Positions 1 to 64,000 of a stretch of 64,000 nt of DNA are shown piece by piece. Made by a program: the position numbers and the translations under genes. Below the pieces are notes generated by a model. It ran no database searches. It had not been told where the DNA came from and saw only the letters and a list, made by a program, of their open reading frames with translations. The stretch is taken from assembly GCA_035559535.1 (NCBI GenBank), contig DATMBG010000040.1:106720-170719 (forward strand). Direction: 5' to 3'. The number at the start of each line of letters is the position of its first letter. Position 1 is the stretch's first letter. Origin of the DNA: Candidatus Limnocylindrales bacterium (GTDB lineage Bacteria > Moduliflexota > Moduliflexia > Moduliflexales > JAUQPW01).

Positions 1-1947
1 ACCGTCAGGGATCGTGACAGTACTCGGGGTTGAAGTCTGATAGCCTGGTGCCGAAGCGATCAGGGTATAAGTCCCTGGTGGTAGAAGTCGGGAGTAATTT
101 CCGGTTTCATCCGTGGTGGTTTCAAAGGTATGGGTTCCATCATCGGCCATAATACGGGCTCCTGCAAGGGGGCCACTTGAAATAGTATCGGTAACTACTC
201 CTTGCAAGGTACCCTGGGGGGGTGGGGTACACGAAGGAAATCGGAAAGTACCTATACGGGTATGCCAGCCTGTTTTGCTGGTGGTTGGGTAGTATTCATT
301 GGTATACCAGAAGGTGCAATCGTCTAGGGGATCAACGGCCAGCATTGAGTAATCCCCCCAACGGCCAGAAAAATCCTTTTGTGAACCATTTCCTGTCATA
401 AGCACCGCTTCACCTCGAAACAATCCGTTGGGTGGATCGGTGGCGAGTCGACCTGCGTATCGGATGGAAGGAAAAGTTGTCGTACTGGAAACGCTATATC
501 CGACGGCGAGGTTCCCATCCTTATCCATGGCCGCACTTCCCATCCAACGATGGTTGGTATCAGGGGCAAAGCTGGCCTGTTCCTGGATGAAAAAAGATCC
601 ACCGGGGAGGTTACGACGTATCTCATAATAACGAACTCCAGCATGGTTTTTATCTACATCTACAGTATGATTAACCACCAGCGATTCATGGGTACCAAAA
701 TTTCGATACTGTAAGCGGAACATCAACCGGTCCGAGATAACCGATAATTTTGCGTTTGTCCCGGGTTGGGGAATACAAAGATCTCGGGGATTTGCCGAAG
801 ACGTACACAGAAAAACAGGATCAAAAGGAGCCGTGATAAGAGGGCTTTCAGGCCTTTCGATAAAGGTAGATCCGGCGGGATTGAGAAAATCAGCATGAAA
901 CTCAAAGATCCTCAAAGCATCCCCGGGGGCTCCTGCTTCATCGGCTACACCGACAACGAAATAGTTGGGCGTACCGGCCGGTGGAGGGGAACCATCCAGA
1001 TCGGCAGGAAGCATACCAAGTAAGGAAGGATCTAAAGAGTTCAAATCAAAATAAATAAAGCCGGCATCCGGGTCCCCTGCCAGCATTTTGGTCCGATCTA
1101 AAGCAAACACCCCTATACTGGCATAGGGACCAAAAAAGGGATCGAACTGATTAACAGTCATGTAATAACCATCCGGCCATACTCCTAATTTGGGATAATC
1201 GTTAAACTTGTTATTGGGCATAATAAAATCATATCGAAAGTAAGCTCCCGTTGGATCATTGGTTTGAGAAATTGCAATACACTCATGGTAGGGTGGTACA
1301 TCAATGGCACCGGGTGTAAGAAGAAAAGCGAATTGACTGATCAACCACCGATCGGCCAGGGGATCATAGAGAACAATGGGATCTCCTTGATCTACCGTCT
1401 CACAGACCCCTCCAAAACCGGCAAACAATAAACTAATCGGAAAAGGACCGAATAAAGAGAGTCCTGTTTGTTTATCAAAAACTTCGATGAGTGTGTTAAC
1501 AGCCTGAACATAATGCCTGGGACCTACATCTCCGTTGGTATCGGGCGGAAGACTTCCAAGTCCTATAACTGCCAGATTATCTGCATTACTGATTCCTTCA
1601 AAGCTCTGTAGGGGAGCCGGCATGAGATTAAGAAACAATTCACGTTGAACTACCGGATCCCCGGATGGGGCCAACCTGTTTTCAACCAGGGGCAATCGAT
1701 AGATCGGAATCTCACGGACCTTGTTTTTCCCCCCGGTCCCGGGTTTAGGCAAAATCGGTTTGAGATGGCGAATCGGTGGGGATATATCGAAATGAGCAGC
1801 ATACCCTACCCGGGGAACCAGATTCTTTTTTACAAGATTTTTCTCTACCTTCTCTTCTATGGGAGGACGTTGGGCATAGCCCGGAATTAAATAAGCACTT
1901 ATAGCCAGAAAAACCAACAAAGTTAGAACAAAAGACCAGACTTTCAT
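1..1947 (-). CDS. Large exported protein with C-terminal carboxypeptidase-regulatory-like domain (partial, continues past left edge)
   Basis: An open frame starts with ATG at 1947 and stays open to base 1, so 649 codons are visible and the C-terminus lies outside the window. Residues 1-25 are a Sec signal peptide (MKVWSFVLTLLVFLAIS, then a YAQ cleavage region). Around residues 133-147 is PPDTNGDVGPRHYVQ, a motif I know from large secreted bacterial and archaeal proteins of unassigned function. From about residue 578 to the edge the sequence has the look of a CarboxypepD_reg/CnaB beta-sandwich (G-V-V-T-D, TDETGNYSRLLPPGTYTL, APGYQT). A weak AGGGAT ribosome site precedes the start. It begins 138 bases after the stop of the ABC permease gene on the same strand, but a transport role is not indicated. 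Function unknown; export is well supported. Confidence 0.75.
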   Translation of the reverse strand, partial: MKVWSFVLTLLVFLAISAYLIPGYAQRPPIEEKVEKNLVKKNLVPRVGYAAHFDISPPIRHLKPILPKPGTGGKNKVREIPIYRLPLVENRLAPSGDPVVQRELFLNLMPAPLQSFEGISNADNLAVIGLGSLPPDTNGDVGPRHYVQAVNTLIEVFDKQTGLSLFGPFPISLLFAGFGGVCETVDQGDPIVLYDPLADRWLISQFAFLLTPGAIDVPPYHECIAISQTNDPTGAYFRYDFIMPNNKFNDYPKLGVWPDGYYMTVNQFDPFFGPYASIGVFALDRTKMLAGDPDAGFIYFDLNSLDPSLLGMLPADLDGSPPPAGTPNYFVVGVADEAGAPGDALRIFEFHADFLNPAGSTFIERPESPLITAPFDPVFLCTSSANPRDLCIPQPGTNAKLSVISDRLMFRLQYRNFGTHESLVVNHTVDVDKNHAGVRYYEIRRNLPGGSFFIQEQASFAPDTNHRWMGSAAMDKDGNLAVGYSVSSTTTFPSIRYAGRLATDPPNGLFRGEAVLMTGNGSQKDFSGRWGDYSMLAVDPLDDCTFWYTNEYYPTTSKTGWHTRIGTFRFPSCTPPPQGTLQGVVTDTISSGPLAGARIMADDGTHTFETTTDETGNYSRLLPPGTYTLIASAPGYQTSTPSTVTIPDG

Positions 1948-2085
1948 ATTTTATCCCTGTTTGGTGTAGAGAGGTTAAACCAAATGACTATCCAGAAGGG
2001 ATCCTTCTTTTACCCCTGCTACAGTTTGTATGGTGGTTCAGTGTAAGCCTCCAGTGAGTTCACAAGATGCATTGATGTTATTAAA

Positions 2086-2937
2086 TTATTTAATGGCTCC
2101 CTCGGTTAAACCCTGAATAATATAACGTTGTAAGATCAATACAATAACCAGCAGAGGGGCACTGGCGATGATACTCCCTGCTGAGAGTTCACTGAAGTGA
2201 ATATCATAAGGGGTAATCCAGTCAGAGATGGCTGGTGTGACAAGCCTGATATTAAAGACTCCCAGAACCTTAGCGAACATAAGTTCATTCCAGGAAGTCA
2301 GAATGGCAAAAATAGCCGTTACCGCGATCCCTGGAGAAGAAATGGGGAGGATGACCCGGGTCAAAGATTGAAGCCGTGTGCATCCGTCTACCCGGGCTGC
2401 TTTTTCGAGATCTAAAGGTACACTTTCGAACAGGCCTTTTAAAAACCATATCACTAAGGGAAGGAGAAAGGCACTAAGAGCCAGAATAATCCCCAGATGG
2501 GTATCGATAAGTCCAAGCTTGCGGATGATAATGAGTAAAGGGATGAGCATGGCAATTCCCGGCAGCATATAGAGGATCATTAAGGAAAAGTAAAGGGTAT
2601 TCCTGAAGGGGAATCTCAATCTGGCAATGGCATAAGCGCCTAAAGTACCTGCAATTAAGCAAATTGCCGTTGTTGTAAAAGAAACAATGGCGCTGTGATA
2701 GAGGGAATTCACGAATTTCTCATCCTTCAGAACAAAGTTATAAGATTCTAGGGTTAATTTTTTTGGAAGGATGGGCGGGGGGTAGTTGTATAGATCCAGC
2801 TCTTTTTGCAGACTGGTTAATATCATCCAAACATAGGGAAGCCATATCAGGAGAAGCATGCCTATAATTAGGCCGTAAACCAAAAGTTTTCTCCCCTTTT
2901 CAAGGTAAAGATATTTTGTTTGTTCACCTGAAAACAT
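2086..2937 (-). CDS. Carbohydrate ABC transporter permease, MalG type
   Basis: Inner-membrane permease of a binding-protein-dependent (CUT1-type) sugar importer. The 283-residue protein has about six hydrophobic segments, with the first near residues 18-41, and the cytoplasmic EAA loop at about residues 178-200 (EKAARVDGCTRLQS followed by ILP), the site that contacts the ATPase. Length and layout are usual for MalG/UgpE proteins. It is the last gene of a four-gene minus-strand cluster (ATPase, binding protein, MalF-type, MalG-type), 53 bases after the MalF-type gene. The substrate cannot be read from the sequence. Confidence 0.93.
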   Translation of the reverse strand: MFSGEQTKYLYLEKGRKLLVYGLIIGMLLLIWLPYVWMILTSLQKELDLYNYPPPILPKKLTLESYNFVLKDEKFVNSLYHSAIVSFTTTAICLIAGTLGAYAIARLRFPFRNTLYFSLMILYMLPGIAMLIPLLIIIRKLGLIDTHLGIILALSAFLLPLVIWFLKGLFESVPLDLEKAARVDGCTRLQSLTRVILPISSPGIAVTAIFAILTSWNELMFAKVLGVFNIRLVTPAISDWITPYDIHFSELSAGSIIASAPLLVIVLILQRYIIQGLTEGAIK

Positions 2938-2990
2938 GTGAGTAATAACTACACGGCCATGAAGCCACCCAGACCGTAAAATCTTTGTGG

Positions 2991-3929
2991 CTAGATGGCC
3001 TTCCTTTCTCTAAAAAATCGATGCATTAAAATAGCCAGGATCACCACGATAAAAGTAACCCAATAGGCGATGGAAGCCCCATAACCCAATCGCAGCCAAT
3101 CGAAGGAGGTCTTATAGGCCAGGAAGTACAGCATGAAGGTAGAATCTGCAGGTCCCCCTCCCGTCATGGCATAGACCAGATCAAAAGTTAACAGAGAGAA
3201 GACGATCAAAACAATGGAAGCAGCCAGGATGGTGGGTCTGAGATGGGGAAGAATGATATACCTGAAACGTTGAATCGCGTTGGCTCCGTCGATCTTTGCA
3301 GCCTTGATCTGGTCCCGGTTCAGGTTTTGTAATCCGGTTAACAGAATAAGGGTGACCAGAGGAACGAATTTCCAGAGATTAACGAAGGTAATAGTGTAGA
3401 GGGCATAGGCCGGATCTCCCAGGAACTGGATCGGCTCCCGGACAAGACCTAAACTGAGTAAGGCATAGTTCACGATGCCATAGTTTGCATGGAAGATCCA
3501 TAGAAACATGACCGATACAACAATGGGAGAGATGGCCCAGGGAACCAGCAGAGAAGTTTTATACAAGGCTTTTCCACGTATCGGCTCATCCAAAACCAGG
3601 GCCAGGATAAGAGAAATAGTTATACCCAATATGAGGTTTAAAAGGAGATAAATCAGGGTGTTTTTCAAGGAAATGGCAAATCGCTGATCCTCAAAGATCA
3701 CCAGATAATTCCTAAAGCCCACATAGGTTCGGGTCATTTCCTGAATATCAAAATTCGATAAGGATAACACAAAGGAATAGATCAAAGGGTAGAGGATGAG
3801 GACGGCTATGAGGATTAGAGAAGGAAGGAGAAGGAGAAAAGCGAATTTTCCTTCACTCATTTGTCTTCTATCGGCCATCTCTTGTTCATTATTTTTTAGG
3901 GATATTGCCCATGAATCGTAGGTTTGCAT
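2991..3929 (-). CDS. Carbohydrate ABC transporter permease, MalF type
   Basis: Partner permease of the same importer (312 residues). A first membrane helix lies near residues 28-55, and the EAA loop is at about 208-231 (IKAAKIDGANAIQRF then ILP). The extra N-terminal helix relative to the MalG-type partner is normal for MalF/UgpA proteins. The start is uncertain: ATG at 3929 has no clear ribosome site, and in-frame ATGs at codons 18 and 24 would remove only the hydrophilic leader. It is separated from the upstream binding-protein gene by about 300 bases of repeat-rich sequence, unusual inside such an operon, so it may have its own promoter or be uncoupled from the binding protein by hairpins. 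Confidence 0.92.
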   Translation of the reverse strand: MQTYDSWAISLKNNEQEMADRRQMSEGKFAFLLLLPSLILIAVLILYPLIYSFVLSLSNFDIQEMTRTYVGFRNYLVIFEDQRFAISLKNTLIYLLLNLILGITISLILALVLDEPIRGKALYKTSLLVPWAISPIVVSVMFLWIFHANYGIVNYALLSLGLVREPIQFLGDPAYALYTITFVNLWKFVPLVTLILLTGLQNLNRDQIKAAKIDGANAIQRFRYIILPHLRPTILAASIVLIVFSLLTFDLVYAMTGGGPADSTFMLYFLAYKTSFDWLRLGYGASIAYWVTFIVVILAILMHRFFRERKAI

Positions 3930-3999
3930 AGGACTTAGAAAGTTTACTCTTGTTATAGTTTTGGGTCTTTACCTGCTGTTAACCCGGGCTTTCAAAGGC

Positions 4000-4163
4000 A
4001 GGTTTTTAGGAAAGGTTTTTAGGAAAGTGTTTGTTCCTGGGTTCCCTTCCCTGACCTTTCTACACCCTAGCAGGGTAAATCACTTTGCCCCAAAATTCCC
4101 ATCCTTGGGATAGGCAGGTCAGGGTAGAGGCCTGTTCCCCTTCCCTCTTAAACCTAAAAACCT
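4000..4163. repeat. Spacer with 13-bp tandem repeat and 11-bp inverted repeat
   Basis: The 307-base gap between binding-protein and permease genes (3930-4236) has no credible gene. It contains a perfect tandem duplication of GGTTTTTAGGAAA at 4001-4013 and 4014-4026. The segment AGGTTTTTAGG at 4000-4010 has its exact reverse complement at 4153-4163, so the spacer can fold into a long hairpin. A role in tuning the ratio of binding protein to permease messages is possible but unproven. Confidence 0.6.
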
Positions 4164-4236
4164 ACCTTTATAAGGCCGGTTATAAAGGGTAATCTTTCCA
4201 GAACGAATAACCTCCAAAACAGATTTTGGACAGCCT

Positions 4237-5640
4237 TTAAGCTTTCTCTCTGGAGATGATTTCTTCACATTTTTTCTGGGCTGCTTCCATAGCCTGTTCC
4301 GGGGTTTGTTGGCCAAGCAGAGCTTTTACAATGGCCGGTTCGATGGTATCTATCAACTCCTGATGGGCGGGTCGGATCATTCGGTCGTAGTCGTATTTCC
4401 ACTGTTCCAGGGTTACTTTGACATGTTCCATGTCTTTCACACGGTCGTCTTGATGATTGGAATAGTAGCAGGGCATTCCGCCGCCGGACTTTTCGTAACC
4501 ATCTAGAATAAGGGCCACTTGAGGCTCATAACTGGAGAGATATCGAATGAGTTGCCAGGCCACCTCTTTTTTCTTGCTGGTCTTGGGTACCACATAACCT
4601 TCCACAGATTCTACCGTACCGGATCGAACCACCCCTTCGTGTCCCGGAATCAGAGCAACTCCTCCGATATTGAGCAACTTGGTTCCAGGTTCTCCGTTCT
4701 CCCACTGGCGATAGGTCTCGCCGTAGTAGATGGTATGTCCGACCTGTCCCTGGACCCATCGTTTATTGCTGACACTATCGGCTACATCCTTGGCAGCCGA
4801 TGCAGGCATGTACTTGAGGATCTCAACCATATCTTTGAGCCCTTTAATCACTCCCTCGCTGGTAAGCTGGATTTTACCATCCGGCGCGGTGAGTTTGCCT
4901 CCGTTGAGATGGGTAAAGACGCAAAATTGAACAAAGTTATATCCCTGTCCGAATCCCACATCAAAACCGTAGGCATTCCCCTTTTCATCGGTATGGATCT
5001 TCTTGACGTTTTCCAAAAATTGTTCGTAGGTCTCAGGAACGGTGAGTTTATGTTTATCGTAGAGGGCCCGGTTGTAGTGGAGAATCATAACCTTGGCAAA
5101 TCTGGGCAATCCGTAGACAACCCCCTTATAACTGGCTCCTCCCGGGGCCCCCGGTAGCATATCTTCCAGGACTTGTTGGGGGATCTCGGCACCTGGAATC
5201 TCACTGAGAGGGGTATAAAAATTTCGCCATTCCGCAGTCCAGGCAGACCATGTATAGGCAACGTCATACAAATGGGTTCCGGAAATGTACATGTTAGCGA
5301 GCTTATCATGCATACCGAAGAAAGATCCTTCATCCAATCTGACCTTGATTCCGGTTTCTTTTTCCCATTTTCTTACCCACCGGGTAAAACCTACGACATA
5401 TCCGCTGGGTTGAAACATGGTAATTTCTTTTACATTGGTCTTGGCTGCAACTTCTTTGGCTGCTTCAAAAAGCTCCGCCTCAGAGGGTAAAAATTTGGAA
5501 GCACTGACCGGTTTGGGCCGGGGTAATCCACTCCATGCCGCTAAAGCCGCTGCCCCGGCTCCTATTTTAATTCCTGTCTTGAGAAAATCCCGCCTGGACA
5601 TCTGAGAATCTGGATTGGGATTAAAAATATTTTCTGGCAT
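4237..5640 (-). CDS. Tat-exported extracellular solute-binding protein of a sugar ABC importer
   Basis: Periplasmic or surface substrate-binding protein (467 residues, family 1 solute-binding type). The N-terminus carries a twin-arginine signal, SRRDFLKTG at residues 15-23, followed by a hydrophobic Ala/Gly-rich stretch, so it is probably exported folded. The mature protein shows features of the MalE/UgpB fold, such as VYTW-like and GYVVPKTSKKKEVAWQLI regions typical of the C-terminal lobe. It lies between the ATPase gene upstream and the two permeases downstream on the same strand. An in-frame ATG at codon 14 (directly at the RR motif) is an alternative start; neither start has a strong ribosome site. 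Substrate not determined. Confidence 0.92.
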   Translation of the reverse strand: MPENIFNPNPDSQMSRRDFLKTGIKIGAGAAALAAWSGLPRPKPVSASKFLPSEAELFEAAKEVAAKTNVKEITMFQPSGYVVGFTRWVRKWEKETGIKVRLDEGSFFGMHDKLANMYISGTHLYDVAYTWSAWTAEWRNFYTPLSEIPGAEIPQQVLEDMLPGAPGGASYKGVVYGLPRFAKVMILHYNRALYDKHKLTVPETYEQFLENVKKIHTDEKGNAYGFDVGFGQGYNFVQFCVFTHLNGGKLTAPDGKIQLTSEGVIKGLKDMVEILKYMPASAAKDVADSVSNKRWVQGQVGHTIYYGETYRQWENGEPGTKLLNIGGVALIPGHEGVVRSGTVESVEGYVVPKTSKKKEVAWQLIRYLSSYEPQVALILDGYEKSGGGMPCYYSNHQDDRVKDMEHVKVTLEQWKYDYDRMIRPAHQELIDTIEPAIVKALLGQQTPEQAMEAAQKKCEEIISREKA

Positions 5641-5652
5641 AGTTTATGTCTG

Positions 5653-5722
5653 TTGTCCGTTGCCCGTTATCGGTTATCTATAGGCCGTGTACCTGTTGTA
5701 ACCGACAACGGGCAACGGACAA
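5653..5722. repeat. Heptad-phased inverted repeat between ABC ATPase and binding-protein genes
   Basis: Bases 5653-5675 and 5700-5722 are reverse complements over 23 positions with one mismatch, giving a long hairpin with a 24-base loop. Each arm is built from near-repeats of a seven-base unit (CGTTGCC, CGTTATC, GGTTATC; on the other arm AACGGGC, AACGGAC). It fills the space between two cotranscribed genes, so it could act on mRNA stability or termination. Confidence 0.75.
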
Positions 5723-5724
5723 TT

Positions 5725-6819
5725 TCACCTGATGGCTATTCCGGTCTCCTTATCAAAGAGATGGGACCTGGTTTTATTCAAGGTCAGATAGACCGTATCT
5801 CCGACCCGCAAAGGAAATTCCGGTGTTGTATAAAGTACAAAGGGGGTTGAATGGACCAGGACTTCTACAATATTCTCTTTGCCGACAGGTTCTATCACAT
5901 TCACAACGGCAGGAAGGAACTCATTGCCAGATCCTTTTTCCCTGAAAAGGCTTATATCTTCTGGTCGTATTCCAAAAATGACCTCCTCGGTCTTTTTCCT
6001 TTTCAGAAGGGCCTCTTTTTGGGACTCTGTAAGGGTTATTTTCAGATTCTCCCCCTCAAAAAAGAGATGAGGATGGATTTCTCTGATCTTTCCAGGGATC
6101 ATATTCATGGAAGGACTTCCGATAAAACCTGCTACAAAGAGATTAACAGGTCGATTATAAATCTCAAAGGGGGTATCATACTGAAGTAACTCTCCTTCAT
6201 TAAGGACTGCGATTTTATTTCCCATGGTCATGGCTTCCTGCTGATCGTGGCTCACGTAAATAAAAGTAGTTTTGATCTCCTGATGCAGCTTTTTAATCTC
6301 CAACCTCATGTTGGCTCTGAGTTTCGCATCGATATTACTTAAAGGCTCGTCTAAAAGGAAAACCCCAGGATTTCGGATCAAAGCTCTACCGAGGGCTACA
6401 CGCTGGCGTTGACCTCCTGAGAGTTCCCGGGATTTTCGGTGGAGCAGGTCCCCAATACCTAACATGGTGGCTATTTTTTTGACCCTTTCGGCAATTTCAC
6501 CTGGGGGAACTTTTCTGAGCTTAAGGCTAAATCCGATATTTTCCGCTACCGTCATGTTAGGATACAGGGCATAACTTTGAAACACCATGGCCACATTTCG
6601 TTTGTTGGGAGGGACCCAGTCCACCGGTTTATCATCAAAGTAAACATGCCCCGAAGTCTGCTGTTCCAGACCCGCTATGATTTCCAGAGTCGTGGATTTT
6701 CCACAACCGGAAGGACCTAACAAGATCACAAAATCGTGGTCCTCAATTTCAAGGTTGAGATCTTTAACGGCCACAACCTCTCCAAAACGTTTATGAATGT
6801 TTTCTAACCGGACTTTAAT
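5725..6819 (-). CDS. Sugar ABC transporter ATP-binding protein, MalK/UgpC type
   Basis: Cytoplasmic ATPase of the importer. Walker A GPSGCGKST, signature LSGGQRQRVALGRAL, Walker B VFLLDEPLSNID and switch His in VSHDQQEA are all present, followed by a C-terminal TOBE-type regulatory region; all catalytic residues look intact. The start is odd. The first in-frame ATG/GTG/TTG is GTG at 6774, which cuts off the conserved first beta strand. Upstream in frame lies KVRLENIHKRFGEV, exactly the expected family N-terminus, and the only candidate start before a TAG is ATT at 6817-6819, ten bases after AGGAGG. I place the start there (364 residues). A one-base indel that detached a GTG at 6828 is the alternative. 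First gene of the cluster. Confidence 0.9.
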   Translation of the reverse strand: MKVRLENIHKRFGEVVAVKDLNLEIEDHDFVILLGPSGCGKSTTLEIIAGLEQQTSGHVYFDDKPVDWVPPNKRNVAMVFQSYALYPNMTVAENIGFSLKLRKVPPGEIAERVKKIATMLGIGDLLHRKSRELSGGQRQRVALGRALIRNPGVFLLDEPLSNIDAKLRANMRLEIKKLHQEIKTTFIYVSHDQQEAMTMGNKIAVLNEGELLQYDTPFEIYNRPVNLFVAGFIGSPSMNMIPGKIREIHPHLFFEGENLKITLTESQKEALLKRKKTEEVIFGIRPEDISLFREKGSGNEFLPAVVNVIEPVGKENIVEVLVHSTPFVLYTTPEFPLRVGDTVYLTLNKTRSHLFDKETGIAIR

Positions 6820-6918
6820 GGGTGATTCACCTCCTATGTTAGGCTAAAGGGTCGTAAAAAATTAAAATCAAAAATTAAATATGAAGTCAAGGATTAAAAG
6901 TGAATTCTGAAAAAATAC

Positions 6919-6947
6919 TTGACAGGATTCGGTTTCCTGGATACATG
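6919..6947 (+). promoter_or_regulatory. Candidate promoter for the SDR-M20-Gfo/Idh genes
   Basis: TTGACA at 6919-6924, a 17-base spacer, and TACATG at 6942-6947. The -35 is perfect; the -10 is weak. It lies in the divergent gap between the ABC ATPase and the SDR gene. Confidence 0.4.
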
Positions 6948-6970
6948 ACAGATAAGTTTTCCTAAAAAAT

Positions 6971-7055
6971 CAAAACAGGAAACAAGAAATAAAAAGCGAG
7001 CAGGAGGCGATAACCTCTTGTTTCTTATCCCTTGCTTTTTGCTTCTTGTTTTACC
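6971..7055. repeat. Heptad-phased inverted repeat upstream of SDR gene
   Basis: The left arm (6971-7004) reads as seven-base units resembling GAAACAA and GAAATAA; the right arm (7016-7052) reads as CTTGTTT, CTTATCC, CTTGCTT, TTTGCTT, CTTGTTT. The arms are roughly complementary. The right arm ends three bases before the SDR ATG, so the messenger leader would be folded and lacks a normal ribosome site. Confidence 0.65.
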
Positions 7056-7814
7056 ATGAAGCGGCTGGAGAATAAAAAAGCCATTATCACCGGAAGTGCC
7101 AGAGGGATTGGGAAAGCCATTGCCCGGAAGTTTTTACAAGAGGGGGCCCATGTTTTTCTGGTGGATATTCAACAGGAAAGGCTCCTGAAAACCAGGGATG
7201 AACTGGCTTCTCTGGGTGGAGAAGTACAGGTCTATACCGCCGATGTTTCGCAAAAAGCTCAGGTTCAGAGTCTTGTAGAAACCGTTCTAAAAACATGGGG
7301 GGAGGTAGACATTCTGGTCAACAATGCAGGAATCGCCATTGTAGAGAATTTCCTGGACCTCAAAGAAGAAAATTGGGATCGCACCTTAGACGTGAATCTT
7401 AAAAGCATGTTTTTAGTCTCCCAACTTGTTGCCAGGGACATGGTCAAAAAAGGTCGAGGGGGAGCCATTGTGAACATGGCCTCCACCAATGGACTCCTGG
7501 GTGAGGCTGGACTGGCCCATTATAATGCTTCCAAGGCAGGAGTTATTCTCCTGACCAAAACCTTAGCGATTGAGTTAGCTCCTTATAACATTCGGGTCAA
7601 CTGTGTATGTCCAGGATTTATAAAAACAGAACTGGCGGCGGAAGCCGGATTTAACGACACTTTTATCGCGGAATATGTAAAAAAGATTCCCTTAAACCGA
7701 CATGGAAAACCCGAAGAAGTTGCCAATGTTTTTGCATTTCTGGCCTCGGATGAGGCTTCTTTTATTACAGGAGCTTCCATAGTCATCGACGGGGGACAGA
7801 TTATTAAGGAATAA
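7056..7814 (+). CDS. SDR-family NAD(P)-dependent dehydrogenase/reductase
   Basis: Classical short-chain dehydrogenase of 252 residues, cytoplasmic, interconverting an alcohol and a carbonyl. It shows the cofactor motif TGSARGIG near the N-terminus, NNAG, the catalytic Ser in NMAST, the YNASK catalytic Tyr/Lys pair and the PGFIKTE region, so all tetrad residues are present. The C-terminus ends in the usual GASIVIDGGQ. I start it at ATG 7056 (MKRLENKKAIITG), the natural N-terminus; a TTG at 7032 lies within a repeat. No ribosome site is apparent. It is the first of three plus-strand catabolic genes divergent from the ABC importer, which suggests oxidation of the imported compound or a derivative; the substrate is not readable. 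Confidence 0.92.
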   Translation: MKRLENKKAIITGSARGIGKAIARKFLQEGAHVFLVDIQQERLLKTRDELASLGGEVQVYTADVSQKAQVQSLVETVLKTWGEVDILVNNAGIAIVENFLDLKEENWDRTLDVNLKSMFLVSQLVARDMVKKGRGGAIVNMASTNGLLGEAGLAHYNASKAGVILLTKTLAIELAPYNIRVNCVCPGFIKTELAAEAGFNDTFIAEYVKKIPLNRHGKPEEVANVFAFLASDEASFITGASIVIDGGQIIKE

Positions 7815-7817
7815 AAA

Positions 7818-7880
7818 AGCCAGGAGCCGGGAGTCCGGAGTCAGAGGAAATTTTGGCTTCTGGCTTTGGGTTTTTCTTTA
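7818..7880 (+). repeat. Terminator-like heptad hairpin between SDR and M20 genes
   Basis: AGCCAGGAGCC (7818-7828) pairs with GGCTTCTGGCT (7855-7865) apart from one G-T position, and is followed by a T-rich tract to 7880. The intervening sequence has seven-base units (CCGGGAG, TCCGGAG). It resembles an intrinsic terminator yet ends three bases before the M20 start, so it may attenuate rather than end the operon. Confidence 0.5.
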
Positions 7881-7882
7881 TA

Positions 7883-9208
7883 ATGGAGGAAATTGCTAAA
7901 AAAATAGATCGTTGGGTTGACACCCATGCCGACGAGATAATCGACCTGGCCAGTCGGCTGGTTCAAATCCCTTCAGAGAATAAGCCACCCGTTGGCTTTG
8001 AGCTGGCCTGCCAGAACTACTTGAGAAAAGTATTGGAAGACGCAGGGGCCCATGTGGATTATTTCTTTCCGGAAGAGGTCCCCGGCTTTAAAGAGAGTCC
8101 TCTTTACCTGCAAGGGCGTACTTACAAGGACCGCCCCAATGTTGTGGGAACATTTCCGGGAACCGGAGGGGGAAAGTCCCTCCTGTTAATAGGACATATC
8201 GATACGGTACCTATGGAACCCATGCCCTGGATCGAATCCTCTCCTTTTAGTGGTGAAGTAAAAAATGGTAAACTCTACGGTCGTGGGTCCTATGATATGA
8301 AAGGGGGCATGGTGAGTATGTTCTATGGCATTAAGTGCCTTCGAGATTTAGGGATTTCATTGAGGGGAGATGTCCTGGTGGAAAGCGATGTAGATGAAGA
8401 GTATGGCGGCTCTAACGGGACCCTGGCTTCCCGAATCCGGGGATATACCGCCGATGCAGCTATCGTTCCAGAACCAACCAATATGGTGGTCTATCCGGTC
8501 CACAAAGGTGGCAAATGGTGGAAAATTAATCTGAAGGGAACCCCGGGTAGATCCTTTAGTCAGGAAGAAATCGTAAATCCTATCCATCAAATGGCCGAAA
8601 TCATCCAAATCCTTCGGGATTTCGAGAAGGAGAGAAATACCCGACCAGGTCCTGATATTCACCCGCTTTATCAGGATAATCCGAACCTGCTGGTGCATAT
8701 TTGGCAGGTAGGATGTGAAGGGGCTACTTATAGCCCGGCCCCGGGGATAGATGAAAAGGAACATTTAAACGTCCTGACCGGAGCTCCCAGTGGTTGTTAC
8801 CTCCATGTCTTTGTAGAAACCCATGAAGGAACTTCTGAAGAGGATCTGGAGAAAGAGTTTACAGGTTATATCCTGAACAGGATTGAGAAAAATCCCCTCT
8901 TTAAACATTCTAAACCTGAGTTTGAAAAGAAAATTCGATACCTGGAAGGAAGCCATATCCCCATGGATCACCCTTTGCTAAAATCCATGGAAAAAGCTTA
9001 TCACTCTTTATCCTCGCGTCCTTTTACCGTCCAGGGGGCTCCCTACCAATGTGATGTATACCTGCTCAATCGTTATTATCGCGTGCCCACTGCCATTCTG
9101 GGACCTGGAGGGGCCAATGCCCATGCCCCGGATGAATACGTGCTTATCCAGGACTTGATTGATCTCACGAAGATTTTTGCCAGAATTATAGTGGATTGGT
9201 GTTCTTGA
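7883..9208 (+). CDS. M20-family metallopeptidase / amidohydrolase (ArgE/DapE/ACY1 superfamily)
   Basis: Zinc-dependent hydrolase of amide bonds (441 residues), cytoplasmic. Metal-site motifs are intact: GHIDTVP (His and Asp), GRGSYDMKGG (bridging Asp), the DEEYGG Glu pair (catalytic base and ligand), PEPTN, and the late His in NAHAPDE. The middle portion (HKGGKWWKINLKGT) is the lid/dimerisation domain, here with a longer insertion (VHIWQVGCEGATYSPAPG) than in ArgE. The start chosen is ATG 7883; an in-frame TTG at 7853 preceded by AGAGGA would add ten hydrophobic residues. It sits between the SDR and Gfo/Idh genes, consistent with removing an acyl or aminoacyl group from the imported substrate. 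Exact substrate unknown. Confidence 0.9.
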   Translation: MEEIAKKIDRWVDTHADEIIDLASRLVQIPSENKPPVGFELACQNYLRKVLEDAGAHVDYFFPEEVPGFKESPLYLQGRTYKDRPNVVGTFPGTGGGKSLLLIGHIDTVPMEPMPWIESSPFSGEVKNGKLYGRGSYDMKGGMVSMFYGIKCLRDLGISLRGDVLVESDVDEEYGGSNGTLASRIRGYTADAAIVPEPTNMVVYPVHKGGKWWKINLKGTPGRSFSQEEIVNPIHQMAEIIQILRDFEKERNTRPGPDIHPLYQDNPNLLVHIWQVGCEGATYSPAPGIDEKEHLNVLTGAPSGCYLHVFVETHEGTSEEDLEKEFTGYILNRIEKNPLFKHSKPEFEKKIRYLEGSHIPMDHPLLKSMEKAYHSLSSRPFTVQGAPYQCDVYLLNRYYRVPTAILGPGGANAHAPDEYVLIQDLIDLTKIFARIIVDWCS

Positions 9209-9232
9209 AGCCGTTCACCGTTTTTGGTTAGC

Positions 9233-9258
9233 AATGAATAATTGGCTAATTGTTCATT
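9233..9258. repeat. Short inverted repeat in M20 / Gfo-Idh spacer
   Basis: AATGAATAATT at 9233-9243 and AATTGTTCATT at 9248-9258 are reverse complements with one mismatch and a four-base loop. Units such as GTTCATT and GCTAATT give the same seven-base rhythm seen in other spacers. The downstream gene has a separate strong ribosome site. Confidence 0.5.
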
Positions 9259-9281
9259 GTTAAGGGAGGAAGGAGGGAGTT

Positions 9282-10331
9282 ATGGCCAGGAAGTACAGAG
9301 TCGCCGTGCACGGAGCCGGTTGGGTCTCCGGAGAACATATCAAAGCTTTTCAGAGTAATCCCCACGCTGAAGTCGTTGCTGTAAGCAGTCGAAAAGAATC
9401 CAGTGCCAGAGCTAAGGCTCTGGAAGCCGGATTAAAAGACGCAGAGATCTACACCAATTATGAAAAACTGGTAGCCAACAAAGATATCGACATTGTTTCT
9501 ATCTGTACCCCCAACGATCTACATGCCCAGGAGACCATCCTGGCGGCTGAAGCCGGTAAACACATCGTGATCGAAAAACCGGTTGCTCTGAATCTGGAAG
9601 ATCTGAAAAAGATGCGGGATGCTGTAAGAAAAGCGAAGGTCAAAACCGTGGTCAGTTTTGTCCTTCGCTGGAATCCTTTATTTGAAACCATTAAAGCTTT
9701 GCTGGCCGATAATGCAGTGGGAGATGTTTTCTATGTGGAGACGGATTATCAACACAATGTGGGTCCCTGGTATGCGGGTTATGAATGGGTTACCAAATTT
9801 GCCCGTGCGGGTGGGACGTTTCTTGCCGCCGGATGCCATGCCATGGATGCCTTACGATGGTTTGCCGCAAAAGGTCAGTACGAAACCATGGATATTGCGG
9901 AAGTTACCGCCTATGAAGGAGGGTATCGTCAGAAAGTCGATTTAGACTATCCTGGCTTTAGTTTGGCCATTGTCAAATTCAAAAACGGGGCTTTGGGAAA
10001 GGTGACTTCTAATTTTGATTGCATCATGCCTTACAATTTCCCCATCGAAATCCATGGTGACAAAGGAACCATCAAAGATAACCGGGTCTATTCCCACAAA
10101 TTTCCAGGACAAAAAGGATGGGTCACCATCCCCACGATCCTTCCCGATAGCGGTGATGTAACCCACCATCCCTTTAAAGGCCAGATTAATCACTTTATTG
10201 AATGCATTATGCAGGATAAAGAATCCCACTGTAACCTGGAAGATGTGGTCAATACCCATGAAGCCTGCATTGCTACCATGATCTCGGCCAGGGAGAAACG
10301 AACGGTAAAATTGCCATTGATAGAGGATTAA
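9282..10331 (+). CDS. Gfo/Idh/MocA-family NAD(P)-dependent oxidoreductase
   Basis: Cytoplasmic dehydrogenase (349 residues) of the glucose-fructose oxidoreductase/inositol dehydrogenase family. The N-terminal Rossmann half begins RVAVHGAGWVSGEH, and the EKPVALN motif supplies the conserved active-site Lys. The C-terminal beta-sheet half contains GGTFLAAGCHAMDALRWF, where the D/H pair normally polarises the sugar hydroxyl. Translation starts at ATG 9282 after GGGAGGAAGGAGGGAG, an excellent ribosome site. Members oxidise or epimerise sugars, inositols or sugar-nucleotides. With the SDR and M20 genes and the divergent sugar importer this suggests catabolism of a modified sugar or cyclitol; that is inference. 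Confidence 0.92.
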   Translation: MARKYRVAVHGAGWVSGEHIKAFQSNPHAEVVAVSSRKESSARAKALEAGLKDAEIYTNYEKLVANKDIDIVSICTPNDLHAQETILAAEAGKHIVIEKPVALNLEDLKKMRDAVRKAKVKTVVSFVLRWNPLFETIKALLADNAVGDVFYVETDYQHNVGPWYAGYEWVTKFARAGGTFLAAGCHAMDALRWFAAKGQYETMDIAEVTAYEGGYRQKVDLDYPGFSLAIVKFKNGALGKVTSNFDCIMPYNFPIEIHGDKGTIKDNRVYSHKFPGQKGWVTIPTILPDSGDVTHHPFKGQINHFIECIMQDKESHCNLEDVVNTHEACIATMISAREKRTVKLPLIED

Positions 10332-10620
10332 AGAGATTGCCCTCTGGGGAGGGGTGACCCTGCGGAGTCCTCACGTAGGCCGCCTCCTCCTTTTCTCCTT
10401 ACTCCCGGCCCCCATACGCACCAGGATAAGAGTGAGATCCCTGAGAGGGTCCCCTTAATGTCAAACGAGACGTTTAACCTACTAACCTTTCCCCGCTTTG
10501 CAGGGGAAGGAACTTTGAAGTGAAGTCCCCTCTTCCCCCACCCCTTCCCTCCCCGTATGGGAGGAGGGGCTGGAGAGGGGTCGGGGGTGAGGGTCACTTA
10601 AACATTAAGCAAAATTAAAG
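10332..10620. repeat. Dispersed intergenic repeat cluster, copy 1
   Basis: This 423-base gap (to 10754) holds no credible gene. It contains a copy of the dispersed core CATACGCACCAGGATAAG (10413-10430), a copy of the palindrome TCAAACGAGACGTTTAA (10461-10477) followed by CCTACTAA, and G/C-rich stretches of the CCCTTCCC/GGGAGGGG type that translate to spurious TLTPDPSP-like peptides. Related sequence recurs at 17620-18040 and 57420-57790. Confidence 0.65.
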
Positions 10621-10754
10621 TAACAAAGCAGTAATAACTAAGGGTCAAAAATTGACTTGAAAAATTCCAGATCGTTGGTTATCCTTCCCTTATTGCCGTA
10701 GAGCTTATTCATCCCGGGGAATATATTTTTTGAAATCAGGAGAAATCCAGGGGT

Positions 10755-11015
10755 ATGGAACAATCCATTCTGGGAAAAGTACAGGTACTGCCTTTCGACA
10801 AGCAGCGGGAAGTTTTAGACTCTGTTAAATTCCTTCGGCAAAGGGCCACCGGGAAACGACCAGGACGAAGTATAAGGGAGATGCAGGGGAATTCTGTCCT
10901 CCGTATTCCCGCATTCCCCTGTCTCCGCGTCTCCATATCCCCCTGTCCTCGCGTCCCGGGAGTGGCGGGAAAGAAGTGGGGCAAATTTTTGTTCGATGGG
11001 GTAGTTCGGTGGTGA
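10755..11015 (+). pseudogene. DUF2281-like antitoxin remnant with tail replaced by repeat sequence
   Basis: The first ~38 residues (MEQSILGKVQVLPFDKQR, then EVLDSVKFLRQR) match the pattern of DUF2281 proteins, small antitoxin-like proteins usually of 70-80 residues that pair with PIN or similar toxins. After about residue 40 (KRPGRSIREM) the frame runs into seven-base-periodic intergenic sequence, giving a nonsense tail of PCLRVSISPCPRV type. No toxin gene follows. The tail region (10869-10965) also forms a hairpin. I read this as an antitoxin gene truncated by repeat DNA. The reading frame is intact, so a short protein could still be made. Confidence 0.5.
10869..10965. repeat. Heptad-phased sequence terminating the DUF2281 remnant
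   Basis: Seven-base units (TCCTCCG, TATTCCC, GCATTCC, CCTGTCT, CCGCGTC) run through this stretch. CAGGGGAAT at 10884-10892 is the exact reverse complement of ATTCCCCTG at 10913-10921. Confidence 0.6.
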
Positions 11016-11104
11016 CTCCTTCTCACTGCTCAATTTTTCCCTTAGAGCACCGCGTGAAGTAAAAATTTCAGGCGGTTGTCTACTGGAAAAGGAGGTTAAC
11101 CCTT

Positions 11105-12376
11105 ATGGAAAGATTATCAATAAATCGGCGAATTTTTCTAAAGACCGGAATAGCCTTACTTGCAAGTGGGGCCACCACGGTTATGTGGAGTAAAAGTGGT
11201 AATGCAGGATCTTTGAAAGAGAATGTAGATGGGTTACTGCGAAGTGCTGCCGACGCAGGTGATATTCCAGGTGTGGTGGCCATGGCTACTAACCGGGACG
11301 GCACGATTTATGAAGGTGCCTTCGGCCAGCGCATACTGGGTCAAAACATCGCGATGACCACCGATACCGTGGTTTGGATTGCTTCCATGACCAAGGCCCT
11401 TACCACTGCTGCAGCCATGCAGTTAGTCGAACAGGGAAAGCTTGAGCTGGATAGTCCTGCGAGCCGCTGGGTACCGGATCTTGCTAACGTTGAAGTGTTG
11501 GAAGGTTGGGATGCCAGTGGCCAGCCACGCACCCGTGCCCCTAAACGGCCCATTACCCTACGCCACCTGCTCACGCACACGGCGGGGTTTTCCTACGAGT
11601 TCTGGAATGCCGATATCCAGCGTTACCAGCAAGTTAAAAATATTCCCGGAATCGGAACCTGCCAGAACGCCGCCTTACGCACACCCCTCGTGGCCGATCC
11701 GGGTGAACGCTGGGAATACGGTATCGGAATCGACTGGGCGGGAAAGATGATTGAGGCGGTAAGTGGGAAACGATTGGGGGTTTATCTGCAAGAAAACCTC
11801 TTCAATCCCCTCGGCATGAAGAATACGGCGTTTAAAATCACACCGGAGATGCGGGAACGCCTGGCCAGGGTTCATCAACGTGGTAGTGACGGTAAACTTA
11901 CCCCTACCGACTTTGCGATGCCGGAGGAGCCTGAATTCGAGATGGGTGGAGGCGGGCTTTACTCCACGGCCGGAGACTACCTCCTGTTCATACGTATGAT
12001 CCTTAATCGGGGTAAAGGAAACGGTAATCAGGTGCTCAAGCCGGAGACCGTAGATCTGATGTCACGAAACGCCATAGGAGATCTCAAGGTCCGGATGCTT
12101 AAAACCGTGATGCCGGATCTGTCCAACGATGCGGAGTTCTTCCCCGGTATGCCGAAGAGTTGGGGTCTTGGCTTCATGATCAATGAACAGACTGCACCCA
12201 CAGGTCGCTCGGCAGGCAGTCTGGCTTGGGCGGGCCTGGCAAATACCTATTTCTGGATTGATCCTTATAAAGGTCTAGGTGGGGTGTATTTAACCCAGAT
12301 TTTCCCCTTTGCAGACACGAAATCACTACCGTTGTTCTATGCCTTCGAAAAGGCAGTGTATCAATCCCAGGCCTAA
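11105..12376 (+). CDS. Tat-exported serine hydrolase, beta-lactamase class C / family VIII esterase type
   Basis: Exported hydrolase of 423 residues. An N-terminal twin-arginine signal, NRRIFLKTG at about residues 7-15, is followed by a hydrophobic stretch. The nucleophile motif is S94-M-T-K97 (SxxK). HLLTHTAGF at about 154-162 and the Tyr at about 205 (EYGIGID) are typical of the serine beta-lactamase-like/EstB family, and the catalytic Ser, Lys and Tyr are all present. Such enzymes are usually esterases or D-amino-acid peptidases rather than resistance enzymes. A GGAGG ribosome site lies just before the start. It stands alone between repeat-rich spacers. Confidence 0.88.
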   Translation: MERLSINRRIFLKTGIALLASGATTVMWSKSGNAGSLKENVDGLLRSAADAGDIPGVVAMATNRDGTIYEGAFGQRILGQNIAMTTDTVVWIASMTKALTTAAAMQLVEQGKLELDSPASRWVPDLANVEVLEGWDASGQPRTRAPKRPITLRHLLTHTAGFSYEFWNADIQRYQQVKNIPGIGTCQNAALRTPLVADPGERWEYGIGIDWAGKMIEAVSGKRLGVYLQENLFNPLGMKNTAFKITPEMRERLARVHQRGSDGKLTPTDFAMPEEPEFEMGGGGLYSTAGDYLLFIRMILNRGKGNGNQVLKPETVDLMSRNAIGDLKVRMLKTVMPDLSNDAEFFPGMPKSWGLGFMINEQTAPTGRSAGSLAWAGLANTYFWIDPYKGLGGVYLTQIFPFADTKSLPLFYAFEKAVYQSQA

Positions 12377-12623
12377 TCGGTGAGAGCAAACGTGTAATTG
12401 AATCTAAAGCTGGAGGTGAAAGAAAAGGGTTCCCTATCTCAGGGTCGGGATCTAGAGGGGGATACACGGATATAAATATCCTACCCTCCCATGACCGCCT
12501 TTGGACAGACCGCCTTACCCCCTCTCCTGAAGTTTCAAGAGAGGAGATAAGGGGGATTGAGGGGGGAACCGGATCGTCCAGGACGTACTTCAATGTAAAA
12601 CCGATATCCGGGCCCTGAAACCT

Positions 12624-12953
12624 TTATTTAGTCGCCTTTTTATATCCTAAAAGGACCGTAATTTTGGAACCTTCTCGAAGGTTTTTGGAAGCATCCGGGA
12701 AATGGAGGGTCAGGGTACCGGCATCGGTATGCACGTCTACCAAATCCTTTTTATCTGCAGAGGTGTAAATTTTTATAATCGTACCCGTCATCTCATGTTC
12801 GCCATCGTATTTTCCAGCCGTACCGGTTGTGGTTTCAGGTTTCTGGCCTGTCTGGGTTGAATAAGGCTGCTCCGATCGAGCAATCTGATTCATTCCCATC
12901 CAAACGGTTGTTACTATTAAAGCCAGAAAGAGGATAAACACTTTCCTCATCAT
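12624..12953 (-). CDS. Small secreted hypothetical protein
   Basis: A 109-residue protein with a Sec signal (KVFILFLALIVTTVWMG) followed by a Ser/Thr/Gln-rich linker and a compact 60-residue beta-rich domain (EMTGTIIKIYTSADKK, then VDVHTDAGTLTLHFP) that resembles small OB-like periplasmic proteins. AAGGAGG sits upstream of tandem ATG codons, so it is very likely translated. I do not recognise the family. The 259-base spacer to its right holds no gene I can support. Confidence 0.7.
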   Translation of the reverse strand: MMRKVFILFLALIVTTVWMGMNQIARSEQPYSTQTGQKPETTTGTAGKYDGEHEMTGTIIKIYTSADKKDLVDVHTDAGTLTLHFPDASKNLREGSKITVLLGYKKATK

Positions 12954-13212
12954 ATCCTAAACCTCCTTTTTAAAGGTCACTCCCTTTGAAGCATTGGCTT
13001 CAGGGGTTACCTTTTTTCTTTTTAAGGTTCTATTACAACCGAGAAGATTTAAGACGAGGAAACTACTTGAGGTACTACTTCCAGGGGAAACTACCTTGTG
13101 GTAAACCAGGTGCGGGATTGGGAACTGCTCAAAATAACCCTTGTCCTGAAATAACATTAAAGAAAAAGATTCTTTTTAGCAAGAAAAATTTTTTATCCCC
13201 TTCCTTTGAATC

Positions 13213-16152
13213 CTACTCCGGTTTTTCTATCTGGATACCGATAGGATAAACCTTTCTGGCCAGTAAGAATCCGGGATTCTTCCTGTGATAGACAAATGAA
13301 ATGTTATCTATCCAGATATCGATTTTACCATAATAGCGGATCCGAAATTTAAAAGTATCCGCTTCGGCCAGGTGAAAATTTAAATTAAAATTCTGGTACA
13401 TATCCGGTTCCTGAAAGGCCGTTCCTGTAACCTCCAACTGTCCTTGATCCTCCTGGTGATTGGCAATCACTTCCCAGGTGAAAATTTTATCGGCGAGTTG
13501 ATTACTCTCTGCCTTTACCCGGAGACTCAACGTGTAATCTCCTGGAAGGAACTTTCGGTTGAGGAGAAAAGTCCAGGTTCCGGAAGACCCCGGCTCGGCT
13601 CCTATAAATACCGCCTTTCCTCCAGAGGCTTCTGGATCCTCCTGAATCTTACCGAGATTACCCTTTACCGACTCTGCTTCCACAGAGAAGGTCTCCCGGT
13701 TATCCTCTTCATCTCCGGGTTGAGCAGCCTGTAGAATAAGTGTATAAACTCCTGGATGATTCGGCGCAGGAAGGGGAATCGAGATCGATTTTTCTTCTCC
13801 ACCATCCAGTCGGACCGTCACCTGCTGGCCGTTTATAGAGGAAGTTTCGTCAGGCAAAGATGAAGTTTCTCTGGGAACTGCTTCAGCCTGGATATTTAAC
13901 GTATGGGATTGAAAACTATCTTGATTTTTCAAAACTACCAGGGCAGTTCGATTTTCCTTTACTTGAATGGGAAGGGGGGTTTTCATGTTCAGGGTTATGA
14001 GTTCCAGCTCATAGGAACGAACTTTAAAAATATCCACTTTGGAATTACTGTAAACCTTCTCAAAGAGTCTAGGAAAGTGATAAAACTTTTGAACCCCAAA
14101 GGGATAGGAGGATTTTTCCCATTCTCCTACATAAACATAATCGATCTGGTACCTTTTTAAGATTTCTTGAGCTTCAACCAGGTTGTTGGTTTCAAACAAA
14201 CGGGAGATATCTTTCTGCCGGTGATCGACTTTAGTCTGGGGGATTTGAAAGATACGGGAGTAGAACCAGTCGGATATGGCCGTTCTTCGCTGGCCTAACA
14301 TAGGGACAAGGGTCAGGTAAGTAATCTTATACTCGGGAGGTAGAGATTGGACAACGGCCAACTCCGGAACTTGAGTCCTGATCCAGGTCACCGCCTGCAT
14401 ATCCTCTTCTGAGACATAATAGGTAAACTTCGTATTGTAGATATCAGCCAGATGACTCCGATCCATTAAAACGGTTAGAAGGGCCGGGAGGCTGATAAGG
14501 CCAACCCAGAAGTAAAAAGCCGGTCGAGACCATTTCTCATAGAGAAATTCTAAAGAAATAGCCGAGAAAATCAGGAGAGTCGCTACAAGTACCAGACCCA
14601 ATTTTAAGCTTACATCGGATAAAAACCCTTTAAGGGCTACCGTAGAGATGACCGTAATGGTTAAAATAAGGAGAAGCAGAAGAAACAAGAAAGGAAACCC
14701 ATAGGAAGGCCACAGCGCTGCTGTGCCTGTACCAGAGGAATGGAAAGGTATTGGTACCCCTATTTTTCCATTTTCCCAGTCCTCCCTCTTTCTGTTCCTT
14801 TTCCATACCAGGATAATACCCGGGATTCCAAAGATAAAAGGTGGGCCATAATTCATCAGGAAAACCAGGGGGCCATACTTTTTCAAGGCTCTTCCTACAT
14901 GAATTATTAACCCGGTGTTGGGGTCTCGTATAAACATTCCAAGGCTATAGTAAAGGATTATCAGGAGACCCGCTATGCCCATGCTCAGGAGGAAGGAAGG
15001 CCATTGTTTTTTAAATTTTTTACCTGACAGTAATTGTATTCCAAGGCAGAGTCCGTACCATAGCGTAATAAATAATCCGATAAATAAACTGTACCCCGCA
15101 GAGACTCCAACCATAAATCCGGTCATCAAAGCCAGGGAAGGACTTTGTAATACCCGACCCAGCGTAAAGATGGTTATCACTCCGAGAAGAATAGATAAGG
15201 ATTGGAGGTGTTGAGGGCTATACAGGATGGAGCGAAAAAATCCATCCATTTGAGGCTCTCCCCAAAACCACCGGGTGAGCCCATCGAGATTGTAAGCCCG
15301 GGCCTGCTCTAAAAAGCTTGTAAAGGATCCTCCCAATACCCACCATAGGTAGATCGCTTCGTAACTATAGGCCCCGATCCCGATTAAGATGGTCAGAAAC
15401 GGCACGATCTCACGTTTGGTAAAAAGTCGAAGGGTTGAAAGGAGCATGAAGAGGAAGAGGACATCTGACAACAGGGTAGACAGTACGGTGAGGGCCTTGA
15501 TAGAGATCTCCATTCCTGTGAGACGATAAAATGTAGCAGAAGGGATAAAATAAAGCCAATAGTAGTGAAGGGTTTCCCCGGCAACCCAGGGATTTTGCGG
15601 GGGGATTTCTCCTTTAACGAGTTCGGCCGTAATAACCATCTGCTTCACCACATCTCCCAGGAAATACTTTCGATAAGCGTATCCGGCAGACGTTTTCTTC
15701 CCCAGATTGGCAAAGGGCTCAAAGGCCAGGGCCAGGGTTATCACAACGAGTACCCCATAGGAAATATAAGTCCGACGGTTCCACCCTTTAAGGGGGAGTT
15801 TAGCATGGGTTTGAAGCTCACGACCGGGGGACCACCGTCCCTCATCCCCACCGGTCGGGTTCGACAGGCTCACCCCCGATCTGTCTCTAAGGAGGTATTT
15901 AAAACTGATAACCAGCCAGGCCAGAGCTAAACCGATAAAGATCCAGATCGATAAAGAGGAAAAACCAAACAGGTAGATGAGAACAACGGCGATACCGGAA
16001 CTCAGAAAATGGCCCAGAAGGAAACCGTAGGCAATGGCTTCAGGATGTTTTCTTATATTTTTTCCGCAGAGCCATAACCCCAAGGGAAATCCCGGAAGAC
16101 AGAACAACAGGAAAAAGCCGAAATAGGATATCAATTTGAGGGTTGTTTCCAT
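13213..16152 (-). CDS. Large polytopic GT-C-type membrane protein (DUF2298-like) with C-terminal beta domains
   Basis: 979 residues. The first ~560 are a polytopic membrane region with more than ten hydrophobic segments. A large loop after the early helices contains YFLGDVVKQMVITAELVKGE and NPWVAGETLHYYW, the kind of motif found in DUF2298/GT-C lipid-linked-sugar glycosyltransferases, and a later soluble stretch ends in YVYVGEWEKSSYPFG as in that family. The C-terminal 300 residues look like two beta-sandwich modules, the last ending in KIDIWIDNISF. Cytoplasmic loops at about residues 92-128 and 455-490 are encoded by intergenic-type repeat sequence. It is the last gene of a minus-strand glycan locus; a role as membrane glycosyltransferase is inference. 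Confidence 0.75.
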   Translation of the reverse strand: METTLKLISYFGFFLLFCLPGFPLGLWLCGKNIRKHPEAIAYGFLLGHFLSSGIAVVLIYLFGFSSLSIWIFIGLALAWLVISFKYLLRDRSGVSLSNPTGGDEGRWSPGRELQTHAKLPLKGWNRRTYISYGVLVVITLALAFEPFANLGKKTSAGYAYRKYFLGDVVKQMVITAELVKGEIPPQNPWVAGETLHYYWLYFIPSATFYRLTGMEISIKALTVLSTLLSDVLFLFMLLSTLRLFTKREIVPFLTILIGIGAYSYEAIYLWWVLGGSFTSFLEQARAYNLDGLTRWFWGEPQMDGFFRSILYSPQHLQSLSILLGVITIFTLGRVLQSPSLALMTGFMVGVSAGYSLFIGLFITLWYGLCLGIQLLSGKKFKKQWPSFLLSMGIAGLLIILYYSLGMFIRDPNTGLIIHVGRALKKYGPLVFLMNYGPPFIFGIPGIILVWKRNRKREDWENGKIGVPIPFHSSGTGTAALWPSYGFPFLFLLLLLILTITVISTVALKGFLSDVSLKLGLVLVATLLIFSAISLEFLYEKWSRPAFYFWVGLISLPALLTVLMDRSHLADIYNTKFTYYVSEEDMQAVTWIRTQVPELAVVQSLPPEYKITYLTLVPMLGQRRTAISDWFYSRIFQIPQTKVDHRQKDISRLFETNNLVEAQEILKRYQIDYVYVGEWEKSSYPFGVQKFYHFPRLFEKVYSNSKVDIFKVRSYELELITLNMKTPLPIQVKENRTALVVLKNQDSFQSHTLNIQAEAVPRETSSLPDETSSINGQQVTVRLDGGEEKSISIPLPAPNHPGVYTLILQAAQPGDEEDNRETFSVEAESVKGNLGKIQEDPEASGGKAVFIGAEPGSSGTWTFLLNRKFLPGDYTLSLRVKAESNQLADKIFTWEVIANHQEDQGQLEVTGTAFQEPDMYQNFNLNFHLAEADTFKFRIRYYGKIDIWIDNISFVYHRKNPGFLLARKVYPIGIQIEKPE

Positions 16153-16170
16153 AATCGTCTCAGCGGCTGA

Positions 16171-17535
16171 TCAGGCTTTAAAGTACTCATCTTTCTCGGC
16201 CATGGCATGTCCGTAAGAAAGATGCCTTGCCATATCCATAGACATTTTCATGGAATGATCCGAGTTGTTATACCAAAAAGCACCGGTTCTTCCTAAGAGC
16301 TTTAGATTTTTGAAAGGCTTGGCAATTCTAGCTGCCTGGGAGAAGTTCTTCCGATAATCGAGGTCATAGATGGGGTAACTATCCCGAATCCGCTCGATAT
16401 GTACACCGAAGATACAGTCTACCCTGGGAATGAGTTTAACCCGAACCAGATCCTTCTGGATCTGGGGAACCAGACTTTCCGGAGTTTTCCATACTTCATC
16501 TCCTTCCAAGCAGGTTACCTCCACACAAAGTCCGGACATTCCTTCTGGAGCCATATAAGGGGCCATTTCCCTGGTAATCGAGACCCGGCTCATACGGAGA
16601 TCCGCTCCACCATAATAAATCCACTGGGCTCGTTGGAGAGGGTCTCCCTTCATTTTAAGGTTATAACAGATGGTGGAAAGGTATCTGATCCTCGGGGCAG
16701 GCTGGGCCAGAAGTTGAGCTAAATTCAACAAATTTCCACTCCAGACCACATAATCAGGTCGTAGTCGGGTTCCATCTGTCAAAAGAACCTCAGAGATCCT
16801 ATGGTCTTGTATATTCAGTTGGGAAACCGTCGTCTGGAGAAGGATCTTCCCTCCCATTTCACGAAGTCTGGCCTCTAACTTTTTACAGAAAGTACCAAAC
16901 CCGCCGTAGCTCGGATAGATAAACTCCGTTTTAACCGGTGCAGGCAATAAAACCGTCTTTACCAGATCCAACAAGGACTCTGATTTAACCCGCTTGTCGA
17001 TTATTGCTCGATTGATACCGGTCTTAGCCCAGTCTACATGGACTTGTTCACAAGGAATCTGCAAGAATTTTTCCGTGTAAGGTTTAAAAAACAAACGATA
17101 AAGGGTTTCTCCATAACGGGACCGGGTATATTCAGAAAAGGAATCGTTATTTTGGGCTTCACGTTTTCGAATCAGATCGATAAAAGACCGGATCATAATC
17201 GAAGGCGGGAGTTTAAATAAAGCTTTGGAATTAAGGGGCCAGTCAAAATATTTACCAAACATATAAACACTACTGGCTCGGGTTACAATCAGGTGATCCC
17301 CCTGCAAGATCTCATGGAGAAAAGCAAGAACTTCTTTATCATCGGTATGAAAACGTTTAGGCCCGATATCAAAGATAAAATCATCGTATTGAAAGGACCG
17401 TGCAAGTCCTCCCACGGTTTTGTCGCGCTCAATAACGGTAACCTCCCACCCTTCCTTTTTAAGAAGGTATCCTAAAGTCAAGCCGGCGACTCCTGCGCCC
17501 ACAATGACAACACTTTTCGAAAAGGATTTATTCAT
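16171..17535 (-). CDS. FAD-dependent oxidoreductase, protoporphyrinogen-oxidase/UDP-galactopyranose-mutase-like
   Basis: 454 residues. The N-terminal dinucleotide-binding motif VVIVGAGVAGLTLGYLL is followed by VIERDKTVGGLARS and DIGPKRFH, the pattern of the amine-oxidase/NAD(P)-binding-8 group that contains UDP-galactopyranose mutase and related sugar-nucleotide enzymes. The C-terminus has the second FAD-contact segment (LLGRTGAFWYNNSDHSM). It lies 18 bases upstream of the large GT-C gene and downstream of a second GT-C gene on the same strand, so a role in making or modifying a sugar donor or lipid carrier is more likely than haem synthesis. Function within the superfamily is not certain. 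Confidence 0.82.
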   Translation of the reverse strand: MNKSFSKSVVIVGAGVAGLTLGYLLKKEGWEVTVIERDKTVGGLARSFQYDDFIFDIGPKRFHTDDKEVLAFLHEILQGDHLIVTRASSVYMFGKYFDWPLNSKALFKLPPSIMIRSFIDLIRKREAQNNDSFSEYTRSRYGETLYRLFFKPYTEKFLQIPCEQVHVDWAKTGINRAIIDKRVKSESLLDLVKTVLLPAPVKTEFIYPSYGGFGTFCKKLEARLREMGGKILLQTTVSQLNIQDHRISEVLLTDGTRLRPDYVVWSGNLLNLAQLLAQPAPRIRYLSTICYNLKMKGDPLQRAQWIYYGGADLRMSRVSITREMAPYMAPEGMSGLCVEVTCLEGDEVWKTPESLVPQIQKDLVRVKLIPRVDCIFGVHIERIRDSYPIYDLDYRKNFSQAARIAKPFKNLKLLGRTGAFWYNNSDHSMKMSMDMARHLSYGHAMAEKDEYFKA

Positions 17536-18045
17536 AGGGCTTCAAATTCCAGATTTCAGATCAGCTTAAAATGAACCGCTTACCTTTCATCTTGACGACT
17601 AGCAAGTAGTAAGTAGCAAACAGTCCCCATCCTCCTCCCCTTTCTGGGGGTAGAGTTTTGGGAACTGACTCTTCCGACTCCCATACGCGCCAGGATAAGA
17701 AAGTTAGCCCTGATAGGGCAACCTGGGGATAGCCCCTGACTTACGCCAGGGGAAACAACATCCTATCTATCAAATGGGGACGTTTGACCTATTAAGCCCA
17801 GGCGGAACGACCTGTTTCACAGGCTGCTGCTACGGAGCTTGAAAAATTCTAAATTATTGAATCCCCCGACTTGTGTCGAGGGCTACCGACTGTTCGTTCC
17901 GGAGGGGCTTTTCAGCTTAACCTGGCGCCTATGCTTCCGACTTCCCTTCCCTGCGAGGGAAGAGGAGAGTTGGGACCCCGGCAATCCCCGAGTACCCCTT
18001 CCCGACGTGGGAAGGGGAAGGTCAGGGAGTTAAGTTAGAAAAAAC
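17536..18045. repeat. Dispersed intergenic repeat cluster, copy 2
   Basis: A 510-base gap without a credible gene. Heptad units CTAGCAA, GTAGTAA and GTAGCAA run at 17599-17619. The dispersed core with CCAGGATAAGAAAGTTAGCC lies at 17682-17720. A variant of the palindrome family, TCAAATGGGGACGTTTGA then CCTATTAA, is at 17770-17795. The rest is G/C-rich hairpin sequence (for example CCCTTCC...GGAAGGG near 17990-18025). Confidence 0.65.
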
Positions 18046-20787
18046 CTATTCTTGAAAGGGGTTGTGGAGGGGGCTACTCACCAACTTATTGACAATAACA
18101 GGTTGCCCATACCACAATCCTTTCGTAAACTCAACCCGAATTCGATCGATCCAGATATCCGCTTGGCCATGGGAAAGTACTCGAAATTCCAGTTTCTCAA
18201 GATCTTCTAAGTAACAGAACAATTCAAATTCTTCATAGGCCCCCGGCGTTTTAAAATCCCTCCCTTGGAGATCCCGGATGGCCAGGGCCTTCCTTCCCAT
18301 CTCTGAGGTTACGTCGATTCGGGCAATGGGTAAATCTTCCGTATTATCGGAAGTTTTCAATCGAAAAGCAACTTTAAGGTATCCTGGTGGATACCTGAGA
18401 TAAGGGCCGAAAACCGCATAATTCCTATCCCGACCGGTTTTGGAAACCTTCCAGGCAATCCCGTTATAGGCTTCAGGATCCTTCTGTTCTTCCCCAATCC
18501 GATGATCCAGATATTCAGCTTCAAATATATTTTCATAGGATGGTAAAGTAAAGGCCAGGAGGTGATAAGATCCCGGGGTTACCTCCCTGGATAGGGTAAC
18601 CTGACCGATTTCACCGGGTTGAAGAGAAATTGAAGAAGATGCTAAAGCGATTATATCTCCCGAACCTGAAGGATTTTCTAAATCTAGAGGGTTCGACACG
18701 TTCTCCTCGGATTTTAAAGGAGAGGGATGTAAAACCCAACCAATTTTTACATCTCGCCGATTGGTATACTCATTGTTTCGGACAAATAAAGTAACCTTTA
18801 AAGGACGGGCAGGCGAAAGAGAAAATCCCCCTTTTTCTATTTCCCCACTCCCCCCTTCTGGGTCTTTTTCCTCAGAGATCCTGATCTTTTCGATGGAGGG
18901 TTCCACCAAAGAGTAAAAGTAAAAATGGGAATCCTTGATGGGATAGACTTTTTCTAAAACGGCCCTTTGCATTTGTGGAAAGAATTGTCGGTAGTAAAAT
19001 TTAACCTCCTGGTTATAAGCTCCCATGAAAAGATGGGTTATGGGATAACGATCGAAGGTATTTCGATAGTTAAAAAAGTTTTCATAAACATGGATAGCCC
19101 GATGCCTGTTTTCCAGGCAGATGGTGGGAGCCCCCAGGCCGGCGATAAAGGCATTTTGCAGCCTATTTCCCAGCTCCCGAGAAATATCCCGAACGGTATA
19201 TTGAGGATAAGCTGCCCATTCATAATACTGATAACCATTGATAAAAATCGTAGCCATCAGAGGTAACAATAGAAACCCCGTGAAAAAGGCTCTATGAGGA
19301 AGAATCCAGCTCTGCCCACCCCATTTCTTAAAAATCGAGGCCATCGTCCCGATAAAAATTACAGAGATCAACGCCGAAATCCCCAATCCTCGCTTCCAGG
19401 TTAAATCGGGAAGCTTCAGAGAAAAGACCCCGGCGAACCGATAAAGAAGAGGGATCACTCCATAACTCAGGAATACGGTCAACCAGAAGATCAAAAAGGG
19501 TATCGATCCAGGGGATAATCGTTTTTGAACTCTCCAGGATCTTAATCCTCCCCAGGCCATCATGGCTCGTGCAGTCAGGGCGCACATAGGAGGAATGATG
19601 GGAACATAATAACGTACGGGGCGATAAGTTATTATCGCAAAAAGGAAAAAGTGCATGAGATACCAGCAAAGCATAAAAAGATCGACGGGATGAAGCCGTC
19701 GGTTATCTGCTATCGGTTCTTTGTCCGGGATTGTTTGCGGATGGTCATGGAAGAAAAGATAGATAAAATACCCTATACAGGCAAAGGAAAGAAAAAGCTC
19801 AAGGGGGGTTTTCATGAAATAACCAAAGAAGGGGAGGTGGGAGATATTAAAAAGTATCTGGTCCAGGGATCGGGGTGCCGATTGTTGTTTATAATAGCTC
19901 ATGGCCTGATGGATGGAGGGAAAGTAGCGGAGATAAAAGAAAGTATACCAGATGAGAAAAGGAACCAACATTCCCAGCAGAAGAGAGGTAAGGATACGAA
20001 GATAAGAAGGCAGAGGCATACGGGAATACGAAGACCTGGAGACGGGGGGTTGCGGAAGAATATGAAAAGACAGAAGCGTTGCCAGGAGGGGGACAGGTAG
20101 AAGATAGGGGAGATTCTTGAAAATATAGGCGGTAAAGCAACTGACCCCGGAGAGGAAGAAATAGATCAAAGAGGCTGTATTCTGAGATACAGAGCTACGA
20201 AAATCCGGGGGTACGCTCGTTGAGTCTGGTTGTAGAGACGGATTGTGTGCTTCGATCTCTTCCCATCTCCCCTTGTTCCAGCCTCTCTGCCAGAAATACG
20301 CCGACAGAATCATAAAAAAAACCACGGAGGTCTCTGTAAGCCCGGGACGGTTGAACATAAGGAAGAGATAGTTAAAGCCCAGGAGAAATAAAGCCAGGGA
20401 AGCTACTTTTCGCTCGAAACTTTCCTTAAAGGTCAGATAAAAGAAGATAAGACTCAGGCTACTGAAAAACAAAGGAACCAGACGTACCTGGGCTATTCCA
20501 ACACCCGCCATATAGAAAACCAGCCATTTAATGTAGGCCAGGATAGGGCTGATATAAAAATCATTCCATTCATCGAGATCCCACTGACCAAAGAGAATTT
20601 TATTTCGGGCTCCATGGGCCAGCATCCCTTCATCAAAGAAAACCCCACCGCTCCAATCTAAATTGGCCGGGGGGTCTGCGGTTAAGTGGATAATCCGAAG
20701 CGAAATAAGAAAAAGAAGCAGAAGAAGAATCCCGCAGGAAGATGATACGTATTTTTTGCTCACCCATCGCATTGAAGTAACACCCAA
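18046..20787 (-). CDS. Large polytopic GT39-like membrane glycosyltransferase with C-terminal beta domains
   Basis: 913 residues. The first external loop contains DWSGGVFFDEGMLAHGARN, the acidic D/E motif expected of GT-C (GT39/ArnT-like) enzymes that use lipid-linked sugars, followed by about twelve hydrophobic segments. From about residue 600 it is soluble, with two beta-rich modules; the final one (QKDPEAYNGIAW to QADIWIDRIRVEF) resembles the C-terminus of the neighbouring 979-residue protein. The cytoplasmic loop encoded by 19990-20048 consists of heptad-type repeat sequence read in frame (PPVSRSSYSRMPLPSYLRI). ATG at codon 6 is an alternative start. It sits between a GT2 gene and the FAD oxidoreductase in the same direction. 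Confidence 0.8.
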   Translation of the reverse strand: MGVTSMRWVSKKYVSSSCGILLLLLFLISLRIIHLTADPPANLDWSGGVFFDEGMLAHGARNKILFGQWDLDEWNDFYISPILAYIKWLVFYMAGVGIAQVRLVPLFFSSLSLIFFYLTFKESFERKVASLALFLLGFNYLFLMFNRPGLTETSVVFFMILSAYFWQRGWNKGRWEEIEAHNPSLQPDSTSVPPDFRSSVSQNTASLIYFFLSGVSCFTAYIFKNLPYLLPVPLLATLLSFHILPQPPVSRSSYSRMPLPSYLRILTSLLLGMLVPFLIWYTFFYLRYFPSIHQAMSYYKQQSAPRSLDQILFNISHLPFFGYFMKTPLELFLSFACIGYFIYLFFHDHPQTIPDKEPIADNRRLHPVDLFMLCWYLMHFFLFAIITYRPVRYYVPIIPPMCALTARAMMAWGGLRSWRVQKRLSPGSIPFLIFWLTVFLSYGVIPLLYRFAGVFSLKLPDLTWKRGLGISALISVIFIGTMASIFKKWGGQSWILPHRAFFTGFLLLPLMATIFINGYQYYEWAAYPQYTVRDISRELGNRLQNAFIAGLGAPTICLENRHRAIHVYENFFNYRNTFDRYPITHLFMGAYNQEVKFYYRQFFPQMQRAVLEKVYPIKDSHFYFYSLVEPSIEKIRISEEKDPEGGSGEIEKGGFSLSPARPLKVTLFVRNNEYTNRRDVKIGWVLHPSPLKSEENVSNPLDLENPSGSGDIIALASSSISLQPGEIGQVTLSREVTPGSYHLLAFTLPSYENIFEAEYLDHRIGEEQKDPEAYNGIAWKVSKTGRDRNYAVFGPYLRYPPGYLKVAFRLKTSDNTEDLPIARIDVTSEMGRKALAIRDLQGRDFKTPGAYEEFELFCYLEDLEKLEFRVLSHGQADIWIDRIRVEFTKGLWYGQPVIVNKLVSSPLHNPFQE

Positions 20788-20791
20788 GATA

Positions 20792-20840
20792 TCAAACGAG
20801 GACGTTCGACCTTATCAAACGAGACGTTTGATCTACCAAA
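20792..20840. repeat. Two tandem copies of the TCAAACG-CGTTTGA palindrome
   Basis: TCAAACGAGGACGTTCGA begins at 20792 and TCAAACGAGACGTTTGA at 20815, a 23-base period, in the 62-base gap between the GT2 and GT-C genes. The second copy is a perfect 7-base inverted repeat around AGA. The same motif occurs at 10461 and, mutated, at 17770. Confidence 0.75.
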
Positions 20841-20849
20841 CCCCGGTTT

Positions 20850-21836
20850 TTACCCATCAGATTTCATTTCAGAGTCTTGCCCTTGGGGAGATCCTAAAAT
20901 ACCCCGCACGATATATAAAGGGCGATTCTTAACCTCATCATAAATACGTCCCAGGTATTCGCCGATGATGCCAATGGTAATAAGTTGGACACCTCCGAGG
21001 AAACAAATCATGATAATGGTTGTGGTATAGCCGGGAACGGTGGTATTGGTAAAAATTTTCTGAAAGAAAGTTCCCAGACCATAGATCAGACTAAAGGCAG
21101 AAACCGAAAACCCGGTATAAGAGGCAAAGCGGAGGGGTGCATAGGAAAAAGAGACAAAACCATCCAGGGCCAATTTCATCAATTTGCCCAACGAGTACTT
21201 AGACTCTCCCCCGAATCTTTTGTCCCGTTCGTAAGGGATTCCGATCTGGTTAAAACCCACCCAACTTCGTATTCCACGAACGAACCGATTTCTCTCCGGA
21301 ATGGAATTAAGGAGCTTAACAATTTTTTTATCCATCAGGCAGAAATCTCCGGCGTCCAGGGGAATTTCTATGGTTGAAACCGTTTTTAGCATTCTATAAA
21401 AGAGTGCATACATGATTCTGAGAAAAATATGCTCTTTTCTCTTTTTTCTGATTCCATAAACAACCTGATAACCTTCTTGCCACTTTTGAACGAACTGGAG
21501 AATGATTTCGGGTGGATCCTGAAGATCTGAATCCATCACCACTACGGCATCTCCGGTGGCATAATGAAGACCTGCGGTAACAGCCGTTTGATGCCCGAAA
21601 TTCCTGGAGAAGAGGATGACCTGGATTCCGGCATCTTTCTCACACAAACTCTGGAGAATCTGAACAGACCTATCTTGACTTCCGTCATCCACAAATAGGA
21701 TTTGATAGCGGACTCTCAGTTCTTCAATGACCTTTTTGATTCGTTCATATAATTCCAGCAGAGTTTTTTCCTCGTTATAAACCGGAATAACAAAGGATAA
21801 TTTAAACTTCTTATTTTCCACAGATTGACTTTCCAT
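20850..21836 (-). CDS. Family 2 glycosyltransferase with two C-terminal membrane helices (DPM1/ArnC/GtrB-like)
   Basis: 328 residues from ATG 21836 (MESQSVENKK); an upstream TTG-type start would add ten residues. The GT-A domain shows FVIPVYNEEKTL, FVDDGSQDRS, the VVMDSDLQDP metal motif and GDFCLMDKK, followed by two hydrophobic helices at about residues 225-300. That layout is typical of enzymes that charge polyprenyl phosphate with a sugar on the cytoplasmic face. The GT-C proteins downstream use exactly such lipid-linked donors, so the locus is coherent: donor synthesis, then transfer outside. Sugar identity is unknown. Confidence 0.92.
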   Translation of the reverse strand: MESQSVENKKFKLSFVIPVYNEEKTLLELYERIKKVIEELRVRYQILFVDDGSQDRSVQILQSLCEKDAGIQVILFSRNFGHQTAVTAGLHYATGDAVVVMDSDLQDPPEIILQFVQKWQEGYQVVYGIRKKRKEHIFLRIMYALFYRMLKTVSTIEIPLDAGDFCLMDKKIVKLLNSIPERNRFVRGIRSWVGFNQIGIPYERDKRFGGESKYSLGKLMKLALDGFVSFSYAPLRFASYTGFSVSAFSLIYGLGTFFQKIFTNTTVPGYTTTIIMICFLGGVQLITIGIIGEYLGRIYDEVKNRPLYIVRGILGSPQGQDSEMKSDG

Positions 21837-22007
21837 ATAAGAAAATAAACAAAGCGTAAAATACACTGAAAGTCAAGGAAAATCCAGGATATTTCACAAA
21901 TTCTTAGGTAATTTTTACGCCTGTTTATAGATAAAGAGTTTCACCAAATTCTCCAGACCGATTAGTCCTCCGGCCAGGGATCAAGGACGTTGAAGATAAA
22001 AACCGAA

Positions 22008-22874
22008 TTACCCGTAAATCGCCACATCGGTTAAGGTAATAAGAAAAAACAGGATACTAATCACTCCATTGACTTTAAAGAAAGCCAGGTCGATCTTTGA
22101 AAGATCCTCCGGTTTGATCAACCGATGTTCATAGATGAGTAATCCGGCTATTACGGAGAGACCTACGCCATAAATAAGGTGCCGATGGGATAGAAGACCT
22201 ATGGCAAAAAAGCAGAGGAACGTAACCCCATGGAGGGCCCGGGCCAGGAGCAAAGCGTTAGGGATTCCGAACCGTTGGGGAATCGAATGGAGTCTGTGCG
22301 TGATATCAAACTCATAGTCCTGGCAGGCATATAAGATGTCAAATCCTGCGATCCAGGTTAAAACGGCCAGGGTTAATAAAAGAGGAACCCTATCGAGGCT
22401 ACCTGTCAGGGCCAGCCAGGCTGCAGAAGGGGCGATACCTATAGCAGTTCCCAGGAAGAAATGACTGGTCCAGGTAAATCGTTTGGTATAAGAATAAAAG
22501 AACATCAGGAACAGAACCACCGGGGAGAGCAGAAAGCAGAGGCGATTGAGCTGATAAGCCGAAAAGATGAAGAGCAAAGAGAAGAAGACAATAAACAGGC
22601 TGACTTCCTTTTTAGATACAAGACCTCGAGGTAGAGCGCGATTTTGCGTTCTGGGATTTAAGGCATCGAGGGAATGATCAACCAAACGGTTAAATCCCAT
22701 GGCAGCACTTCGAGCCCCCACCATAGCCATCAGAATCCAGAATATCTGCTCAAAGGTAGGCAAGTGTTCTCGAGAAGCCAGAACAACGCCACTCAAGGCA
22801 AAGGGAAGAGCAAAAACCGTATGGGAAAATTTAATCATCTCCCCGTAAATCCGGATACTCTTATAAACCGACAT
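22008..22874 (-). CDS. mqnP: UbiA-family prenyltransferase, MqnP-like (menaquinone biosynthesis)
   Basis: Integral-membrane aromatic prenyltransferase, 288 residues with eight to nine helices. The N-terminus (IKFSHTVFALPFALSGV) and the first aspartate motif N62-R-L-V-D66 followed by HSLD, with NPRTQNRALPRG, are characteristic of the UbiA-like subgroup used in the futalosine menaquinone route (MqnP); the second motif is CQDYEFD. Both Mg-pyrophosphate-binding sites are intact. The start follows the CBS gene by five bases, so the two are cotranscribed. The UbiA-for-ubiquinone alternative is less likely given the motif set; no other mqn gene is visible here. Confidence 0.85.
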   Translation of the reverse strand: MSVYKSIRIYGEMIKFSHTVFALPFALSGVVLASREHLPTFEQIFWILMAMVGARSAAMGFNRLVDHSLDALNPRTQNRALPRGLVSKKEVSLFIVFFSLLFIFSAYQLNRLCFLLSPVVLFLMFFYSYTKRFTWTSHFFLGTAIGIAPSAAWLALTGSLDRVPLLLTLAVLTWIAGFDILYACQDYEFDITHRLHSIPQRFGIPNALLLARALHGVTFLCFFAIGLLSHRHLIYGVGLSVIAGLLIYEHRLIKPEDLSKIDLAFFKVNGVISILFFLITLTDVAIYG

Positions 22875-22879
22875 AAGGT

Positions 22880-23275
22880 TTAGAGGGCCTGGTTGACCAG
22901 ACGTAGGTCAAAGAGAATATCTGAGATGGTTATAAACCCGATCATTTTATCCCCTTCAATAACCGGAGCCCGGGTTATTCCCGTATTTGCAAAGAGCCTG
23001 GCCACATACTTGATATTAAGATTAGGTGTCACGACGATAACCGGTTTTGTCATGACTTCATGGACTTTGACATGATAGGCATCTAATCCCTTAGCAACAA
23101 CCTTATAGGCCACATCTTTATAGGTAATGATACCATACCCATCCTGCTCATTTCGTCGCTCGACAATCAAGCTTCTAATCTTTTTCGCTTTCATTAACTC
23201 AACAGCATCTGCCACCGTAGCATTTCCATCAATGGTAACAACGTTTTTCGTCATTATGTCCCGTGCGGTTGCCAT
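22880..23275 (-). CDS. CBS-domain pair protein
   Basis: 131 residues starting at ATG 23275 (MATARDIMTKNVVTIDGNA) after an AGGGAAG ribosome site; a longer in-frame extension to 23413 lacks such support and has poor composition. Two CBS motifs fill the protein: DIMTKNVVTIDGNATVADAV in the first half and EVMTKPVIVVTPN then GFITISDILFDL in the second. Stand-alone CBS pairs bind adenine nucleotides or related ligands and often modulate partner proteins. Its gene lies five bases upstream of the prenyltransferase; no functional link is established. Confidence 0.88.
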   Translation of the reverse strand: MATARDIMTKNVVTIDGNATVADAVELMKAKKIRSLIVERRNEQDGYGIITYKDVAYKVVAKGLDAYHVKVHEVMTKPVIVVTPNLNIKYVARLFANTGITRAPVIEGDKMIGFITISDILFDLRLVNQAL

Positions 23276-23488
23276 AATCTTCCCTGGCTTTATAGCTACC
23301 AAAGCGCGCAGGCAGTAAGATTTAAAAATCAAAAGACAAAGGTAAAAAACCCCTGTGCCTTTGACTTTCCCGGCAGCTTTGCAGCTCAAGCATAACCCCT
23401 TATAAAAACACAAAAATTTACCTGACCGATTGTTTATTAAATAACTCTACCCTTTTAAAAGGTCAATTCAAAAATAAGAGTTCTTGGG

Positions 23489-23517
23489 TTGACAGAGTTG
23501 GAAATTATCCTTAATTT
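23489..23517 (+). promoter_or_regulatory. Candidate ispE promoter, leaderless geometry
   Basis: TTGACA at 23489-23494, 17-base spacer, TAATTT at 23512-23517. The ATG of ispE follows ten bases after the -10, so the transcript would begin at or just before the start codon. No ribosome site is visible. Confidence 0.45.
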
Positions 23518-23527
23518 ACTCAGCAAC

Positions 23528-24391
23528 ATGAAAGAGCTTGTCCTTAAATCTCCGGCTAAAATTAATTTAGGTCTCCAGGTTTTGGGAAAGAGGTCCGACG
23601 GCTATCATGAAGTTCGGACGATCCTTCAAGAAATTGAACTTCATGATCTTCTCTACCTGAGCCGGATCGAAGAGGGAATACAACTCCAGTGCAATCACCC
23701 TCGTCTTCCCCTCAATGAGCAGAATCTGGCTTTTAAAGCCGCCCGACTCATCAAGGAAAAAACAAGGTTTTCGGGGGGGGTTAAGATTTACCTGGATAAA
23801 AAGATTCCCATAGGCGGAGGGTTAGGGGGTGGAAGTAGTAATGCCGCCTGTGTTATTAAAGGATTAAATCAACTTTGGGGCCTGGGACTTACTCGGGAGG
23901 AGATGCAAAATTTGGGAGCAGAAATCGGTTCCGACGTTCCATTTTTTATCTCTGGAGGAACGGCGCTGGCTACGGGTCGGGGAGAAAAAATTCAACAACT
24001 TCCCTCTTTTCCCAAGACCTGGCTTATCGTGATCACTCCAGATGTGGAGATTTCGACCTCGTGGGCTTATAAAAATTTAAATTTGGAGTTGACAAATTGT
24101 TCTACAAATAGTAACGTGATTTTGCCGGAAGATGAGAGGAACAGGTGGTTTTCCCGAGTATGGGAAGGTAAGTGGATAAACGCCTTTGAAGACCTAGTTA
24201 TCCGCGAGTATCCGGTTGTAGGGGAAGCTAAAAAACTTCTTGAGCAGATTGGGGCCAGGTGGGTGTCCTTATCCGGTAGTGGATCTTCTGTATTTGGAAT
24301 CTTCAACAATCAAGGAGAAGCGGAGCTGGCCCGTTCCCAGATAACAGAAAGTACGTGGTTTGTATATCTGACCCACACGGTAGAGCGGTAA
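23528..24391 (+). CDS. ispE: 4-diphosphocytidyl-2-C-methyl-D-erythritol kinase
   Basis: GHMP kinase of the MEP isoprenoid pathway; phosphorylates CDP-methylerythritol with ATP in the cytoplasm. 287 residues from ATG 23528. It begins with the family signature LKSPAKINLGLQVLGKRSDG followed by YHEV, has the ATP loop PIGGGLGGGSSNAA and the late motif SLSGSGSSVFG. Length and motifs fit well. A TTG at 23489 would add 13 residues but overlaps a good -35 box. It lies just upstream of a tRNA-Gln gene, near the prenyltransferase that consumes polyprenyl diphosphates, though on the opposite strand. Confidence 0.95.
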   Translation: MKELVLKSPAKINLGLQVLGKRSDGYHEVRTILQEIELHDLLYLSRIEEGIQLQCNHPRLPLNEQNLAFKAARLIKEKTRFSGGVKIYLDKKIPIGGGLGGGSSNAACVIKGLNQLWGLGLTREEMQNLGAEIGSDVPFFISGGTALATGRGEKIQQLPSFPKTWLIVITPDVEISTSWAYKNLNLELTNCSTNSNVILPEDERNRWFSRVWEGKWINAFEDLVIREYPVVGEAKKLLEQIGARWVSLSGSGSSVFGIFNNQGEAELARSQITESTWFVYLTHTVER

Positions 24392-24458
24392 CTTGAGAAT
24401 AGTAAGCAGTTATAAACTATCCAACTGCGTAACCCCGTTTTTCCATTCTCATTCTTAT

Positions 24459-24533
24459 TGGGGCGTCGTCAAGCGGTAAGACACAGGATTTTGGTTCCTG
24501 CATTCGGAGGTTCGAATCCTCCCGCCCCAGCCA
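24459..24533 (+). tRNA. tRNA-Gln (anticodon TTG)
   Basis: A 75-base cloverleaf. Acceptor stem TGGGGCG pairs with CGCCCCA, followed by G and an encoded CCA at 24531-24533. The anticodon stem CAGGA/TCCTG encloses the loop TTTTGGT with anticodon TTG at 24491-24493. The T arm GGAGG-TTCGAAT-CCTCC is perfect. The D arm contains AAGCGGTAAG. No intron. It reads CAA codons (and CAG by wobble). Confidence 0.97.
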
Positions 24534-24943
24534 AAATTGGACGTAAGCTGTCTACGTGCACGTCGTTTTCGGCATAGCGAAAGATGGAAAGCTTTCCTGC
24601 TATGACGAAGAATATAAGAGCCAACCTGTTGACCACGTCCTGCATCAACCGAAACATCCCTACTCCCTTCACCCGTCATCCAAGGCGATTTGCTCATATG
24701 TGACGAGAATAGGGGTGCAGGGTCCACCTCTTTTTGAACCCCTTCATACTTCCAATGTAAAGTGGTTTAAAGTGTCAGACCTCTTAAGGAAAAAAGCCAT
24801 CTATTTTACTATTTTCCGTTTGATTCATCTTGGGAAATTCTCATGACCAGTCAACGAAACTTTTTTCTCTAAATTAGGAATAAAATTACTAAATTTCGTT
24901 TATTTAAATTGAGTCTAGTAAAGCATGTCGTATTCAAAATAAA

Positions 24944-24969
24944 GAGGAGTGACCGGCCGGTCACTCCTC
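24944..24969. repeat. Perfect 26-base palindrome
   Basis: GAGGAGTGACCGG at 24944-24956 is immediately followed by its exact reverse complement at 24957-24969. A second small inverted repeat, AGGCC-CTAC-GGCCT, follows from about 24974. There is no T-tract, so it is not a standard terminator; a dimeric protein site or loopless hairpin are options. The remainder of 24534-25051 shows no gene I can support. Confidence 0.85.
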
Positions 24970-25051
24970 GGAAAGGCCCTACGGCCTGTTCAATCGGAAC
25001 TGGTATTACCTTGTAAGCTTCCTTTTTTGAAAAAAAGTGACGCCTTGCGGA

Positions 25052-25339
25052 CTAAAGCATTGCAAGAAATTCTTTCCACGGTGTCGCGCTTAGTGTCTCG
25101 GTGGTCGAATGTCCATAGGCCCGAATAATCATGGCTGCTTTTTCAACTTGCCGGGGGTCATCCGATTCAACAATATCAACTACATCGAAGCGCCCCAGGG
25201 TTGCAAAACTATCCTTCCAGACCACACCAGGGCACTCACTCTTAATTTTTGCAGCCACGGTATCGGCTAATTGCTTAAGATCCTTAGGATCTGCAAAGGC
25301 TTCAGGGGAAAGCCGGCTCAGAATAATATAAGTTGCCAT
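25052..25339 (-). CDS. GYD-domain protein
   Basis: 95 residues covering a complete GYD domain (ferredoxin-like fold, found alone in many bacteria). It reads MATYIILSRLSPEAF at the start, with the GRFDVVDIVESDDP core in place of the family Gly-Tyr-Asp signature, and ends in a LSATPWKEFLAML helix. AAGGAGG precedes ATG 25339 at a good distance. No catalytic residues are known for the family; roles are undefined. It stands alone on the minus strand. Confidence 0.85.
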   Translation of the reverse strand: MATYIILSRLSPEAFADPKDLKQLADTVAAKIKSECPGVVWKDSFATLGRFDVVDIVESDDPRQVEKAAMIIRAYGHSTTETLSATPWKEFLAML

Positions 25340-25391
25340 CTGATACCTCCTTTTAAGTAAGCTTTAAAGCCTGTGTGGTTCGAAGTTACCC

Positions 25392-25643
25392 TCAATGTCC
25401 TGCCCATATGGATCTGCAGAAATCTGATGGCAGGAGCCCTTTATAATCCCTCCGAACTCTTTGCTTCGTCATATCTAGCTTTTCCTGTATGGCTCTATTA
25501 GTTTGAGCTATTTCCTCATCCGCTATTTTCGCCCCAACCGGAGCAAGGACGGGCTGTTCCACTTTCTCTGCTTTCTCTATCTTCACTATCTTTTCAACCG
25601 CTTTCGGTACGGGCTCTCTTGAGCACTCTAAATTGCCCCGCAA
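25392..25643 (-). pseudogene. Probable decayed gene for a Lys/Glu-rich coiled-coil protein
   Basis: An 83-codon frame starting with TTG gives a Lys/Glu-rich helical peptide (VEKIVKIEKAEKVEQP then ADEEIAQTNRAIQEKLDMTK). Upstream, in a second frame at about 25620-25790, another coiled-coil-like stretch (EKADDRIEAVKKEVAGQF) is preceded by YKLFLVVPAC and an in-frame TGA. The two halves look like one small envelope or coiled-coil protein split by frameshifts and a stop. No ribosome site supports the TTG start. A real short protein from the first frame cannot be excluded. Confidence 0.3.
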
Positions 25644-25984
25644 CCTCCTTCTTAACGGCTTCGATTCGATCGTCAGCCTTTTCTTGATCTGATCTGAGTC
25701 CGATGGATAAATAGGTGTCTCAACGGCAGGCAGGTACTACAAGGAAGAGCTTGTATTCTGCAGGAGGTTCTATGGGCAAGTTTACGGAATGTCCTCTCCC
25801 TTTGAACCACACAAGCCTATCAACTGAATAGATTATACCATTTTTTACCCCTTCGGGGGTGGGTGTCAATGAAAATGTAAGGGAGCTGCGGAAGAGCTTG
25901 AGGGGAGGGGATTTCCAAAGGAAAACTTTCCATTGTTTAACATCTTTGACCCTTCCTAAGCCGGGATAACTCCCTGAAGACTTA

Positions 25985-26446
25985 ATTTTATAGGTATTAT
26001 AATGATTTTTTAGTTTATATATAAATAATTACTAATAAATTAACTTAAAAATTAAAAACTCCCTTGACATTAAGATGACTTATCTTAATTTTTTTATAGT
26101 TACAAAATTATCTACTTAATTACACATAAAAAAGAAATTATAAGAAATTATAACTATATTTTAATATTTTAATCGGTTTAATAAATTTATTCCCTGTTAC
26201 TGGGATTTAAAAAACAAATTTTAAAGTTCTCGGCGCGGTAGCCAGACATTGTCATAAGCGCCTTTTTTTACCTGATCAAATCTTTACCATCATCGGTTAA
26301 TTCCTCTCCCCCTATGGCTGTAACCCTGGAGGTAGTCTACCCTTTGCTCTCAAGTAAAAACTACCGATCCTATCAGTCAGTGTATTTTTATATCTATTAA
26401 GATAATAATATATCTAATATTATCTTAAATTTAAAACGGAGACCCT
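25985..26446. other. AT-rich island upstream of the OpgH-like gene
   Basis: About 460 bases made very largely of A and T, in strong contrast with the flanks. It includes TTGACA at 26064-26069 followed directly by the inverted repeat TTAAGAT-GACTT-ATCTTAA (26070-26088), which would lie in the spacer of a promoter with TAATTT at 26086-26091. Such an arrangement fits a repressor or nucleoid-protein site. No coding potential is seen. Confidence 0.55.
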
Positions 26447-28081
26447 GTGGCTATGAAATCATCTGGAAGAACCTTTATATTTTTAACTTCTATTTTTTTG
26501 TTTACTTTTTTTAGCTCATTTTGGATGTATGGCATGATTAACTTCTCATCCAGTAACCTCTTCCTGGCCGTTTTTTGGATGTCAGGCTTTGTGATTTTAA
26601 CCTTCAATGTGGGCTATATGTTCATAAGCTCCCTGGTATCTTTTCTCCTGAAAGAAGATCGTCTAAAGGAAAAGGATCTCTGGATCCTTCCCCCTACGGC
26701 GATTGTGTATGTTGTCCGAAATGAGGAGGAAGAGGTTTTACTGAACAGTATGTATGGTTCCTTTCGAGATAATTTTCGAGAGCAGGTAGACTTGTGGCTG
26801 CTCAGTAATTCGGACTTGGAAGAATACATAGACGGTGAAAAAAGGGTCATTTCTACCCTGAGGAAGTATTTTGGTGAGAACCGGGTCAGATATTTCCAGA
26901 CCCGAAAGAATCCCCTGAGGAGAAAACATATATGCATTCAAGAGTGGTTAGCGGCGTATCCAGAGTATAAATACTTTCTGGTCTGTGATGCAGACTCCAG
27001 GCTTTCTTCAGACTCCCTGCTCCGGCTTGTCCAAAAAGCCGAGCATCCCGAAAATAGAGATGTGGTAGTCTTTCAATCTCAGATAAACATCCAGGGAGCC
27101 ACAACTTATTTTGCGAAGTTTTTAGGATATGGTCAGGATATCTGTCAGAGGATTTATGCAAGGGCCAGCCAGAAGGTATTTCGAAGAGGTGTCTCCTATG
27201 GGAGCGGTTGCCTTATAAGATGTAGAGAGTTTAGCGAAATTGGGGTCCCCGATTGGGTCTTGAGTCATGACATCTGGGACACGGTACTCTTAGAAGAAAA
27301 AAAATACCGGGTAGTATTTTGTGGAGATGTCAAGACCTTCGGGAAGTTTCCAAGCAATTATGTGGAGTGTTTGAAGAGGAATCGAAGATGGATTATGGGT
27401 ACGTTGGAGAGCCTTGGAATTATTCTACGAAAGAAAATTTCCACAGGTACCAGATTCATGGCCCTTTATCCCATCTATATTTATCTTTCTCAGCCGATTT
27501 TCCTTCTCTGGATTATAGCCGGATTCTTCCTGGACTCGAAGTTATGGGACACCCTCTTTACAGTCCAAAGATATGCCTTGCTGGGAGCTAACTATATGGA
27601 TTTGGAGATGGGTTCCCATCTGTTTATGACCCTCTTCATTATTACCGGTCATCGATTTATCAAATGTAAAAATATCAAGGAGATGGGAATGGTCTTCCTT
27701 GAATTAACGATCTCCTTACTCATCTGTCTGAATAGTATCTTTTTTGATTCCCTAGTAGTTTTTGAATGGCTTCTTAAAGGGAAAAAAGGGATGTCCTGGG
27801 TTCCCATGAAAAAAAAGGACGATCAACCTATTCTCTTCTCTATCGTTGCTCGAAAGTTGTGGCCTACGACCCTACTTGGAATCGCAGGCCTTATCCTGGG
27901 TTCTATTTATTCTCCCGTATGGGTTACGGTCGTGATACCCTTTCTCTGCAGTTTTATCTTGGGTATTCCGGTAACCTACTTAACTGGAAGACCCATCAAA
28001 GGTACTACCAGGGTTGAGGACCAAAGGTATCTTCAAATCCCACCCGACTTAAGTTCGATAACGGTAAGTTCTTCCGGCTAA
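26447..28081 (+). CDS. Membrane family 2 glycosyltransferase, OpgH/MdoH-like glucan synthase
   Basis: 544 residues. GTG 26447 follows a CGGAG ribosome site. Two N-terminal membrane helices precede a cytoplasmic GT-A domain with FLVCDADSRLSSDSL (D-x-D), GVSYGSGCLIRC, LSHDIWDTVLLE and KRNRRWIMGTLESLG, the acidic acceptor and R/QxxRW motifs of processive glycan synthases. SHD..(D/E) and RRW-x-x-G most resemble OpgH, which makes the beta-1,2-glucan backbone of osmoregulated periplasmic glucans. At least four C-terminal helices follow. It is shorter than E. coli OpgH and lacks its long N-terminal tail. The gene overlaps, tail to tail, a large lipoprotein gene that may process the product. BcsA-like cellulose synthesis is less likely (no PilZ domain). 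Confidence 0.8.
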   Translation: MAMKSSGRTFIFLTSIFLFTFFSSFWMYGMINFSSSNLFLAVFWMSGFVILTFNVGYMFISSLVSFLLKEDRLKEKDLWILPPTAIVYVVRNEEEEVLLNSMYGSFRDNFREQVDLWLLSNSDLEEYIDGEKRVISTLRKYFGENRVRYFQTRKNPLRRKHICIQEWLAAYPEYKYFLVCDADSRLSSDSLLRLVQKAEHPENRDVVVFQSQINIQGATTYFAKFLGYGQDICQRIYARASQKVFRRGVSYGSGCLIRCREFSEIGVPDWVLSHDIWDTVLLEEKKYRVVFCGDVKTFGKFPSNYVECLKRNRRWIMGTLESLGIILRKKISTGTRFMALYPIYIYLSQPIFLLWIIAGFFLDSKLWDTLFTVQRYALLGANYMDLEMGSHLFMTLFIITGHRFIKCKNIKEMGMVFLELTISLLICLNSIFFDSLVVFEWLLKGKKGMSWVPMKKKDDQPILFSIVARKLWPTTLLGIAGLILGSIYSPVWVTVVIPFLCSFILGIPVTYLTGRPIKGTTRVEDQRYLQIPPDLSSITVSSSG

Positions 28082-30503
28082 TTTCATGGTTGATGGGTTC
28101 TAAGGGCTCTGGATAGGCATAACGAAGGATACGCTCAACAGCTTCCCTGTAGCCCGGTACCTGATAAGTAAAGTGGAGGAATGTCCGGCCACACTTAAGC
28201 CTTTGGAGTCCCTCGTAGATAGGTAAAACCGTATAGGCCTGGCTCAACGTTTCAAAGATGTAGCGTCCATCATCTGCACCTTTGTAATTCGAGTCATTCA
28301 GATAGGGACTTGCAACCACTTCGAATCCGTAGGGATCTTGACTGAAGTTGGGGTGCCAGTAGCCTTGAGAGTCGTTTTTAAGGAGCAAGATTTTCTCAAA
28401 ATAAGCCTGTACCAGGCTATCCTCCAAAACATCCAGAGCTCCCATCCATACAAACAACCCATGGGGGGCAATGTGGTGGGGGGGATTCGTTTCAACAGTA
28501 TTGGGAATGTTCGGTGGAGTGTATCGGCGGCCCAGAATATCCCCCTGGTGGGTTTGGGACATGGGATCTGAAAAACCGACTTGATCCAGATTGAGAAAGC
28601 GGGCATAAGCCAGATGGGAGCGGGCCGCCGGTAAAAAGGAGTACAGACCATACTGGCGTTCCCTGGGATCTCCAAACATGGGAAAGCCAGCCATGATCCG
28701 TTCAGCCCAGGTAAAGGCCGCATTAAACCAGGTACTCTCCTGGGTTGTAATGTCCTTCCAGGTTGCAGCCGGACGCATCTGGGTATCGAGAACCTTTGTA
28801 AACTCCGACCAGCTCAGACTCCCGGAAAGATAAGCGACGATTCCTACAATGCCCCCTTCATCGGCCCAGATAATCCATCGATGGGGACTCAGCCTGCCGG
28901 TCTTTGCGTTAACCAACATGGAAAGATAATGACGCCCGCTCTCCTGGGTATAAGCAACCCGGAAATTGAGGGCCTTCTTCAGCCTGGCAACTTTATCGAC
29001 AATGGCCATATAGCCTTTCTCCAGCAACCATCCGTGAACCACGTTAAGGCTGCTCCAAAAGAGAGCACAATCCCCCACTGGCAGTTCTTCATATTTGTCA
29101 CGGTAGGGAAACTCCACATCACTCCCATCCGGTAAGGGCTTTACCAGCGTGTAGTAGGGGTAAAACAGCCCATACTTGAACTGATGGGGGTCCCTTTGCA
29201 GTGTCAGCAGAGTATCCATACTCCTGTCGATCTTTGTCACGGCCTCTGCCTCTGAGATCTTTCCGATTTCAGAGGCCACGATCCAGGCCTGCAAAGTATA
29301 CCCCCACTCCACAGGATTGGTATAACCGAATCGGGCCCGGTCGGTAACCTTCCAGGCACTCACAGGTAAACCGCTTTGATGGATGACCCGGGGGCTGAGG
29401 AAATAATTGAGGGTCGTGTCCATGATTTCCCTCAACAAGTTTTTGACCACCTCCGGCTGATCTGTACGCTCCATCAGGGCAATCCGGTCCCAGGTGACCG
29501 TTGTAGTACCGCTGGATCCCGACCCGGCATGTAAACGCCATTTGTTGAGACCTTCCTTCAAGACATCTGCAGGAACTTCTATAACCCCCGGCTGACTACG
29601 GCTCAAGGCTACCGTGCCGATCCGGTCCCATCGGGATCCCTCCCAACGCTCTAAACCCACATCCAAAGTGCCCTGCCCATCACTCCAGGCCACACTTAAA
29701 TTCAATTGATGGGGTCTCTGGCTTTCTTCCCCAGTCAATAAAAAGAGAAGGTATTGATCCGGGTACCAGGTGTTGTTAATTTCCTTGGGGAAATCTCCAT
29801 CACCTGCCAGGTCTACATTGATCACCAGATCATAGTCCTTTTGCTTGAACTCCTTCTCACTTCCGTCCTTGATCCCAAACGCCCAGGTAGGTTTTTGCGC
29901 CTGGGTCTGGAATTTAATCTGATCCCAGGTTACCGCGGTGGTTCCCCCCGTCCCAGAGTAGGCAACCAGCCGGATAAGGTTCTCACCAACCTTGAGAAAA
30001 GCCGGATGAAGGTAAATATACCCAGCATCGTGCATGCTGCAGGGAGTACGACCTACTTCTAACCATTTATGACCTACCCATATCTCTACCCCTACGTAGA
30101 GAACCCCTGAACCATTGCTCCAAACAGGCTCCAGGGTCAGGGTCAGTCCCTTATCCGCTTCGGCCCTGCTCAAATCAAAATAGAGATATTCCATGGAATA
30201 CCGTAGAATATTTAATTCCTTAGGAAACCTGGAAACCGGATCTTTCCCAACATGGAAGTAGAGGTTAGAACCAGGTGGAGCAAATTCCCGATCACTTTGA
30301 TCCTTTGTACCGATAACAAAAAGGGTTTTGACAGAACCTTCCAAAGTTTCCCTGTCTTCCTGGATATCCTTAATACCAGCCTGGAAAGATAGGTCCAGAA
30401 AGTCTATCCCCTTACAAGATGAAAAAGTACCGATCCCCAAAACTAAAATACCGGCGCATAGAGTTTTGAATTTGAACCTGAACAACGTTTGATTAAACGA
30501 CAT
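28005..30503 (-). CDS. Large lipoprotein: duplicated beta-sandwich domains plus alpha/alpha-toroid-like enzyme region
   Basis: 832 residues. The signal peptide ends at GTFSSC, a probable lipobox (Cys30). Residues ~55-185 and ~190-325 are two copies of one beta domain: each starts (I/F)G(T/I)KD-x-S-x-(R/K)EF and ends SGTGGTTAVTWD or SGSSGTTTVTWD. The remaining ~490 residues are rich in W, Y, F and acidic residues (YGYTLQAWIVASE, WADEGGIVGIVAYL, ESTWFNAAFTWAER, SQGYWHPNFS, GADDGRYIFETLSQAY), reminiscent of alpha/alpha-barrel carbohydrate enzymes such as GH144 or DUF3131 proteins. I do not recognise an assigned family. Its 3-prime end overlaps the OpgH-like gene by 77 bases. Confidence 0.75.
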   Translation of the reverse strand: MSFNQTLFRFKFKTLCAGILVLGIGTFSSCKGIDFLDLSFQAGIKDIQEDRETLEGSVKTLFVIGTKDQSDREFAPPGSNLYFHVGKDPVSRFPKELNILRYSMEYLYFDLSRAEADKGLTLTLEPVWSNGSGVLYVGVEIWVGHKWLEVGRTPCSMHDAGYIYLHPAFLKVGENLIRLVAYSGTGGTTAVTWDQIKFQTQAQKPTWAFGIKDGSEKEFKQKDYDLVINVDLAGDGDFPKEINNTWYPDQYLLFLLTGEESQRPHQLNLSVAWSDGQGTLDVGLERWEGSRWDRIGTVALSRSQPGVIEVPADVLKEGLNKWRLHAGSGSSGTTTVTWDRIALMERTDQPEVVKNLLREIMDTTLNYFLSPRVIHQSGLPVSAWKVTDRARFGYTNPVEWGYTLQAWIVASEIGKISEAEAVTKIDRSMDTLLTLQRDPHQFKYGLFYPYYTLVKPLPDGSDVEFPYRDKYEELPVGDCALFWSSLNVVHGWLLEKGYMAIVDKVARLKKALNFRVAYTQESGRHYLSMLVNAKTGRLSPHRWIIWADEGGIVGIVAYLSGSLSWSEFTKVLDTQMRPAATWKDITTQESTWFNAAFTWAERIMAGFPMFGDPRERQYGLYSFLPAARSHLAYARFLNLDQVGFSDPMSQTHQGDILGRRYTPPNIPNTVETNPPHHIAPHGLFVWMGALDVLEDSLVQAYFEKILLLKNDSQGYWHPNFSQDPYGFEVVASPYLNDSNYKGADDGRYIFETLSQAYTVLPIYEGLQRLKCGRTFLHFTYQVPGYREAVERILRYAYPEPLEPINHEISRKNLPLSNLSRVGFEDTFGPQPW

Positions 30504-30597
30504 ATAACTTCCTCCTGTTGAAATATGAATTTCTGACTGGAATTTATAAAAACTGACTGTTAATGAGATATTTTACTGCAAAATATAATCTTACTCT

Positions 30598-33102
30598 TTA
30601 TCCCTGTCCAAACGTTTTCACCTTAACCCCTACGCCATGGGTCTGGATCTGTACGGCGCCATCTGCATCGGTTCGATATACTTTAATCCCTGCTTTCCGG
30701 TATCTTTCCAGAATCAAGGGGGAGAAACTCTCAAAACGGCTATACTTTCCTGAAGATATGACCGCTATAGAAGGTTGAAGGGCTTCTAAAAATTCCTGAC
30801 TGCTGGAGGTGGCACTACCATGGTGCGGAGCCTTCAGGATGGTACAGGGTTCCAGGTTCCCACTCTGAAGGAGAAATTCCTCGGCTTCTTGTTGGATGTC
30901 TCCCGGAAACAGAAAACATATCTTTCCATACGTTACCCTCAAGACCAGGGAATGGTTATTGGTCAAGTGATCGGACGTATGGACAGTCCCCTGGAGATAA
31001 GTTGGAGAAGGATGGAGGATCTGGACGTCTACCTCACCAAACTTCTGCCGATGACCCTGTTGAACCTTAAGAAGGGGGATTCCCTTCGTCATTGCAGTCC
31101 GGAGTAATTCTTTATACAAGGGATTTCGAGATTCCCAGGGCGAGATCCACAGGGCTCCTATGTCAAATTTTTCTATGAGATATCGAAAACCCTGGAAGTG
31201 ATCGGCATGGGCGTGGGAGATAACCAGAACATCTACCCGGGAGATCCCTTGATGCCACAGGTAAGGAGCCAGGATACTTCGACCCACATCGAACCGACTC
31301 CCATAGGAAGAACCCCCCCCATCCACAAGGATCGTAGAACCTTTTGGAAGCTCCAGAACGGTACTATCCCCCTGTCCCACATCCAGGAAGGTAACTCGAA
31401 GGGGGGTTGGAATGATCCAAAGGATAAGGGTGTAGATAGAAAAGATGAGCAGGACTGTTCCCAATGCAAAGATCATCCTTTGACCGGCAGGTCGTTTAAA
31501 TCCCTTGAAAATCCCAAACACAAGAAGATAACTTAACAGGAGAGGGATTAAGAATCTTGTGGAGACGGGAATTTCCGAATAAGGAAGATGTGCGATGAAG
31601 TTAGAAAGATCCATAAATCCTCTGACTAAAATTAAGTCCAACTGGAGGAAGAACTGGGCCAGGGCAGGTACAAAGAAATTCATTCCGCAGGCCAGAATTC
31701 CCAGGGGAAGAATCACCCCGGAGAGGGGTAAAGCCGGGATATTGGCTAAAAGTCCATAGGGGTAGAGGTGATTAAAGTAGTAAATAATCAAAGGGGCGGT
31801 ACTCAACTCTGCAAAGGCGGTTGAAAGGAGAATTCCTACAAAGAATACCCGGACTTTTCCCCCTAGGTTTTCTTTTTTTAGGGATATCAGCCGATAGGCA
31901 TACAAAATCGCCGTGGTAGCCACCATGGTTAATTGGAAGCTTGCCTCGAATAAGCTGACAGGATCTATAAGTAAAAGAAGCAGGGCGGAGACGGCCAGAC
32001 TATAAAAAGGATCTGCGTTTCGATCAAACAAGGTGGCCAGAAGGAAAATGGAAGTCATCAGAGAAGCGCGAATCATGGGAGGTTCGAACCCAGCCAGGAA
32101 GGCATATACAAAAACCGCCCCTATCACTCCAAGGAGAAGGGGTCGGGAAAGGATTCTGAATAATTTAAATACTATAAATAAGAACCCTGCAAGAATTCCG
32201 ATATTTCCCCCGGAGACCACCAACAAATGATAGAGTCCGGACAATCTGAAATTTTCCTGGAGTTCCGGAGTTAGAGAAGTTTTACTCCCCAGAATCATAG
32301 CCTGGAGAATGCCCCGTTCATCTTCCGATGGGGATTTTTTTTCAAGGGGATCTTGATCCTCTTCTCCGGCTTCCTGTTCAAGGGGGTCTTCAACCCCCTC
32401 AGGAAAACGGGTTTCAGATCCTATGTCAGAGGAAGGGTTCAGAAAATTCATCATCTGCTCCCGAACATGGAATATCCTGCGTAATAGAGAAAATCCGCTT
32501 CCGGTTTCTAACCGTCGAAGCAGATAGGGGGAGTAGTGACTCAGGGAACCCGTTAAATAAATCCCCTGGCGGGCAAGATAGGCTTTGTAGGCAAAGGCCC
32601 CAGGGTTTTGATAATTCACAGGAATATGGAGTCGGATGCGAACCCTCAGGCGATCCCCATATTGAAAATCGGGAATATCGTGAAGAGTGGGCACTTTATG
32701 GACGGTAATTCGGATCTTACCCGTTACAGCCTGTCGGGACACCCCTTCTTCCAGGATTTCAGTCTCCAAATAAAGGCGGTCCCGGTCCGGAAACCTCTCC
32801 CGGGGTTGATACAGTCGGCCCTCCAGGGTGACTAGTTGATGATTTTGAATCAGGTGAATCAGGTGATTGGCCGGGAGTTTCTGAGAAAGGGCATATCGAG
32901 AAATTCCCAAAACCATGAACGCCAGCAACAGAGTGACCGTGGCAGGCCGGTATCTTCGGATATAAAGAAACCCACCCGAAATAAGAGCCAGCAGCAGAAG
33001 GACCCAGGGAATATAAAGAAAGAGTCGGGGAAAGGGGAAATAATGGGCTGCAACCAGCCCCAGGGCATAACAGATCAGAAGAGGATAAATGGGGCGTTTC
33101 AT
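30598..33102 (-). CDS. comEC: DNA internalization competence protein ComEC/Rec2
   Basis: Inner-membrane channel for uptake of transforming single-stranded DNA, 834 residues. N-terminal helices and a DUF4131-type beta region (VTLEGRLYQPRERFP; GDRLRVRIRLHIPVNYQNPG) are followed by the polytopic Competence domain containing HLLVVSGGNIGILAGF. The C-terminal third is a metallo-beta-lactamase-like domain with FLDVGQGDSTVLELPKG, LVDGGG, SHAHADH and KAPHHGS, i.e. an intact metal-site set. Length is usual. ATG overlaps the comEA stop by four bases (ATGA), indicating translational coupling. Confidence 0.95.
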   Translation of the reverse strand: MKRPIYPLLICYALGLVAAHYFPFPRLFLYIPWVLLLLALISGGFLYIRRYRPATVTLLLAFMVLGISRYALSQKLPANHLIHLIQNHQLVTLEGRLYQPRERFPDRDRLYLETEILEEGVSRQAVTGKIRITVHKVPTLHDIPDFQYGDRLRVRIRLHIPVNYQNPGAFAYKAYLARQGIYLTGSLSHYSPYLLRRLETGSGFSLLRRIFHVREQMMNFLNPSSDIGSETRFPEGVEDPLEQEAGEEDQDPLEKKSPSEDERGILQAMILGSKTSLTPELQENFRLSGLYHLLVVSGGNIGILAGFLFIVFKLFRILSRPLLLGVIGAVFVYAFLAGFEPPMIRASLMTSIFLLATLFDRNADPFYSLAVSALLLLLIDPVSLFEASFQLTMVATTAILYAYRLISLKKENLGGKVRVFFVGILLSTAFAELSTAPLIIYYFNHLYPYGLLANIPALPLSGVILPLGILACGMNFFVPALAQFFLQLDLILVRGFMDLSNFIAHLPYSEIPVSTRFLIPLLLSYLLVFGIFKGFKRPAGQRMIFALGTVLLIFSIYTLILWIIPTPLRVTFLDVGQGDSTVLELPKGSTILVDGGGSSYGSRFDVGRSILAPYLWHQGISRVDVLVISHAHADHFQGFRYLIEKFDIGALWISPWESRNPLYKELLRTAMTKGIPLLKVQQGHRQKFGEVDVQILHPSPTYLQGTVHTSDHLTNNHSLVLRVTYGKICFLFPGDIQQEAEEFLLQSGNLEPCTILKAPHHGSATSSSQEFLEALQPSIAVISSGKYSRFESFSPLILERYRKAGIKVYRTDADGAVQIQTHGVGVKVKTFGQG

Positions 33103-33446
33103 GGGGCAACCAGGTAGACCCTTAGTTTCTCGAATTTATATTCGTTGATACCCGGAATGTTTTTCAGTTCGTGGATATTTTTGAATCCGCCCTGTCGCTC
33201 CCGATATTCCAGAATTCTGGTAGCGTAACCTGGGCCGATAAAAGGAAGGAGTTGCAGGTCGTAGAAATCGGCCGTATTTAAATCCAGGGGAGTTTCAGGA
33301 AGAAATGGGGATTCCGAGGTAGAGGGGGCAGAACCGGAGGTTAAAGGAGTTTCGGTTGACCCTCCGGCGAAAAAGAGACCGATCAGATAGGTGAAGAGAA
33401 TCAGGAGAAGGAGGGTTGCCTGGGAAGGGGAGAAAGAGCTCTTCAT
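33099..33446 (-). CDS. comEA: ComEA-like helix-hairpin-helix DNA-binding protein
   Basis: 115 residues. An N-terminal membrane helix (TLLLLILFTYLIGLFFAGG) anchors a short Ser/Pro linker and a C-terminal double helix-hairpin-helix: LDLNTADFYDLQLLPFIGPG, then FKNIHELKNIPGINEYKF. This is the ComEA layout, where the protein captures incoming double-stranded DNA at the outer face of the membrane and passes it to ComEC. The four-base overlap with comEC supports joint function. The sequence is compact, as in Gram-negative ComEA proteins. Confidence 0.93.
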   Translation of the reverse strand: MKSSFSPSQATLLLLILFTYLIGLFFAGGSTETPLTSGSAPSTSESPFLPETPLDLNTADFYDLQLLPFIGPGYATRILEYRERQGGFKNIHELKNIPGINEYKFEKLRVYLVAP

Positions 33447-33520
33447 AGTTTCGGGGGGATCGTACGACCCTGACCATTTCCTCCAACAAAGCAGGACTAA
33501 GGTTGTTACGACCCATTCAT

Positions 33521-36088
33521 TTATTCCAATTTGATTTTCCTGAGTCTCAGAGAATTACTTACAACCGAAACCGAACTAAAGGCCATAGCCGCAGCAGCAA
33601 AGATAGGCTTGAGTAAGATTCCGAAAAATGGGTACAAAACCCCAGCGGCAATGGGAATTCCGATTACATTGTAGAAGAAGGCCCAGAAGAGGTTCTGTTT
33701 AATGATTTGCATGGTTTTTTTGCTCAGTCGGATAGCCACAAGTACGCCTTTGAGATCATCCCGAATCAGGGTAATATCTGAGGCTTCCATAGCGATATCT
33801 GTTCCTGTACCGATGGCAATTCCCACATCTGCTTGAGCCAGAGCCGGTGCGTCATTAATTCCATCACCGACCATGGCCACCCGCTTCCCCTGGTTTTGAA
33901 GTTTTTTAATCTCCAGGGTTTTATCTTGAGGGAGTACTTCGGCCAGAACCCGCTTAATCCCCAATTGATGAGCGATGGCTTCTGCAGTTCGGTGATCATC
34001 TCCTGTCATCAGGATAACTTCCAGTCCCAGGTTTTGGAGCTCTCGAACTACCTCAGGGGCTGAAGGTTTCAGCGTATCGGCAACGGCTATGAGTCCGGCC
34101 GACTTTCCATCTATCGCCACGAAAACAGGAGTTTTACCCTGATCGGAAAGTTTTTCCGCTTCCTGGACTAAGCTGGTAATTTCGATGGAGATCTTTTCGA
34201 TGGCACGGTATCGGGATATTTCCTTCCCGGCTTCTGGAAAAAGGGTGGTAACCTCAACCCCTGCCTGGGTCATTAATCTTGGATTCCCCAAAAGAAGGGT
34301 TTTTCCCTCTACTTTTGCCCGGATACCCTGTCCGGGGATGGCTTCGAACTCTTCGGCCTCGGAGAGATGTAAACCTAAATCTTTTGCTTTATTCACCAGG
34401 GCTTCTCCCAGGGGATGCTCAGAACTCTTTTCGGCAGAGGCAGCCAGTCGAAGTAATTCATATTCAGAAAAGGTTCCTGTTGTGATAATATCTGTTACCA
34501 TCGGTTTTCCCTGGGTTAACGTTCCCGTTTTATCGAAGATCAGGGTATCGATTTTATAGACCATTTCTAAACTTTCTCCCCCCTTGATGAGAACCCCGTG
34601 TTCGGCCCCCTTTCCGATACCGACCATAATCGCAGTTGGAGTCGCCAATCCCAAAGAGCAAGGGCAGGCAATGATTAGAACTGCCACAAAGTTGAGCATG
34701 GAGAGGGTCAGGGAATGCCCGGTAAAATACCATACAAAAAAGGTTAAGAAGGCTATTCCGATAACTAGGGGGACAAAGACCGCGGCGACCCGATCTGCCA
34801 GGTATTGAACAGGAGCTTTTGAACCCTGGGCCTCTTCTACCAACCGGATAATCTGAGCCAGAACCGTATCCTTCCCCACTTTGGTAGCCTGAAATTTAAA
34901 GGTTCCCGTCTTATTTAGGGTTGCCCCAATCACCTCATCCCCCACCCCCTTGAGAACCGGGATACTTTCTCCGGTTAACATGGACTCATCCACCACCGAA
35001 CGGCCTTCGATAACTTTACCATCCACCGGAATTTTCTCCCCAGGTCGAACCACAATCACATCTCCAACCCGGACTTCTTCCACGGGAATGTCCAACTCTA
35101 GGCCATTTCGAATCACCCGGGCTGTCTTTGCCTGTAACCCCACGAGTTTCCTGATAGCTTCGGAAGTTCGCCCCCGGGCTTTGGCTTCCAAAAATCTCCC
35201 TAGCAGGATTAAGGCAATAATCATGGCAGCCGTATCATAGTAAATCTCTAAATCCAGATGAGCCCGAATAAAAACCGAAGGAAAGAAGGTAGGAAATAAG
35301 CTGTAGAAATAAGCAGCGGAAGTTCCCACGGCAACCAGCACGTTCATATCTGCCGTTTTGTGCTTCAGGGCGGCATAGGCTCCCCGATAAAATGGCCAGC
35401 CCCCCCAGAACTGGACAGGAGTCGTCAGAACAAAGAGGATAAAATAGAGGGTTTGCATGGGAATTTCCCTCAGACCCGGAATATGTTGATACATACTTCC
35501 AACCATCACCAAAACGGCCAGCGCGAGACTGAAGATAAATCGGGTCTTGAGGCGGGTAAGAGCCCTTTCCTTCTCAACCTGATCTTCTTCTAAAACATCT
35601 TTACCCTTCCCTTCCTCCTGTAAAAATTTTATCTGGGAGACCTCACCGGGACTTCCTTCTGGAACCTCGTAACCCACTTCCCGGATGGCCTGCTTAAGGT
35701 CGCCAGGAGTAACCTGGGAAGGGAGATATTCCACCGTGGCCTTTTCCGAGGCCAGATTAACATTAGCCTGAATGACCCCTTCTACCCTTTGGAGGGCTTT
35801 TTCAATTCGAGCTACGCAGGAAGCACACGTCATTCCCTGGATGGGAATGATAATCTTCTCGGTTTTAACCGTATAACCCAGGTCGGTAACGGTATTGATT
35901 AAGGTAGAAACAAAGCCGGATCCGGTCGGTACCGAGTCTGGATCATATTCTATGGTGGCCCGTTCGGTAGCCAGATTGACGTTTACCCGTGTAACTCCCG
36001 GAACCTGAGCCAACCCCTTCTCTATTCGATTTACACAAGATGCACAACTCATTCCCTCAATGGATAAATCTATTTTTTTAGTTACCAT
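33521..36088 (-). CDS. copA: Copper-translocating P1B-type ATPase
   Basis: Inner-membrane Cu(I) exporter of 855 residues. Two N-terminal heavy-metal-associated domains carry GMSCASC (residues 12-18) and GMTCASC (85-91). The membrane core has the Cu(I) motif CPC in [12 protein letters not shown]. The ATPase motifs [19 protein letters not shown] and [12 protein letters not shown] are intact, and the last helices carry the N-x-x-x-Y...M-x-x-S elements ([14 protein letters not shown]). Two HMA domains and full length are typical of bacterial CopA. It follows csoR on the same strand, and a CsoR-type operator lies upstream of csoR, so induction by copper is expected. Confidence 0.96.
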
Positions 36089-36255
36089 ACCTTCCTGCTA
36101 ATCCTGTTAAATGCCATGAAACCCTTAAGTCGATTTTAAGGAGACCCCGGAAATCCGGTGGCAAAAATTTAAGAATTTTGAACCCTTCTCTTCCCATCTC
36201 CGTTAGCTTTGGATCCTGATCGCTCAAAGGTTTTAGGCCATTTAACACAATCCGA

Positions 36256-36537
36256 TTAGTATCTCCTGAACTTTGATAAAATATCCATGATCTCGTTTAT
36301 TTTTTCTTGTTTTTCGCGTTCCGACCCGAATTGCATCGCTTCGGCTACACACGTTTCCAGATGCTTTTCCATGATCACGTCTTCAACTCCTTTTAAGGCT
36401 GCAACCACAGAAGTTAATTGCGTCAGTATTTCGATACAGTAACGATCCTCCTCTATCATCTTTTGAATCCCACGAATCTGCCCCTCAATTCGTTTGAGAC
36501 GATCCAGGATGGATTTAGGTGAGCTTTTTACTTGCAT
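36256..36537 (-). CDS. csoR: CsoR-type copper-sensing transcriptional repressor
   Basis: 93-residue all-helical repressor of the CsoR/RcnR family. The Cu(I) ligands C34, H59 and C63 (DRYCIEILTQ; EKHLETCV) match the C-H-C set of copper sensors rather than the H-C-H-H set of RcnR. It has the conserved N-terminal DNA-binding face KSILDRLKRIEGQIRGIQKM. Binding Cu(I) releases the repressor from DNA. The copA gene lies 167 bases downstream on the same strand, and a G-rich operator overlaps the upstream promoter, giving autoregulation. Confidence 0.94.
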   Translation of the reverse strand: MQVKSSPKSILDRLKRIEGQIRGIQKMIEEDRYCIEILTQLTSVVAALKGVEDVIMEKHLETCVAEAMQFGSEREKQEKINEIMDILSKFRRY

Positions 36538-36672
36538 AGTTTTTTGATTCCTTGATAAAATTAATTAAAAATCAAAACCTCGAATCGGTGATTTTTTAAT
36601 ATCTAAACCCGTAATGGGTCTGGCGGACGATCTGTTTATTCTAAAAAACCACATTTCAGAATCCCTTGATAA

Positions 36673-36705
36673 GATATAAGGTACCCCCCTACCCTATTTT
36701 GTCAA
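36673..36705 (-). promoter_or_regulatory. csoR-copA promoter with CsoR-type operator
   Basis: Read on the minus strand: TTGACA (36705-36700), then AAATAGGGTAGGGGGGTACC inside the spacer, then TATATC (36678-36673), a 19-21-base spacer depending on the -10 chosen. The spacer sequence follows the CsoR operator plan known from Bacillus copZA (TA..TA, a run of G, then TA). It sits about 140 bases upstream of csoR. Confidence 0.65.
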
Positions 36706-36761
36706 GAGGGTTAACCGGTAGGTAAAGAACAACCCTTTACCGTCCAAGGAGAGGGGTCATC

Positions 36762-37520
36762 ATGCAAAATTTCCAAAAAATTTTAGAAGCCCTCTCAGAT
36801 TTTCTTTTTCCGGCGGAATGTATTTTTTGTAAAAATTTTTTGGGAGAAGAACGGATCTTAAATTTTTGCAAAAATTGCTGGAGGAAAGTAGAATTAATAC
36901 AGGACTCAGTTTGCTGTTGTTGTGGTAGACCCTTTCCATCTCAGAACGTCTCCGAAACGGCTCCCGGTTTTACCTGTGAAAACTGCCGGAAAGGTCTTTA
37001 TCATTTTGATAAAGCCCGAGCGGTAGGAAAGTATCAGGGGGTTTTACAGGAGGCTATTCATCAATTTAAATATGAACCAACCCGAGTTGGGAGAGGAAAA
37101 CCAGGTCTCGGAAAGCATCTAGCAAAGCTTATGGTTCAACATTTACCCCCGGATTTGAATCTAAATGCCTTTGATGTGATAATCCCGGTTCCCCTTCATA
37201 AAAGCCGTAAACGGTGGCGAGGATTTAATCAATCGGAGATCCTGGGCAGGTTCCTCGGCCAGCACTATCGAATCCCCTTGGATACCCGTCACTTATATCG
37301 CATCAAAGAAACCCGACCTCAGGTGGAGCTTACCGGTAAGGAACGGATCGGGAATGTACGGGGCGCTTTCGAAGTTCAGAGGGCCAAAGACTTAGAAGGA
37401 AAAAAGGTGGTTCTAGTAGACGACGTTTTTACCACAGGTTCAACGGTAAACGAATCGAGTCGAATATTAAAAAAGGCAGGAGTCAGGGAAATTCTCGTTT
37501 TGACTCTGGCCAGAGCCTAA
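36762..37520 (+). CDS. comF: ComF-family phosphoribosyltransferase-like protein
   Basis: 252 residues, cytoplasmic. The N-terminal zinc-binding part has four Cys pairs or clusters (C20-x2-C23, C36-x2-C39, CCCC at 51-54, C72-x2-C75). The C-terminal half is a type I phosphoribosyltransferase fold with the PRPP loop VVLVDDVFTTGSTV at about 212-225 and the RWRGFNQSE motif of ComF. ComF is needed for natural transformation in several bacteria and acts with helicase/primosome proteins. A clear AGGAG site precedes ATG 36762. It lies 3.3 kb from comEA-comEC but on the other strand, separated by the copper genes. Confidence 0.94.
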   Translation: MQNFQKILEALSDFLFPAECIFCKNFLGEERILNFCKNCWRKVELIQDSVCCCCGRPFPSQNVSETAPGFTCENCRKGLYHFDKARAVGKYQGVLQEAIHQFKYEPTRVGRGKPGLGKHLAKLMVQHLPPDLNLNAFDVIIPVPLHKSRKRWRGFNQSEILGRFLGQHYRIPLDTRHLYRIKETRPQVELTGKERIGNVRGAFEVQRAKDLEGKKVVLVDDVFTTGSTVNESSRILKKAGVREILVLTLARA

Positions 37521-37630
37521 TCACTGGTATATAAGTTGCACGATCCTAGTTAATGTGTGAAAATCCAAGATGGACGGTAAGAGTTACCTATTTTCACTCT
37601 TAACTTTCTAACTTTCAAAAACAGAAAAGC

Positions 37631-38653
37631 ATGGGGACTTCTAAAAAAGTTAAGGCAAAATCTTCTAAGATCTTAGTAGTAGATGATGAGCCTGGAATTC
37701 TGGAGTTTCTCACAGATCTTCTTACAACCTTTGGTTATACCCTTACCACGGCAGCCGGTGGAGAACAGGCCATTAAATTCCTGGAAACGGAGACTTTTGA
37801 TGTCATTCTGGTGGATTTAAAAATGCCGCGAATCGATGGGTTAGAGGTTTTACGTAAAGCCAAAGCTTTGGATCCCGATGCCGTTGTGGTATTTTTAACC
37901 GGCTATATGACTCTGGAGAATGCCCTGGATATGATGCGAGCAGGGGGGGCCTTTGATTGCCTGACCAAGCCCCTTGAGGATATCGGGCATCTTCAACGGG
38001 TTTTAGAAAAAGCGATTTCTTTTCGAAGGTCTCGAGTAGAATACAAACACCGTTTGGAAGAATTAACGATTTTACATACCAGGGAAAAGGCGGCGAGGTT
38101 ATTAGAAAAAAAGCGGGTCAGGGAACTTACCACCCTTATTGAAGTCAGCAGGCTGATTACTTCCTCTTTAAACTTGAAGGAGGTTTTAAACGAGATTCTA
38201 CGACTTTGTAGCCGGTTAATGTCGGTGAACCATGCAGCGATTCTCCTGGCAAACCCTCACCAAGAATTGGAATATGTGGAAAGCATGGGATTTGTGGAAG
38301 AAAAAAATGGGTTCAAAATAAAGATCGGAGAAGGTCTTTCCGGGTGGGTTGCAGCCCATGGAAAAACCTTAGAGGTATGGGAGGTAACTGCAGACCCTCG
38401 ATATAACTTTCCGGAGGTCGCCAAGAAGCATCAGTTAAAATCTTACCTGGGAGCCCCCTTGAAGCTAAAAGAGAAAACGATGGGCGTTTTAGATATTTAT
38501 ACGGTAGGAATTCCAAGGAAATTCTCGGAAGATGAAATCCGCCTGTTTTCCAGTTTTGCCGATCAAGCGGCGATTGTAATTGACCATGTTCGGTTGTATG
38601 AAAAACTCAGGGGATATAAAGTCGGGTCATCAGGTAATGAGCAGATGGTGTAA
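37631..38653 (+). CDS. Response regulator with C-terminal GAF domain
   Basis: 340 residues. The receiver domain (about 12-125) has the acidic pocket VVDDE (D18, D19), phospho-acceptor D62 (VDLKMP), T90 and K113 (LTKP), all intact. A helical linker (about 130-165, rich in E/K/R) leads to a GAF domain (about 180-335: SLNLKEVLNEIL, GEGLSGWVAAHGKTLEV, YLGAPLKLKEKTMGVLDIY, FADQAAIVIDHVRLYEKL). There is no output DNA-binding or enzymatic domain, so it probably relays phosphorylation to ligand-gated partner binding. Its last 24 bases overlap, tail to tail, the gene of a catalytically dead sigma54-activator-like AAA+ protein. No histidine kinase lies nearby. Confidence 0.9.
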   Translation: MGTSKKVKAKSSKILVVDDEPGILEFLTDLLTTFGYTLTTAAGGEQAIKFLETETFDVILVDLKMPRIDGLEVLRKAKALDPDAVVVFLTGYMTLENALDMMRAGGAFDCLTKPLEDIGHLQRVLEKAISFRRSRVEYKHRLEELTILHTREKAARLLEKKRVRELTTLIEVSRLITSSLNLKEVLNEILRLCSRLMSVNHAAILLANPHQELEYVESMGFVEEKNGFKIKIGEGLSGWVAAHGKTLEVWEVTADPRYNFPEVAKKHQLKSYLGAPLKLKEKTMGVLDIYTVGIPRKFSEDEIRLFSSFADQAAIVIDHVRLYEKLRGYKVGSSGNEQMV

Positions 38654-39706
38654 TTCAGCGGGTTTAAACCGAAATGAGTTGGTGAACGAGGTTTCGACTT
38701 CTATAAATTCATCCAGAATTTTTCCGTTGACCTGACTTCCGTCTTTCAACTTGAAGGTAAAATATTTGAGTCTTGGAGTTAGAAAATCTTCATCGTCCAC
38801 CCGGATAATTTCCGTAATGTCTTCTACAGGGAGGGTATATTGATCCGAATCTCTTTGCAGGATGAAGCTTCGAGATTTAAGTCGTCCCTTAAACTGTTCT
38901 GCTTTCAGTTTAATCAAGCACTCCTGGTTATGATCCTCCGAAACAGAAAGATAGGGAGAGATATGCTCGGCCGTGATGACCCCTCCCTCCATATCCGGTT
39001 GCGCGAATAGTGCATCCAGAGTTCTCTTCAACTCGGCCATGTTTCCGGGCCAGGAGTAGCTCTGGAGAAGTTCCATAGCTTCCGGGCTGATCTTCCGTAT
39101 CTTCTTATGATATTTAGTGTTGAGTTCTTCCATGAGAAGGGCCACGATTTCTGGAATGTCTTCTCGACGCTCCCGCAAAGAGGGAACATACAAGACCTTT
39201 CCTCGATTCTTAAAGATTTCAAAAAGACCTGGATGTAAAATCTTATCGGTCAGGGCCTTATCTAAATCTCCCACCACAGAAGCCATAAATCGAACCTTGC
39301 TCTGGAGGGTATCGGTACTGTTCACCCGGAAGAAATCTATTAACCCATCTACATTTCCGGTTGCAATAATCCGTTCCAGGATTTCCTGGACAACCAGGGA
39401 ACATTCGGTAGCCCGTTTCAAGAAAATAGTTCCTTCATGGGCTTCCTCCAGCCATCCTGGGGTGTCCTCAAAACCTAAAAATTGACGTTTAACCGCTTCG
39501 GGTTCCAGGGAAAAGCAGGTAATGGGAATAAATTTACCAGTCTGGGTAGCTGTATGGATGGTTTTTGCATAAAAAGTCATCCCACTTCCAGGCTCTCCCC
39601 AGAGAAGTAAAGGCCACATCGTGGGAGCCACCGTCTTAAGTTCACCTTTAAATTTCAGCAGAGCAGGAGATTGACCCACCAGATAATACTCTAACCCATG
39701 TCGCAT
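38630..39706 (-). CDS. Sigma54-activator-like AAA+ protein with degenerate ATPase motifs and a non-HTH C-terminus
   Basis: 358 residues. The overall frame of a bacterial enhancer-binding-protein AAA+ domain is clear: VGQSPALLKFKGEL, GEPGSGMT, SLRERREDIPEIVALLMEE (177-195) and the sensor II stretch SYSWPGNMAELKRTL (217-230). Key residues are changed: the Walker A Lys is Met43, the Walker B Asp-Glu is Lys97-Arg98 (GTIFLKRA), and the GAFTGA loop that contacts sigma54 is missing (EDTPGWLEE at its place). The usual C-terminal HTH is replaced by about 100 residues (FILQRDSDQYTLPVEDITEI, then FTFKLKDGSQVNGKI) of small beta-domain character. It therefore cannot hydrolyse ATP or open sigma54 promoters in the usual way; a structural or regulatory role is likely. 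Confidence 0.85.
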   Translation of the reverse strand: MRHGLEYYLVGQSPALLKFKGELKTVAPTMWPLLLWGEPGSGMTFYAKTIHTATQTGKFIPITCFSLEPEAVKRQFLGFEDTPGWLEEAHEGTIFLKRATECSLVVQEILERIIATGNVDGLIDFFRVNSTDTLQSKVRFMASVVGDLDKALTDKILHPGLFEIFKNRGKVLYVPSLRERREDIPEIVALLMEELNTKYHKKIRKISPEAMELLQSYSWPGNMAELKRTLDALFAQPDMEGGVITAEHISPYLSVSEDHNQECLIKLKAEQFKGRLKSRSFILQRDSDQYTLPVEDITEIIRVDDEDFLTPRLKYFTFKLKDGSQVNGKILDEFIEVETSFTNSFRFKPAELHHLLIT

Positions 39707-39805
39707 AAGAACCTCCCTTCTTTCCGGGATTAGATGCCAGTCAATTAATATTAATGGTTCTTTTCCAGATGAATGTCAAGAATAAAAGAGAAAGAGCGTT
39801 TTTTG

Positions 39806-39834
39806 TTGACCGGGATGGAAAGGGTCGGTATAGT
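39806..39834 (+). promoter_or_regulatory. Promoter of the DUF6494 gene
   Basis: TTGACC at 39806-39811, exactly 17 bases of spacer, TATAGT at 39829-39834. Both boxes match five of six consensus bases. The start codon lies about 66 bases downstream. Confidence 0.65.
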
Positions 39835-39900
39835 TAGTTAAAAGTAAAACCGGGGACAAAATCCCTTAGCTTAGTTCTGATCACCGAACAGGAGGTTAAA

Positions 39901-40107
39901 GTGAACGAAGAAGTTTTCAATATGGAAGTTCGAAAATTCCTTAAAAAGGTCGGAGTCACCTCACAACGGGAAATCGAGAAAGCGGTCCGGGAAGCTGTTC
40001 AATCGGGTAAGCTCACAGGTAATGAAAAACTCAAAGCCCGGATAAAGCTGGAGGTAGAGGGGATAGATCTGAAACTGGTCATCGAGGACGACCTTGCCTT
40101 GTCCTGA
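39901..40107 (+). CDS. DUF6494-family small protein
   Basis: 68 residues, starting at GTG 39901 behind ACAGGAGGT, an excellent ribosome site. The sequence (MNEEVFNMEVRKFLKKVGVT, SQREIEKAVREAVQSGKLTG, then VEGIDLKLVIEDDLALS) matches what I recall of the DUF6494 family: a helical half followed by a short beta hairpin, in proteins of about 65-70 residues. Function unknown. It has its own strong promoter and no operon partner. Confidence 0.85.
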   Translation: MNEEVFNMEVRKFLKKVGVTSQREIEKAVREAVQSGKLTGNEKLKARIKLEVEGIDLKLVIEDDLALS

Positions 40108-40186
40108 ACAATTCTTATTTTAACCCAACAGATATACCTTCCCATCGGGTGGATCCCTGGGTTTTCTCCCCGAGGAATCCAAGGGG

Positions 40187-41491
40187 TCATACCCTGCTGG
40201 CTTTTATGGTATTTGCCCGATAATTCAACCATCCCAGCAACAAAACCCCCAAGAACAGATATTGAAGCAATGAGACAAACTCAACCATCCGCTCCCCATG
40301 ATAGGACCACAGATCCATATAAGGAAACTGATTACCCGGTACCGTAAGGAGGGGAAGTGAGGAGGGGAAGGGATTAGGCAAATCGGGCAGGGTCCAGAAA
40401 ACTCTTTGGGAAATAAGCTGGCTTCCCACCAGAACGGCCACCAATCCGGGTGAGGTGAGTAAGGCCCGATGATCTTCAATGGATTTTCCGCTGAGGAGAT
40501 AAACCACCGGCAGCGCCCAGTATAAGATTCTTTCTGTGTCACTCCCACCTATCCAGGCTAAAACCGCAAAACCGATCAGATAAACGAGCAGAAATTGATG
40601 GGCCATGAGATAAGAAAGGCTCCGTCGCCAGTTATAAAGGGTAATGAAAATAAGCGGTCCAAAAGTAATAAACCATGCATGCAAGTAAGCCAGGAGAGGT
40701 TTCTCATAGGCCCAATAAAGTGCCGTCTCCAGAAAAGAATAGTCGTTGATTTGGATTACAACCTGCCGAACCCCCCAGAAACCTGAGATGGCAAAAATGA
40801 CCGGAATCAGGAATCCCGCAGGAGGACTTTCAATCAGGTCGGAAACCTGTAAGTTGGCCCATTCGGAGAATAGCCTTCTTTTATATCGGACAGGATTGGT
40901 GGCAAAGAGCAAAGCGATGGGAACAACCATCATAGCTTCCCGAAATAGAACACCCACCAGGGAAATAAATCCCAAAAAACCCAGGGTCAGCCACCCGGGT
41001 TTCCGGATAACTTTATGAATACCTATGAGTCCGGCAAGTAAAAACACGAAGATCCAGGGGTCTACATAAACCGGGTAGAAGTAAACAAACCGGACCGGCC
41101 CATGCCACTGGATAATAAAAAGAAGGACAAGAATCACTCGAACTTCCCAGGCAAACAGATTTAATCGTAACCAGAAAAGCAATAAAAAGACCGCCGCCCC
41201 ATTGGCCAGAAGATTTATCGTTTTAAAACCCAGGAGGAGATCATCTTTGAAAAACAGGGATACCAGCAGAGGGGTTCCGATGCGATACCCAAAGGGGGCA
41301 CCCGCCCGGGGCTGTTGTCCTTTCAGGAACTGCTCGGCAACGGAATAATAAACGATCCCATCCCAACCTCTCCCGTTGTTAAGGGAAATCGGCTTTTGAA
41401 AAATCTGGCTAAGTACGTTAACCAGCAGGAAAGCGGTGACAAGGATGAGAACCTCGAGGGTATTTCGGGATATTTTATTGAAACAGATCAT
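40187..41491 (-). CDS. Polytopic membrane protein, possible GT-C-type glycosyltransferase
   Basis: 434 residues with about ten hydrophobic segments. Between the first two helices is GRGWDGIVYYSVAEQFLKGQ, whose W-D motif is like the catalytic-loop aspartate of GT-C glycosyltransferases; a second conserved-looking loop is RAGAPFGYRIGTPLLVS. I cannot assign a family. The gene lies alone, convergent with the DUF6494 gene and divergent from the helicase gene. A general membrane-transferase call is an inference from topology and this motif. Confidence 0.6.
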   Translation of the reverse strand: MICFNKISRNTLEVLILVTAFLLVNVLSQIFQKPISLNNGRGWDGIVYYSVAEQFLKGQQPRAGAPFGYRIGTPLLVSLFFKDDLLLGFKTINLLANGAAVFLLLFWLRLNLFAWEVRVILVLLFIIQWHGPVRFVYFYPVYVDPWIFVFLLAGLIGIHKVIRKPGWLTLGFLGFISLVGVLFREAMMVVPIALLFATNPVRYKRRLFSEWANLQVSDLIESPPAGFLIPVIFAISGFWGVRQVVIQINDYSFLETALYWAYEKPLLAYLHAWFITFGPLIFITLYNWRRSLSYLMAHQFLLVYLIGFAVLAWIGGSDTERILYWALPVVYLLSGKSIEDHRALLTSPGLVAVLVGSQLISQRVFWTLPDLPNPFPSSLPLLTVPGNQFPYMDLWSYHGERMVEFVSLLQYLFLGVLLLGWLNYRANTIKASRV

Positions 41492-41644
41492 GGGGAGCCG
41501 CCCTAAAAAGCCCTGAAAAATGGGATTCGCAGATAGCCTATCCCATTTTGCAAACCGGCGTCAAGGAGAAAATCCACTTTTTTGCTGATTCCCCGGTCTT
41601 GGGTTTAAAAGGCGAATTTTATGCGAAATTTTCTGGAAAATTCA

Positions 41645-41673
41645 TTGACGATCCCTTCAAATTAAGGTAACTT
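41645..41673 (+). promoter_or_regulatory. Candidate promoter of the helicase gene
   Basis: TTGACG at 41645-41650, 17-base spacer, TAACTT at 41668-41673, about 50 bases before the helicase ATG, which is preceded by AAAGGGA. Confidence 0.4.
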
Positions 41674-41722
41674 AATCACATAGGCGATTGGTTTAAAGCA
41701 AAATTTAAAATGAAAGGGATTT

Positions 41723-44506
41723 ATGAAAGTTCAGGAGCTTCAAAAGTTCGGTATAGACCCGGAGATTATCCGAATCTGGGTTAAACAGGAAAGTGACCTT
41801 CTCCTTCCGGTTCAGGAACAGGCCATCAAAGACTATAAAATCCTGGAAGGAAGAGATCTTTTGGTTTCTGCCCCGACCTCGTCGGGTAAAACGTTTTTGG
41901 GGGAAATAGCTGCTCTTTATAATATTTTCCGGAGAAGAAAAGTTATTTATCTGGTTCCTTTAAAGGCTTTGGCCGAGGAAAAATACGCAGATTTCTGTAA
42001 TAAGTATGCCGGGTTTGGGATCAAAGTTGTTCTTTCTACGGGAGACCGTTCAGAGTTCGATGCTGCGATCCTTCGAGGGGATTTTCAACTGGCGGTGATT
42101 GTTTTTGAAAAGATGAACCGACTGCTTACGCGGAATCAAGCGCTTATCAACAATTGTGGTCTGGTGATTGTCGATGAAATTCAGATGACCACCGATGATA
42201 CCCGGGGGGCTAATCTGGAAATGCTGTTGACTCAGATTTTATCTTCCCGGGAAAAGGTTTCTCAGAAGATTCAGTTAATTGGGCTTTCTGCGGTTATAGG
42301 AGATTTAAATCGATTAGACCAGTGGTTAGGGATGACAGTTTTGAATTCGGTGCAACGGCCTGTTGAACTTCAGGAAGGAATTCTGACCCGGGATGGAACC
42401 TTTAAATACCGGGAGTTCCTGTCGGGCCAGATGGGGATTGAGAAATTTCCGGAATTTACGCCTGATCCCAGGATCAACTTGAAATCCGTGGAGGGGAGAA
42501 AGGAGTATCAATACCGTCGGTTAGCCCATTTTGTTTCTTATTTTGTTCGGCAAGGGGAACAGGTTTTGATCTTCAGAAAGTGGAAGGGATTGACCCGAGA
42601 GACGGCTTTCCGGCTGGCCATTGACTTGAATTTACCCCCCGCCGAGGAGGCTATTGAGGCTCTCCAAAACGTGGAGAACTCGGTTTCTAAAGAGATTTTG
42701 ATGTCGGCCTTAAAGCATGGGGTGGCCTTCCATAATGCAGATTTAGGAAGTGAGGAGCGAAGGGTCATCGAGGAGTATTTTAAGGCAGAGGATAGCAAAA
42801 TTCGGGTCGTCTGTGCCACCACCACACTGGCCATGGGAATCAACCTTCCGGTAAAGACCGTGATCATCAACGATATGGAGAAACCGGACCCGGATGCTAA
42901 AACTTTCCAGGAAATTCCCCTCTCTCCGGCAGAGTACAAGAGTATGAGCGGTCGGGCCGGGCGGTTTGGTAAACAGGATAAGGGTCGATCGATTATTTTT
43001 GCCGATACGGCAGCTCAGTTCAGTATCTTCTGGCGTAACTATATCGATGGCGAGTTCCCTAAAATGAATTCCCATCTCTATAACAGTCCTTTACTGCAAG
43101 AAACGCTTTTGCTGATTGCTTCGGAACGTTGCAGCTCCCGAGAAGAATTGATAGATTTCTTTACCCGTTCCTATGCAGGTTATCTGTATTGGAGCCCGAG
43201 CGAAGGAAGGACAGCAGGGCGGTTATCTTTAGTCAATAAAGTGGAGAGGGCTTTAAAAATCTGTGCAGAAAATGGGTTGATCAAAGAAACCGTGGCCGAT
43301 GAGTGGAAACCAACAGAACTCGGGAGAATATGTGCCCTTCAAGGCGTCTCCATCTTTTCGTTTTTAAATCTTCTCCAGTTACTTCCCGAGATCCATCCCT
43401 CGGATTATCATCCCTGGGAATTGCTTTTCCTGGCTACCCACAACCGGGAGATCGAAGAACTTCATTTTCGGCTCCCCCTGAGTACTCTGGATTCCGGAGA
43501 ATATATCCGGGACCTCCAGGATCTGAATCTTCCCCATTGGGAAAATCTTTTGCAAAGATCCGAGGAACTGTTTGGTGATCGCTACGAAACCATCAAACGT
43601 CTCAAGATGTCCCTCATTCTGTGGGACTGGATCCAGGGGACCGATCTTCGGGAAATCGAGCTCAAATACAATCGAGATTATCAGGACAAAGCTTACAGTG
43701 GCGTGATTCGAACTCTGGCCGAGAATAGCAGTTGGATGCTGGAGACCCTGGCCGAAGTTGTAACGGCAAAGCATTATGATGTTGAATTTGTCAAAAACCT
43801 CAAAATACTTTCCCGACGGGTACTTTATGGAATTCATGAGGAGGAAGTGGCCCTGGCAGAGCTCAGGATTCCCGGTCTGACCCGTGAAAATTTACATCGA
43901 CTGTCCCAATGGGGTTATACTTCCCCGGAAGCGGTGGCTAAAGCCGATGTTGAGATCCTCCAGCGTATTATTCCCAGGGAACTGGCTGTGAAAATCAAAG
44001 AGATCCTTCAAAAGAAGCCGGCCTCTAAAGGGTTCCAGGGAATGGAGAATCAAAAACTCAGATTGGAAAAGCTGGGTCTGGAGACCTCCTTCCTGCTAAG
44101 TGTGTATCAGGCTGAGACCTTAACCGATCTGGCAGAATCTATCGGTCGTTTACTTCAACACCTTGAGGTTCCGTCCATCCTTAAAAAAGTGGGTGAGTCA
44201 GACTCCAGTACGGATTATACCCTGCGGGATGATAAGGCGGTAATCTTCCTACGGGTTCTTCCACCCCAGGAGAAGGAAATTCCGCTGAACCAGGTTGCAG
44301 AGGTTTTATCCAAAGCCGCCAGGTTTGTTCCTCTTTCTATCGTGATTATCGGAAAACCTGGCTTCAGTCAGGAAGCCCTGGAAGAAGCTAAGCAACTTTC
44401 CCAGGCTTATTCGGTTAACATTCAGCCCCTTTCTGTGTATGATCTGGGGGAGCGGTATGTGGAAATTTTGGAGGGACAGCGACCCATCGGGATGCTCTTT
44501 CAGTAA
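41723..44506 (+). CDS. Ski2/Hel308-like superfamily 2 DNA/RNA helicase
   Basis: 927 residues. RecA domain 1: a Q-motif-like region (LLLPVQEQAI), Walker A APTSSGKT (50-57), VPLKALAEEKY, Walker B DEIQ (151-154, DExH type) and GLSAVIGD. RecA domain 2: VAFHNADLGSEERRVIEEYF, CATTTLAMGINLPVKTVII and SGRAGRFGKQ at about 411, the Ski2-like arrangement. After a winged-helix/ratchet region comes a helix-hairpin-helix (LRIPGLTRENLHRLSQWGY, about 713-731), as in archaeal Hel308. The last ~150 residues (VIFLRVLPPQEKEIP..., FVPLSIVIIGKPGFSQEALE) form an extra alpha/beta domain I do not recognise. Likely role: unwinding at stalled forks or in repair. The 3-prime end overlaps the convergent RR gene by seven bases. 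Confidence 0.87.
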   Translation: MKVQELQKFGIDPEIIRIWVKQESDLLLPVQEQAIKDYKILEGRDLLVSAPTSSGKTFLGEIAALYNIFRRRKVIYLVPLKALAEEKYADFCNKYAGFGIKVVLSTGDRSEFDAAILRGDFQLAVIVFEKMNRLLTRNQALINNCGLVIVDEIQMTTDDTRGANLEMLLTQILSSREKVSQKIQLIGLSAVIGDLNRLDQWLGMTVLNSVQRPVELQEGILTRDGTFKYREFLSGQMGIEKFPEFTPDPRINLKSVEGRKEYQYRRLAHFVSYFVRQGEQVLIFRKWKGLTRETAFRLAIDLNLPPAEEAIEALQNVENSVSKEILMSALKHGVAFHNADLGSEERRVIEEYFKAEDSKIRVVCATTTLAMGINLPVKTVIINDMEKPDPDAKTFQEIPLSPAEYKSMSGRAGRFGKQDKGRSIIFADTAAQFSIFWRNYIDGEFPKMNSHLYNSPLLQETLLLIASERCSSREELIDFFTRSYAGYLYWSPSEGRTAGRLSLVNKVERALKICAENGLIKETVADEWKPTELGRICALQGVSIFSFLNLLQLLPEIHPSDYHPWELLFLATHNREIEELHFRLPLSTLDSGEYIRDLQDLNLPHWENLLQRSEELFGDRYETIKRLKMSLILWDWIQGTDLREIELKYNRDYQDKAYSGVIRTLAENSSWMLETLAEVVTAKHYDVEFVKNLKILSRRVLYGIHEEEVALAELRIPGLTRENLHRLSQWGYTSPEAVAKADVEILQRIIPRELAVKIKEILQKKPASKGFQGMENQKLRLEKLGLETSFLLSVYQAETLTDLAESIGRLLQHLEVPSILKKVGESDSSTDYTLRDDKAVIFLRVLPPQEKEIPLNQVAEVLSKAARFVPLSIVIIGKPGFSQEALEEAKQLSQAYSVNIQPLSVYDLGERYVEILEGQRPIGMLFQ

Positions 44507-45732
44507 GAAGTAGCTGCCGATCGTTTACTTCTCCTTTCCAGGGCAGCCTTTCGGATGATGGTAGCGGCCTGAGCCGTAATGAGTCGCCCCTCCTTAGGCT
44601 TATCCTGATAAGGATCTAAGAGGACAATAAAGTCTCCCCTTCCAATTCGACGCATGTTCACATAACCTTTCTCAAAGAAGAAGGAGATTTCCAGAAATTT
44701 TCCGTTCATGAAATCGGCAGAACGTTTCTGGACAAAGGTTAAGAATTCTTTTTCATCTTTAAAGAGGCCGAATTTACCTGGGGTTTTCATCACTTTGAGC
44801 AGAACAAAGGTTTTAGTTTTCACCCGAACATAAAAGAGTTGGGTCGCCGTTGAACTTTTTATTAACTCTAAAAGTTCTCTTTCCAGGTTGGCCTTAAATT
44901 CCTTGTAAGATTCCAGGGGACCGGAAGCCTGAGCAGATTCACTCAGGAGCTTTTTCTCCCCGACTTCTCTGACATCTGCGGCTGCTAAAAGGGCAACCAA
45001 ATTAAGAGGTTTTCCCTTGGGCATTCTCTCCGGATTGGCCCTTCCAAAGGAGAAGGTTCCTTCCGGCCAGTTAATAAGGGTATGGAAGGCCTCTTCTCCT
45101 TCAAGCCGTTTTTTCACCCCTTTGGAGTTATCGACCAGGACCAGATGCTCGATGTTACCGTATCGGATATGCATCGAGGCACTCTGGCGATTCCGGGGGT
45201 TTGTAAGGGTCACGTAACCTGAAGCACCTTCCAGATGAAGCATCTGAAGCAATGAAGGCAGATTCTCGTTGGTAAGATCGGCGATAAGTCCGGCTCCCTT
45301 CTTCAAACTCCTGGTACTTAGATTAAGCAACCTCTCCAGCTTTTTACGCAAATTATCTAAAAAAGATGACAGGGCTTCAGTATTGGAAGGTTTGACCATA
45401 TAATCCAGAGCCCCGGCATCCAAAGCTTCACTGGCGATATCTTGTTCTCCAATACCTGTTAAAATAACAATGGGTATTTCGGCAATGGTTGGGTTTGGGT
45501 GTGCCTTGATTTTCTGGGTAGCTTCAATCCCACTCATGCCGGGAGCCATCAGGACATCCATGAAAATAAGATCCGGCAAAAGAGCCGGATCTTTTGCGGC
45601 AAACTCTTCCAGTAAAGCAATCGCTTTTTCCCCTGACTCTACCGCTGTAGCTGAATGGTTTGCCAGCTCTATCATCTGACTGAGATAACGTCGGACGGTA
45701 CCGCTATCGTCTACAATCATTACTTTTGCCAT
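44500..45732 (-). CDS. Response regulator with PATAN (DUF4388) domain
   Basis: 410 residues. The receiver domain (1-125) has D8/D9, phospho-acceptor D59 (FMDVLM), a conserved LTG and K114 (VKPS), all intact. Residues ~150-265 resemble a DUF4388/PATAN domain (LTNENLPSLLQMLHLEGASG, then MHIRYGNIEHL and WPEGTFSFG). The C-terminal ~130 residues (LFYVRVKTKTFVLLKVMK, RIGRGDFIVLLDPYQ) are unassigned. PATAN regulators act by protein contact in phototaxis, motility and polarity systems of cyanobacteria and myxobacteria. No kinase or motility genes are visible here. Confidence 0.85.
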   Translation of the reverse strand: MAKVMIVDDSGTVRRYLSQMIELANHSATAVESGEKAIALLEEFAAKDPALLPDLIFMDVLMAPGMSGIEATQKIKAHPNPTIAEIPIVILTGIGEQDIASEALDAGALDYMVKPSNTEALSSFLDNLRKKLERLLNLSTRSLKKGAGLIADLTNENLPSLLQMLHLEGASGYVTLTNPRNRQSASMHIRYGNIEHLVLVDNSKGVKKRLEGEEAFHTLINWPEGTFSFGRANPERMPKGKPLNLVALLAAADVREVGEKKLLSESAQASGPLESYKEFKANLERELLELIKSSTATQLFYVRVKTKTFVLLKVMKTPGKFGLFKDEKEFLTFVQKRSADFMNGKFLEISFFFEKGYVNMRRIGRGDFIVLLDPYQDKPKEGRLITAQAATIIRKAALERRSKRSAATSY

Positions 45733-45815
45733 GGTCGCCTACCCCGTGAAAACAAAAATGAAATTTCCGTCTTTAATGATATAGATGCCTTTTCTTATAA
45801 AGGGGTTAAAGATTT

Positions 45816-46748
45816 TTAGGAATTTAATTTCGCTCGATGCTTTTCATCTACAAGTTTTAGACAGGCGTAAATAACCTGGTTGACCGGAGTTGGGATAGAT
45901 AGCTCTTTTCCCAATCGGACGACGGTTCCGTTTAAAGCTTCTATCTCTATCCGCTTTTCATTTTCCAGATCCCGAAGCAGGGAAGCCTTACTCTCTTTAG
46001 TGAAAGTTGTAGCAATGGCTAAAATTCTATCGATGAGATCCGGATCCAGAAAGAGGCCTAAACCTTCCGCCACTGCTATGGATTCTTTCAGGGCTGCCAG
46101 GAAGATCTCCCGTGTTTGTGGGAACTCTATGGCTTCCCGCATCGGAGTACGCGTCAACCCTGTTAAGCCACTGGCAGCACAAATAAACACAAATTTACTC
46201 CACAGGGCTTTCTTCATATTTTCAGAAAGCTCACAATTAATTCCGGCTTTCTGAAACAGGTTAAAAAGACGCCGTGCCCGGTCTGTTATAGGTCCCTGAA
46301 GTTCTCCAAAAACAATCTTCCGGGGTCCCGCTGTTTGAGAAATAACTCCCGGAGCACTGATATGGGATTCAATATAGACGGCTCCAACCATCACCTTCTC
46401 TTCCCCTACGATTTTCCCAATTTTCTCTCCGTTGTCAACCCCATTTTGCAAAGTTAAGACCACCGTCTGGTTACCGAGGTTGGATAAAATCTGCCTGGCG
46501 GCATTTTCGGTATCATAGGTCTTTACACAAAACAGGATCACATCCACGAGTCCCGCTTCCTGAGGTTGAGCGATGGCTTTTACTTTAAGAGAAAAATCTC
46601 CGACTACACTCTTAACCGTTAATCCCCGTTCCTTCAACGCCCGGAGATGTTCGCCCCGGGCAACGAAATAAACCTCCTCCCCGGCCTTTGCTAAAAGTCC
46701 ACCAAAATACCCCCCTACCCCTCCTGTACCCATGACGAGAATTCGCAT
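45816..46748 (-). CDS. panE: Ketopantoate reductase family protein (2-dehydropantoate 2-reductase)
   Basis: 310 residues from ATG 46748 (MRILVMGTGGVGGYFGGLLA); an upstream in-frame start would add nine residues with no family counterpart. The N-terminal NADPH motif GTGGVGG and CVKTYDTE, LQNGVDN and the all-helical C-terminal half with KALWSKFVFICAASGLTGLT and ALNGTVVRLGKELSIPTPVN fit PanE; the catalytic Lys (KALWSK), Asn (LQNG) and Glu (RIEIEALNG) are seen. The reaction is NADPH reduction of ketopantoate in pantothenate synthesis. PanE paralogues with other substrates are common, so the symbol is family-level. Confidence 0.85.
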   Translation of the reverse strand: MRILVMGTGGVGGYFGGLLAKAGEEVYFVARGEHLRALKERGLTVKSVVGDFSLKVKAIAQPQEAGLVDVILFCVKTYDTENAARQILSNLGNQTVVLTLQNGVDNGEKIGKIVGEEKVMVGAVYIESHISAPGVISQTAGPRKIVFGELQGPITDRARRLFNLFQKAGINCELSENMKKALWSKFVFICAASGLTGLTRTPMREAIEFPQTREIFLAALKESIAVAEGLGLFLDPDLIDRILAIATTFTKESKASLLRDLENEKRIEIEALNGTVVRLGKELSIPTPVNQVIYACLKLVDEKHRAKLNS

Positions 46749-47033
46749 GAATGAAGCTCCACATCTGATGTTCAAAGCCCAAAGCTTCTCCTGTCCTGGT
46801 TTGTGACTTCAGACCTTGAATCCAGAATCCTCAACACAAATTTCTATCCCCTATCTCTCTTAGAATTGGTAATTACACATGATACAAGACCCCTGCCGGG
46901 TTGTCAATTAAAATTCCTTATCGCTTTTTAGCGATCCTGGAAATGGTATTCCCATATCGATGTGAGCTCCTTTTCACCTTAAAAGTCAAAACCAGATCAA
47001 TAAGAAATCCCTCTTAAACTCTCCACTGAAAGC

Positions 47034-47062
47034 TTGACAGAAAGGCCGGGGGACGCTATCAT
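47034..47062 (+). promoter_or_regulatory. Leaderless promoter of the dppBC-like genes
   Basis: TTGACA at 47034-47039, 17-base spacer, TATCAT (five of six) at 47057-47062; only eight bases separate the -10 from ATG 47071, so transcription should begin at the A of the start codon. No ribosome site exists. The rest of the 46749-47033 gap shows heptad-like units (GAATCCA, GAATCCT near 46820) and no gene. Confidence 0.7.
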
Positions 47063-47070
47063 ACGGTACC

Positions 47071-47994
47071 ATGATACCATATATTATTCGACGTTTGTTA
47101 TGGGTTATTCCTGTCATTCTGGGAGTGTCTACCCTTGTCTTCTTTTTTATCCATCTTATTCCTGGGGATCCTGTGGAATTGATGTTAGGGGAAAGTGCAG
47201 AGCCTGCCGATAAAGCTGCTCTGCGGGAAGAGCTGGGACTTAACAAGCCTATCCTTCAGCAGTATACCCAATTTCTCTGGAGACTTGCCCAGGGTAACCT
47301 GGGAAGATCCCTGCATACCCACAAACCGGTTTTACAGAGTATTCTTACCCGGTATCCGGCTACCCTGGAATTGACCTTTGCGGCCTTAGGTATTGCAGTG
47401 ATAATTGCGATCCCGGTAGGGGTTATGGCAGCCACGCGACAGTATTCCTGGTTAGATAACGGTTCTATGTTTCTGGCTTTGTTAGGGGTTTCCATGCCTA
47501 ATTTCTGGTTGGGTCCCCTGTTCATTATTTTATTTTCCATTAACCTGGGATGGTTACCCGTATCCGGAAGAGGGGGATGGGATCATCTCATCCTGCCGGC
47601 CATAACCCTGGGTATGGCCATGGCCGCAATCCTGACCCGTATGACCCGTTCCAGTGTTCTGGAGGTGATCCATGAGGACTATATTCGAACCGCTCGGGCC
47701 AAGGGACTTCGGGAGAGTGTGGTTATTTTTAAGCATGCTCTCCGAAATGCTCTGATCCCGGTAATTACCCTGATAGGTCTTCAATTCGGTACATTGCTCT
47801 CCGGGGCTGTGATCACGGAAACGATCTTTGCCTGGCCAGGAATCGGACGGTTAACTATTGAAGCCATCAATAAGCGGGATTATCCTCTGGTACAGGGATG
47901 CATACTGGTTATTGCTTTGTCTTATGTCCTGGTAAACCTGATTACAGACCTGATCTACTCCCTGGTGGATCCTCGAATTAGATATGAAAAATAG
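47071..47994 (+). CDS. Dipeptide/oligopeptide ABC transporter permease, DppB type
   Basis: 307 residues, six membrane helices. It begins MIPYIIRRLLWVIPVILGVS, the standard start of DppB/OppB proteins, with FIHLIPGDPVELM in the first loop and the EAA loop EDYIRTARAKGLRESVVIFK near residues 195-214. It ends NLITDLIYSLVDPRIRYEK as usual. It overlaps the DppC-type gene by 11 bases. No binding protein or ATPase gene is adjacent, so it must use partners encoded elsewhere. Substrates of this family range from peptides to nickel and sugars; I do not assign one. Confidence 0.93.
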   Translation: MIPYIIRRLLWVIPVILGVSTLVFFFIHLIPGDPVELMLGESAEPADKAALREELGLNKPILQQYTQFLWRLAQGNLGRSLHTHKPVLQSILTRYPATLELTFAALGIAVIIAIPVGVMAATRQYSWLDNGSMFLALLGVSMPNFWLGPLFIILFSINLGWLPVSGRGGWDHLILPAITLGMAMAAILTRMTRSSVLEVIHEDYIRTARAKGLRESVVIFKHALRNALIPVITLIGLQFGTLLSGAVITETIFAWPGIGRLTIEAINKRDYPLVQGCILVIALSYVLVNLITDLIYSLVDPRIRYEK

Positions 47995-48790
47995 ATTGGC
48001 TCGCATAGGTTTACTGATCATCTCCCTGTTGATTTTCACGGCCATCTTTGCCCCTTTCCTGGCCCCCTATGATCCTACCGATCAAAAGATGGAAGAAGGT
48101 TTGAATCCTCCAAGTCCTGAACACCCCTTTGGTCAGGATCGTCTGGGGCGGGATATTTTAAGCCGGATCATCTACGGGTCCAGAATATCTTTGGGAGTTG
48201 GTATGGCTACCGTGGGTGTTTCCTTAACCCTTGGACTCTTCATTGGTTCTATAGCCGGATATTACGGAGGTTTAGTCGATCAGCTCTTCATGAGGATAAT
48301 TGATATTTTACAGGCCTTCCCGGGCATTTTACTGGCCATTTCTATTATCGCCATCCTGGGCCCCAGTTTGAGTCATGTCACTCTGGCTTTATGCTTAATG
48401 GGATGGGTCAGTTATGCCAGGATCGTGCGAGGCCAGGTTCTATTTTTACGTGAATATGAGTATGTTGCAGCCGCAAAAGCCTTAGGAGCCAGCGCCTCAA
48501 GGATTATTCTCCATCATATCCTACCCAACTTATTAGCCCCCGTTATGGTTCAGGCTACTTTTGGTATGGCAGGGGCCATTCTGGCAGAGGCAGGACTCAG
48601 TTTTCTGGGATTGGGAGCACAACCTCCAACCCCAAGCTGGGGATCTATGCTCAACGAAGGAAGGCAATTTCTTTTAGTTGCCCCCCATTTGACGACTTTT
48701 CCGGGGTTGGCTATTATGATAGTCGTTCTAGGGTTTAATTTTCTGGGGGACGGATTACGAGATATGTTAGATGTAAAAAGTGCCGATTGA
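47984..48790 (+). CDS. Dipeptide/oligopeptide ABC transporter permease, DppC type
   Basis: 268 residues. After an N-terminal helix comes PYDPTDQ and HPFGQDRLGRDILSRIIYGS, the DppC/OppC signature, then the EAA loop YEYVAAAKALGASASRIILH and FLGLGAQPPTPSWGSMLNEG near the C-terminus. The ending GLRDMLDVK is usual for the family. Start ATG 47984 lies inside the last codons of the DppB-type gene, so translation is coupled. It shares the leaderless promoter at 47034. Confidence 0.93.
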   Translation: MKNRLARIGLLIISLLIFTAIFAPFLAPYDPTDQKMEEGLNPPSPEHPFGQDRLGRDILSRIIYGSRISLGVGMATVGVSLTLGLFIGSIAGYYGGLVDQLFMRIIDILQAFPGILLAISIIAILGPSLSHVTLALCLMGWVSYARIVRGQVLFLREYEYVAAAKALGASASRIILHHILPNLLAPVMVQATFGMAGAILAEAGLSFLGLGAQPPTPSWGSMLNEGRQFLLVAPHLTTFPGLAIMIVVLGFNFLGDGLRDMLDVKSAD

Positions 48791-48814
48791 GCCTCCCTGG
48801 AAGGGAAAGGTAAA

Positions 48815-49330
48815 CTAAGATTTTTTCAGTCGGGATTTCAACTTCTCCAGCTCATCTCCCACCGCCAAATCTTCGAATTTCTTATCGAGTGGGTGTTCCT
48901 GGGAATTCACCAGCATTTCTAACTCGGCCAGCAAGCGAGGAGCGTCTATGGAAGGCGCATGTTGTTGGGCCTTCAGTTTGAGCTTCTCTTTCAAAATAGC
49001 GTTTTTATCTCGAAGTTGTGTATATTCAGATTTTAACTTTTCGACTTCCTGTTCCAGGAAATCAACCTGTTTTTGAGCCTCCTGCATGAGGGTCAGGTCT
49101 TGAACGTGCTGAGCTAAGGAAACCCGCTGCTTCCATTGCTCCAGTTCCCGTTCTTTCTGTTGAAGATTCTTTTCGGTGATTTTCTCTGTCAGAAGAAATC
49201 TCCAGACATATTCTCTGGTTTCTTCATAGGAGAGAGGGTCAATCAGGAGATCCGAATCCTTTTGCATCCCGGTATTTGACGGGGAAGGTTCGGTTGAGTT
49301 AGATTTAGGATCTAGGGGATTTTGTTCCAT
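48815..49330 (-). CDS. Coiled-coil hypothetical protein
   Basis: 171 residues. The central half (about residues 50-125) is a Lys/Glu/Gln-rich coiled coil (ITEKNLQQKERELEQWKQRV, then QEAQKQVDFLEQEVEKLKSE) without signal peptide or membrane helix, so cytoplasmic. I do not recognise the family. It starts one base after the stop of the PaaK-like ligase gene and is surely cotranscribed with it; what links them is unclear. Confidence 0.65.
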   Translation of the reverse strand: MEQNPLDPKSNSTEPSPSNTGMQKDSDLLIDPLSYEETREYVWRFLLTEKITEKNLQQKERELEQWKQRVSLAQHVQDLTLMQEAQKQVDFLEQEVEKLKSEYTQLRDKNAILKEKLKLKAQQHAPSIDAPRLLAELEMLVNSQEHPLDKKFEDLAVGDELEKLKSRLKKS

Positions 49331-49331
49331 G

Positions 49332-50627
49332 TTAGTTTATAATTTTAAATCGTCTGGCTTTCATTTCAAACCGGGGGAGGCTACCCGGTTCGGCCAGTGT
49401 AATGTGCGTTCTCAAATTCAATTGGGCACGCAGGGTTTGAAAAACTTTTTCCTGAATTTGCTTTTTTTCTTCCTCACTTCCTTTAATTTCTAACTTCAGA
49501 TGAAGTTCTTCCATCTCTTTTTCCCGGTAAATTTCTGCACTGAACTCCTCAACTTGATGGAACTGACGGATAATATTCTCAATGGCGCTGGGGAAAATAT
49601 TCACTCCCCGAACGGTAATCATATCATCCACCCGGCCCAGAATCCCTCCCATCATGCGCGCAAATCTTCGACCACATTCACAAGGATCTTCATTTAATTC
49701 CACCAGATCTCCCGTTCTATAACGAATCACCGGGGTTCCCCACCGGCCCAGATTGGTTATGACCAATTCTCCTTTTCTACCTGCCGGGAGAGCTTTCCCG
49801 GTACTGGGATCGATGACTTCGGCGATAAATTCTCCTTCATTGAGATGAATGCCGCCGGGTTGAACGCTGCATTCATACCCGAAAGCTCCCACTTCCGTTG
49901 CCCCGGCATGATCGAAACACTTGGCTCCCCAGGCCATTTCAATCTTTTTTTTCGTGGCCGGAATACTGGCTCCCGGCTCACCGGCATGAATGGTAATCCG
50001 AATGGAAGATTTAGCAATATCGATTCCGTTTTCCTCGGCAATACTGGCTAATCGGAGGGCATAGCTCGGGGTACATACTAAAACGGTTGCCTGGGTTTCC
50101 AGCATCAGTTTAAGCCTTTGCAGAGAATCCAGTCCACCCCCCGAAATTCCCAAACACCCTATGGATTGGGCTCCATCAAAGGCACTCCAGAAACCGATAA
50201 AAGGTCCAAAGGAAAATCCGAAAAAAACCCTATCGCCCCACCCGACCCCCGCAGCCCGATAAATGTAATTCCAACATTTAATCCACCACTCCCAACTTTC
50301 CCGGGTATCCAGGATTCGAAGCGGCTTTCCGGTTGTACCAGAAGTCTGATGGTAGCGAACATATTCCTTCAAAGGATAAGTCAGGTTGGTTCCATAGGGT
50401 GGATGGTCTTCTTGATCCTGGGATAATTCACTTTTAGTGGTAAAGGGAAGATGAGAGAGAGATTCCAGACTGCTTAAATCCTCAGGGACGATCCCGGCTT
50501 CTTGAAGCTTTCGTGTATAGAAAGGGTTTTTTTGGTAAATCTCCCTCAGAAGCCTTCTTAACCTTGTGAATTGATGCTGGATTAGAATCTCTCGTTCAGC
50601 ACACTCTATCTCTGGATTGAAGTACAT
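49332..50627 (-). CDS. Phenylacetate-CoA ligase family protein (PaaK-like)
   Basis: 431 residues from ATG 50627 (MYFNPEIECAEREIL), the family start; a TTG six codons upstream falls in the -10 box. Adenylate-forming enzyme: AMP/ATP motif HQTSGTTGKPL, later GATEVGAFGYEC, YRTGDL-VEL (ATP-binding Asp), GRVDDMITVRGVNIFPSAIE (A8 loop) and a C-terminal AMP-binding_C_2-type domain. It activates an aryl or aryl-acetic acid to its CoA thioester. No other phenylacetate (paa) genes are present, and PaaK homologues act in many aryl-CoA routes, so the substrate is open. A Cys cluster (CECGRR) before the A8 loop is also seen in other family members. Confidence 0.9.
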   Translation of the reverse strand: MYFNPEIECAEREILIQHQFTRLRRLLREIYQKNPFYTRKLQEAGIVPEDLSSLESLSHLPFTTKSELSQDQEDHPPYGTNLTYPLKEYVRYHQTSGTTGKPLRILDTRESWEWWIKCWNYIYRAAGVGWGDRVFFGFSFGPFIGFWSAFDGAQSIGCLGISGGGLDSLQRLKLMLETQATVLVCTPSYALRLASIAEENGIDIAKSSIRITIHAGEPGASIPATKKKIEMAWGAKCFDHAGATEVGAFGYECSVQPGGIHLNEGEFIAEVIDPSTGKALPAGRKGELVITNLGRWGTPVIRYRTGDLVELNEDPCECGRRFARMMGGILGRVDDMITVRGVNIFPSAIENIIRQFHQVEEFSAEIYREKEMEELHLKLEIKGSEEEKKQIQEKVFQTLRAQLNLRTHITLAEPGSLPRFEMKARRFKIIN

Positions 50628-50635
50628 GGTATTAT

Positions 50636-50664
50636 ACTTTATCAAACAACCGGAATCTTGTCAA
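50636..50664 (-). promoter_or_regulatory. Leaderless promoter of the PaaK-like gene
   Basis: On the minus strand TTGACA (50664-50659), 17-base spacer, TAAAGT (50641-50636), then eight bases to ATG 50627: the same geometry as at dppB. No ribosome site is present. Confidence 0.6.
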
Positions 50665-50725
50665 GGGAATTGTCCTTATCCAACAGGGTTTTTACCGGCT
50701 TCTTGAAAAAATATGGGTAAAAGCC

Positions 50726-50752
50726 TTGACAAGAACCGGAGAATTATATAAG
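50726..50752 (+). promoter_or_regulatory. metK promoter
   Basis: TTGACA at 50726-50731 and TATAAG at 50747-50752 (15-base spacer), or TAAGTT at 50749 with 17. It would give a leader of roughly 120 bases before metK. Confidence 0.5.
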
Positions 50753-50791
50753 TTCTTACAATTAACTTATCCTGTGTTATAGGTCCCAACT

Positions 50792-50860
50792 CTTAAACTT
50801 AAGCGAAGGAGAAAGAATCCTTAAACTTTGCAGGATAGTCTTGTTTGCAGAAGTTTAAGG
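50792..50860 (+). promoter_or_regulatory. metK leader with two competing hairpin arms
   Basis: CTTAAACTT occurs at 50792-50800 and again inside CCTTAAACTT at 50819-50828. AAGTTTAAGG at 50851-50860 is the exact complement of the second (10 pairs) and of nine bases of the first. Two mutually exclusive stems are therefore possible. Two TGCAG copies flank the loop (50829-50833, 50846-50850). The arm ends 18 bases before the metK ATG, close to where ribosomes bind. Confidence 0.55.
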
Positions 50861-50878
50861 AACTGAGAGCCAAAAAGA

Positions 50879-52030
50879 ATGGAACGTAAAGACTATCTTT
50901 TTACGTCGGAGTCAGTAACTGAAGGACATCCAGATAAAATAGCCGATCAAATTTCAGACGCCGTACTTGATGCGATTCTGGCCGAAGATCCTATGGGTCG
51001 GGTAGCTTGTGAGACGATTGTAACCACAGGAATTGCCTTTGTGGCAGGAGAAATTACCACCAAATGTTATGTGGACATCCCTAAAATCGTTCGAAATACC
51101 ATTAAAGATGTGGGATATACACGGGCCAAATATGGATTTGATTATGAGACTTGCGCGGTAGTTACGGCCATTGATGAGCAATCTCCGGATATTGCCATGG
51201 GGGTAGATCCTGGAGGAGCCGGGGATCAGGGTTTAATGTTTGGATATGCCACCGACGAAACCGAAGAACTGATGCCCACACCCATTATGATAGCTCATAA
51301 GCTGACCATGAGATTGGCTGAGGTTCGTAAGAAAGATATCCTGCCCTATATCCGTCCGGATGGTAAATCCCAGGTAACCATTGAATATATAGATGGGAAA
51401 CCTGTAAGGGTTGATACCGTAGTTATTTCTGCTCAGCATAGTCCGGATGTGGATATCAAGACCCTCCGGGAAGACATTATCGAAAAAGTCGTAGAACCCG
51501 TTCTTCCCAAAGAGCTGTTCAATCCTTATAACATCAAATACCATATCAATCCCACAGGTCGCTTTGTGGTAGGAGGACCCCACGGAGATACCGGCCTTAC
51601 CGGTAGAAAAATTATTGTCGATACCTATGGTGGCGTAGGGAGCCACGGTGGAGGCGCTTTTTCCGGAAAAGATCCTTCTAAAGTAGATCGTTCGGCTTCT
51701 TATATGGCCCGGCATATTGCAAAAAATATTGTGGCTGCCGGTCTTGCTAAGAAATGCGAAATCCAGATTGCCTATGCCATTGGCATTGCAGATCCGGTTT
51801 CTATTATGATAGATACCCAAGGTACAGGTATTCTACCCAATAGTGAGCTTAAACGTATCGTCCGGGAAATTTTTGATTTAACTCCTAAAGGAATTATTAA
51901 CTATCTTGATCTTCGAAGACCTATTTATAAAAAGACCGCTGCTTATGGACACTTTGGCCGAAATGAGCCGGAATTTACCTGGGAAAAAACCAATCGTGTA
52001 GAGGACCTCAGAGCAGCCGCCGGTCTTTAA
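50879..52030 (+). CDS. metK: S-adenosylmethionine synthetase
   Basis: Cytoplasmic enzyme making SAM from methionine and ATP, 383 residues, the usual bacterial length. Signature segments are intact: [50 protein letters not shown] and the P-loop-like [23 protein letters not shown] 50879 lacks a strong ribosome site. It is followed by ahcY 131 bases downstream, so synthesis of SAM and recycling of S-adenosylhomocysteine are encoded together. The leader carries a possible RNA switch. Confidence 0.97.
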
Positions 52031-52104
52031 AGGTTGATCTGTTGTAAGGTCGTGAGGGGAAAAGGAGTAGAGCCGTGGAATGATGAAATCAGGGAGTGGT
52101 ATAG

Positions 52105-53418
<1,314 letters not shown>

Positions 53419-53420
53419 GA

Positions 53421-53510
53421 GGGACGCGGGGTTATGGGACACGGGGACTGGAAGACGCGGGGAAATGTCTCCCAGTCCCCGTGTCGCCGCGTCTCATAAC
53501 TCCGCGTCCC
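53421..53510. repeat. Long heptad-phased inverted repeat between convergent ahcY and HEAT genes
   Basis: Arm 1 (53421-53451) and arm 2 (53472-53510) are reverse complements over about 31 positions with two mismatches and one seven-base insertion in arm 2, itself a diagnostic single-unit difference. Units include GACGCGG, GGTTATG, GGACACG. Position between two convergent genes suits a two-way terminator, although T-tracts are missing. Confidence 0.7.
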
Positions 53511-53538
53511 AAAACCCCCAGGTCCCCCGGATTGCCGG

Positions 53539-55230
53539 TTACGCCGCATGCCACTTTCCGGTTCGTAGATTCCAACTGGCTACCCGAAACAGAACCAGCA
53601 CAGCACTTTGACTGATCCTCTCATCGGGGCTGTGGGAGAGGTTTTCCAGGTTTCTAATTTCAATTTGTTGACCCTGTTGCCTTAACAACCTGGCCATATT
53701 GGCTTTTATAATATAAGGATCCGGTAAGTTTAAAAAGGGAAGAATCAGTTTTGTCAGCTCCCGATCCATTCTTTCCATGGCATCCAACAAAGCAAGGCGT
53801 TCTTGCCGGTCGGCTTTTTTCAACTTTTTAATAATTTCTACCAGAGGTTCCCCATCGTCTAAAGTTTCGAAGGTTTTAAAAACCTTTTGTTTAATTTGAT
53901 CATTTTCCTCTTCAAGATACTGAATAATCGGTTCCGTGATCTCCGGATCTTTTAAGGATTTCAGAGTTTCCTCGGTAATCAAATTCTGCAGGAGCATTTC
54001 TAATTCGGCTTTTAAAACCTTTTTGAGAAGCGGGATGATCTGATGGGGTTGATTTTCAAGTTGAACGGCCTGTTCCTTCCACAATTTCACAGGAGCCTTA
54101 GAGATATAAATATCCCCTATGTATTCCAGAATTTCGGCTGCCAGAATCCTCCCAAATCCATCCACCGACTTATCCCGAAGTAGATCCAGGAGCTTTTCAA
54201 CTACTCGAGGCGAGGCCATTTTTCTCAAAACCTCTGCTACGTTCATCCGCAACGGTTCTCCCTTTTGTCGGAGTATATCCACCAGAGCATCGACGGCTTC
54301 ATCGTTACCCAACTCACTCATCGCCTCGATAATACTGAGGCGAAGAAAGTCCTCCTCTTCCCGGCTAAAAATCTCCTTGAAGAAGGGAAGTGCCTGGGGA
54401 TTTTTCCATTTACCTACAATCTCAATGAGATTTCGTTGGGCTATTTTGTTTAAATTCTTAAAATAAGAAAAGATCTCCTCTACAGGAAGGTTGCGATATT
54501 CTTGAAAGATTTCGGCAGCAATTTCCTGAATCTCCGGATTTTCATCCCCTAAAGTTCTCATCACCAATTCCAGCTTTCGTTCACTCTCTAGATTTCGCAG
54601 GGCTTCAATGGCATTCTGACGAACCCGTGGGTCTCGATCGTTGAGGAGATCGGCCAGGATATCGATCATGTTATTGGAGGCAATCTTTCCGATTACATAA
54701 GCCGCCCCTGCTCGCATGTCCCCTTTGTTATCCTGAACCATATTTTTCAAGGTTTCCAGGGCTTCCTGGCTTCCAACTTGATGTAAAGCAATAATGGTAT
54801 TAACTCTCACCCGACTATCCGGATCTTCCAGGAGAGGGTTTAAGACTTGATTGACTTTTTCCCCTCCAATCCGATGAAGGGCCTCTACAGCCTCCGCACG
54901 AACCATTTTGTCTTTATCCTTGAGTTTTGAGGTCACAAGGGGAATTTCCTTGGAGCTTCCTAATAATCCTATTCCTTTGACGGCGGTTGCTCTAACTAAA
55001 GGATGAATATCTTCTATAGACAAAATCATCGCTTCCAGTGCCTGCATGCCTCCAATTTTAATGAGAGCCTCCAAAGCCAAAATTTTAACCTCTGAATGGG
55101 TTTCTTGAATGGCAACCTGGACCAACGCCTTTACGGCTTTTTTATTTTTAAGTTCACCTAAAGCAAAAATAGCCTTTTTCCTTATTTCAATATCTTTACT
55201 CGAAAGCAACTCAACGATGCTTCTTGTCAT
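53539..55230 (-). CDS. HEAT-repeat protein
   Basis: 563 residues, built almost entirely of HEAT/PBS-lyase-type helical repeats of ~31 residues: for example VRATAVKGIGLLG, VRAEAVEALHRIGG, VRVNTIIALHQVGS, VRQNAIEALRNLES. About fifteen can be counted before the pattern weakens after residue 400. No signal peptide or catalytic motif, so a cytoplasmic protein-protein scaffold. Partners are not suggested by the neighbourhood (FmdB-like gene upstream on the same strand). Confidence 0.85.
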   Translation of the reverse strand: MTRSIVELLSSKDIEIRKKAIFALGELKNKKAVKALVQVAIQETHSEVKILALEALIKIGGMQALEAMILSIEDIHPLVRATAVKGIGLLGSSKEIPLVTSKLKDKDKMVRAEAVEALHRIGGEKVNQVLNPLLEDPDSRVRVNTIIALHQVGSQEALETLKNMVQDNKGDMRAGAAYVIGKIASNNMIDILADLLNDRDPRVRQNAIEALRNLESERKLELVMRTLGDENPEIQEIAAEIFQEYRNLPVEEIFSYFKNLNKIAQRNLIEIVGKWKNPQALPFFKEIFSREEEDFLRLSIIEAMSELGNDEAVDALVDILRQKGEPLRMNVAEVLRKMASPRVVEKLLDLLRDKSVDGFGRILAAEILEYIGDIYISKAPVKLWKEQAVQLENQPHQIIPLLKKVLKAELEMLLQNLITEETLKSLKDPEITEPIIQYLEEENDQIKQKVFKTFETLDDGEPLVEIIKKLKKADRQERLALLDAMERMDRELTKLILPFLNLPDPYIIKANMARLLRQQGQQIEIRNLENLSHSPDERISQSAVLVLFRVASWNLRTGKWHAA

Positions 55231-55461
55231 AAGATCAACTCCAGAGGTTAGAAGTAAAAATAACTCATTATGTGGGTTATACAGCTAAACCCCCCTTTAC
55301 GGCCTGGTTTGATTATTCGTTGGCACGGTTGCTTGTAATTACCCTACTTTAAAATATTTGTCAACTAAATAAATGAAGATATCCCTGAATATTTACTAAG
55401 AAAGACGCCGACCTTCAGGTTCTTAACCGTTTACCATCCGGAGTTCCTGATCGATCCCATT

Positions 55462-55821
55462 TTATAAGTCTTCCGCATCACTTTCCCTGGGATCTGGAGT
55501 TAACTCCCCGGATTCAACGGCCTCCTCAACCATCTGATCAAAATCATCTCCCACCTCTTCGCCCATTTCTTTCCCCATCTTCTTCATCCAACGGGCAATG
55601 CTTGCAGGATCATTTTCATCTAATCCACTTAAACGACTCGGATCGGCCAGGGCCTCCAATCGGGCTTCTTCGGATCTGAGGGTAGCAAACCTGGAGAAAA
55701 GACGTCTGAGGTCTTCGCTTCCACATTTTTGGCACTCCAGTTTACCTGGATTGTGGATATTTCGAATGAAAAACGTACTTTTTCTTCCACATGAATTACA
55801 GCGATATTCGTAAATAGGCAT
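55462..55821 (-). CDS. FmdB-family zinc-ribbon protein
   Basis: 119 residues. The N-terminus MPIYEYRCNSCGRKSTFFI with a second CQKCGS pair forms the zinc ribbon of the FmdB/putative regulatory family (C-x2-C ... C-x2-C). The C-terminal ~70 residues are acidic and helical (DPASIARWMKKMGKEMGEEV). The family name comes from a proposed regulator of formamidase, but function is generally unknown. Confidence 0.88.
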   Translation of the reverse strand: MPIYEYRCNSCGRKSTFFIRNIHNPGKLECQKCGSEDLRRLFSRFATLRSEEARLEALADPSRLSGLDENDPASIARWMKKMGKEMGEEVGDDFDQMVEEAVESGELTPDPRESDAEDL

Positions 55822-55830
55822 ATCTGCAGT

Positions 55831-55922
55831 AAAACGTAAGGTGTAATACGTAAGTACCCGGCGGATAAAACCCGCAAAACTCTGCCGAAAACTTACTTCT
55901 AACGTATTACATTTTACGTTTT
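55831..55922. repeat. Heptad-phased inverted repeat upstream of the FmdB-like gene
   Basis: Left arm units AAAACGT, AAGGTGT, AATACGT; right arm units CTTACTT, CTAACGT, ATTACAT, TTTACGT. The arms are imperfect reverse complements around a GC-rich middle. It is the clearest example of the seven-base rhythm. It lies in the leader of the FmdB-like gene, ending ten bases before its start codon. Confidence 0.75.
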
Positions 55923-56074
55923 AAATTTCTCGTTAAGGAGGTAATCGGATACTCCTTCGATAGGTTAGTAGGTTAAAAGGACTCTGTCAATAAAATTATC
56001 GGTTCCGGGGAATACAGGCAGGACACCCGCCGGATCTGGTGAGTTAATTTATTAGAATAAGGTTTTAATTTTAT

Positions 56075-56103
56075 TTGACACCGTTAAGAAAAGAAGGTAT
56101 TCA
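56075..56103 (+). promoter_or_regulatory. Promoter of the RraA-like gene
   Basis: TTGACA at 56075-56080, 17-base spacer, TATTCA at 56098-56103, then a leader of about 50 bases ending in AAAAGGAG five bases before the ATG. Confidence 0.6.
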
Positions 56104-56157
56104 GGTAAAACCACCCTCACCATCAGATTATAACCTTGCAATGGAAAAGGAGTTTTT

Positions 56158-56838
56158 ATGAAGGCTTTTTTAACCCCATCTGAATTAGAGGCTCTGAAAA
56201 AATTTGATAGTCCGACAATTTCCAATGCCATTGAAACCTTTAACATAAGACCACGAACCGAAGGATACCTGGGCCCCGAAATTCAATGCAGGTTCCCCAA
56301 ACTTGGGGTCATGGTCGGTTATGCTCTGACCGTTACCTTTGATACCCGACAACCGGGGGAAACCCGAAGCTGGGACATGCTCTTTAAGGTTTTTGAAGCG
56401 GTGCAGGCTGCCCCAAAACCGGTTGTAGCCGTGTTCAAAGACCTCTCAAAAAAACGTGGTTGGGCCGCTTACTGGGGAGAGATCATGACGACCATCATGA
56501 AAAAATTAGGTACTGTAGGGGTTGTAACCGATGGAGCCGTACGAGACTTGGAGCAGGTAGAGAAAATCGGCTTTCATTTCTTCTCCTCCACTGTCGTGGT
56601 TTCCCATGGGGATTTAAAAATTGTGGATATAAACATCCCGGTAGAAATTACGGGCGTTACCATCAAACCGGGTGACCTTCTCCATGGAGATATGAACGGC
56701 GTTGTGATGATCCCCGAAGAAATCGCAAAGGAGGTGATCACCGCATCCCAGAAAATTATAGATCGGGAGTCTCAGATTTTACATGTGATTAAGCGGGAAG
56801 GTTTTGATCCTTCTCAGTTGAGGGAGTTTTATCACTGA
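56158..56838 (+). CDS. RraA-like / HMG-CHA aldolase family protein
   Basis: 226 residues. It has the RraA fold motifs: SPTISNAIETF at the start, GYALTVTF, WGEIMTTIMKKLGTVGVVTD, the GAVRDLEQ segment with the substrate Arg and metal Asp, and PGDLLHGDMNGVVMIPEE near the end. Family members are Mg-dependent 4-hydroxy-4-methyl-2-oxoglutarate aldolases/oxaloacetate decarboxylases; the RNase E-inhibitor role applies only to some proteobacterial members. It has its own promoter and a strong AAAAGGAG ribosome site. No pathway partners are adjacent. Confidence 0.88.
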   Translation: MKAFLTPSELEALKKFDSPTISNAIETFNIRPRTEGYLGPEIQCRFPKLGVMVGYALTVTFDTRQPGETRSWDMLFKVFEAVQAAPKPVVAVFKDLSKKRGWAAYWGEIMTTIMKKLGTVGVVTDGAVRDLEQVEKIGFHFFSSTVVVSHGDLKIVDINIPVEITGVTIKPGDLLHGDMNGVVMIPEEIAKEVITASQKIIDRESQILHVIKREGFDPSQLREFYH

Positions 56839-57156
56839 GGCTTCTCTGACTTGAACCCTTGAGGCGAGACGCTTCCTTCGATTTGCCCGGAACTTACTTT
56901 GAGCCTGTCGACGGGAGAGGGTTTCGCCCAGGGTAGGTCTGTGATTTGTTCTGCTCCCACAAGTTCTGACTCTGAAGCCCGACCCAAATTTTAACCTTAT
57001 CCCCCTGCCACCCACACCTCAGGGATCTTCCCCGGAAATCATCTCCGGTTTCCTACCCTCCGGTTAATCAAAAAGACCTTTTATGGAATTAATGGCACTC
57101 CCTTTGCTCTTTTAATAACTAAAAGGCTTAAGATTCCTGTTATTTCAGAACTTTAA

Positions 57157-57318
57157 ACCTTATGGGGCAAGTATCTTTCAACTCCCCTGGGGCATAGCCT
57201 GGCTACCTTACTCGGGTCTGATCCTAAGAGTCGAATGGATGAAGATCTTGTTCGGATGAAACCTTTCCTCGAAACCGGAAAACGACCCCATGATGCTGCT
57301 GCTTATAATCGCTCGTAA
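57157..57318 (+). pseudogene. C-terminal fossil of an SRPBCC (cyclase/dehydrase-like) protein
   Basis: A 53-codon open stretch after TAA at 57154, with no start codon, reads WGKYLSTPLGHSLATLLG, then MDEDLVRMKPFLETGKRPHD and a stop at 57316. The ending ...(D/E)DL-x-RMK-x-(F/V)LETG... is typical of the extreme C-terminus of SRPBCC/polyketide-cyclase-like membrane proteins. The same frame upstream of the TAA (57001-57153) is open but unrecognisable. I read this as a gene remnant within an 1100-base gap. Confidence 0.4.
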
Positions 57319-57419
57319 TCTCTTTTTTCGTCCCTTGGATAAGGAGGAATAAGAAAATTTGGCCAAAACTCAATCGGTTACAGTCATTACAACGTTTACT
57401 TAAATCTGAATAGCCACCG

Positions 57420-57790
57420 TGATTTCACCCCCTCATGCCTGCCCCTCCCCTTCCTCCCTTCAGAGGTGGGTTTTCTCTAAACCTAACCCCCTTCTCGCAT
57501 CGAGGAGGGGGGAAGGTGGGGATGGCCTGGGTCCTTACTTTCCCCTTCCCTCCCAGGAAAGGGGAGTCGGAGGAATCAGGTTTAAAAAACCTGCCCTTAA
57601 AACCTTTCCCCTTCTGAAGCTTCAGGAGAGGGAGAGCGAGGCAGACACGCCAGGATGAGAAAGTTAGCCCCAGGTGGCCCCGCCGGTGCTAGCCTTTTTA
57701 TCTCCTGGCACGTATGGAGAGCGAAGGGGGTGAGGTAGACGGTTGTACTCCCAGCTAAGCCTGCCCGGTGCTACGGAGACCGGAATTGGC
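57420..57790. repeat. Dispersed intergenic repeat cluster, copy 3
   Basis: G/C-rich hairpin-forming sequence with the dispersed core ACGCCAGGATGAGAAAGTTA at about 57646-57665, and GGTGCTACGGAGACC at about 57768, which is shared in part with GCTGCTACGGAGC at 17825. Open frames across it (PSQERG-like peptides) are artefacts. Confidence 0.6.
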
Positions 57791-57822
57791 TTTACAAAGT
57801 ATAAAAGGATTTAAAATTCCCC

Positions 57823-57872
57823 TTGACAGGAAACCAGGTCAGGTATTTCTTAATACTTAGGAATCCTAAGTA
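57823..57872 (+). promoter_or_regulatory. P460 promoter region with 19-base palindrome (candidate MarR operator)
   Basis: TTGACA at 57823-57828; the -10 is unclear. TACTTAGGA-A-TCCTAAGTA at 57854-57872 is a perfect palindrome around one base, 68 bases before the P460 start. Size and symmetry suit a MarR dimer, and a MarR gene lies downstream. Confidence 0.65.
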
Positions 57873-57939
57873 ATTAACAATTTATCTGCCAGGATGAGAG
57901 ATACCATCAGATAATCTATAAGTCGAGGAGGTTAAAACC

Positions 57940-58440
57940 ATGAAAAAATCGATTATATTCTTAGGAATAGGGGGTTTCCTCATAAGTCTTTCTTTAGGGG
58001 TCATTGCGTTATCAGGTGAAAGCAATCAGCAGAAAGTTAATTATCCCAAGGATTACCGAAATTGGACCCATGTGAAATCCATGGTGATTCAGCAGGGTCA
58101 TCCGCTTTTTGAAGCTTTTGGTGGAATCCATCATATCTATGCCAATGAGAAAGCCCTGGAGGCCATGACATCGGGCAAATCCTATCCCGATGGAGCGATT
58201 TTAGTTTTTGATCTCCTAGAAGCCAAAGTTGAAAATAATGCTATTGTGGAAGGCCCCCGGAAAGTTCTCGGTGTGATGGAAAAGAACACCAAAAGCTTTA
58301 CCGAAACCGGTGGGTGGGGTTTTGAGACATTCAAAGATGATACCCAAGAGCGGGTGGTTAAGGATCCAAAGGGGGATTGTTTTTCCTGCCATGCTTCCCA
58401 GACAAAAACAGATTTTGTATTTAGCAGTTACCGAAAGTAA
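57940..58440 (+). CDS. Cytochrome P460 family haem protein
   Basis: 166 residues. A Sec signal (MKKSIIFLGIGGFLISLSLG, then VIAL) sends it to the periplasm. The mature part has the P460 fold pattern (GHPLFEAFGGIHHIYAN, YPDGAILVFDLLEA, GWGFETFKDD) and a single c-type haem site C147-F-S-C150-H151. Nitrosomonas P460 oxidises hydroxylamine or NO-related species through a Lys-haem crosslink; related proteins include cytochrome c'-beta, which only binds NO. Which activity applies here is unknown. The ribosome site CGAGGAGG is strong. A MarR-type regulator follows, and a palindrome precedes the gene, suggesting a regulated response to NO or oxidative stress. Confidence 0.87.
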   Translation: MKKSIIFLGIGGFLISLSLGVIALSGESNQQKVNYPKDYRNWTHVKSMVIQQGHPLFEAFGGIHHIYANEKALEAMTSGKSYPDGAILVFDLLEAKVENNAIVEGPRKVLGVMEKNTKSFTETGGWGFETFKDDTQERVVKDPKGDCFSCHASQTKTDFVFSSYRK

Positions 58441-58455
58441 GGTTTCTTAGATTTG

Positions 58456-58477
58456 GAAGGGAGCCCAGGCTCCCTTC
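58456..58477. terminator. Hairpin between P460 and marR-like genes
   Basis: GAAGGGAG (58456-58463) and CTCCCTTC (58470-58477) form a perfect eight-pair stem, extendable by CC/GG. No T-tract follows, so it may be a processing or partial termination signal. Confidence 0.45.
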
Positions 58478-58528
58478 GAAGCCGGTTTGCTTAGTGATCC
58501 CCTTTCCACCGGTTCAGGGGCTCTGGTT

Positions 58529-59173
58529 ATGGAATCCGTATTTAACCTATCTACACAGCATCGAGAAACAGACAGTAAAATTGTTGCTGCACTGGAACGG
58601 CTCTCTCAGGCCTTTCGTATTTTGCTTTGGGAGCAGGCAAAAGAACATGACCTGAGTCCTATTCAGATCCAGTTCCTTGTTTATTTACTTTATCATCAGC
58701 AGGAAAGGGTTTTCCTGTGCCGGGTCAGTCAACTTGCCAGGGAATTTGACCTGACCCAGGCTACGGTAAGTGATGCGGTTAAATCACTGGAAGAGAAAAA
58801 TCTTGTTTATCGAGAACCCTACCCCGGCGATAAGCGTATTTTTACCTTGCGGTTGACTCCCCAGGGCAAACAATTAGCCCTAAAGCTTTCCACCTGGGCC
58901 AATGTAATCAAGGAGAATGTAGCCCAGTTTTGCCCTAAGGAACAGGAAATCGTCCTTAAATTCCTGATGCAGTTGATTGCATCCCTGCAAAGGGCGGGGA
59001 TTATTACCATCTCCAGGATGTGTATAACTTGTAGATTTTTTCAACCAGACGCCCATCCTGGTACCGATTCCCCCCACCATTGCAGGCTCATCGACAAACC
59101 CCTGGCCAACTCAGAGCTAAGAATCGACTGCCCGGAACATGAACCGCTTATAGGGGCTAAAGGCCAGAAATGA
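58529..59173 (+). CDS. MarR-family regulator with C-terminal four-cysteine module
   Basis: 214 residues from ATG 58529; a TTG at 58487 would add 14 residues. Residues ~15-155 are a MarR winged helix (LSPIQIQFLVYLLYH, LAREFDLTQATVSDAVKSLE, wing PYPGDKRIFTLRLTPQGK). The C-terminal ~50 residues are an addition with C165-x2-C168, C185 and C201 plus H183/H184 (MCITCRFFQ, HHCRLIDK, RIDCPEHE), spacing that fits zinc or, more interestingly, an iron-sulfur cluster. It follows the P460 gene and probably binds the palindrome at 57854. A redox or NO sensor controlling P460 is a reasonable inference. The 184-base spacer after it shows no gene. Confidence 0.88.
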   Translation: MESVFNLSTQHRETDSKIVAALERLSQAFRILLWEQAKEHDLSPIQIQFLVYLLYHQQERVFLCRVSQLAREFDLTQATVSDAVKSLEEKNLVYREPYPGDKRIFTLRLTPQGKQLALKLSTWANVIKENVAQFCPKEQEIVLKFLMQLIASLQRAGIITISRMCITCRFFQPDAHPGTDSPHHCRLIDKPLANSELRIDCPEHEPLIGAKGQK

Positions 59174-59357
59174 CCGGGGAGGTAAAAATTTACTCATCTG
59201 CCTGGGATAAAGGTACAGACGACCTCAAAAAGCCAATACAGGGACTCCTGAAACTGAAATCCACGGGGGGGATGGCCCCCTCTCACAGGTAAAAGATTTT
59301 CCCGGTCAGTTAATCAGGTGGAAGAGGGTCATGGTAAACTATCCTCTTCCCTTAAAA

Positions 59358-60641
59358 TTATTCCACAGGAGAGAGTCTGTCAAAATTCCCTTTTTTCCGA
59401 CCTACTTTTGCACAAGGAGTTCCTTCTACTTCCACCACATCCGCCGTCACATCAATTTTGTTTTTAAAGAGGCTGGAACCCACTGCATAGGCATCTACAG
59501 GGACAGCCAGTTTTTCGAAGAGTTCGATTTTATTCAGGTCAAATCCACCGGAGACTACAATCTTAAGTTCGTTTAAGCCGTTTTGATCGAATACCTGCCT
59601 GGCAGTATGGACCAGTTCCGGGCAAACTCCCAGGCTGGATTCATCTCGCGGTACGACCGATTTATCACGTAAGTAACCGGAAGTATCAAATCGAACTCCC
59701 CAGATCTTATTCTTTCCTTCTCCAATCACCTTATGCCATTGGCTCGGATTACCCGGGTCAATACCACCTCCATGGTACTCTTTATAGAAGGCCTTAACCA
59801 CTTCCAGGGTAGTACCAATGCAATCGTTATCCCAGTCGACCAGGATAATACGATTGACAGAAGGATCGATCTGACGGTCGAAGGCCAGTGCAGCGGCACT
59901 GGTTGATCCATGGTAAGCACCGATGAGGGCATGGGGTATGGTTCCCAAACCCTTGGTACCCCAATAATTTGCATTGGCATCGGTACTTACACCAAAAGCT
60001 CCGGCTTTCATAGCGGCATACCCGTCGGTAGCCTGGACCCAGAAATGATCGAATCGGGCCGGGAAGAAGAGAATCGGTTTGCCTCGAGCCGCTTTAACCA
60101 CTTTATAAGTAGCAGTGGCTGTAGCCGTAGGTCTTGCAATAACACCTAACAAGACGGTCTCCAGATAGGCAAAGTATTGTTGCGGCCCCTGGATAACCAG
60201 AAAAGGTTCCCAAGGCTCGACCATATCTCCATCGTAGAGAGCGCGGACTTTGATTTGATCCCAACAGTTAACCCACAACCGATTGAGCTCTTGACGAATT
60301 CTCGTTCGAGAAGCCGTTAATCTGAGAATCTCATCCTCATTCCCTTCTACAACGACCCGATGAAGTTGTTGCTCAACAGCTCGAAGTTTTTCGTACAAGT
60401 CCGCGGCCTTTTCCAGGTCGGTATAGTAACCGGTGCAATATTTCAGGATCGCAATGGCCTCATCGAGTCCAACCACCACAGCGTGCTCCCGAACAAAGAA
60501 TTGATAGGTCACCGAAGGATTATACTTCTCCTTACGAAGAATCTCCGTAACACGTAGAAAATACTTGTCAGAATAATAACCCTCTCGGATTTTATCGATA
60601 GGAACTTTAAAAACAGTGGGATCTAATCGTTGTTTGGACAT
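59358..60641 (-). CDS. Nicotinate phosphoribosyltransferase
   Basis: 427 residues; NAD-salvage enzyme that joins nicotinate and PRPP, coupled to ATP hydrolysis, in the cytoplasm. Characteristic parts are YTDKY-like EGYYSDKYFLR at the N-terminus, EPFLVIQGP, VSTDANANYWGTKGLGTIPH and GAYHG, then VRFDTSGYLRDKS and VVSGGFDLNKIELF (phosphate loop). The catalytic-loop His after GTIPH is present. It is in the clade with the short archaeal-like core rather than E. coli PncB. It lies 77 bases downstream of nrtR on the same strand, exactly the pairing expected for NAD homeostasis. Confidence 0.92.
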   Translation of the reverse strand: MSKQRLDPTVFKVPIDKIREGYYSDKYFLRVTEILRKEKYNPSVTYQFFVREHAVVVGLDEAIAILKYCTGYYTDLEKAADLYEKLRAVEQQLHRVVVEGNEDEILRLTASRTRIRQELNRLWVNCWDQIKVRALYDGDMVEPWEPFLVIQGPQQYFAYLETVLLGVIARPTATATATYKVVKAARGKPILFFPARFDHFWVQATDGYAAMKAGAFGVSTDANANYWGTKGLGTIPHALIGAYHGSTSAAALAFDRQIDPSVNRIILVDWDNDCIGTTLEVVKAFYKEYHGGGIDPGNPSQWHKVIGEGKNKIWGVRFDTSGYLRDKSVVPRDESSLGVCPELVHTARQVFDQNGLNELKIVVSGGFDLNKIELFEKLAVPVDAYAVGSSLFKNKIDVTADVVEVEGTPCAKVGRKKGNFDRLSPVE

Positions 60642-60644
60642 GGT

Positions 60645-60718
60645 CTTTAATTGTTAATTGTTCGTTATGGGTTGTTTTGGGGTTAGATGACAACGGACAA
60701 CGAACAACGGACAAATGT
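60645..60718. repeat. Heptad-phased spacer between nrtR and nicotinate phosphoribosyltransferase
   Basis: Units GTTAATT, GTTCGTT on the left and ACAACGG, ACAACGA, ACAACGG on the right give two opposed heptad arms that pair partly. The right arm nearly repeats sequence of the 5700-5722 arm. Confidence 0.65.
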
Positions 60719-61453
60719 CTAAAAAGGAAATAAGATACCTTTATCTTGTAACTTAATAAATCGGTCCAGAGCAAAAGAATAAAGTTGTGCAGGTCGATGA
60801 TAACCTCGATAGATTTTTGTCTCCCCCTCACATTCTTTCAGAATTCCCATAGACAGAATCTTCTTCCTGAAATTTCGCTTATCCAGTTTTTTATTCAGGA
60901 TAATTTCATAAACTTTTTGAAGCTCGGTTAAGGTGAATTTCTCCGGTAAAAGTTGAAAGCCGACCGTTGTGTAATTTAGTTTGTTCCTCAATCTTTCTAG
61001 CGCATAGTCCAAAATTTCCTTATGATCAAAAGCCAGCGGAGGGAGTTTATACATAGAAAACCATTGGACTTCTTCAACGTTGGGGGACGCCCGGAGATTC
61101 AATTCTTCAGAGTTGATAAGGGCAAAGTAGGCCACTGTAATGACACGCATTCTTGGATCCCGGTGAGGATCTCCAAATGTGTAAAGTTGCTCTAAATACA
61201 CATCGGATACATGGGTTTCCTCCTTAAGTTCGCGTCGAGCCGCATGATCCAGGGATTCATCTTTGCGAACAAATCCACCGGGAATAGCCCACATCCCCTT
61301 GAATGGTGGGATTTTTCTTTTAACAAGGAGTACTTTTAAATCCGCTTCCAAGATGGTGAAGATGACGATATCCACGGTCACAGCATAGCACTCAACACAA
61401 CTTACCGGGTCTTCGGATAGATTATCTATCTTCTCAAGGTTTTTCTCATCCAT
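60719..61453 (-). CDS. nrtR: NrtR-type Nudix-related transcriptional regulator of NAD metabolism
   Basis: 244 residues from ATG 61453 (MDEKNLEKIDN). The N-terminal Nudix domain holds the box G60-x5-E66-x7-R74-E75-L-K-E78-E79, but the usual Gly near its end is His81. NrtR proteins use this domain to bind ADP-ribose rather than to hydrolyse it. The C-terminal ~85 residues form a winged helix (PEKFTLTELQKVYEIILNKK, NFRKKILSMGIL, YRGYHRPAQLYSF). Longer upstream starts would place coding sequence inside the operator. It is transcribed ahead of nicotinate phosphoribosyltransferase, and a 23-base palindrome lies 27 bases upstream of the start. Confidence 0.92.
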   Translation of the reverse strand: MDEKNLEKIDNLSEDPVSCVECYAVTVDIVIFTILEADLKVLLVKRKIPPFKGMWAIPGGFVRKDESLDHAARRELKEETHVSDVYLEQLYTFGDPHRDPRMRVITVAYFALINSEELNLRASPNVEEVQWFSMYKLPPLAFDHKEILDYALERLRNKLNYTTVGFQLLPEKFTLTELQKVYEIILNKKLDKRNFRKKILSMGILKECEGETKIYRGYHRPAQLYSFALDRFIKLQDKGILFPF

Positions 61454-61479
61454 GGTTTCCGGTCTGGTTAAGGAAATAT

Positions 61480-61502
61480 GATATTGTATTAAATACAATA
61501 TC
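61480..61502. promoter_or_regulatory. Probable NrtR operator, 23-base perfect palindrome
   Basis: GATATTGTATT (61480-61490), central A, AATACAATATC (61492-61502): eleven perfect pairs. It stands just upstream of the nrtR start codon, as expected for autoregulation of the nrtR operon. ADP-ribose is the known effector of the family. Confidence 0.8.
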
Positions 61503-61571
61503 CAAAATAAGAACCAGGTCCTTTACTGTCAAGGAAAAATATTTCCTTCCCTGGAAGAGGGTATAATTCTC

Positions 61572-61600
61572 TTGACTAACGTTCAAGACTTTATTATCGT
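61572..61600 (+). promoter_or_regulatory. Candidate promoter of the 61711 gene
   Basis: TTGACT at 61572-61577, 17-base spacer, TATCGT at 61595-61600. The resulting leader of about 105 bases contains the hairpin at 61638. Confidence 0.5.
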
Positions 61601-61630
61601 AGTACTAGCTATCTATCGTAAATTTATCAT

Positions 61631-61656
61631 CAAAAAAGACTCCCCTTTTGGGAGTC
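61631..61656 (-). terminator. Rho-independent terminator facing the minus strand
   Basis: On the minus strand GACTCCC, loop AAAAG, GGGAGTC, then TTTTTT. This is a textbook intrinsic terminator, but no minus-strand gene lies to its right; it would stop antisense transcription from entering the nrtR control region. On the plus strand it is a leader hairpin. Confidence 0.7.
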
Positions 61657-61710
61657 GAATTGTTATAAAGGTGATAGAAAGCGAGTGTAGATCGGGAGGA
61701 GTCATAACGA

Positions 61711-62175
61711 ATGAGTATGAAAGATTTGGAAAGGGTTACCAAAGAGAATGAACGGCTCATAGAGGAATTTAAAAGGTTTCTTGAGCGAAAAGGGGTCGAG
61801 AAGAGTCTAGTGGAAAGGCATGTAGAAAATGCCAGCCAGTACGCCCTTTTTTATACGACCTATGGGTTTGAGCCCAAAAGCGCTAAAGAAATCGATGGCT
61901 TTGAAATTCATTGTTTTCTAGGCGAGTTTATCATTCGTAAAGTCGTTAACTGTACGCCAGCTTATATGAACGAAGTAGCTGAATCTTTAAGAGAGTTTTG
62001 TTACTTTCTAAAAGAAACCGGAATTATTGATGAATATGATTTGGAAGAGGCTTTAGAGCGTTGTGAAAAAACGGATATTTATGTTCGCCGGTTGGAAGAA
62101 TACAACCGATTGATCAGTAGCGGTCAATTTAATAAAGTCGATTCCTGGCGTATGCGGGTTTACGAGGAGTTTTAA
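61711..62175 (+). CDS. Hypothetical helical protein, possible SAM-like core-binding fold
   Basis: 154 residues, all-helical in appearance, charged, no signal peptide. GGAGGAG lies upstream of ATG 61711 (a second ATG is at codon 3). The stretch EEFKRFLERKGVEKSLVERH followed by hydrophobic helices and EVAESLREFCYFLKETGIID resembles the N-terminal SAM-like DNA-binding fold of tyrosine recombinases, but there is no catalytic domain. I do not recognise a named family. It has its own promoter and is divergent from nrtR. Confidence 0.7.
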   Translation: MSMKDLERVTKENERLIEEFKRFLERKGVEKSLVERHVENASQYALFYTTYGFEPKSAKEIDGFEIHCFLGEFIIRKVVNCTPAYMNEVAESLREFCYFLKETGIIDEYDLEEALERCEKTDIYVRRLEEYNRLISSGQFNKVDSWRMRVYEEF

Positions 62176-62305
62176 ACCCTATTGACTCATCTTTGACAGA
62201 AACATCTGTAATTTTAATCCCCTACCATTTTATGTAGGGTCTTGACGACCTTAAGGCCCTATGTTGTCTCCAAAGCTTGGTCCTGAGTTGAAACGTGGAG
62301 GTTAA

Positions 62306-62977
62306 ATGGGTAACCAAAAGACATTCTGGTTCGTGTTAGCAGGTTTACTCTTTCAAGCGGTTTTCGTATCTGCTCAAAATATCGATTCCTTAACCGGGGT
62401 TGTTTTAGATATCCGGAGTAATCAACCGGTTAAGGGCGCTAAGGTTCACCTGGAACAAAGGGCCGGATTTTCAACCGTCACAGATGAGTTAGGCCATTTT
62501 AAGTTAAAATTTGATCCACCCCTTCGGGTGGATGAGCCGGCAAAAATTATTGTTGAGAAAAGTGGTTTTAAAACCCTTATTCAATCTATTCAGGCCGGTG
62601 AAGTGGCACTAACCCTGGAGTTAACACCTGTAGAAGGACCCAATTATCGAAAATGGATCTCCCTGGGAGCCAGTGCGGCAGCGGCAGGAACGGCTTTAGC
62701 CTTTTTACAGGCCGCTAATAACAGTCGGGATGAGGCGGAAGCCTCTCGAACCGAAAGTGACTTTAATCAATTTAACGATGATTTTCGACGTAATAAAACC
62801 CTGGCCATAACCTTTGAGATTATCGCCGGTGCAGCCGGAGGTTATTTCCTTTATGAGCAGTTTTTTAAGCCCAAACCCTCTTCAGAAGTCATTGCTAAAG
62901 AAAACCCTACAAACTTCCAGATCACACCTCAATTAACTCGAGAAGGAGCTATGATCGTAGTTCATAAGAGATTTTAA
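62306..62977 (+). CDS. Exported protein with carboxypeptidase-regulatory-like domain
   Basis: 223 residues. Sec signal FWFVLAGLLFQAVFVSAQ at the N-terminus, then a CarboxypepD_reg/Ig-like beta domain (LTGVVLDIRSNQPVKGAKVH, DELGHFKLKFDPPL, VEKSGFKTLIQSIQAGEVAL) over about residues 28-112. A hydrophobic Ala-rich segment (WISLGASAAAAGTALAFLQA) and a second (AITFEIIAGAAGGYFLYEQF) may form a membrane hairpin, a plan seen in envelope-associated proteins that carry a PEGA or CarboxypepD_reg domain. GTGGAGG lies before the ATG. It is followed six bases later by a lipoprotein gene, so the two probably work together at the envelope. Confidence 0.75.
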   Translation: MGNQKTFWFVLAGLLFQAVFVSAQNIDSLTGVVLDIRSNQPVKGAKVHLEQRAGFSTVTDELGHFKLKFDPPLRVDEPAKIIVEKSGFKTLIQSIQAGEVALTLELTPVEGPNYRKWISLGASAAAAGTALAFLQAANNSRDEAEASRTESDFNQFNDDFRRNKTLAITFEIIAGAAGGYFLYEQFFKPKPSSEVIAKENPTNFQITPQLTREGAMIVVHKRF

Positions 62978-62982
62978 AATCT

Positions 62983-63516
62983 ATGAAAAAAATCCGACTT
63001 CTGATCGTCCTGGTTATTCTGTTGGGGATAAGTTTTCTCTCTGGATGTCCCCAGGAACCCACAGCCCCTGTTTTTCTAAGTGTAGCTATTACCCAACCTC
63101 AAGGACAGATTACCTGTATTCAGACCTCTCGAGATGTACCGGAACCGTGTTCATTTGAGGTAACCGGGACCTCTACCCGGGTCGTTTCCGAGCCGGATGT
63201 AGGAATTTACGTCTTATTAGAACCCACAAGACCTTCTGCTGGAGGTTTTTTTATTCAGCTTCCTCCGGCTACGGTGCAAAGCAATGGAGACTGGTCTGCC
63301 ACAGCAACCCTGGATGATGAATTGATACAAGTCCGTAATGGAGCCATACTGAATATCGAGGCCGTAATTGCGGAACGGGCCGGTGGAATTGAGAGCCAGA
63401 TCAATCCTGTACCCAATCTGGCCGATATTCCCGGCATCCTTGTTCAGTCCGATCCGGTTAGCTTAACGGTTGTCGTACCCACCCCAACTCCGATACCAAC
63501 GCGCCGGGGACGGTAG
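62983..63516 (+). CDS. Lipoprotein of unknown function
   Basis: 177 residues. The N-terminus MKKIRLLIVLVILLGISF ends in the lipobox LSGC, giving a lipid-anchored Cys22. The mature part is beta-rich (VSVAIT-like opening, TCIQTSRDVPEPCSFEVTGT, NGDWSATATLDDELI), with two Cys that could pair, and ends in a Pro/Thr tail (VVVPTPTPIPTRRGR). I do not recognise the family. Its start is six bases after the preceding exported-protein gene. Confidence 0.72.
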   Translation: MKKIRLLIVLVILLGISFLSGCPQEPTAPVFLSVAITQPQGQITCIQTSRDVPEPCSFEVTGTSTRVVSEPDVGIYVLLEPTRPSAGGFFIQLPPATVQSNGDWSATATLDDELIQVRNGAILNIEAVIAERAGGIESQINPVPNLADIPGILVQSDPVSLTVVVPTPTPIPTRRGR

Positions 63517-63860
63517 CCAGGAAGAAGCAGGAGGCAGATGGTTTTTCTGTTCGTATTTCTAAGGCCAGTTTACTACTTTCTCCGGCAATCCAAGGCAACC
63601 CCTCGTCAGTCCCTCCTTTTTGAGGCAGGTTTTTTATGGGAGTACTGGCTGGTAATACCCCCAGAGAATGGATAGGATGCGGCCTATAGGCTATGAACTT
63701 TAGGGAAGTATCAAGGTGAAAGGCCCGCCACGCAGGAAATCTGTTAATACACCACGTCTGTTCCCGGATTCAGCCTTTAGCAGCCTAACTTTGATTTTTT
63801 GCAAACTGTGAGGGCTTTGTGTTCATAAAGAACGGGTATAAGACTCTGTGGATAAGGGGT

Positions 63861-63898
63861 AAAAAAGTAAAACCCGCCATGGAGGGGGGCCATGGCGG
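63861..63898 (-). terminator. Rho-independent terminator for a minus-strand gene off the right edge
   Basis: On the minus strand CCGCCATGG (63898-63890), a seven-base loop, CCATGGCGG (63882-63874), then GTTTTACTTTTTT. A strong intrinsic terminator. The 63517-63860 stretch to its left shows no gene. Confidence 0.75.
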
Positions 63899-63943
63899 CT
63901 GCCGTCTACCCGAAGGACCCCCTCACCTGCTACTTGTCAATAC

Positions 63944-64000
63944 TTATAAACCACGTCCCAGTCCCAGGACGCCAAACAGCCAGATCCGTAATCCCATCTC
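63944..64000 (-). CDS. Possible last codons of a minus-strand gene continuing past the right edge
   Basis: A frame open at the right edge ends with TAA at 63946-63944 after EMGLRIWLFGVLGLGRGL. A second frame ends with TGA at 63939-63937 and is equally open. The terminator just downstream argues that one of them is a real gene end, but 57-63 bases are too few to decide. No product can be assigned. Confidence 0.25.
   Translation of the reverse strand, partial: EMGLRIWLFGVLGLGRGL

Follow-up and report, generated by a model that had tools for sequence, protein, structure and literature searches.

Degenerate 7- and 8-nt tandem arrays in bacterial intergenic spacers form hairpins with a nearly fixed arm order

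The window analysed here comprises 64,000 nt of contig DATMBG010000040.1, and nine of its intergenic spacers had been read as arrays of a degenerate heptanucleotide, often folded into hairpins. Each of these loci was compared with 500 dinucleotide shuffles for periodicity, and its hairpin score with 40 shuffles. A TTGTCCG-type heptamer hairpin at 5653..5722 (arms 5653-5676 and 5699-5722, 24 nt, 96% complementary) almost fills the spacer 5641-5724, of which both flanking ORFs lie on the minus strand; its hairpin score is 23.0 against a shuffle maximum of 10.0, and the period-7 signal at 5651-5723 was reached by 0/500 shuffles. A divergent spacer contains an AAACAAG/CTTGTTT heptamer hairpin at 6980..7051 (arms 6980-7000 and 7031-7051, 86% complementary; period-7 P = 0.002 for 6971-7052, 500 shuffles), with a counterpart at the same place in the sister species, where the array score is higher. 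The CAGGAGY-type heptamer hairpin at 7816..7867 (arms 7816-7828 and 7855-7867, 92% complementary; period 7 at 7815-7880 reached by 0/500 shuffles) occupies a spacer of 68 nt in either species, and the AACAATG/TTGTTCA-type hairpin at 9228..9263 (arms 9228-9243 and 9248-9263, 88% complementary) a spacer of 73 nt in either species, the array at 9220-9262 being weak (P = 0.036 for period 7, 0.05 for period 8). Further along, an AAAACGT-type heptamer hairpin is found at 55830..55923 (arms 55830-55854 and 55899-55923, 88% complementary; period-7 P = 0.002 for 55831-55922, 500 shuffles), and at 60651..60714 a heptamer hairpin (arms 60651-60675 and 60690-60714, 76% complementary; period 7 at 60645-60718 reached by 0/500 shuffles) is built of two related words, TTGTTAA/TTGTTCG in arm 1 and CGGACAA in arm 2. 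The short heptamer array TAGCAAG at 17600..17619 (period-7 P = 0.008 for 17599-17626) gave no hairpin above shuffles (score 4.0, maximum of 40 shuffles 6.5); its spacer also contains sequence missing in the sister species. The two other loci are octameric. At 10901..10956 lies an array of CCCCGCGT type (P = 0.51 for period 7, 0/500 shuffles for period 8 over 10869-10965) with no hairpin above shuffles (score 10.5, maximum of 40 shuffles 12.5), and at 53421..53510 an octamer hairpin of GACGCGGG type (arms 53421-53463 and 53468-53510, 74% complementary; P = 0.43 for period 7, 0.004 for period 8). Thus, seven of the nine loci are heptameric as proposed (9220-9262 weakly), whereas the shuffle test rules out this reading for 10869-10965 and 53421-53510. 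Paired inverted arms likewise hold at the seven loci where the hairpin score tops all 40 shuffles and fall within the shuffle range at 10869-10965 and 17599-17626, and the 20-30 pairs ascribed to the hairpins become arms of 13-43 nt with 74-96% complementarity among the pairs listed.

Degenerate 7- and 8-nt tandem arrays are real components of the spacers of this genome. In a sample of 869 spacers (1.264 Mb out of 5.6 Mb), period-7 arrays are present in 91 spacers versus 3.4 in shuffles and period-8 arrays in 68 versus 3.2, whereas coding segments, used as a control, gave one array of each period. The excess of lag-7 autocorrelation anticipated by the initial annotation was found (z = 17.9, 599 spacers) together with one at lag 8 (z = 20.3), and a period of seven bases is not general, given the octamer spacers in the sample and the two in the window. 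A hairpin score of at least 14 is reached by 71% of the heptamer spacers and 72% of the octamer spacers, versus 18% of array-free spacers. Complementarity between arms is 80-84% versus a unit-unit identity of 62-68%, a comparison in which agreement between arms is inflated by a hairpin finder that optimises register and extents.

The words themselves recur across the genome: comparison of 79 heptamer spacers gave 41 pairs of identical words versus a null mean of 5.4, and locus-private units are thereby rejected. What survives of the proposal that every locus has its own unit is that, within a loose word family, arms of the same locus match best; the contrast drawn with a genome-wide STRR unit was overstated, as words here recur genome-wide too. 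TTGTCCG and GGGAGTAT are examples of such a recurring word, hereafter W, with W' its reverse complement. Among 192 genomes, the octamer family occurs in 2, i.e. within the genus only, and CAGRAGT in 8 (two of them the genus) versus 1 for the backwards word; in viral contigs backwards CAGRAGT is also common (81 stretches versus 30). One CAGRAGT scan, run without a control, gave at least 119 stretches, and a plasmid collection searched with two queries gave no match. A wide cross-phylum vocabulary was rejected: of 200 arrays from other phyla, 149 were not CAGRAGT-like, and of these 15 carry a word of the genome under study (16.2 when words were letter-shuffled) and 118 come within one mismatch of such a word (103 when shuffled, s.d. 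4.9, maximum 114), an excess that is slight at most.

The arms stand in a nearly fixed order, W first and then W'. In the genome under study (G000), 74 hairpins are W-first, 2 are W-second and 24 are unassigned (n = 100; 74/76 of those assignable), and in the sister species (G001) the corresponding numbers are 57, 2 and 23 (n = 82). Counted as arm clusters, the partner lies only 3' of W in 93, only on the other side in 2, on both sides in 1 and on neither in 30 of the 126 clusters of G000, and only 3' of W in 85, only on the other side in 1 and on neither side in 30 of the 116 clusters of G001. Convergent spacers are W-first without exception (14/14 and 7/7 hairpins), so avoidance of ribosome binding sites near start codons cannot explain the order there. 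Outside the lineage, across 49 genomes that belong to other phyla, CAGRAGT is W-first at 18 places versus 1 opposite. No base-composition rule was found to separate W from W', the first arm having more G than C in just 37/58 heptamer hairpins of G000, and such a rule was rejected. Nor was a general word polarity across phyla upheld: among 68 cases, 40 (many of them selected CAGRAGT, which inflates the count) are oriented as in G000, 11 are opposite (AT-rich words), 4 are ties and 13 are unmatched, one of these being a run of N.

Comparison of the two species separates an inherited class from a changing one. Most compared heptamer hairpins occur at the same spacers in G000 and G001, 12/21 paired heptamer spacers are of equal length within 4 nt, and the divergence of heptamer arm sites is 8.6% versus 10.8% for array-free spacers (P = 0.12 for the difference), the divergence being counted in well-aligned paired spacers with a length ratio of 0.75-1.33 and at least 70% identity. 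Active, error-prone growth, as first suggested, is therefore not borne out for the heptamers; shared position and ordinary divergence make these hairpins look inherited and decaying, not freshly grown. The G000/G001 comparison showed no birth of a heptamer hairpin, and a mechanism for them is thus read from old products only. The octamer hairpins, a changing class that had not previously been set apart, differ between the two species in length or content at most of the loci compared.

We tentatively favour, at somewhat less than an even chance, an origin of the hairpins by strand-polar slippage and fold-back template switching, followed by decay, the polarity of slippage being one that we infer. 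Polymerase slippage would be stronger on one strand, where the nascent strand would slip by 7 or 8 nt and lay down W; its 3' end could then fold back and copy W, giving W-loop-W', after which synthesis would resume. As slippage would rarely begin on W', the opposite order would be rare. The heptamer hairpins in the genus would be old products decaying by point mutation, the octamer hairpins would still be undergoing rebuilding, and a cellular function would not be required. Loss of repair genes as a cause was set aside, since SbcD and MutS are both present, above their cut-offs. The marks of template switching, in the portions of two accounts drawn on here, are spacer inversion and arm homogenisation (PMC8604942, PMC8794818). 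With respect to homogenisation, median scores of own-arm versus other-locus-arm matches are 16.25 versus 8.75 for CAGRAGT, 19.0 versus 10.75 for AAAACGT and 17.0 versus 7.5 for AAAAGGC, a gap that may partly reflect word diversity between loci; the two tightest families show a small edge for own arms (TTGTCCG, 17.0 versus 15.0; octamer, 28.0 versus 23.75). When arms are exchanged between species, a test that avoids the register and extent bias of the finder, own arms score 26.7 versus 22.3 for octamers (8 loci, P = 0.08) and 16.0 versus 15.4 for heptamers (11 loci, P = 0.08). Octamer arms match at 0.80 within versus 0.59 between genomes (7/8 loci), although extents differ and the finder bias applies, as it does to this comparison for heptamers and octamers alike. 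A unit-permutation test (observed above the permuted mean in 124/130, P ≤ 0.05 in 22 only) is biased by the choice of extents and was set aside as support. The local copying between arms that the initial annotation had envisaged is supported in that own arms beat other-locus arms in three of five families, and is suggested for the time since the species split. As for inversion, 52/63 loops are direct between species and 11 were scored inverted, clearly so only at C58:4683-4807, where the hairpin contains no scored array; at C51:91336 an 8-nt loop core is inverted by eye, the script having scored it direct. The loop, within/between-genome and arm-exchange comparisons all omitted long spacers and weak hairpins.

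A dispersed mobile hairpin (REPIN- or MITE-like) for each word family, whose order was inherited from one ancestral hairpin and whose arrays diverged later, is unlikely but accounts for a good deal: the fixed order follows directly, words recur at many loci, and none of the 192 genomes outside the genus carries the octamer family. Octamer hairpins also differ in presence between species, that at C40:56410-56614 occurring in G000 but not in G001, and the spacer C51:246700-246805 having one in G001 and none in G000; no target-site duplication was seen, however, at the one empty site examined. Octamer loops are more alike than when letter-shuffled (6.13 versus 4.96, 0/60 shuffles), with array units still contained in many of them, and several CAGRAGT hairpins of one further genome (G043) have loops that are alike by eye. 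In three heptamer families the observed loop similarity is reached by 25/60 (TTGTCCG), 20/60 (CAGRAGT) and 24/60 (AAAACGT) shuffles, as expected if each hairpin was made in place, and loops so unrelated speak against a mobile element. So do the closer agreement of own arms, seen in three of five families, and the persistence of the CAGRAGT order in other phyla.

Selected RNA structures, i.e. terminators, attenuators or mRNA stabilisers, are improbable. Their precedent is the P6b stem of the cyanobacterial tRNA-Leu intron, described in the relevant part of PMC3488679 as paired degenerate heptanucleotides, and co-directional spacers hold 70/87 of the heptamer and 48/67 of the octamer cases (all spacers, 609/869). 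Heptamer hairpins are nevertheless depleted in convergent spacers (4/87 versus 116/869, P = 0.008), and no signature of RNA pairing was detected. Sense-strand G.U versus A.C mismatches number 122 versus 108 in heptamer and 126 versus 110 in octamer hairpins, no significant excess, whereas ordinary hairpins in like spacers give 236 versus 166 (contrast with arrays not significant, P = 0.12); of 207 paired positions at 11 heptamer loci, 20 lost pairing and 2 underwent double changes that keep it.

Less probable still is a polar end-extension, telomerase-like or by templated end joining, that extends the two 3' ends of a break by a preferred word, joining of which yields W-loop-W'. It would account for array-filled spacers, and it predicts convergent order at two-sided sites with W directed outward from the neighbouring gene. 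For arms no more than 40 nt from an ORF end, W points away versus toward in 90/12 cases in G000 and 82/7 in G001, counted as arm clusters that mostly lie within hairpins. In other phyla the numbers are 32/6 at ORF 3' ends and 12/2 at 5' ends, the latter biased since W' carries stop codons; of 127 array groups there, 51 are far from an ORF and 24 are inside one, and these counts stand without a random-flip null, which was badly conditioned. Arms extended independently should, however, match arms of other loci equally, which is untrue in three of five families, and single arms are scarce, a partner being present in 100/126 and 95/116 clusters and clearly lacking in 10 and 8. It is highly improbable that the arrays arose by ordinary slippage and acquired their inverted arms by chance or through inverted duplication in random order, in view of the arm order of 74 to 2 and the hairpin excess over array-free spacers, even though in many bacteria no long repeats are commoner than heptamer SSRs (Mrazek 2007, as related in parts of PMC4679880 and PMC4692102).

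Reports of bacterial heptamer repeats go back decades, and their origin is without an accepted account. An arm order this constant strongly constrains explanations, pointing away from random inverted duplication and toward a directional process at the DNA level or common descent. Any genome can be scored for arm order, which makes the question of why seven testable through slippage and fold-back. The octamers, restricted to this genus among 192 genomes and altered at most loci between two species, offer a changing case beside the older heptamers. A broader version of the slippage and fold-back reading, in which preferred words of 7 or 8 nt would grow in a single direction, outward from gene ends, and then be copied back in several bacterial phyla, arm order by itself recording the direction of synthesis and the heptamers of cyanobacteria, Xanthomonas, Beggiatoaceae and this lineage sharing the process, is quite unlikely.

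The arrays resemble the STRR of filamentous cyanobacteria, which are tandem heptamers in spacers with several words per genome, and the definition of STRR is not known to include inverted pairing. Three STRR words are given for Calothrix in what PMC4692102 relates. The same source, in the part concerned, describes the GGGAATC/GGGGAYT heptamers of Xanthomonas and Nostoc, with 70 convergent close pairs in Xcc (186 patterns) and 75 in Xac (183 patterns), the Xanthomonas heptamers being mostly flanked by the same genes across sister species (PMC4692102). Our arrays are likewise intergenic and degenerate, with two arrays convergent near each other; they differ from that single G4-forming word type, as portrayed there, in comprising several words, most without G runs, together with octamers, and TTGTCCG, CAGRAGT and AAAACGT, as read from the words, have no run of three G. 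The analysis of arm-to-arm copying and the loop comparison go beyond the ground covered in the sections of PMC4692102 drawn on here. TAACTGA repeats of marine Beggiatoaceae, Cyanobacteria and Bacteroidetes are also intergenic heptamer arrays, with one word in distant phyla, mostly oriented alike with respect to the gene downstream, for which translational regulation was proposed; unlike ours, they are almost devoid of inverted partners (169 direct sets and one indirect in the main genome; PMC4679880). P6b, as far as the source portion goes, shares degenerate heptanucleotides of variable copy number paired into a hairpin, whereas it is a transcribed structure at one intron locus and our hairpins are scattered over spacers with no RNA signature detected. 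Quasipalindrome template switching, in the portions of PMC8794818 and PMC8604942 concerned, would correspond to these hairpins in producing reverse-complement arms at the level of DNA, in homogenising arms and in inverting loops, but involves short inverted repeats in general, whereas the arms here are 7- or 8-nt arrays in fixed order. The kind is thus already known from heptamer SSRs, STRR and, within the part of that work considered, the convergent GGGAATC pairs of Xanthomonas, and the variant with fixed order is new.

Genes were called with a purpose-built hexamer model, without annotation, in 864 kb at first and finally in 1.264 Mb of the source genome (5.6 Mb, 58 contigs). Autocorrelation of the first 599 spacers is prominent at lags of 7, 8 and 14 (z = 17.9, 20.3 and 18.3, respectively), whereas these lags are not prominent in the coding sequence of the 864-kb sample. 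Of the 869 spacers in the 1.264 Mb, arrays of period 7 are present in 91 and those of period 8 in 68, with each remaining period between 4 and 12 present in 6–16 spacers; the controls gave 2.0–4.2 shuffled spacers with an array, and coding segments of equal lengths gave one with period 7 and one with period 8. Sorted by best array (87 heptamer, 67 octamer and 715 other), 71% of heptamer and 72% of octamer spacers reach a hairpin score of 14, compared with 18% of the other 715.

In the window, which spans C40:106720–170719 of the source genome, nine spacers had been cited as reading in seven-base steps, often as arms of hairpins. Against dinucleotide shuffles of each locus, period 7 holds at 5651–5723, 6971–7052, 7815–7880, 17599–17626, 55831–55922, 60645–60718 and, weakly, 9220–9262 (p = 0.036 for period 7, 0.05 for period 8), whereas 10869–10965 and 53421–53510 have a period of eight bases. 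Inverted pairs exceed all 40 shuffles at seven of the nine, the exceptions being 10869–10965 and 17599–17626. The spacer at 10332–11104 also holds a dispersed repeat (10482–10532) that matches dozens of places in the sister-species genome, and shares a CAGGATAAG stretch with the spacer at 17536–18045. As the latter is 510 nt in the source genome and 226 nt in the sister species, part of it (about 17640–17960) looks like an insertion or deletion.

The heptamer words include TTGTCCG, CAGRAGT, AAAACGT, AAAAGGC, AACAATG and AAGAAGC, plus others, and the octamer words GGRAGTRT and GACRCGGG. Because identical words recur between spacers above chance (41 pairs versus 5.4 among 79 heptamer spacers; 97 versus 5.3 among 64 octamer spacers), the unit is not private to each locus, contrary to the initial annotation.

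Each recurring word has one dominant order, the word in the first arm and its reverse complement in the second. With family words picked after inspection of the data, the word stands first in 74 of 76 assignable hairpins of the source genome (100 hairpins, 24 unassigned) and in 57 of 59 of the sister species (82 hairpins, 23 unassigned), counts that are not independent, many loci being orthologous. Random order would divide every word family evenly, whatever the label, and the two species together supply 182 hairpins whose first arms comprise 96 words, among which one word pair is seen in either order. The four hairpins that break the order all fall under the AT-rich AACAATG/TTGTTCA word; TTGTCCG-like units, which elsewhere stand first, are present in most of them too. 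Scored alike on both sides, although one hairpin may count twice, the partner lies solely 3′ of the word in 93 of 126 arm clusters of the source genome (solely 5′ in 2, both in 1, none in 30) and in 85 of 116 of the sister species (solely 5′ in 1, none in 30). The order also holds in convergent spacers (14 of 14 and 7 of 7, respectively), where there is no start codon that could impose one.

Complementarity between arms is 80–84%, and identity between units 62–68%. In three heptamer families, a hairpin's own arms outscore those taken from other loci with the same word (16.25 versus 8.75, 19.0 versus 10.75 and 17.0 versus 7.5), the gap being just 17.0 versus 15.0 for TTGTCCG and 28.0 versus 23.75 for octamers; families were matched loosely, and word diversity between loci may make part of the gap. 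Exchange of arms between orthologues, a test of copying since the species split, gave 26.7 for own versus 22.3 for exchanged arms in octamers (eight loci: five higher, one equal, two lower; p = 0.08) and 16.0 versus 15.4 in heptamers (11 loci: six higher, four equal, one lower; p = 0.08). These scores therefore favour copying within the locus at birth, as in the local templated growth proposed earlier, and only suggest later homogenisation.

The most economical reading, a tentative one, is that slippage stronger on one strand, a polarity we infer, would lay down the word array, and that fold-back template switching would then copy it into the reverse-complement arm. Passages of PMC8794818 describe template switching as able to create reverse-complement repeats and repair stems, and parts of PMC8604942 describe arm homogenisation and loop inversion by the same process. 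An origin from a dispersed hairpin element is unlikely overall: loops of TTGTCCG, CAGRAGT and AAAACGT (12, 8 and 11 hairpins) show no greater similarity among themselves than after shuffling. It may still apply to octamers, whose 27 loops are more alike than shuffled (6.13 versus 4.96), many still holding array units. Polar end extension, by which units would be added to both 3′ ends of a break, is more doubtful still, beside own arms that clearly outscore borrowed ones in three of five families.

The sister species aligns at 89–95% identity, and 163 of the 869 spacers were paired with its own. Of 21 heptamer pairs, a few of them long AT-rich spacers with marginal arrays, 12 differ by ≤4 nt in length and none is a clear case of birth; of 12 octamer pairs, two differ by ≤4 nt. 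The octamer hairpin at C40:56410–56614 is missing in the sister species, where about a dozen bases precede the start codon instead; conversely, one at C51:246700–246805 is missing in the source genome, although this spacer aligns poorly. At C58:4683–4807, a hairpin without a scored array, a ∼20-nt loop is inverted between the species, and at C51:91336 an 8-nt core is inverted by eye, the script having scored the loop as direct. The octamer hairpin at C58:183308–183507 keeps its loop in both species with strongly different arms, those of the sister species containing 16-nt higher-order repeats. Heptamer arms diverge at 46 of 534 sites (38 transitions, 8 transversions) and array-free spacers at 1643 of 15 163 (p = 0.12 for the difference and 0.07 for the transition bias). 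Two sister-species contigs end and begin within the loop of the 5653–5722 hairpin (5681–5690), and 7 of 52 contig ends, some of them low-complexity, have a period-7 or -8 signal within 120 nt, versus 2.7% of random windows; hairpins may break assemblies and hence be under-counted.

At limited power, neither sense-strand mismatches nor spacer placement gives a sign of RNA selection. G·U and A·C mismatches number 122 and 108 in heptamer hairpins, 126 and 110 in octamer hairpins, and 236 and 166 in ordinary hairpins of co-directional spacers (array versus ordinary, p = 0.12). At gathering thresholds, Rfam gives a single match in the window, a tRNA gene (24459–24530).

A search for exact three-unit CAGRAGT arrays, run without a control scan, found at least 119 stretches; among the matches listed, titles name Cyanobacteria, Acidobacteria, Nitrospirae, Bacteroidota, Bacillota, Phycisphaerae and others, and the partner lies solely downstream in 14 groups, solely upstream in none and on both sides in one. 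In 49 whole genomes selected as carriers among these matches, and so overlapping those loci, the convergent pattern occupies 18 distinct places in eight genomes and the divergent pattern one place in one genome, overlapping matches and the two strands having been merged by hand. Within a broad set of 192 genomes, CAGRAGT occurs in eight (two of this genus), the word read backwards in one, and the octamer word in two, both of this genus. Comparison with arrays of other phyla revealed no clear sharing of words besides CAGRAGT. In viral contigs (L271–L350), the exact three-unit CAGRAGT occurs in 81 stretches, versus 30 for the word read backwards.

Heptamer hairpins are unlike terminators in being scarce in convergent spacers (4 of 87, versus 116 of 869 for all spacers; p = 0.008). 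Neither a fixed arm order spanning several words nor the octamer class turned up within the portions of the open-access PMC literature searched. Heptamer over-representation was described by Mrazek 2007, with the idea that seven nucleotides fit the polymerase contact, as told in passages of PMC4679880 and PMC4692102; the latter also reports convergent pairs of one G-rich word in constant orientation relative to genes.
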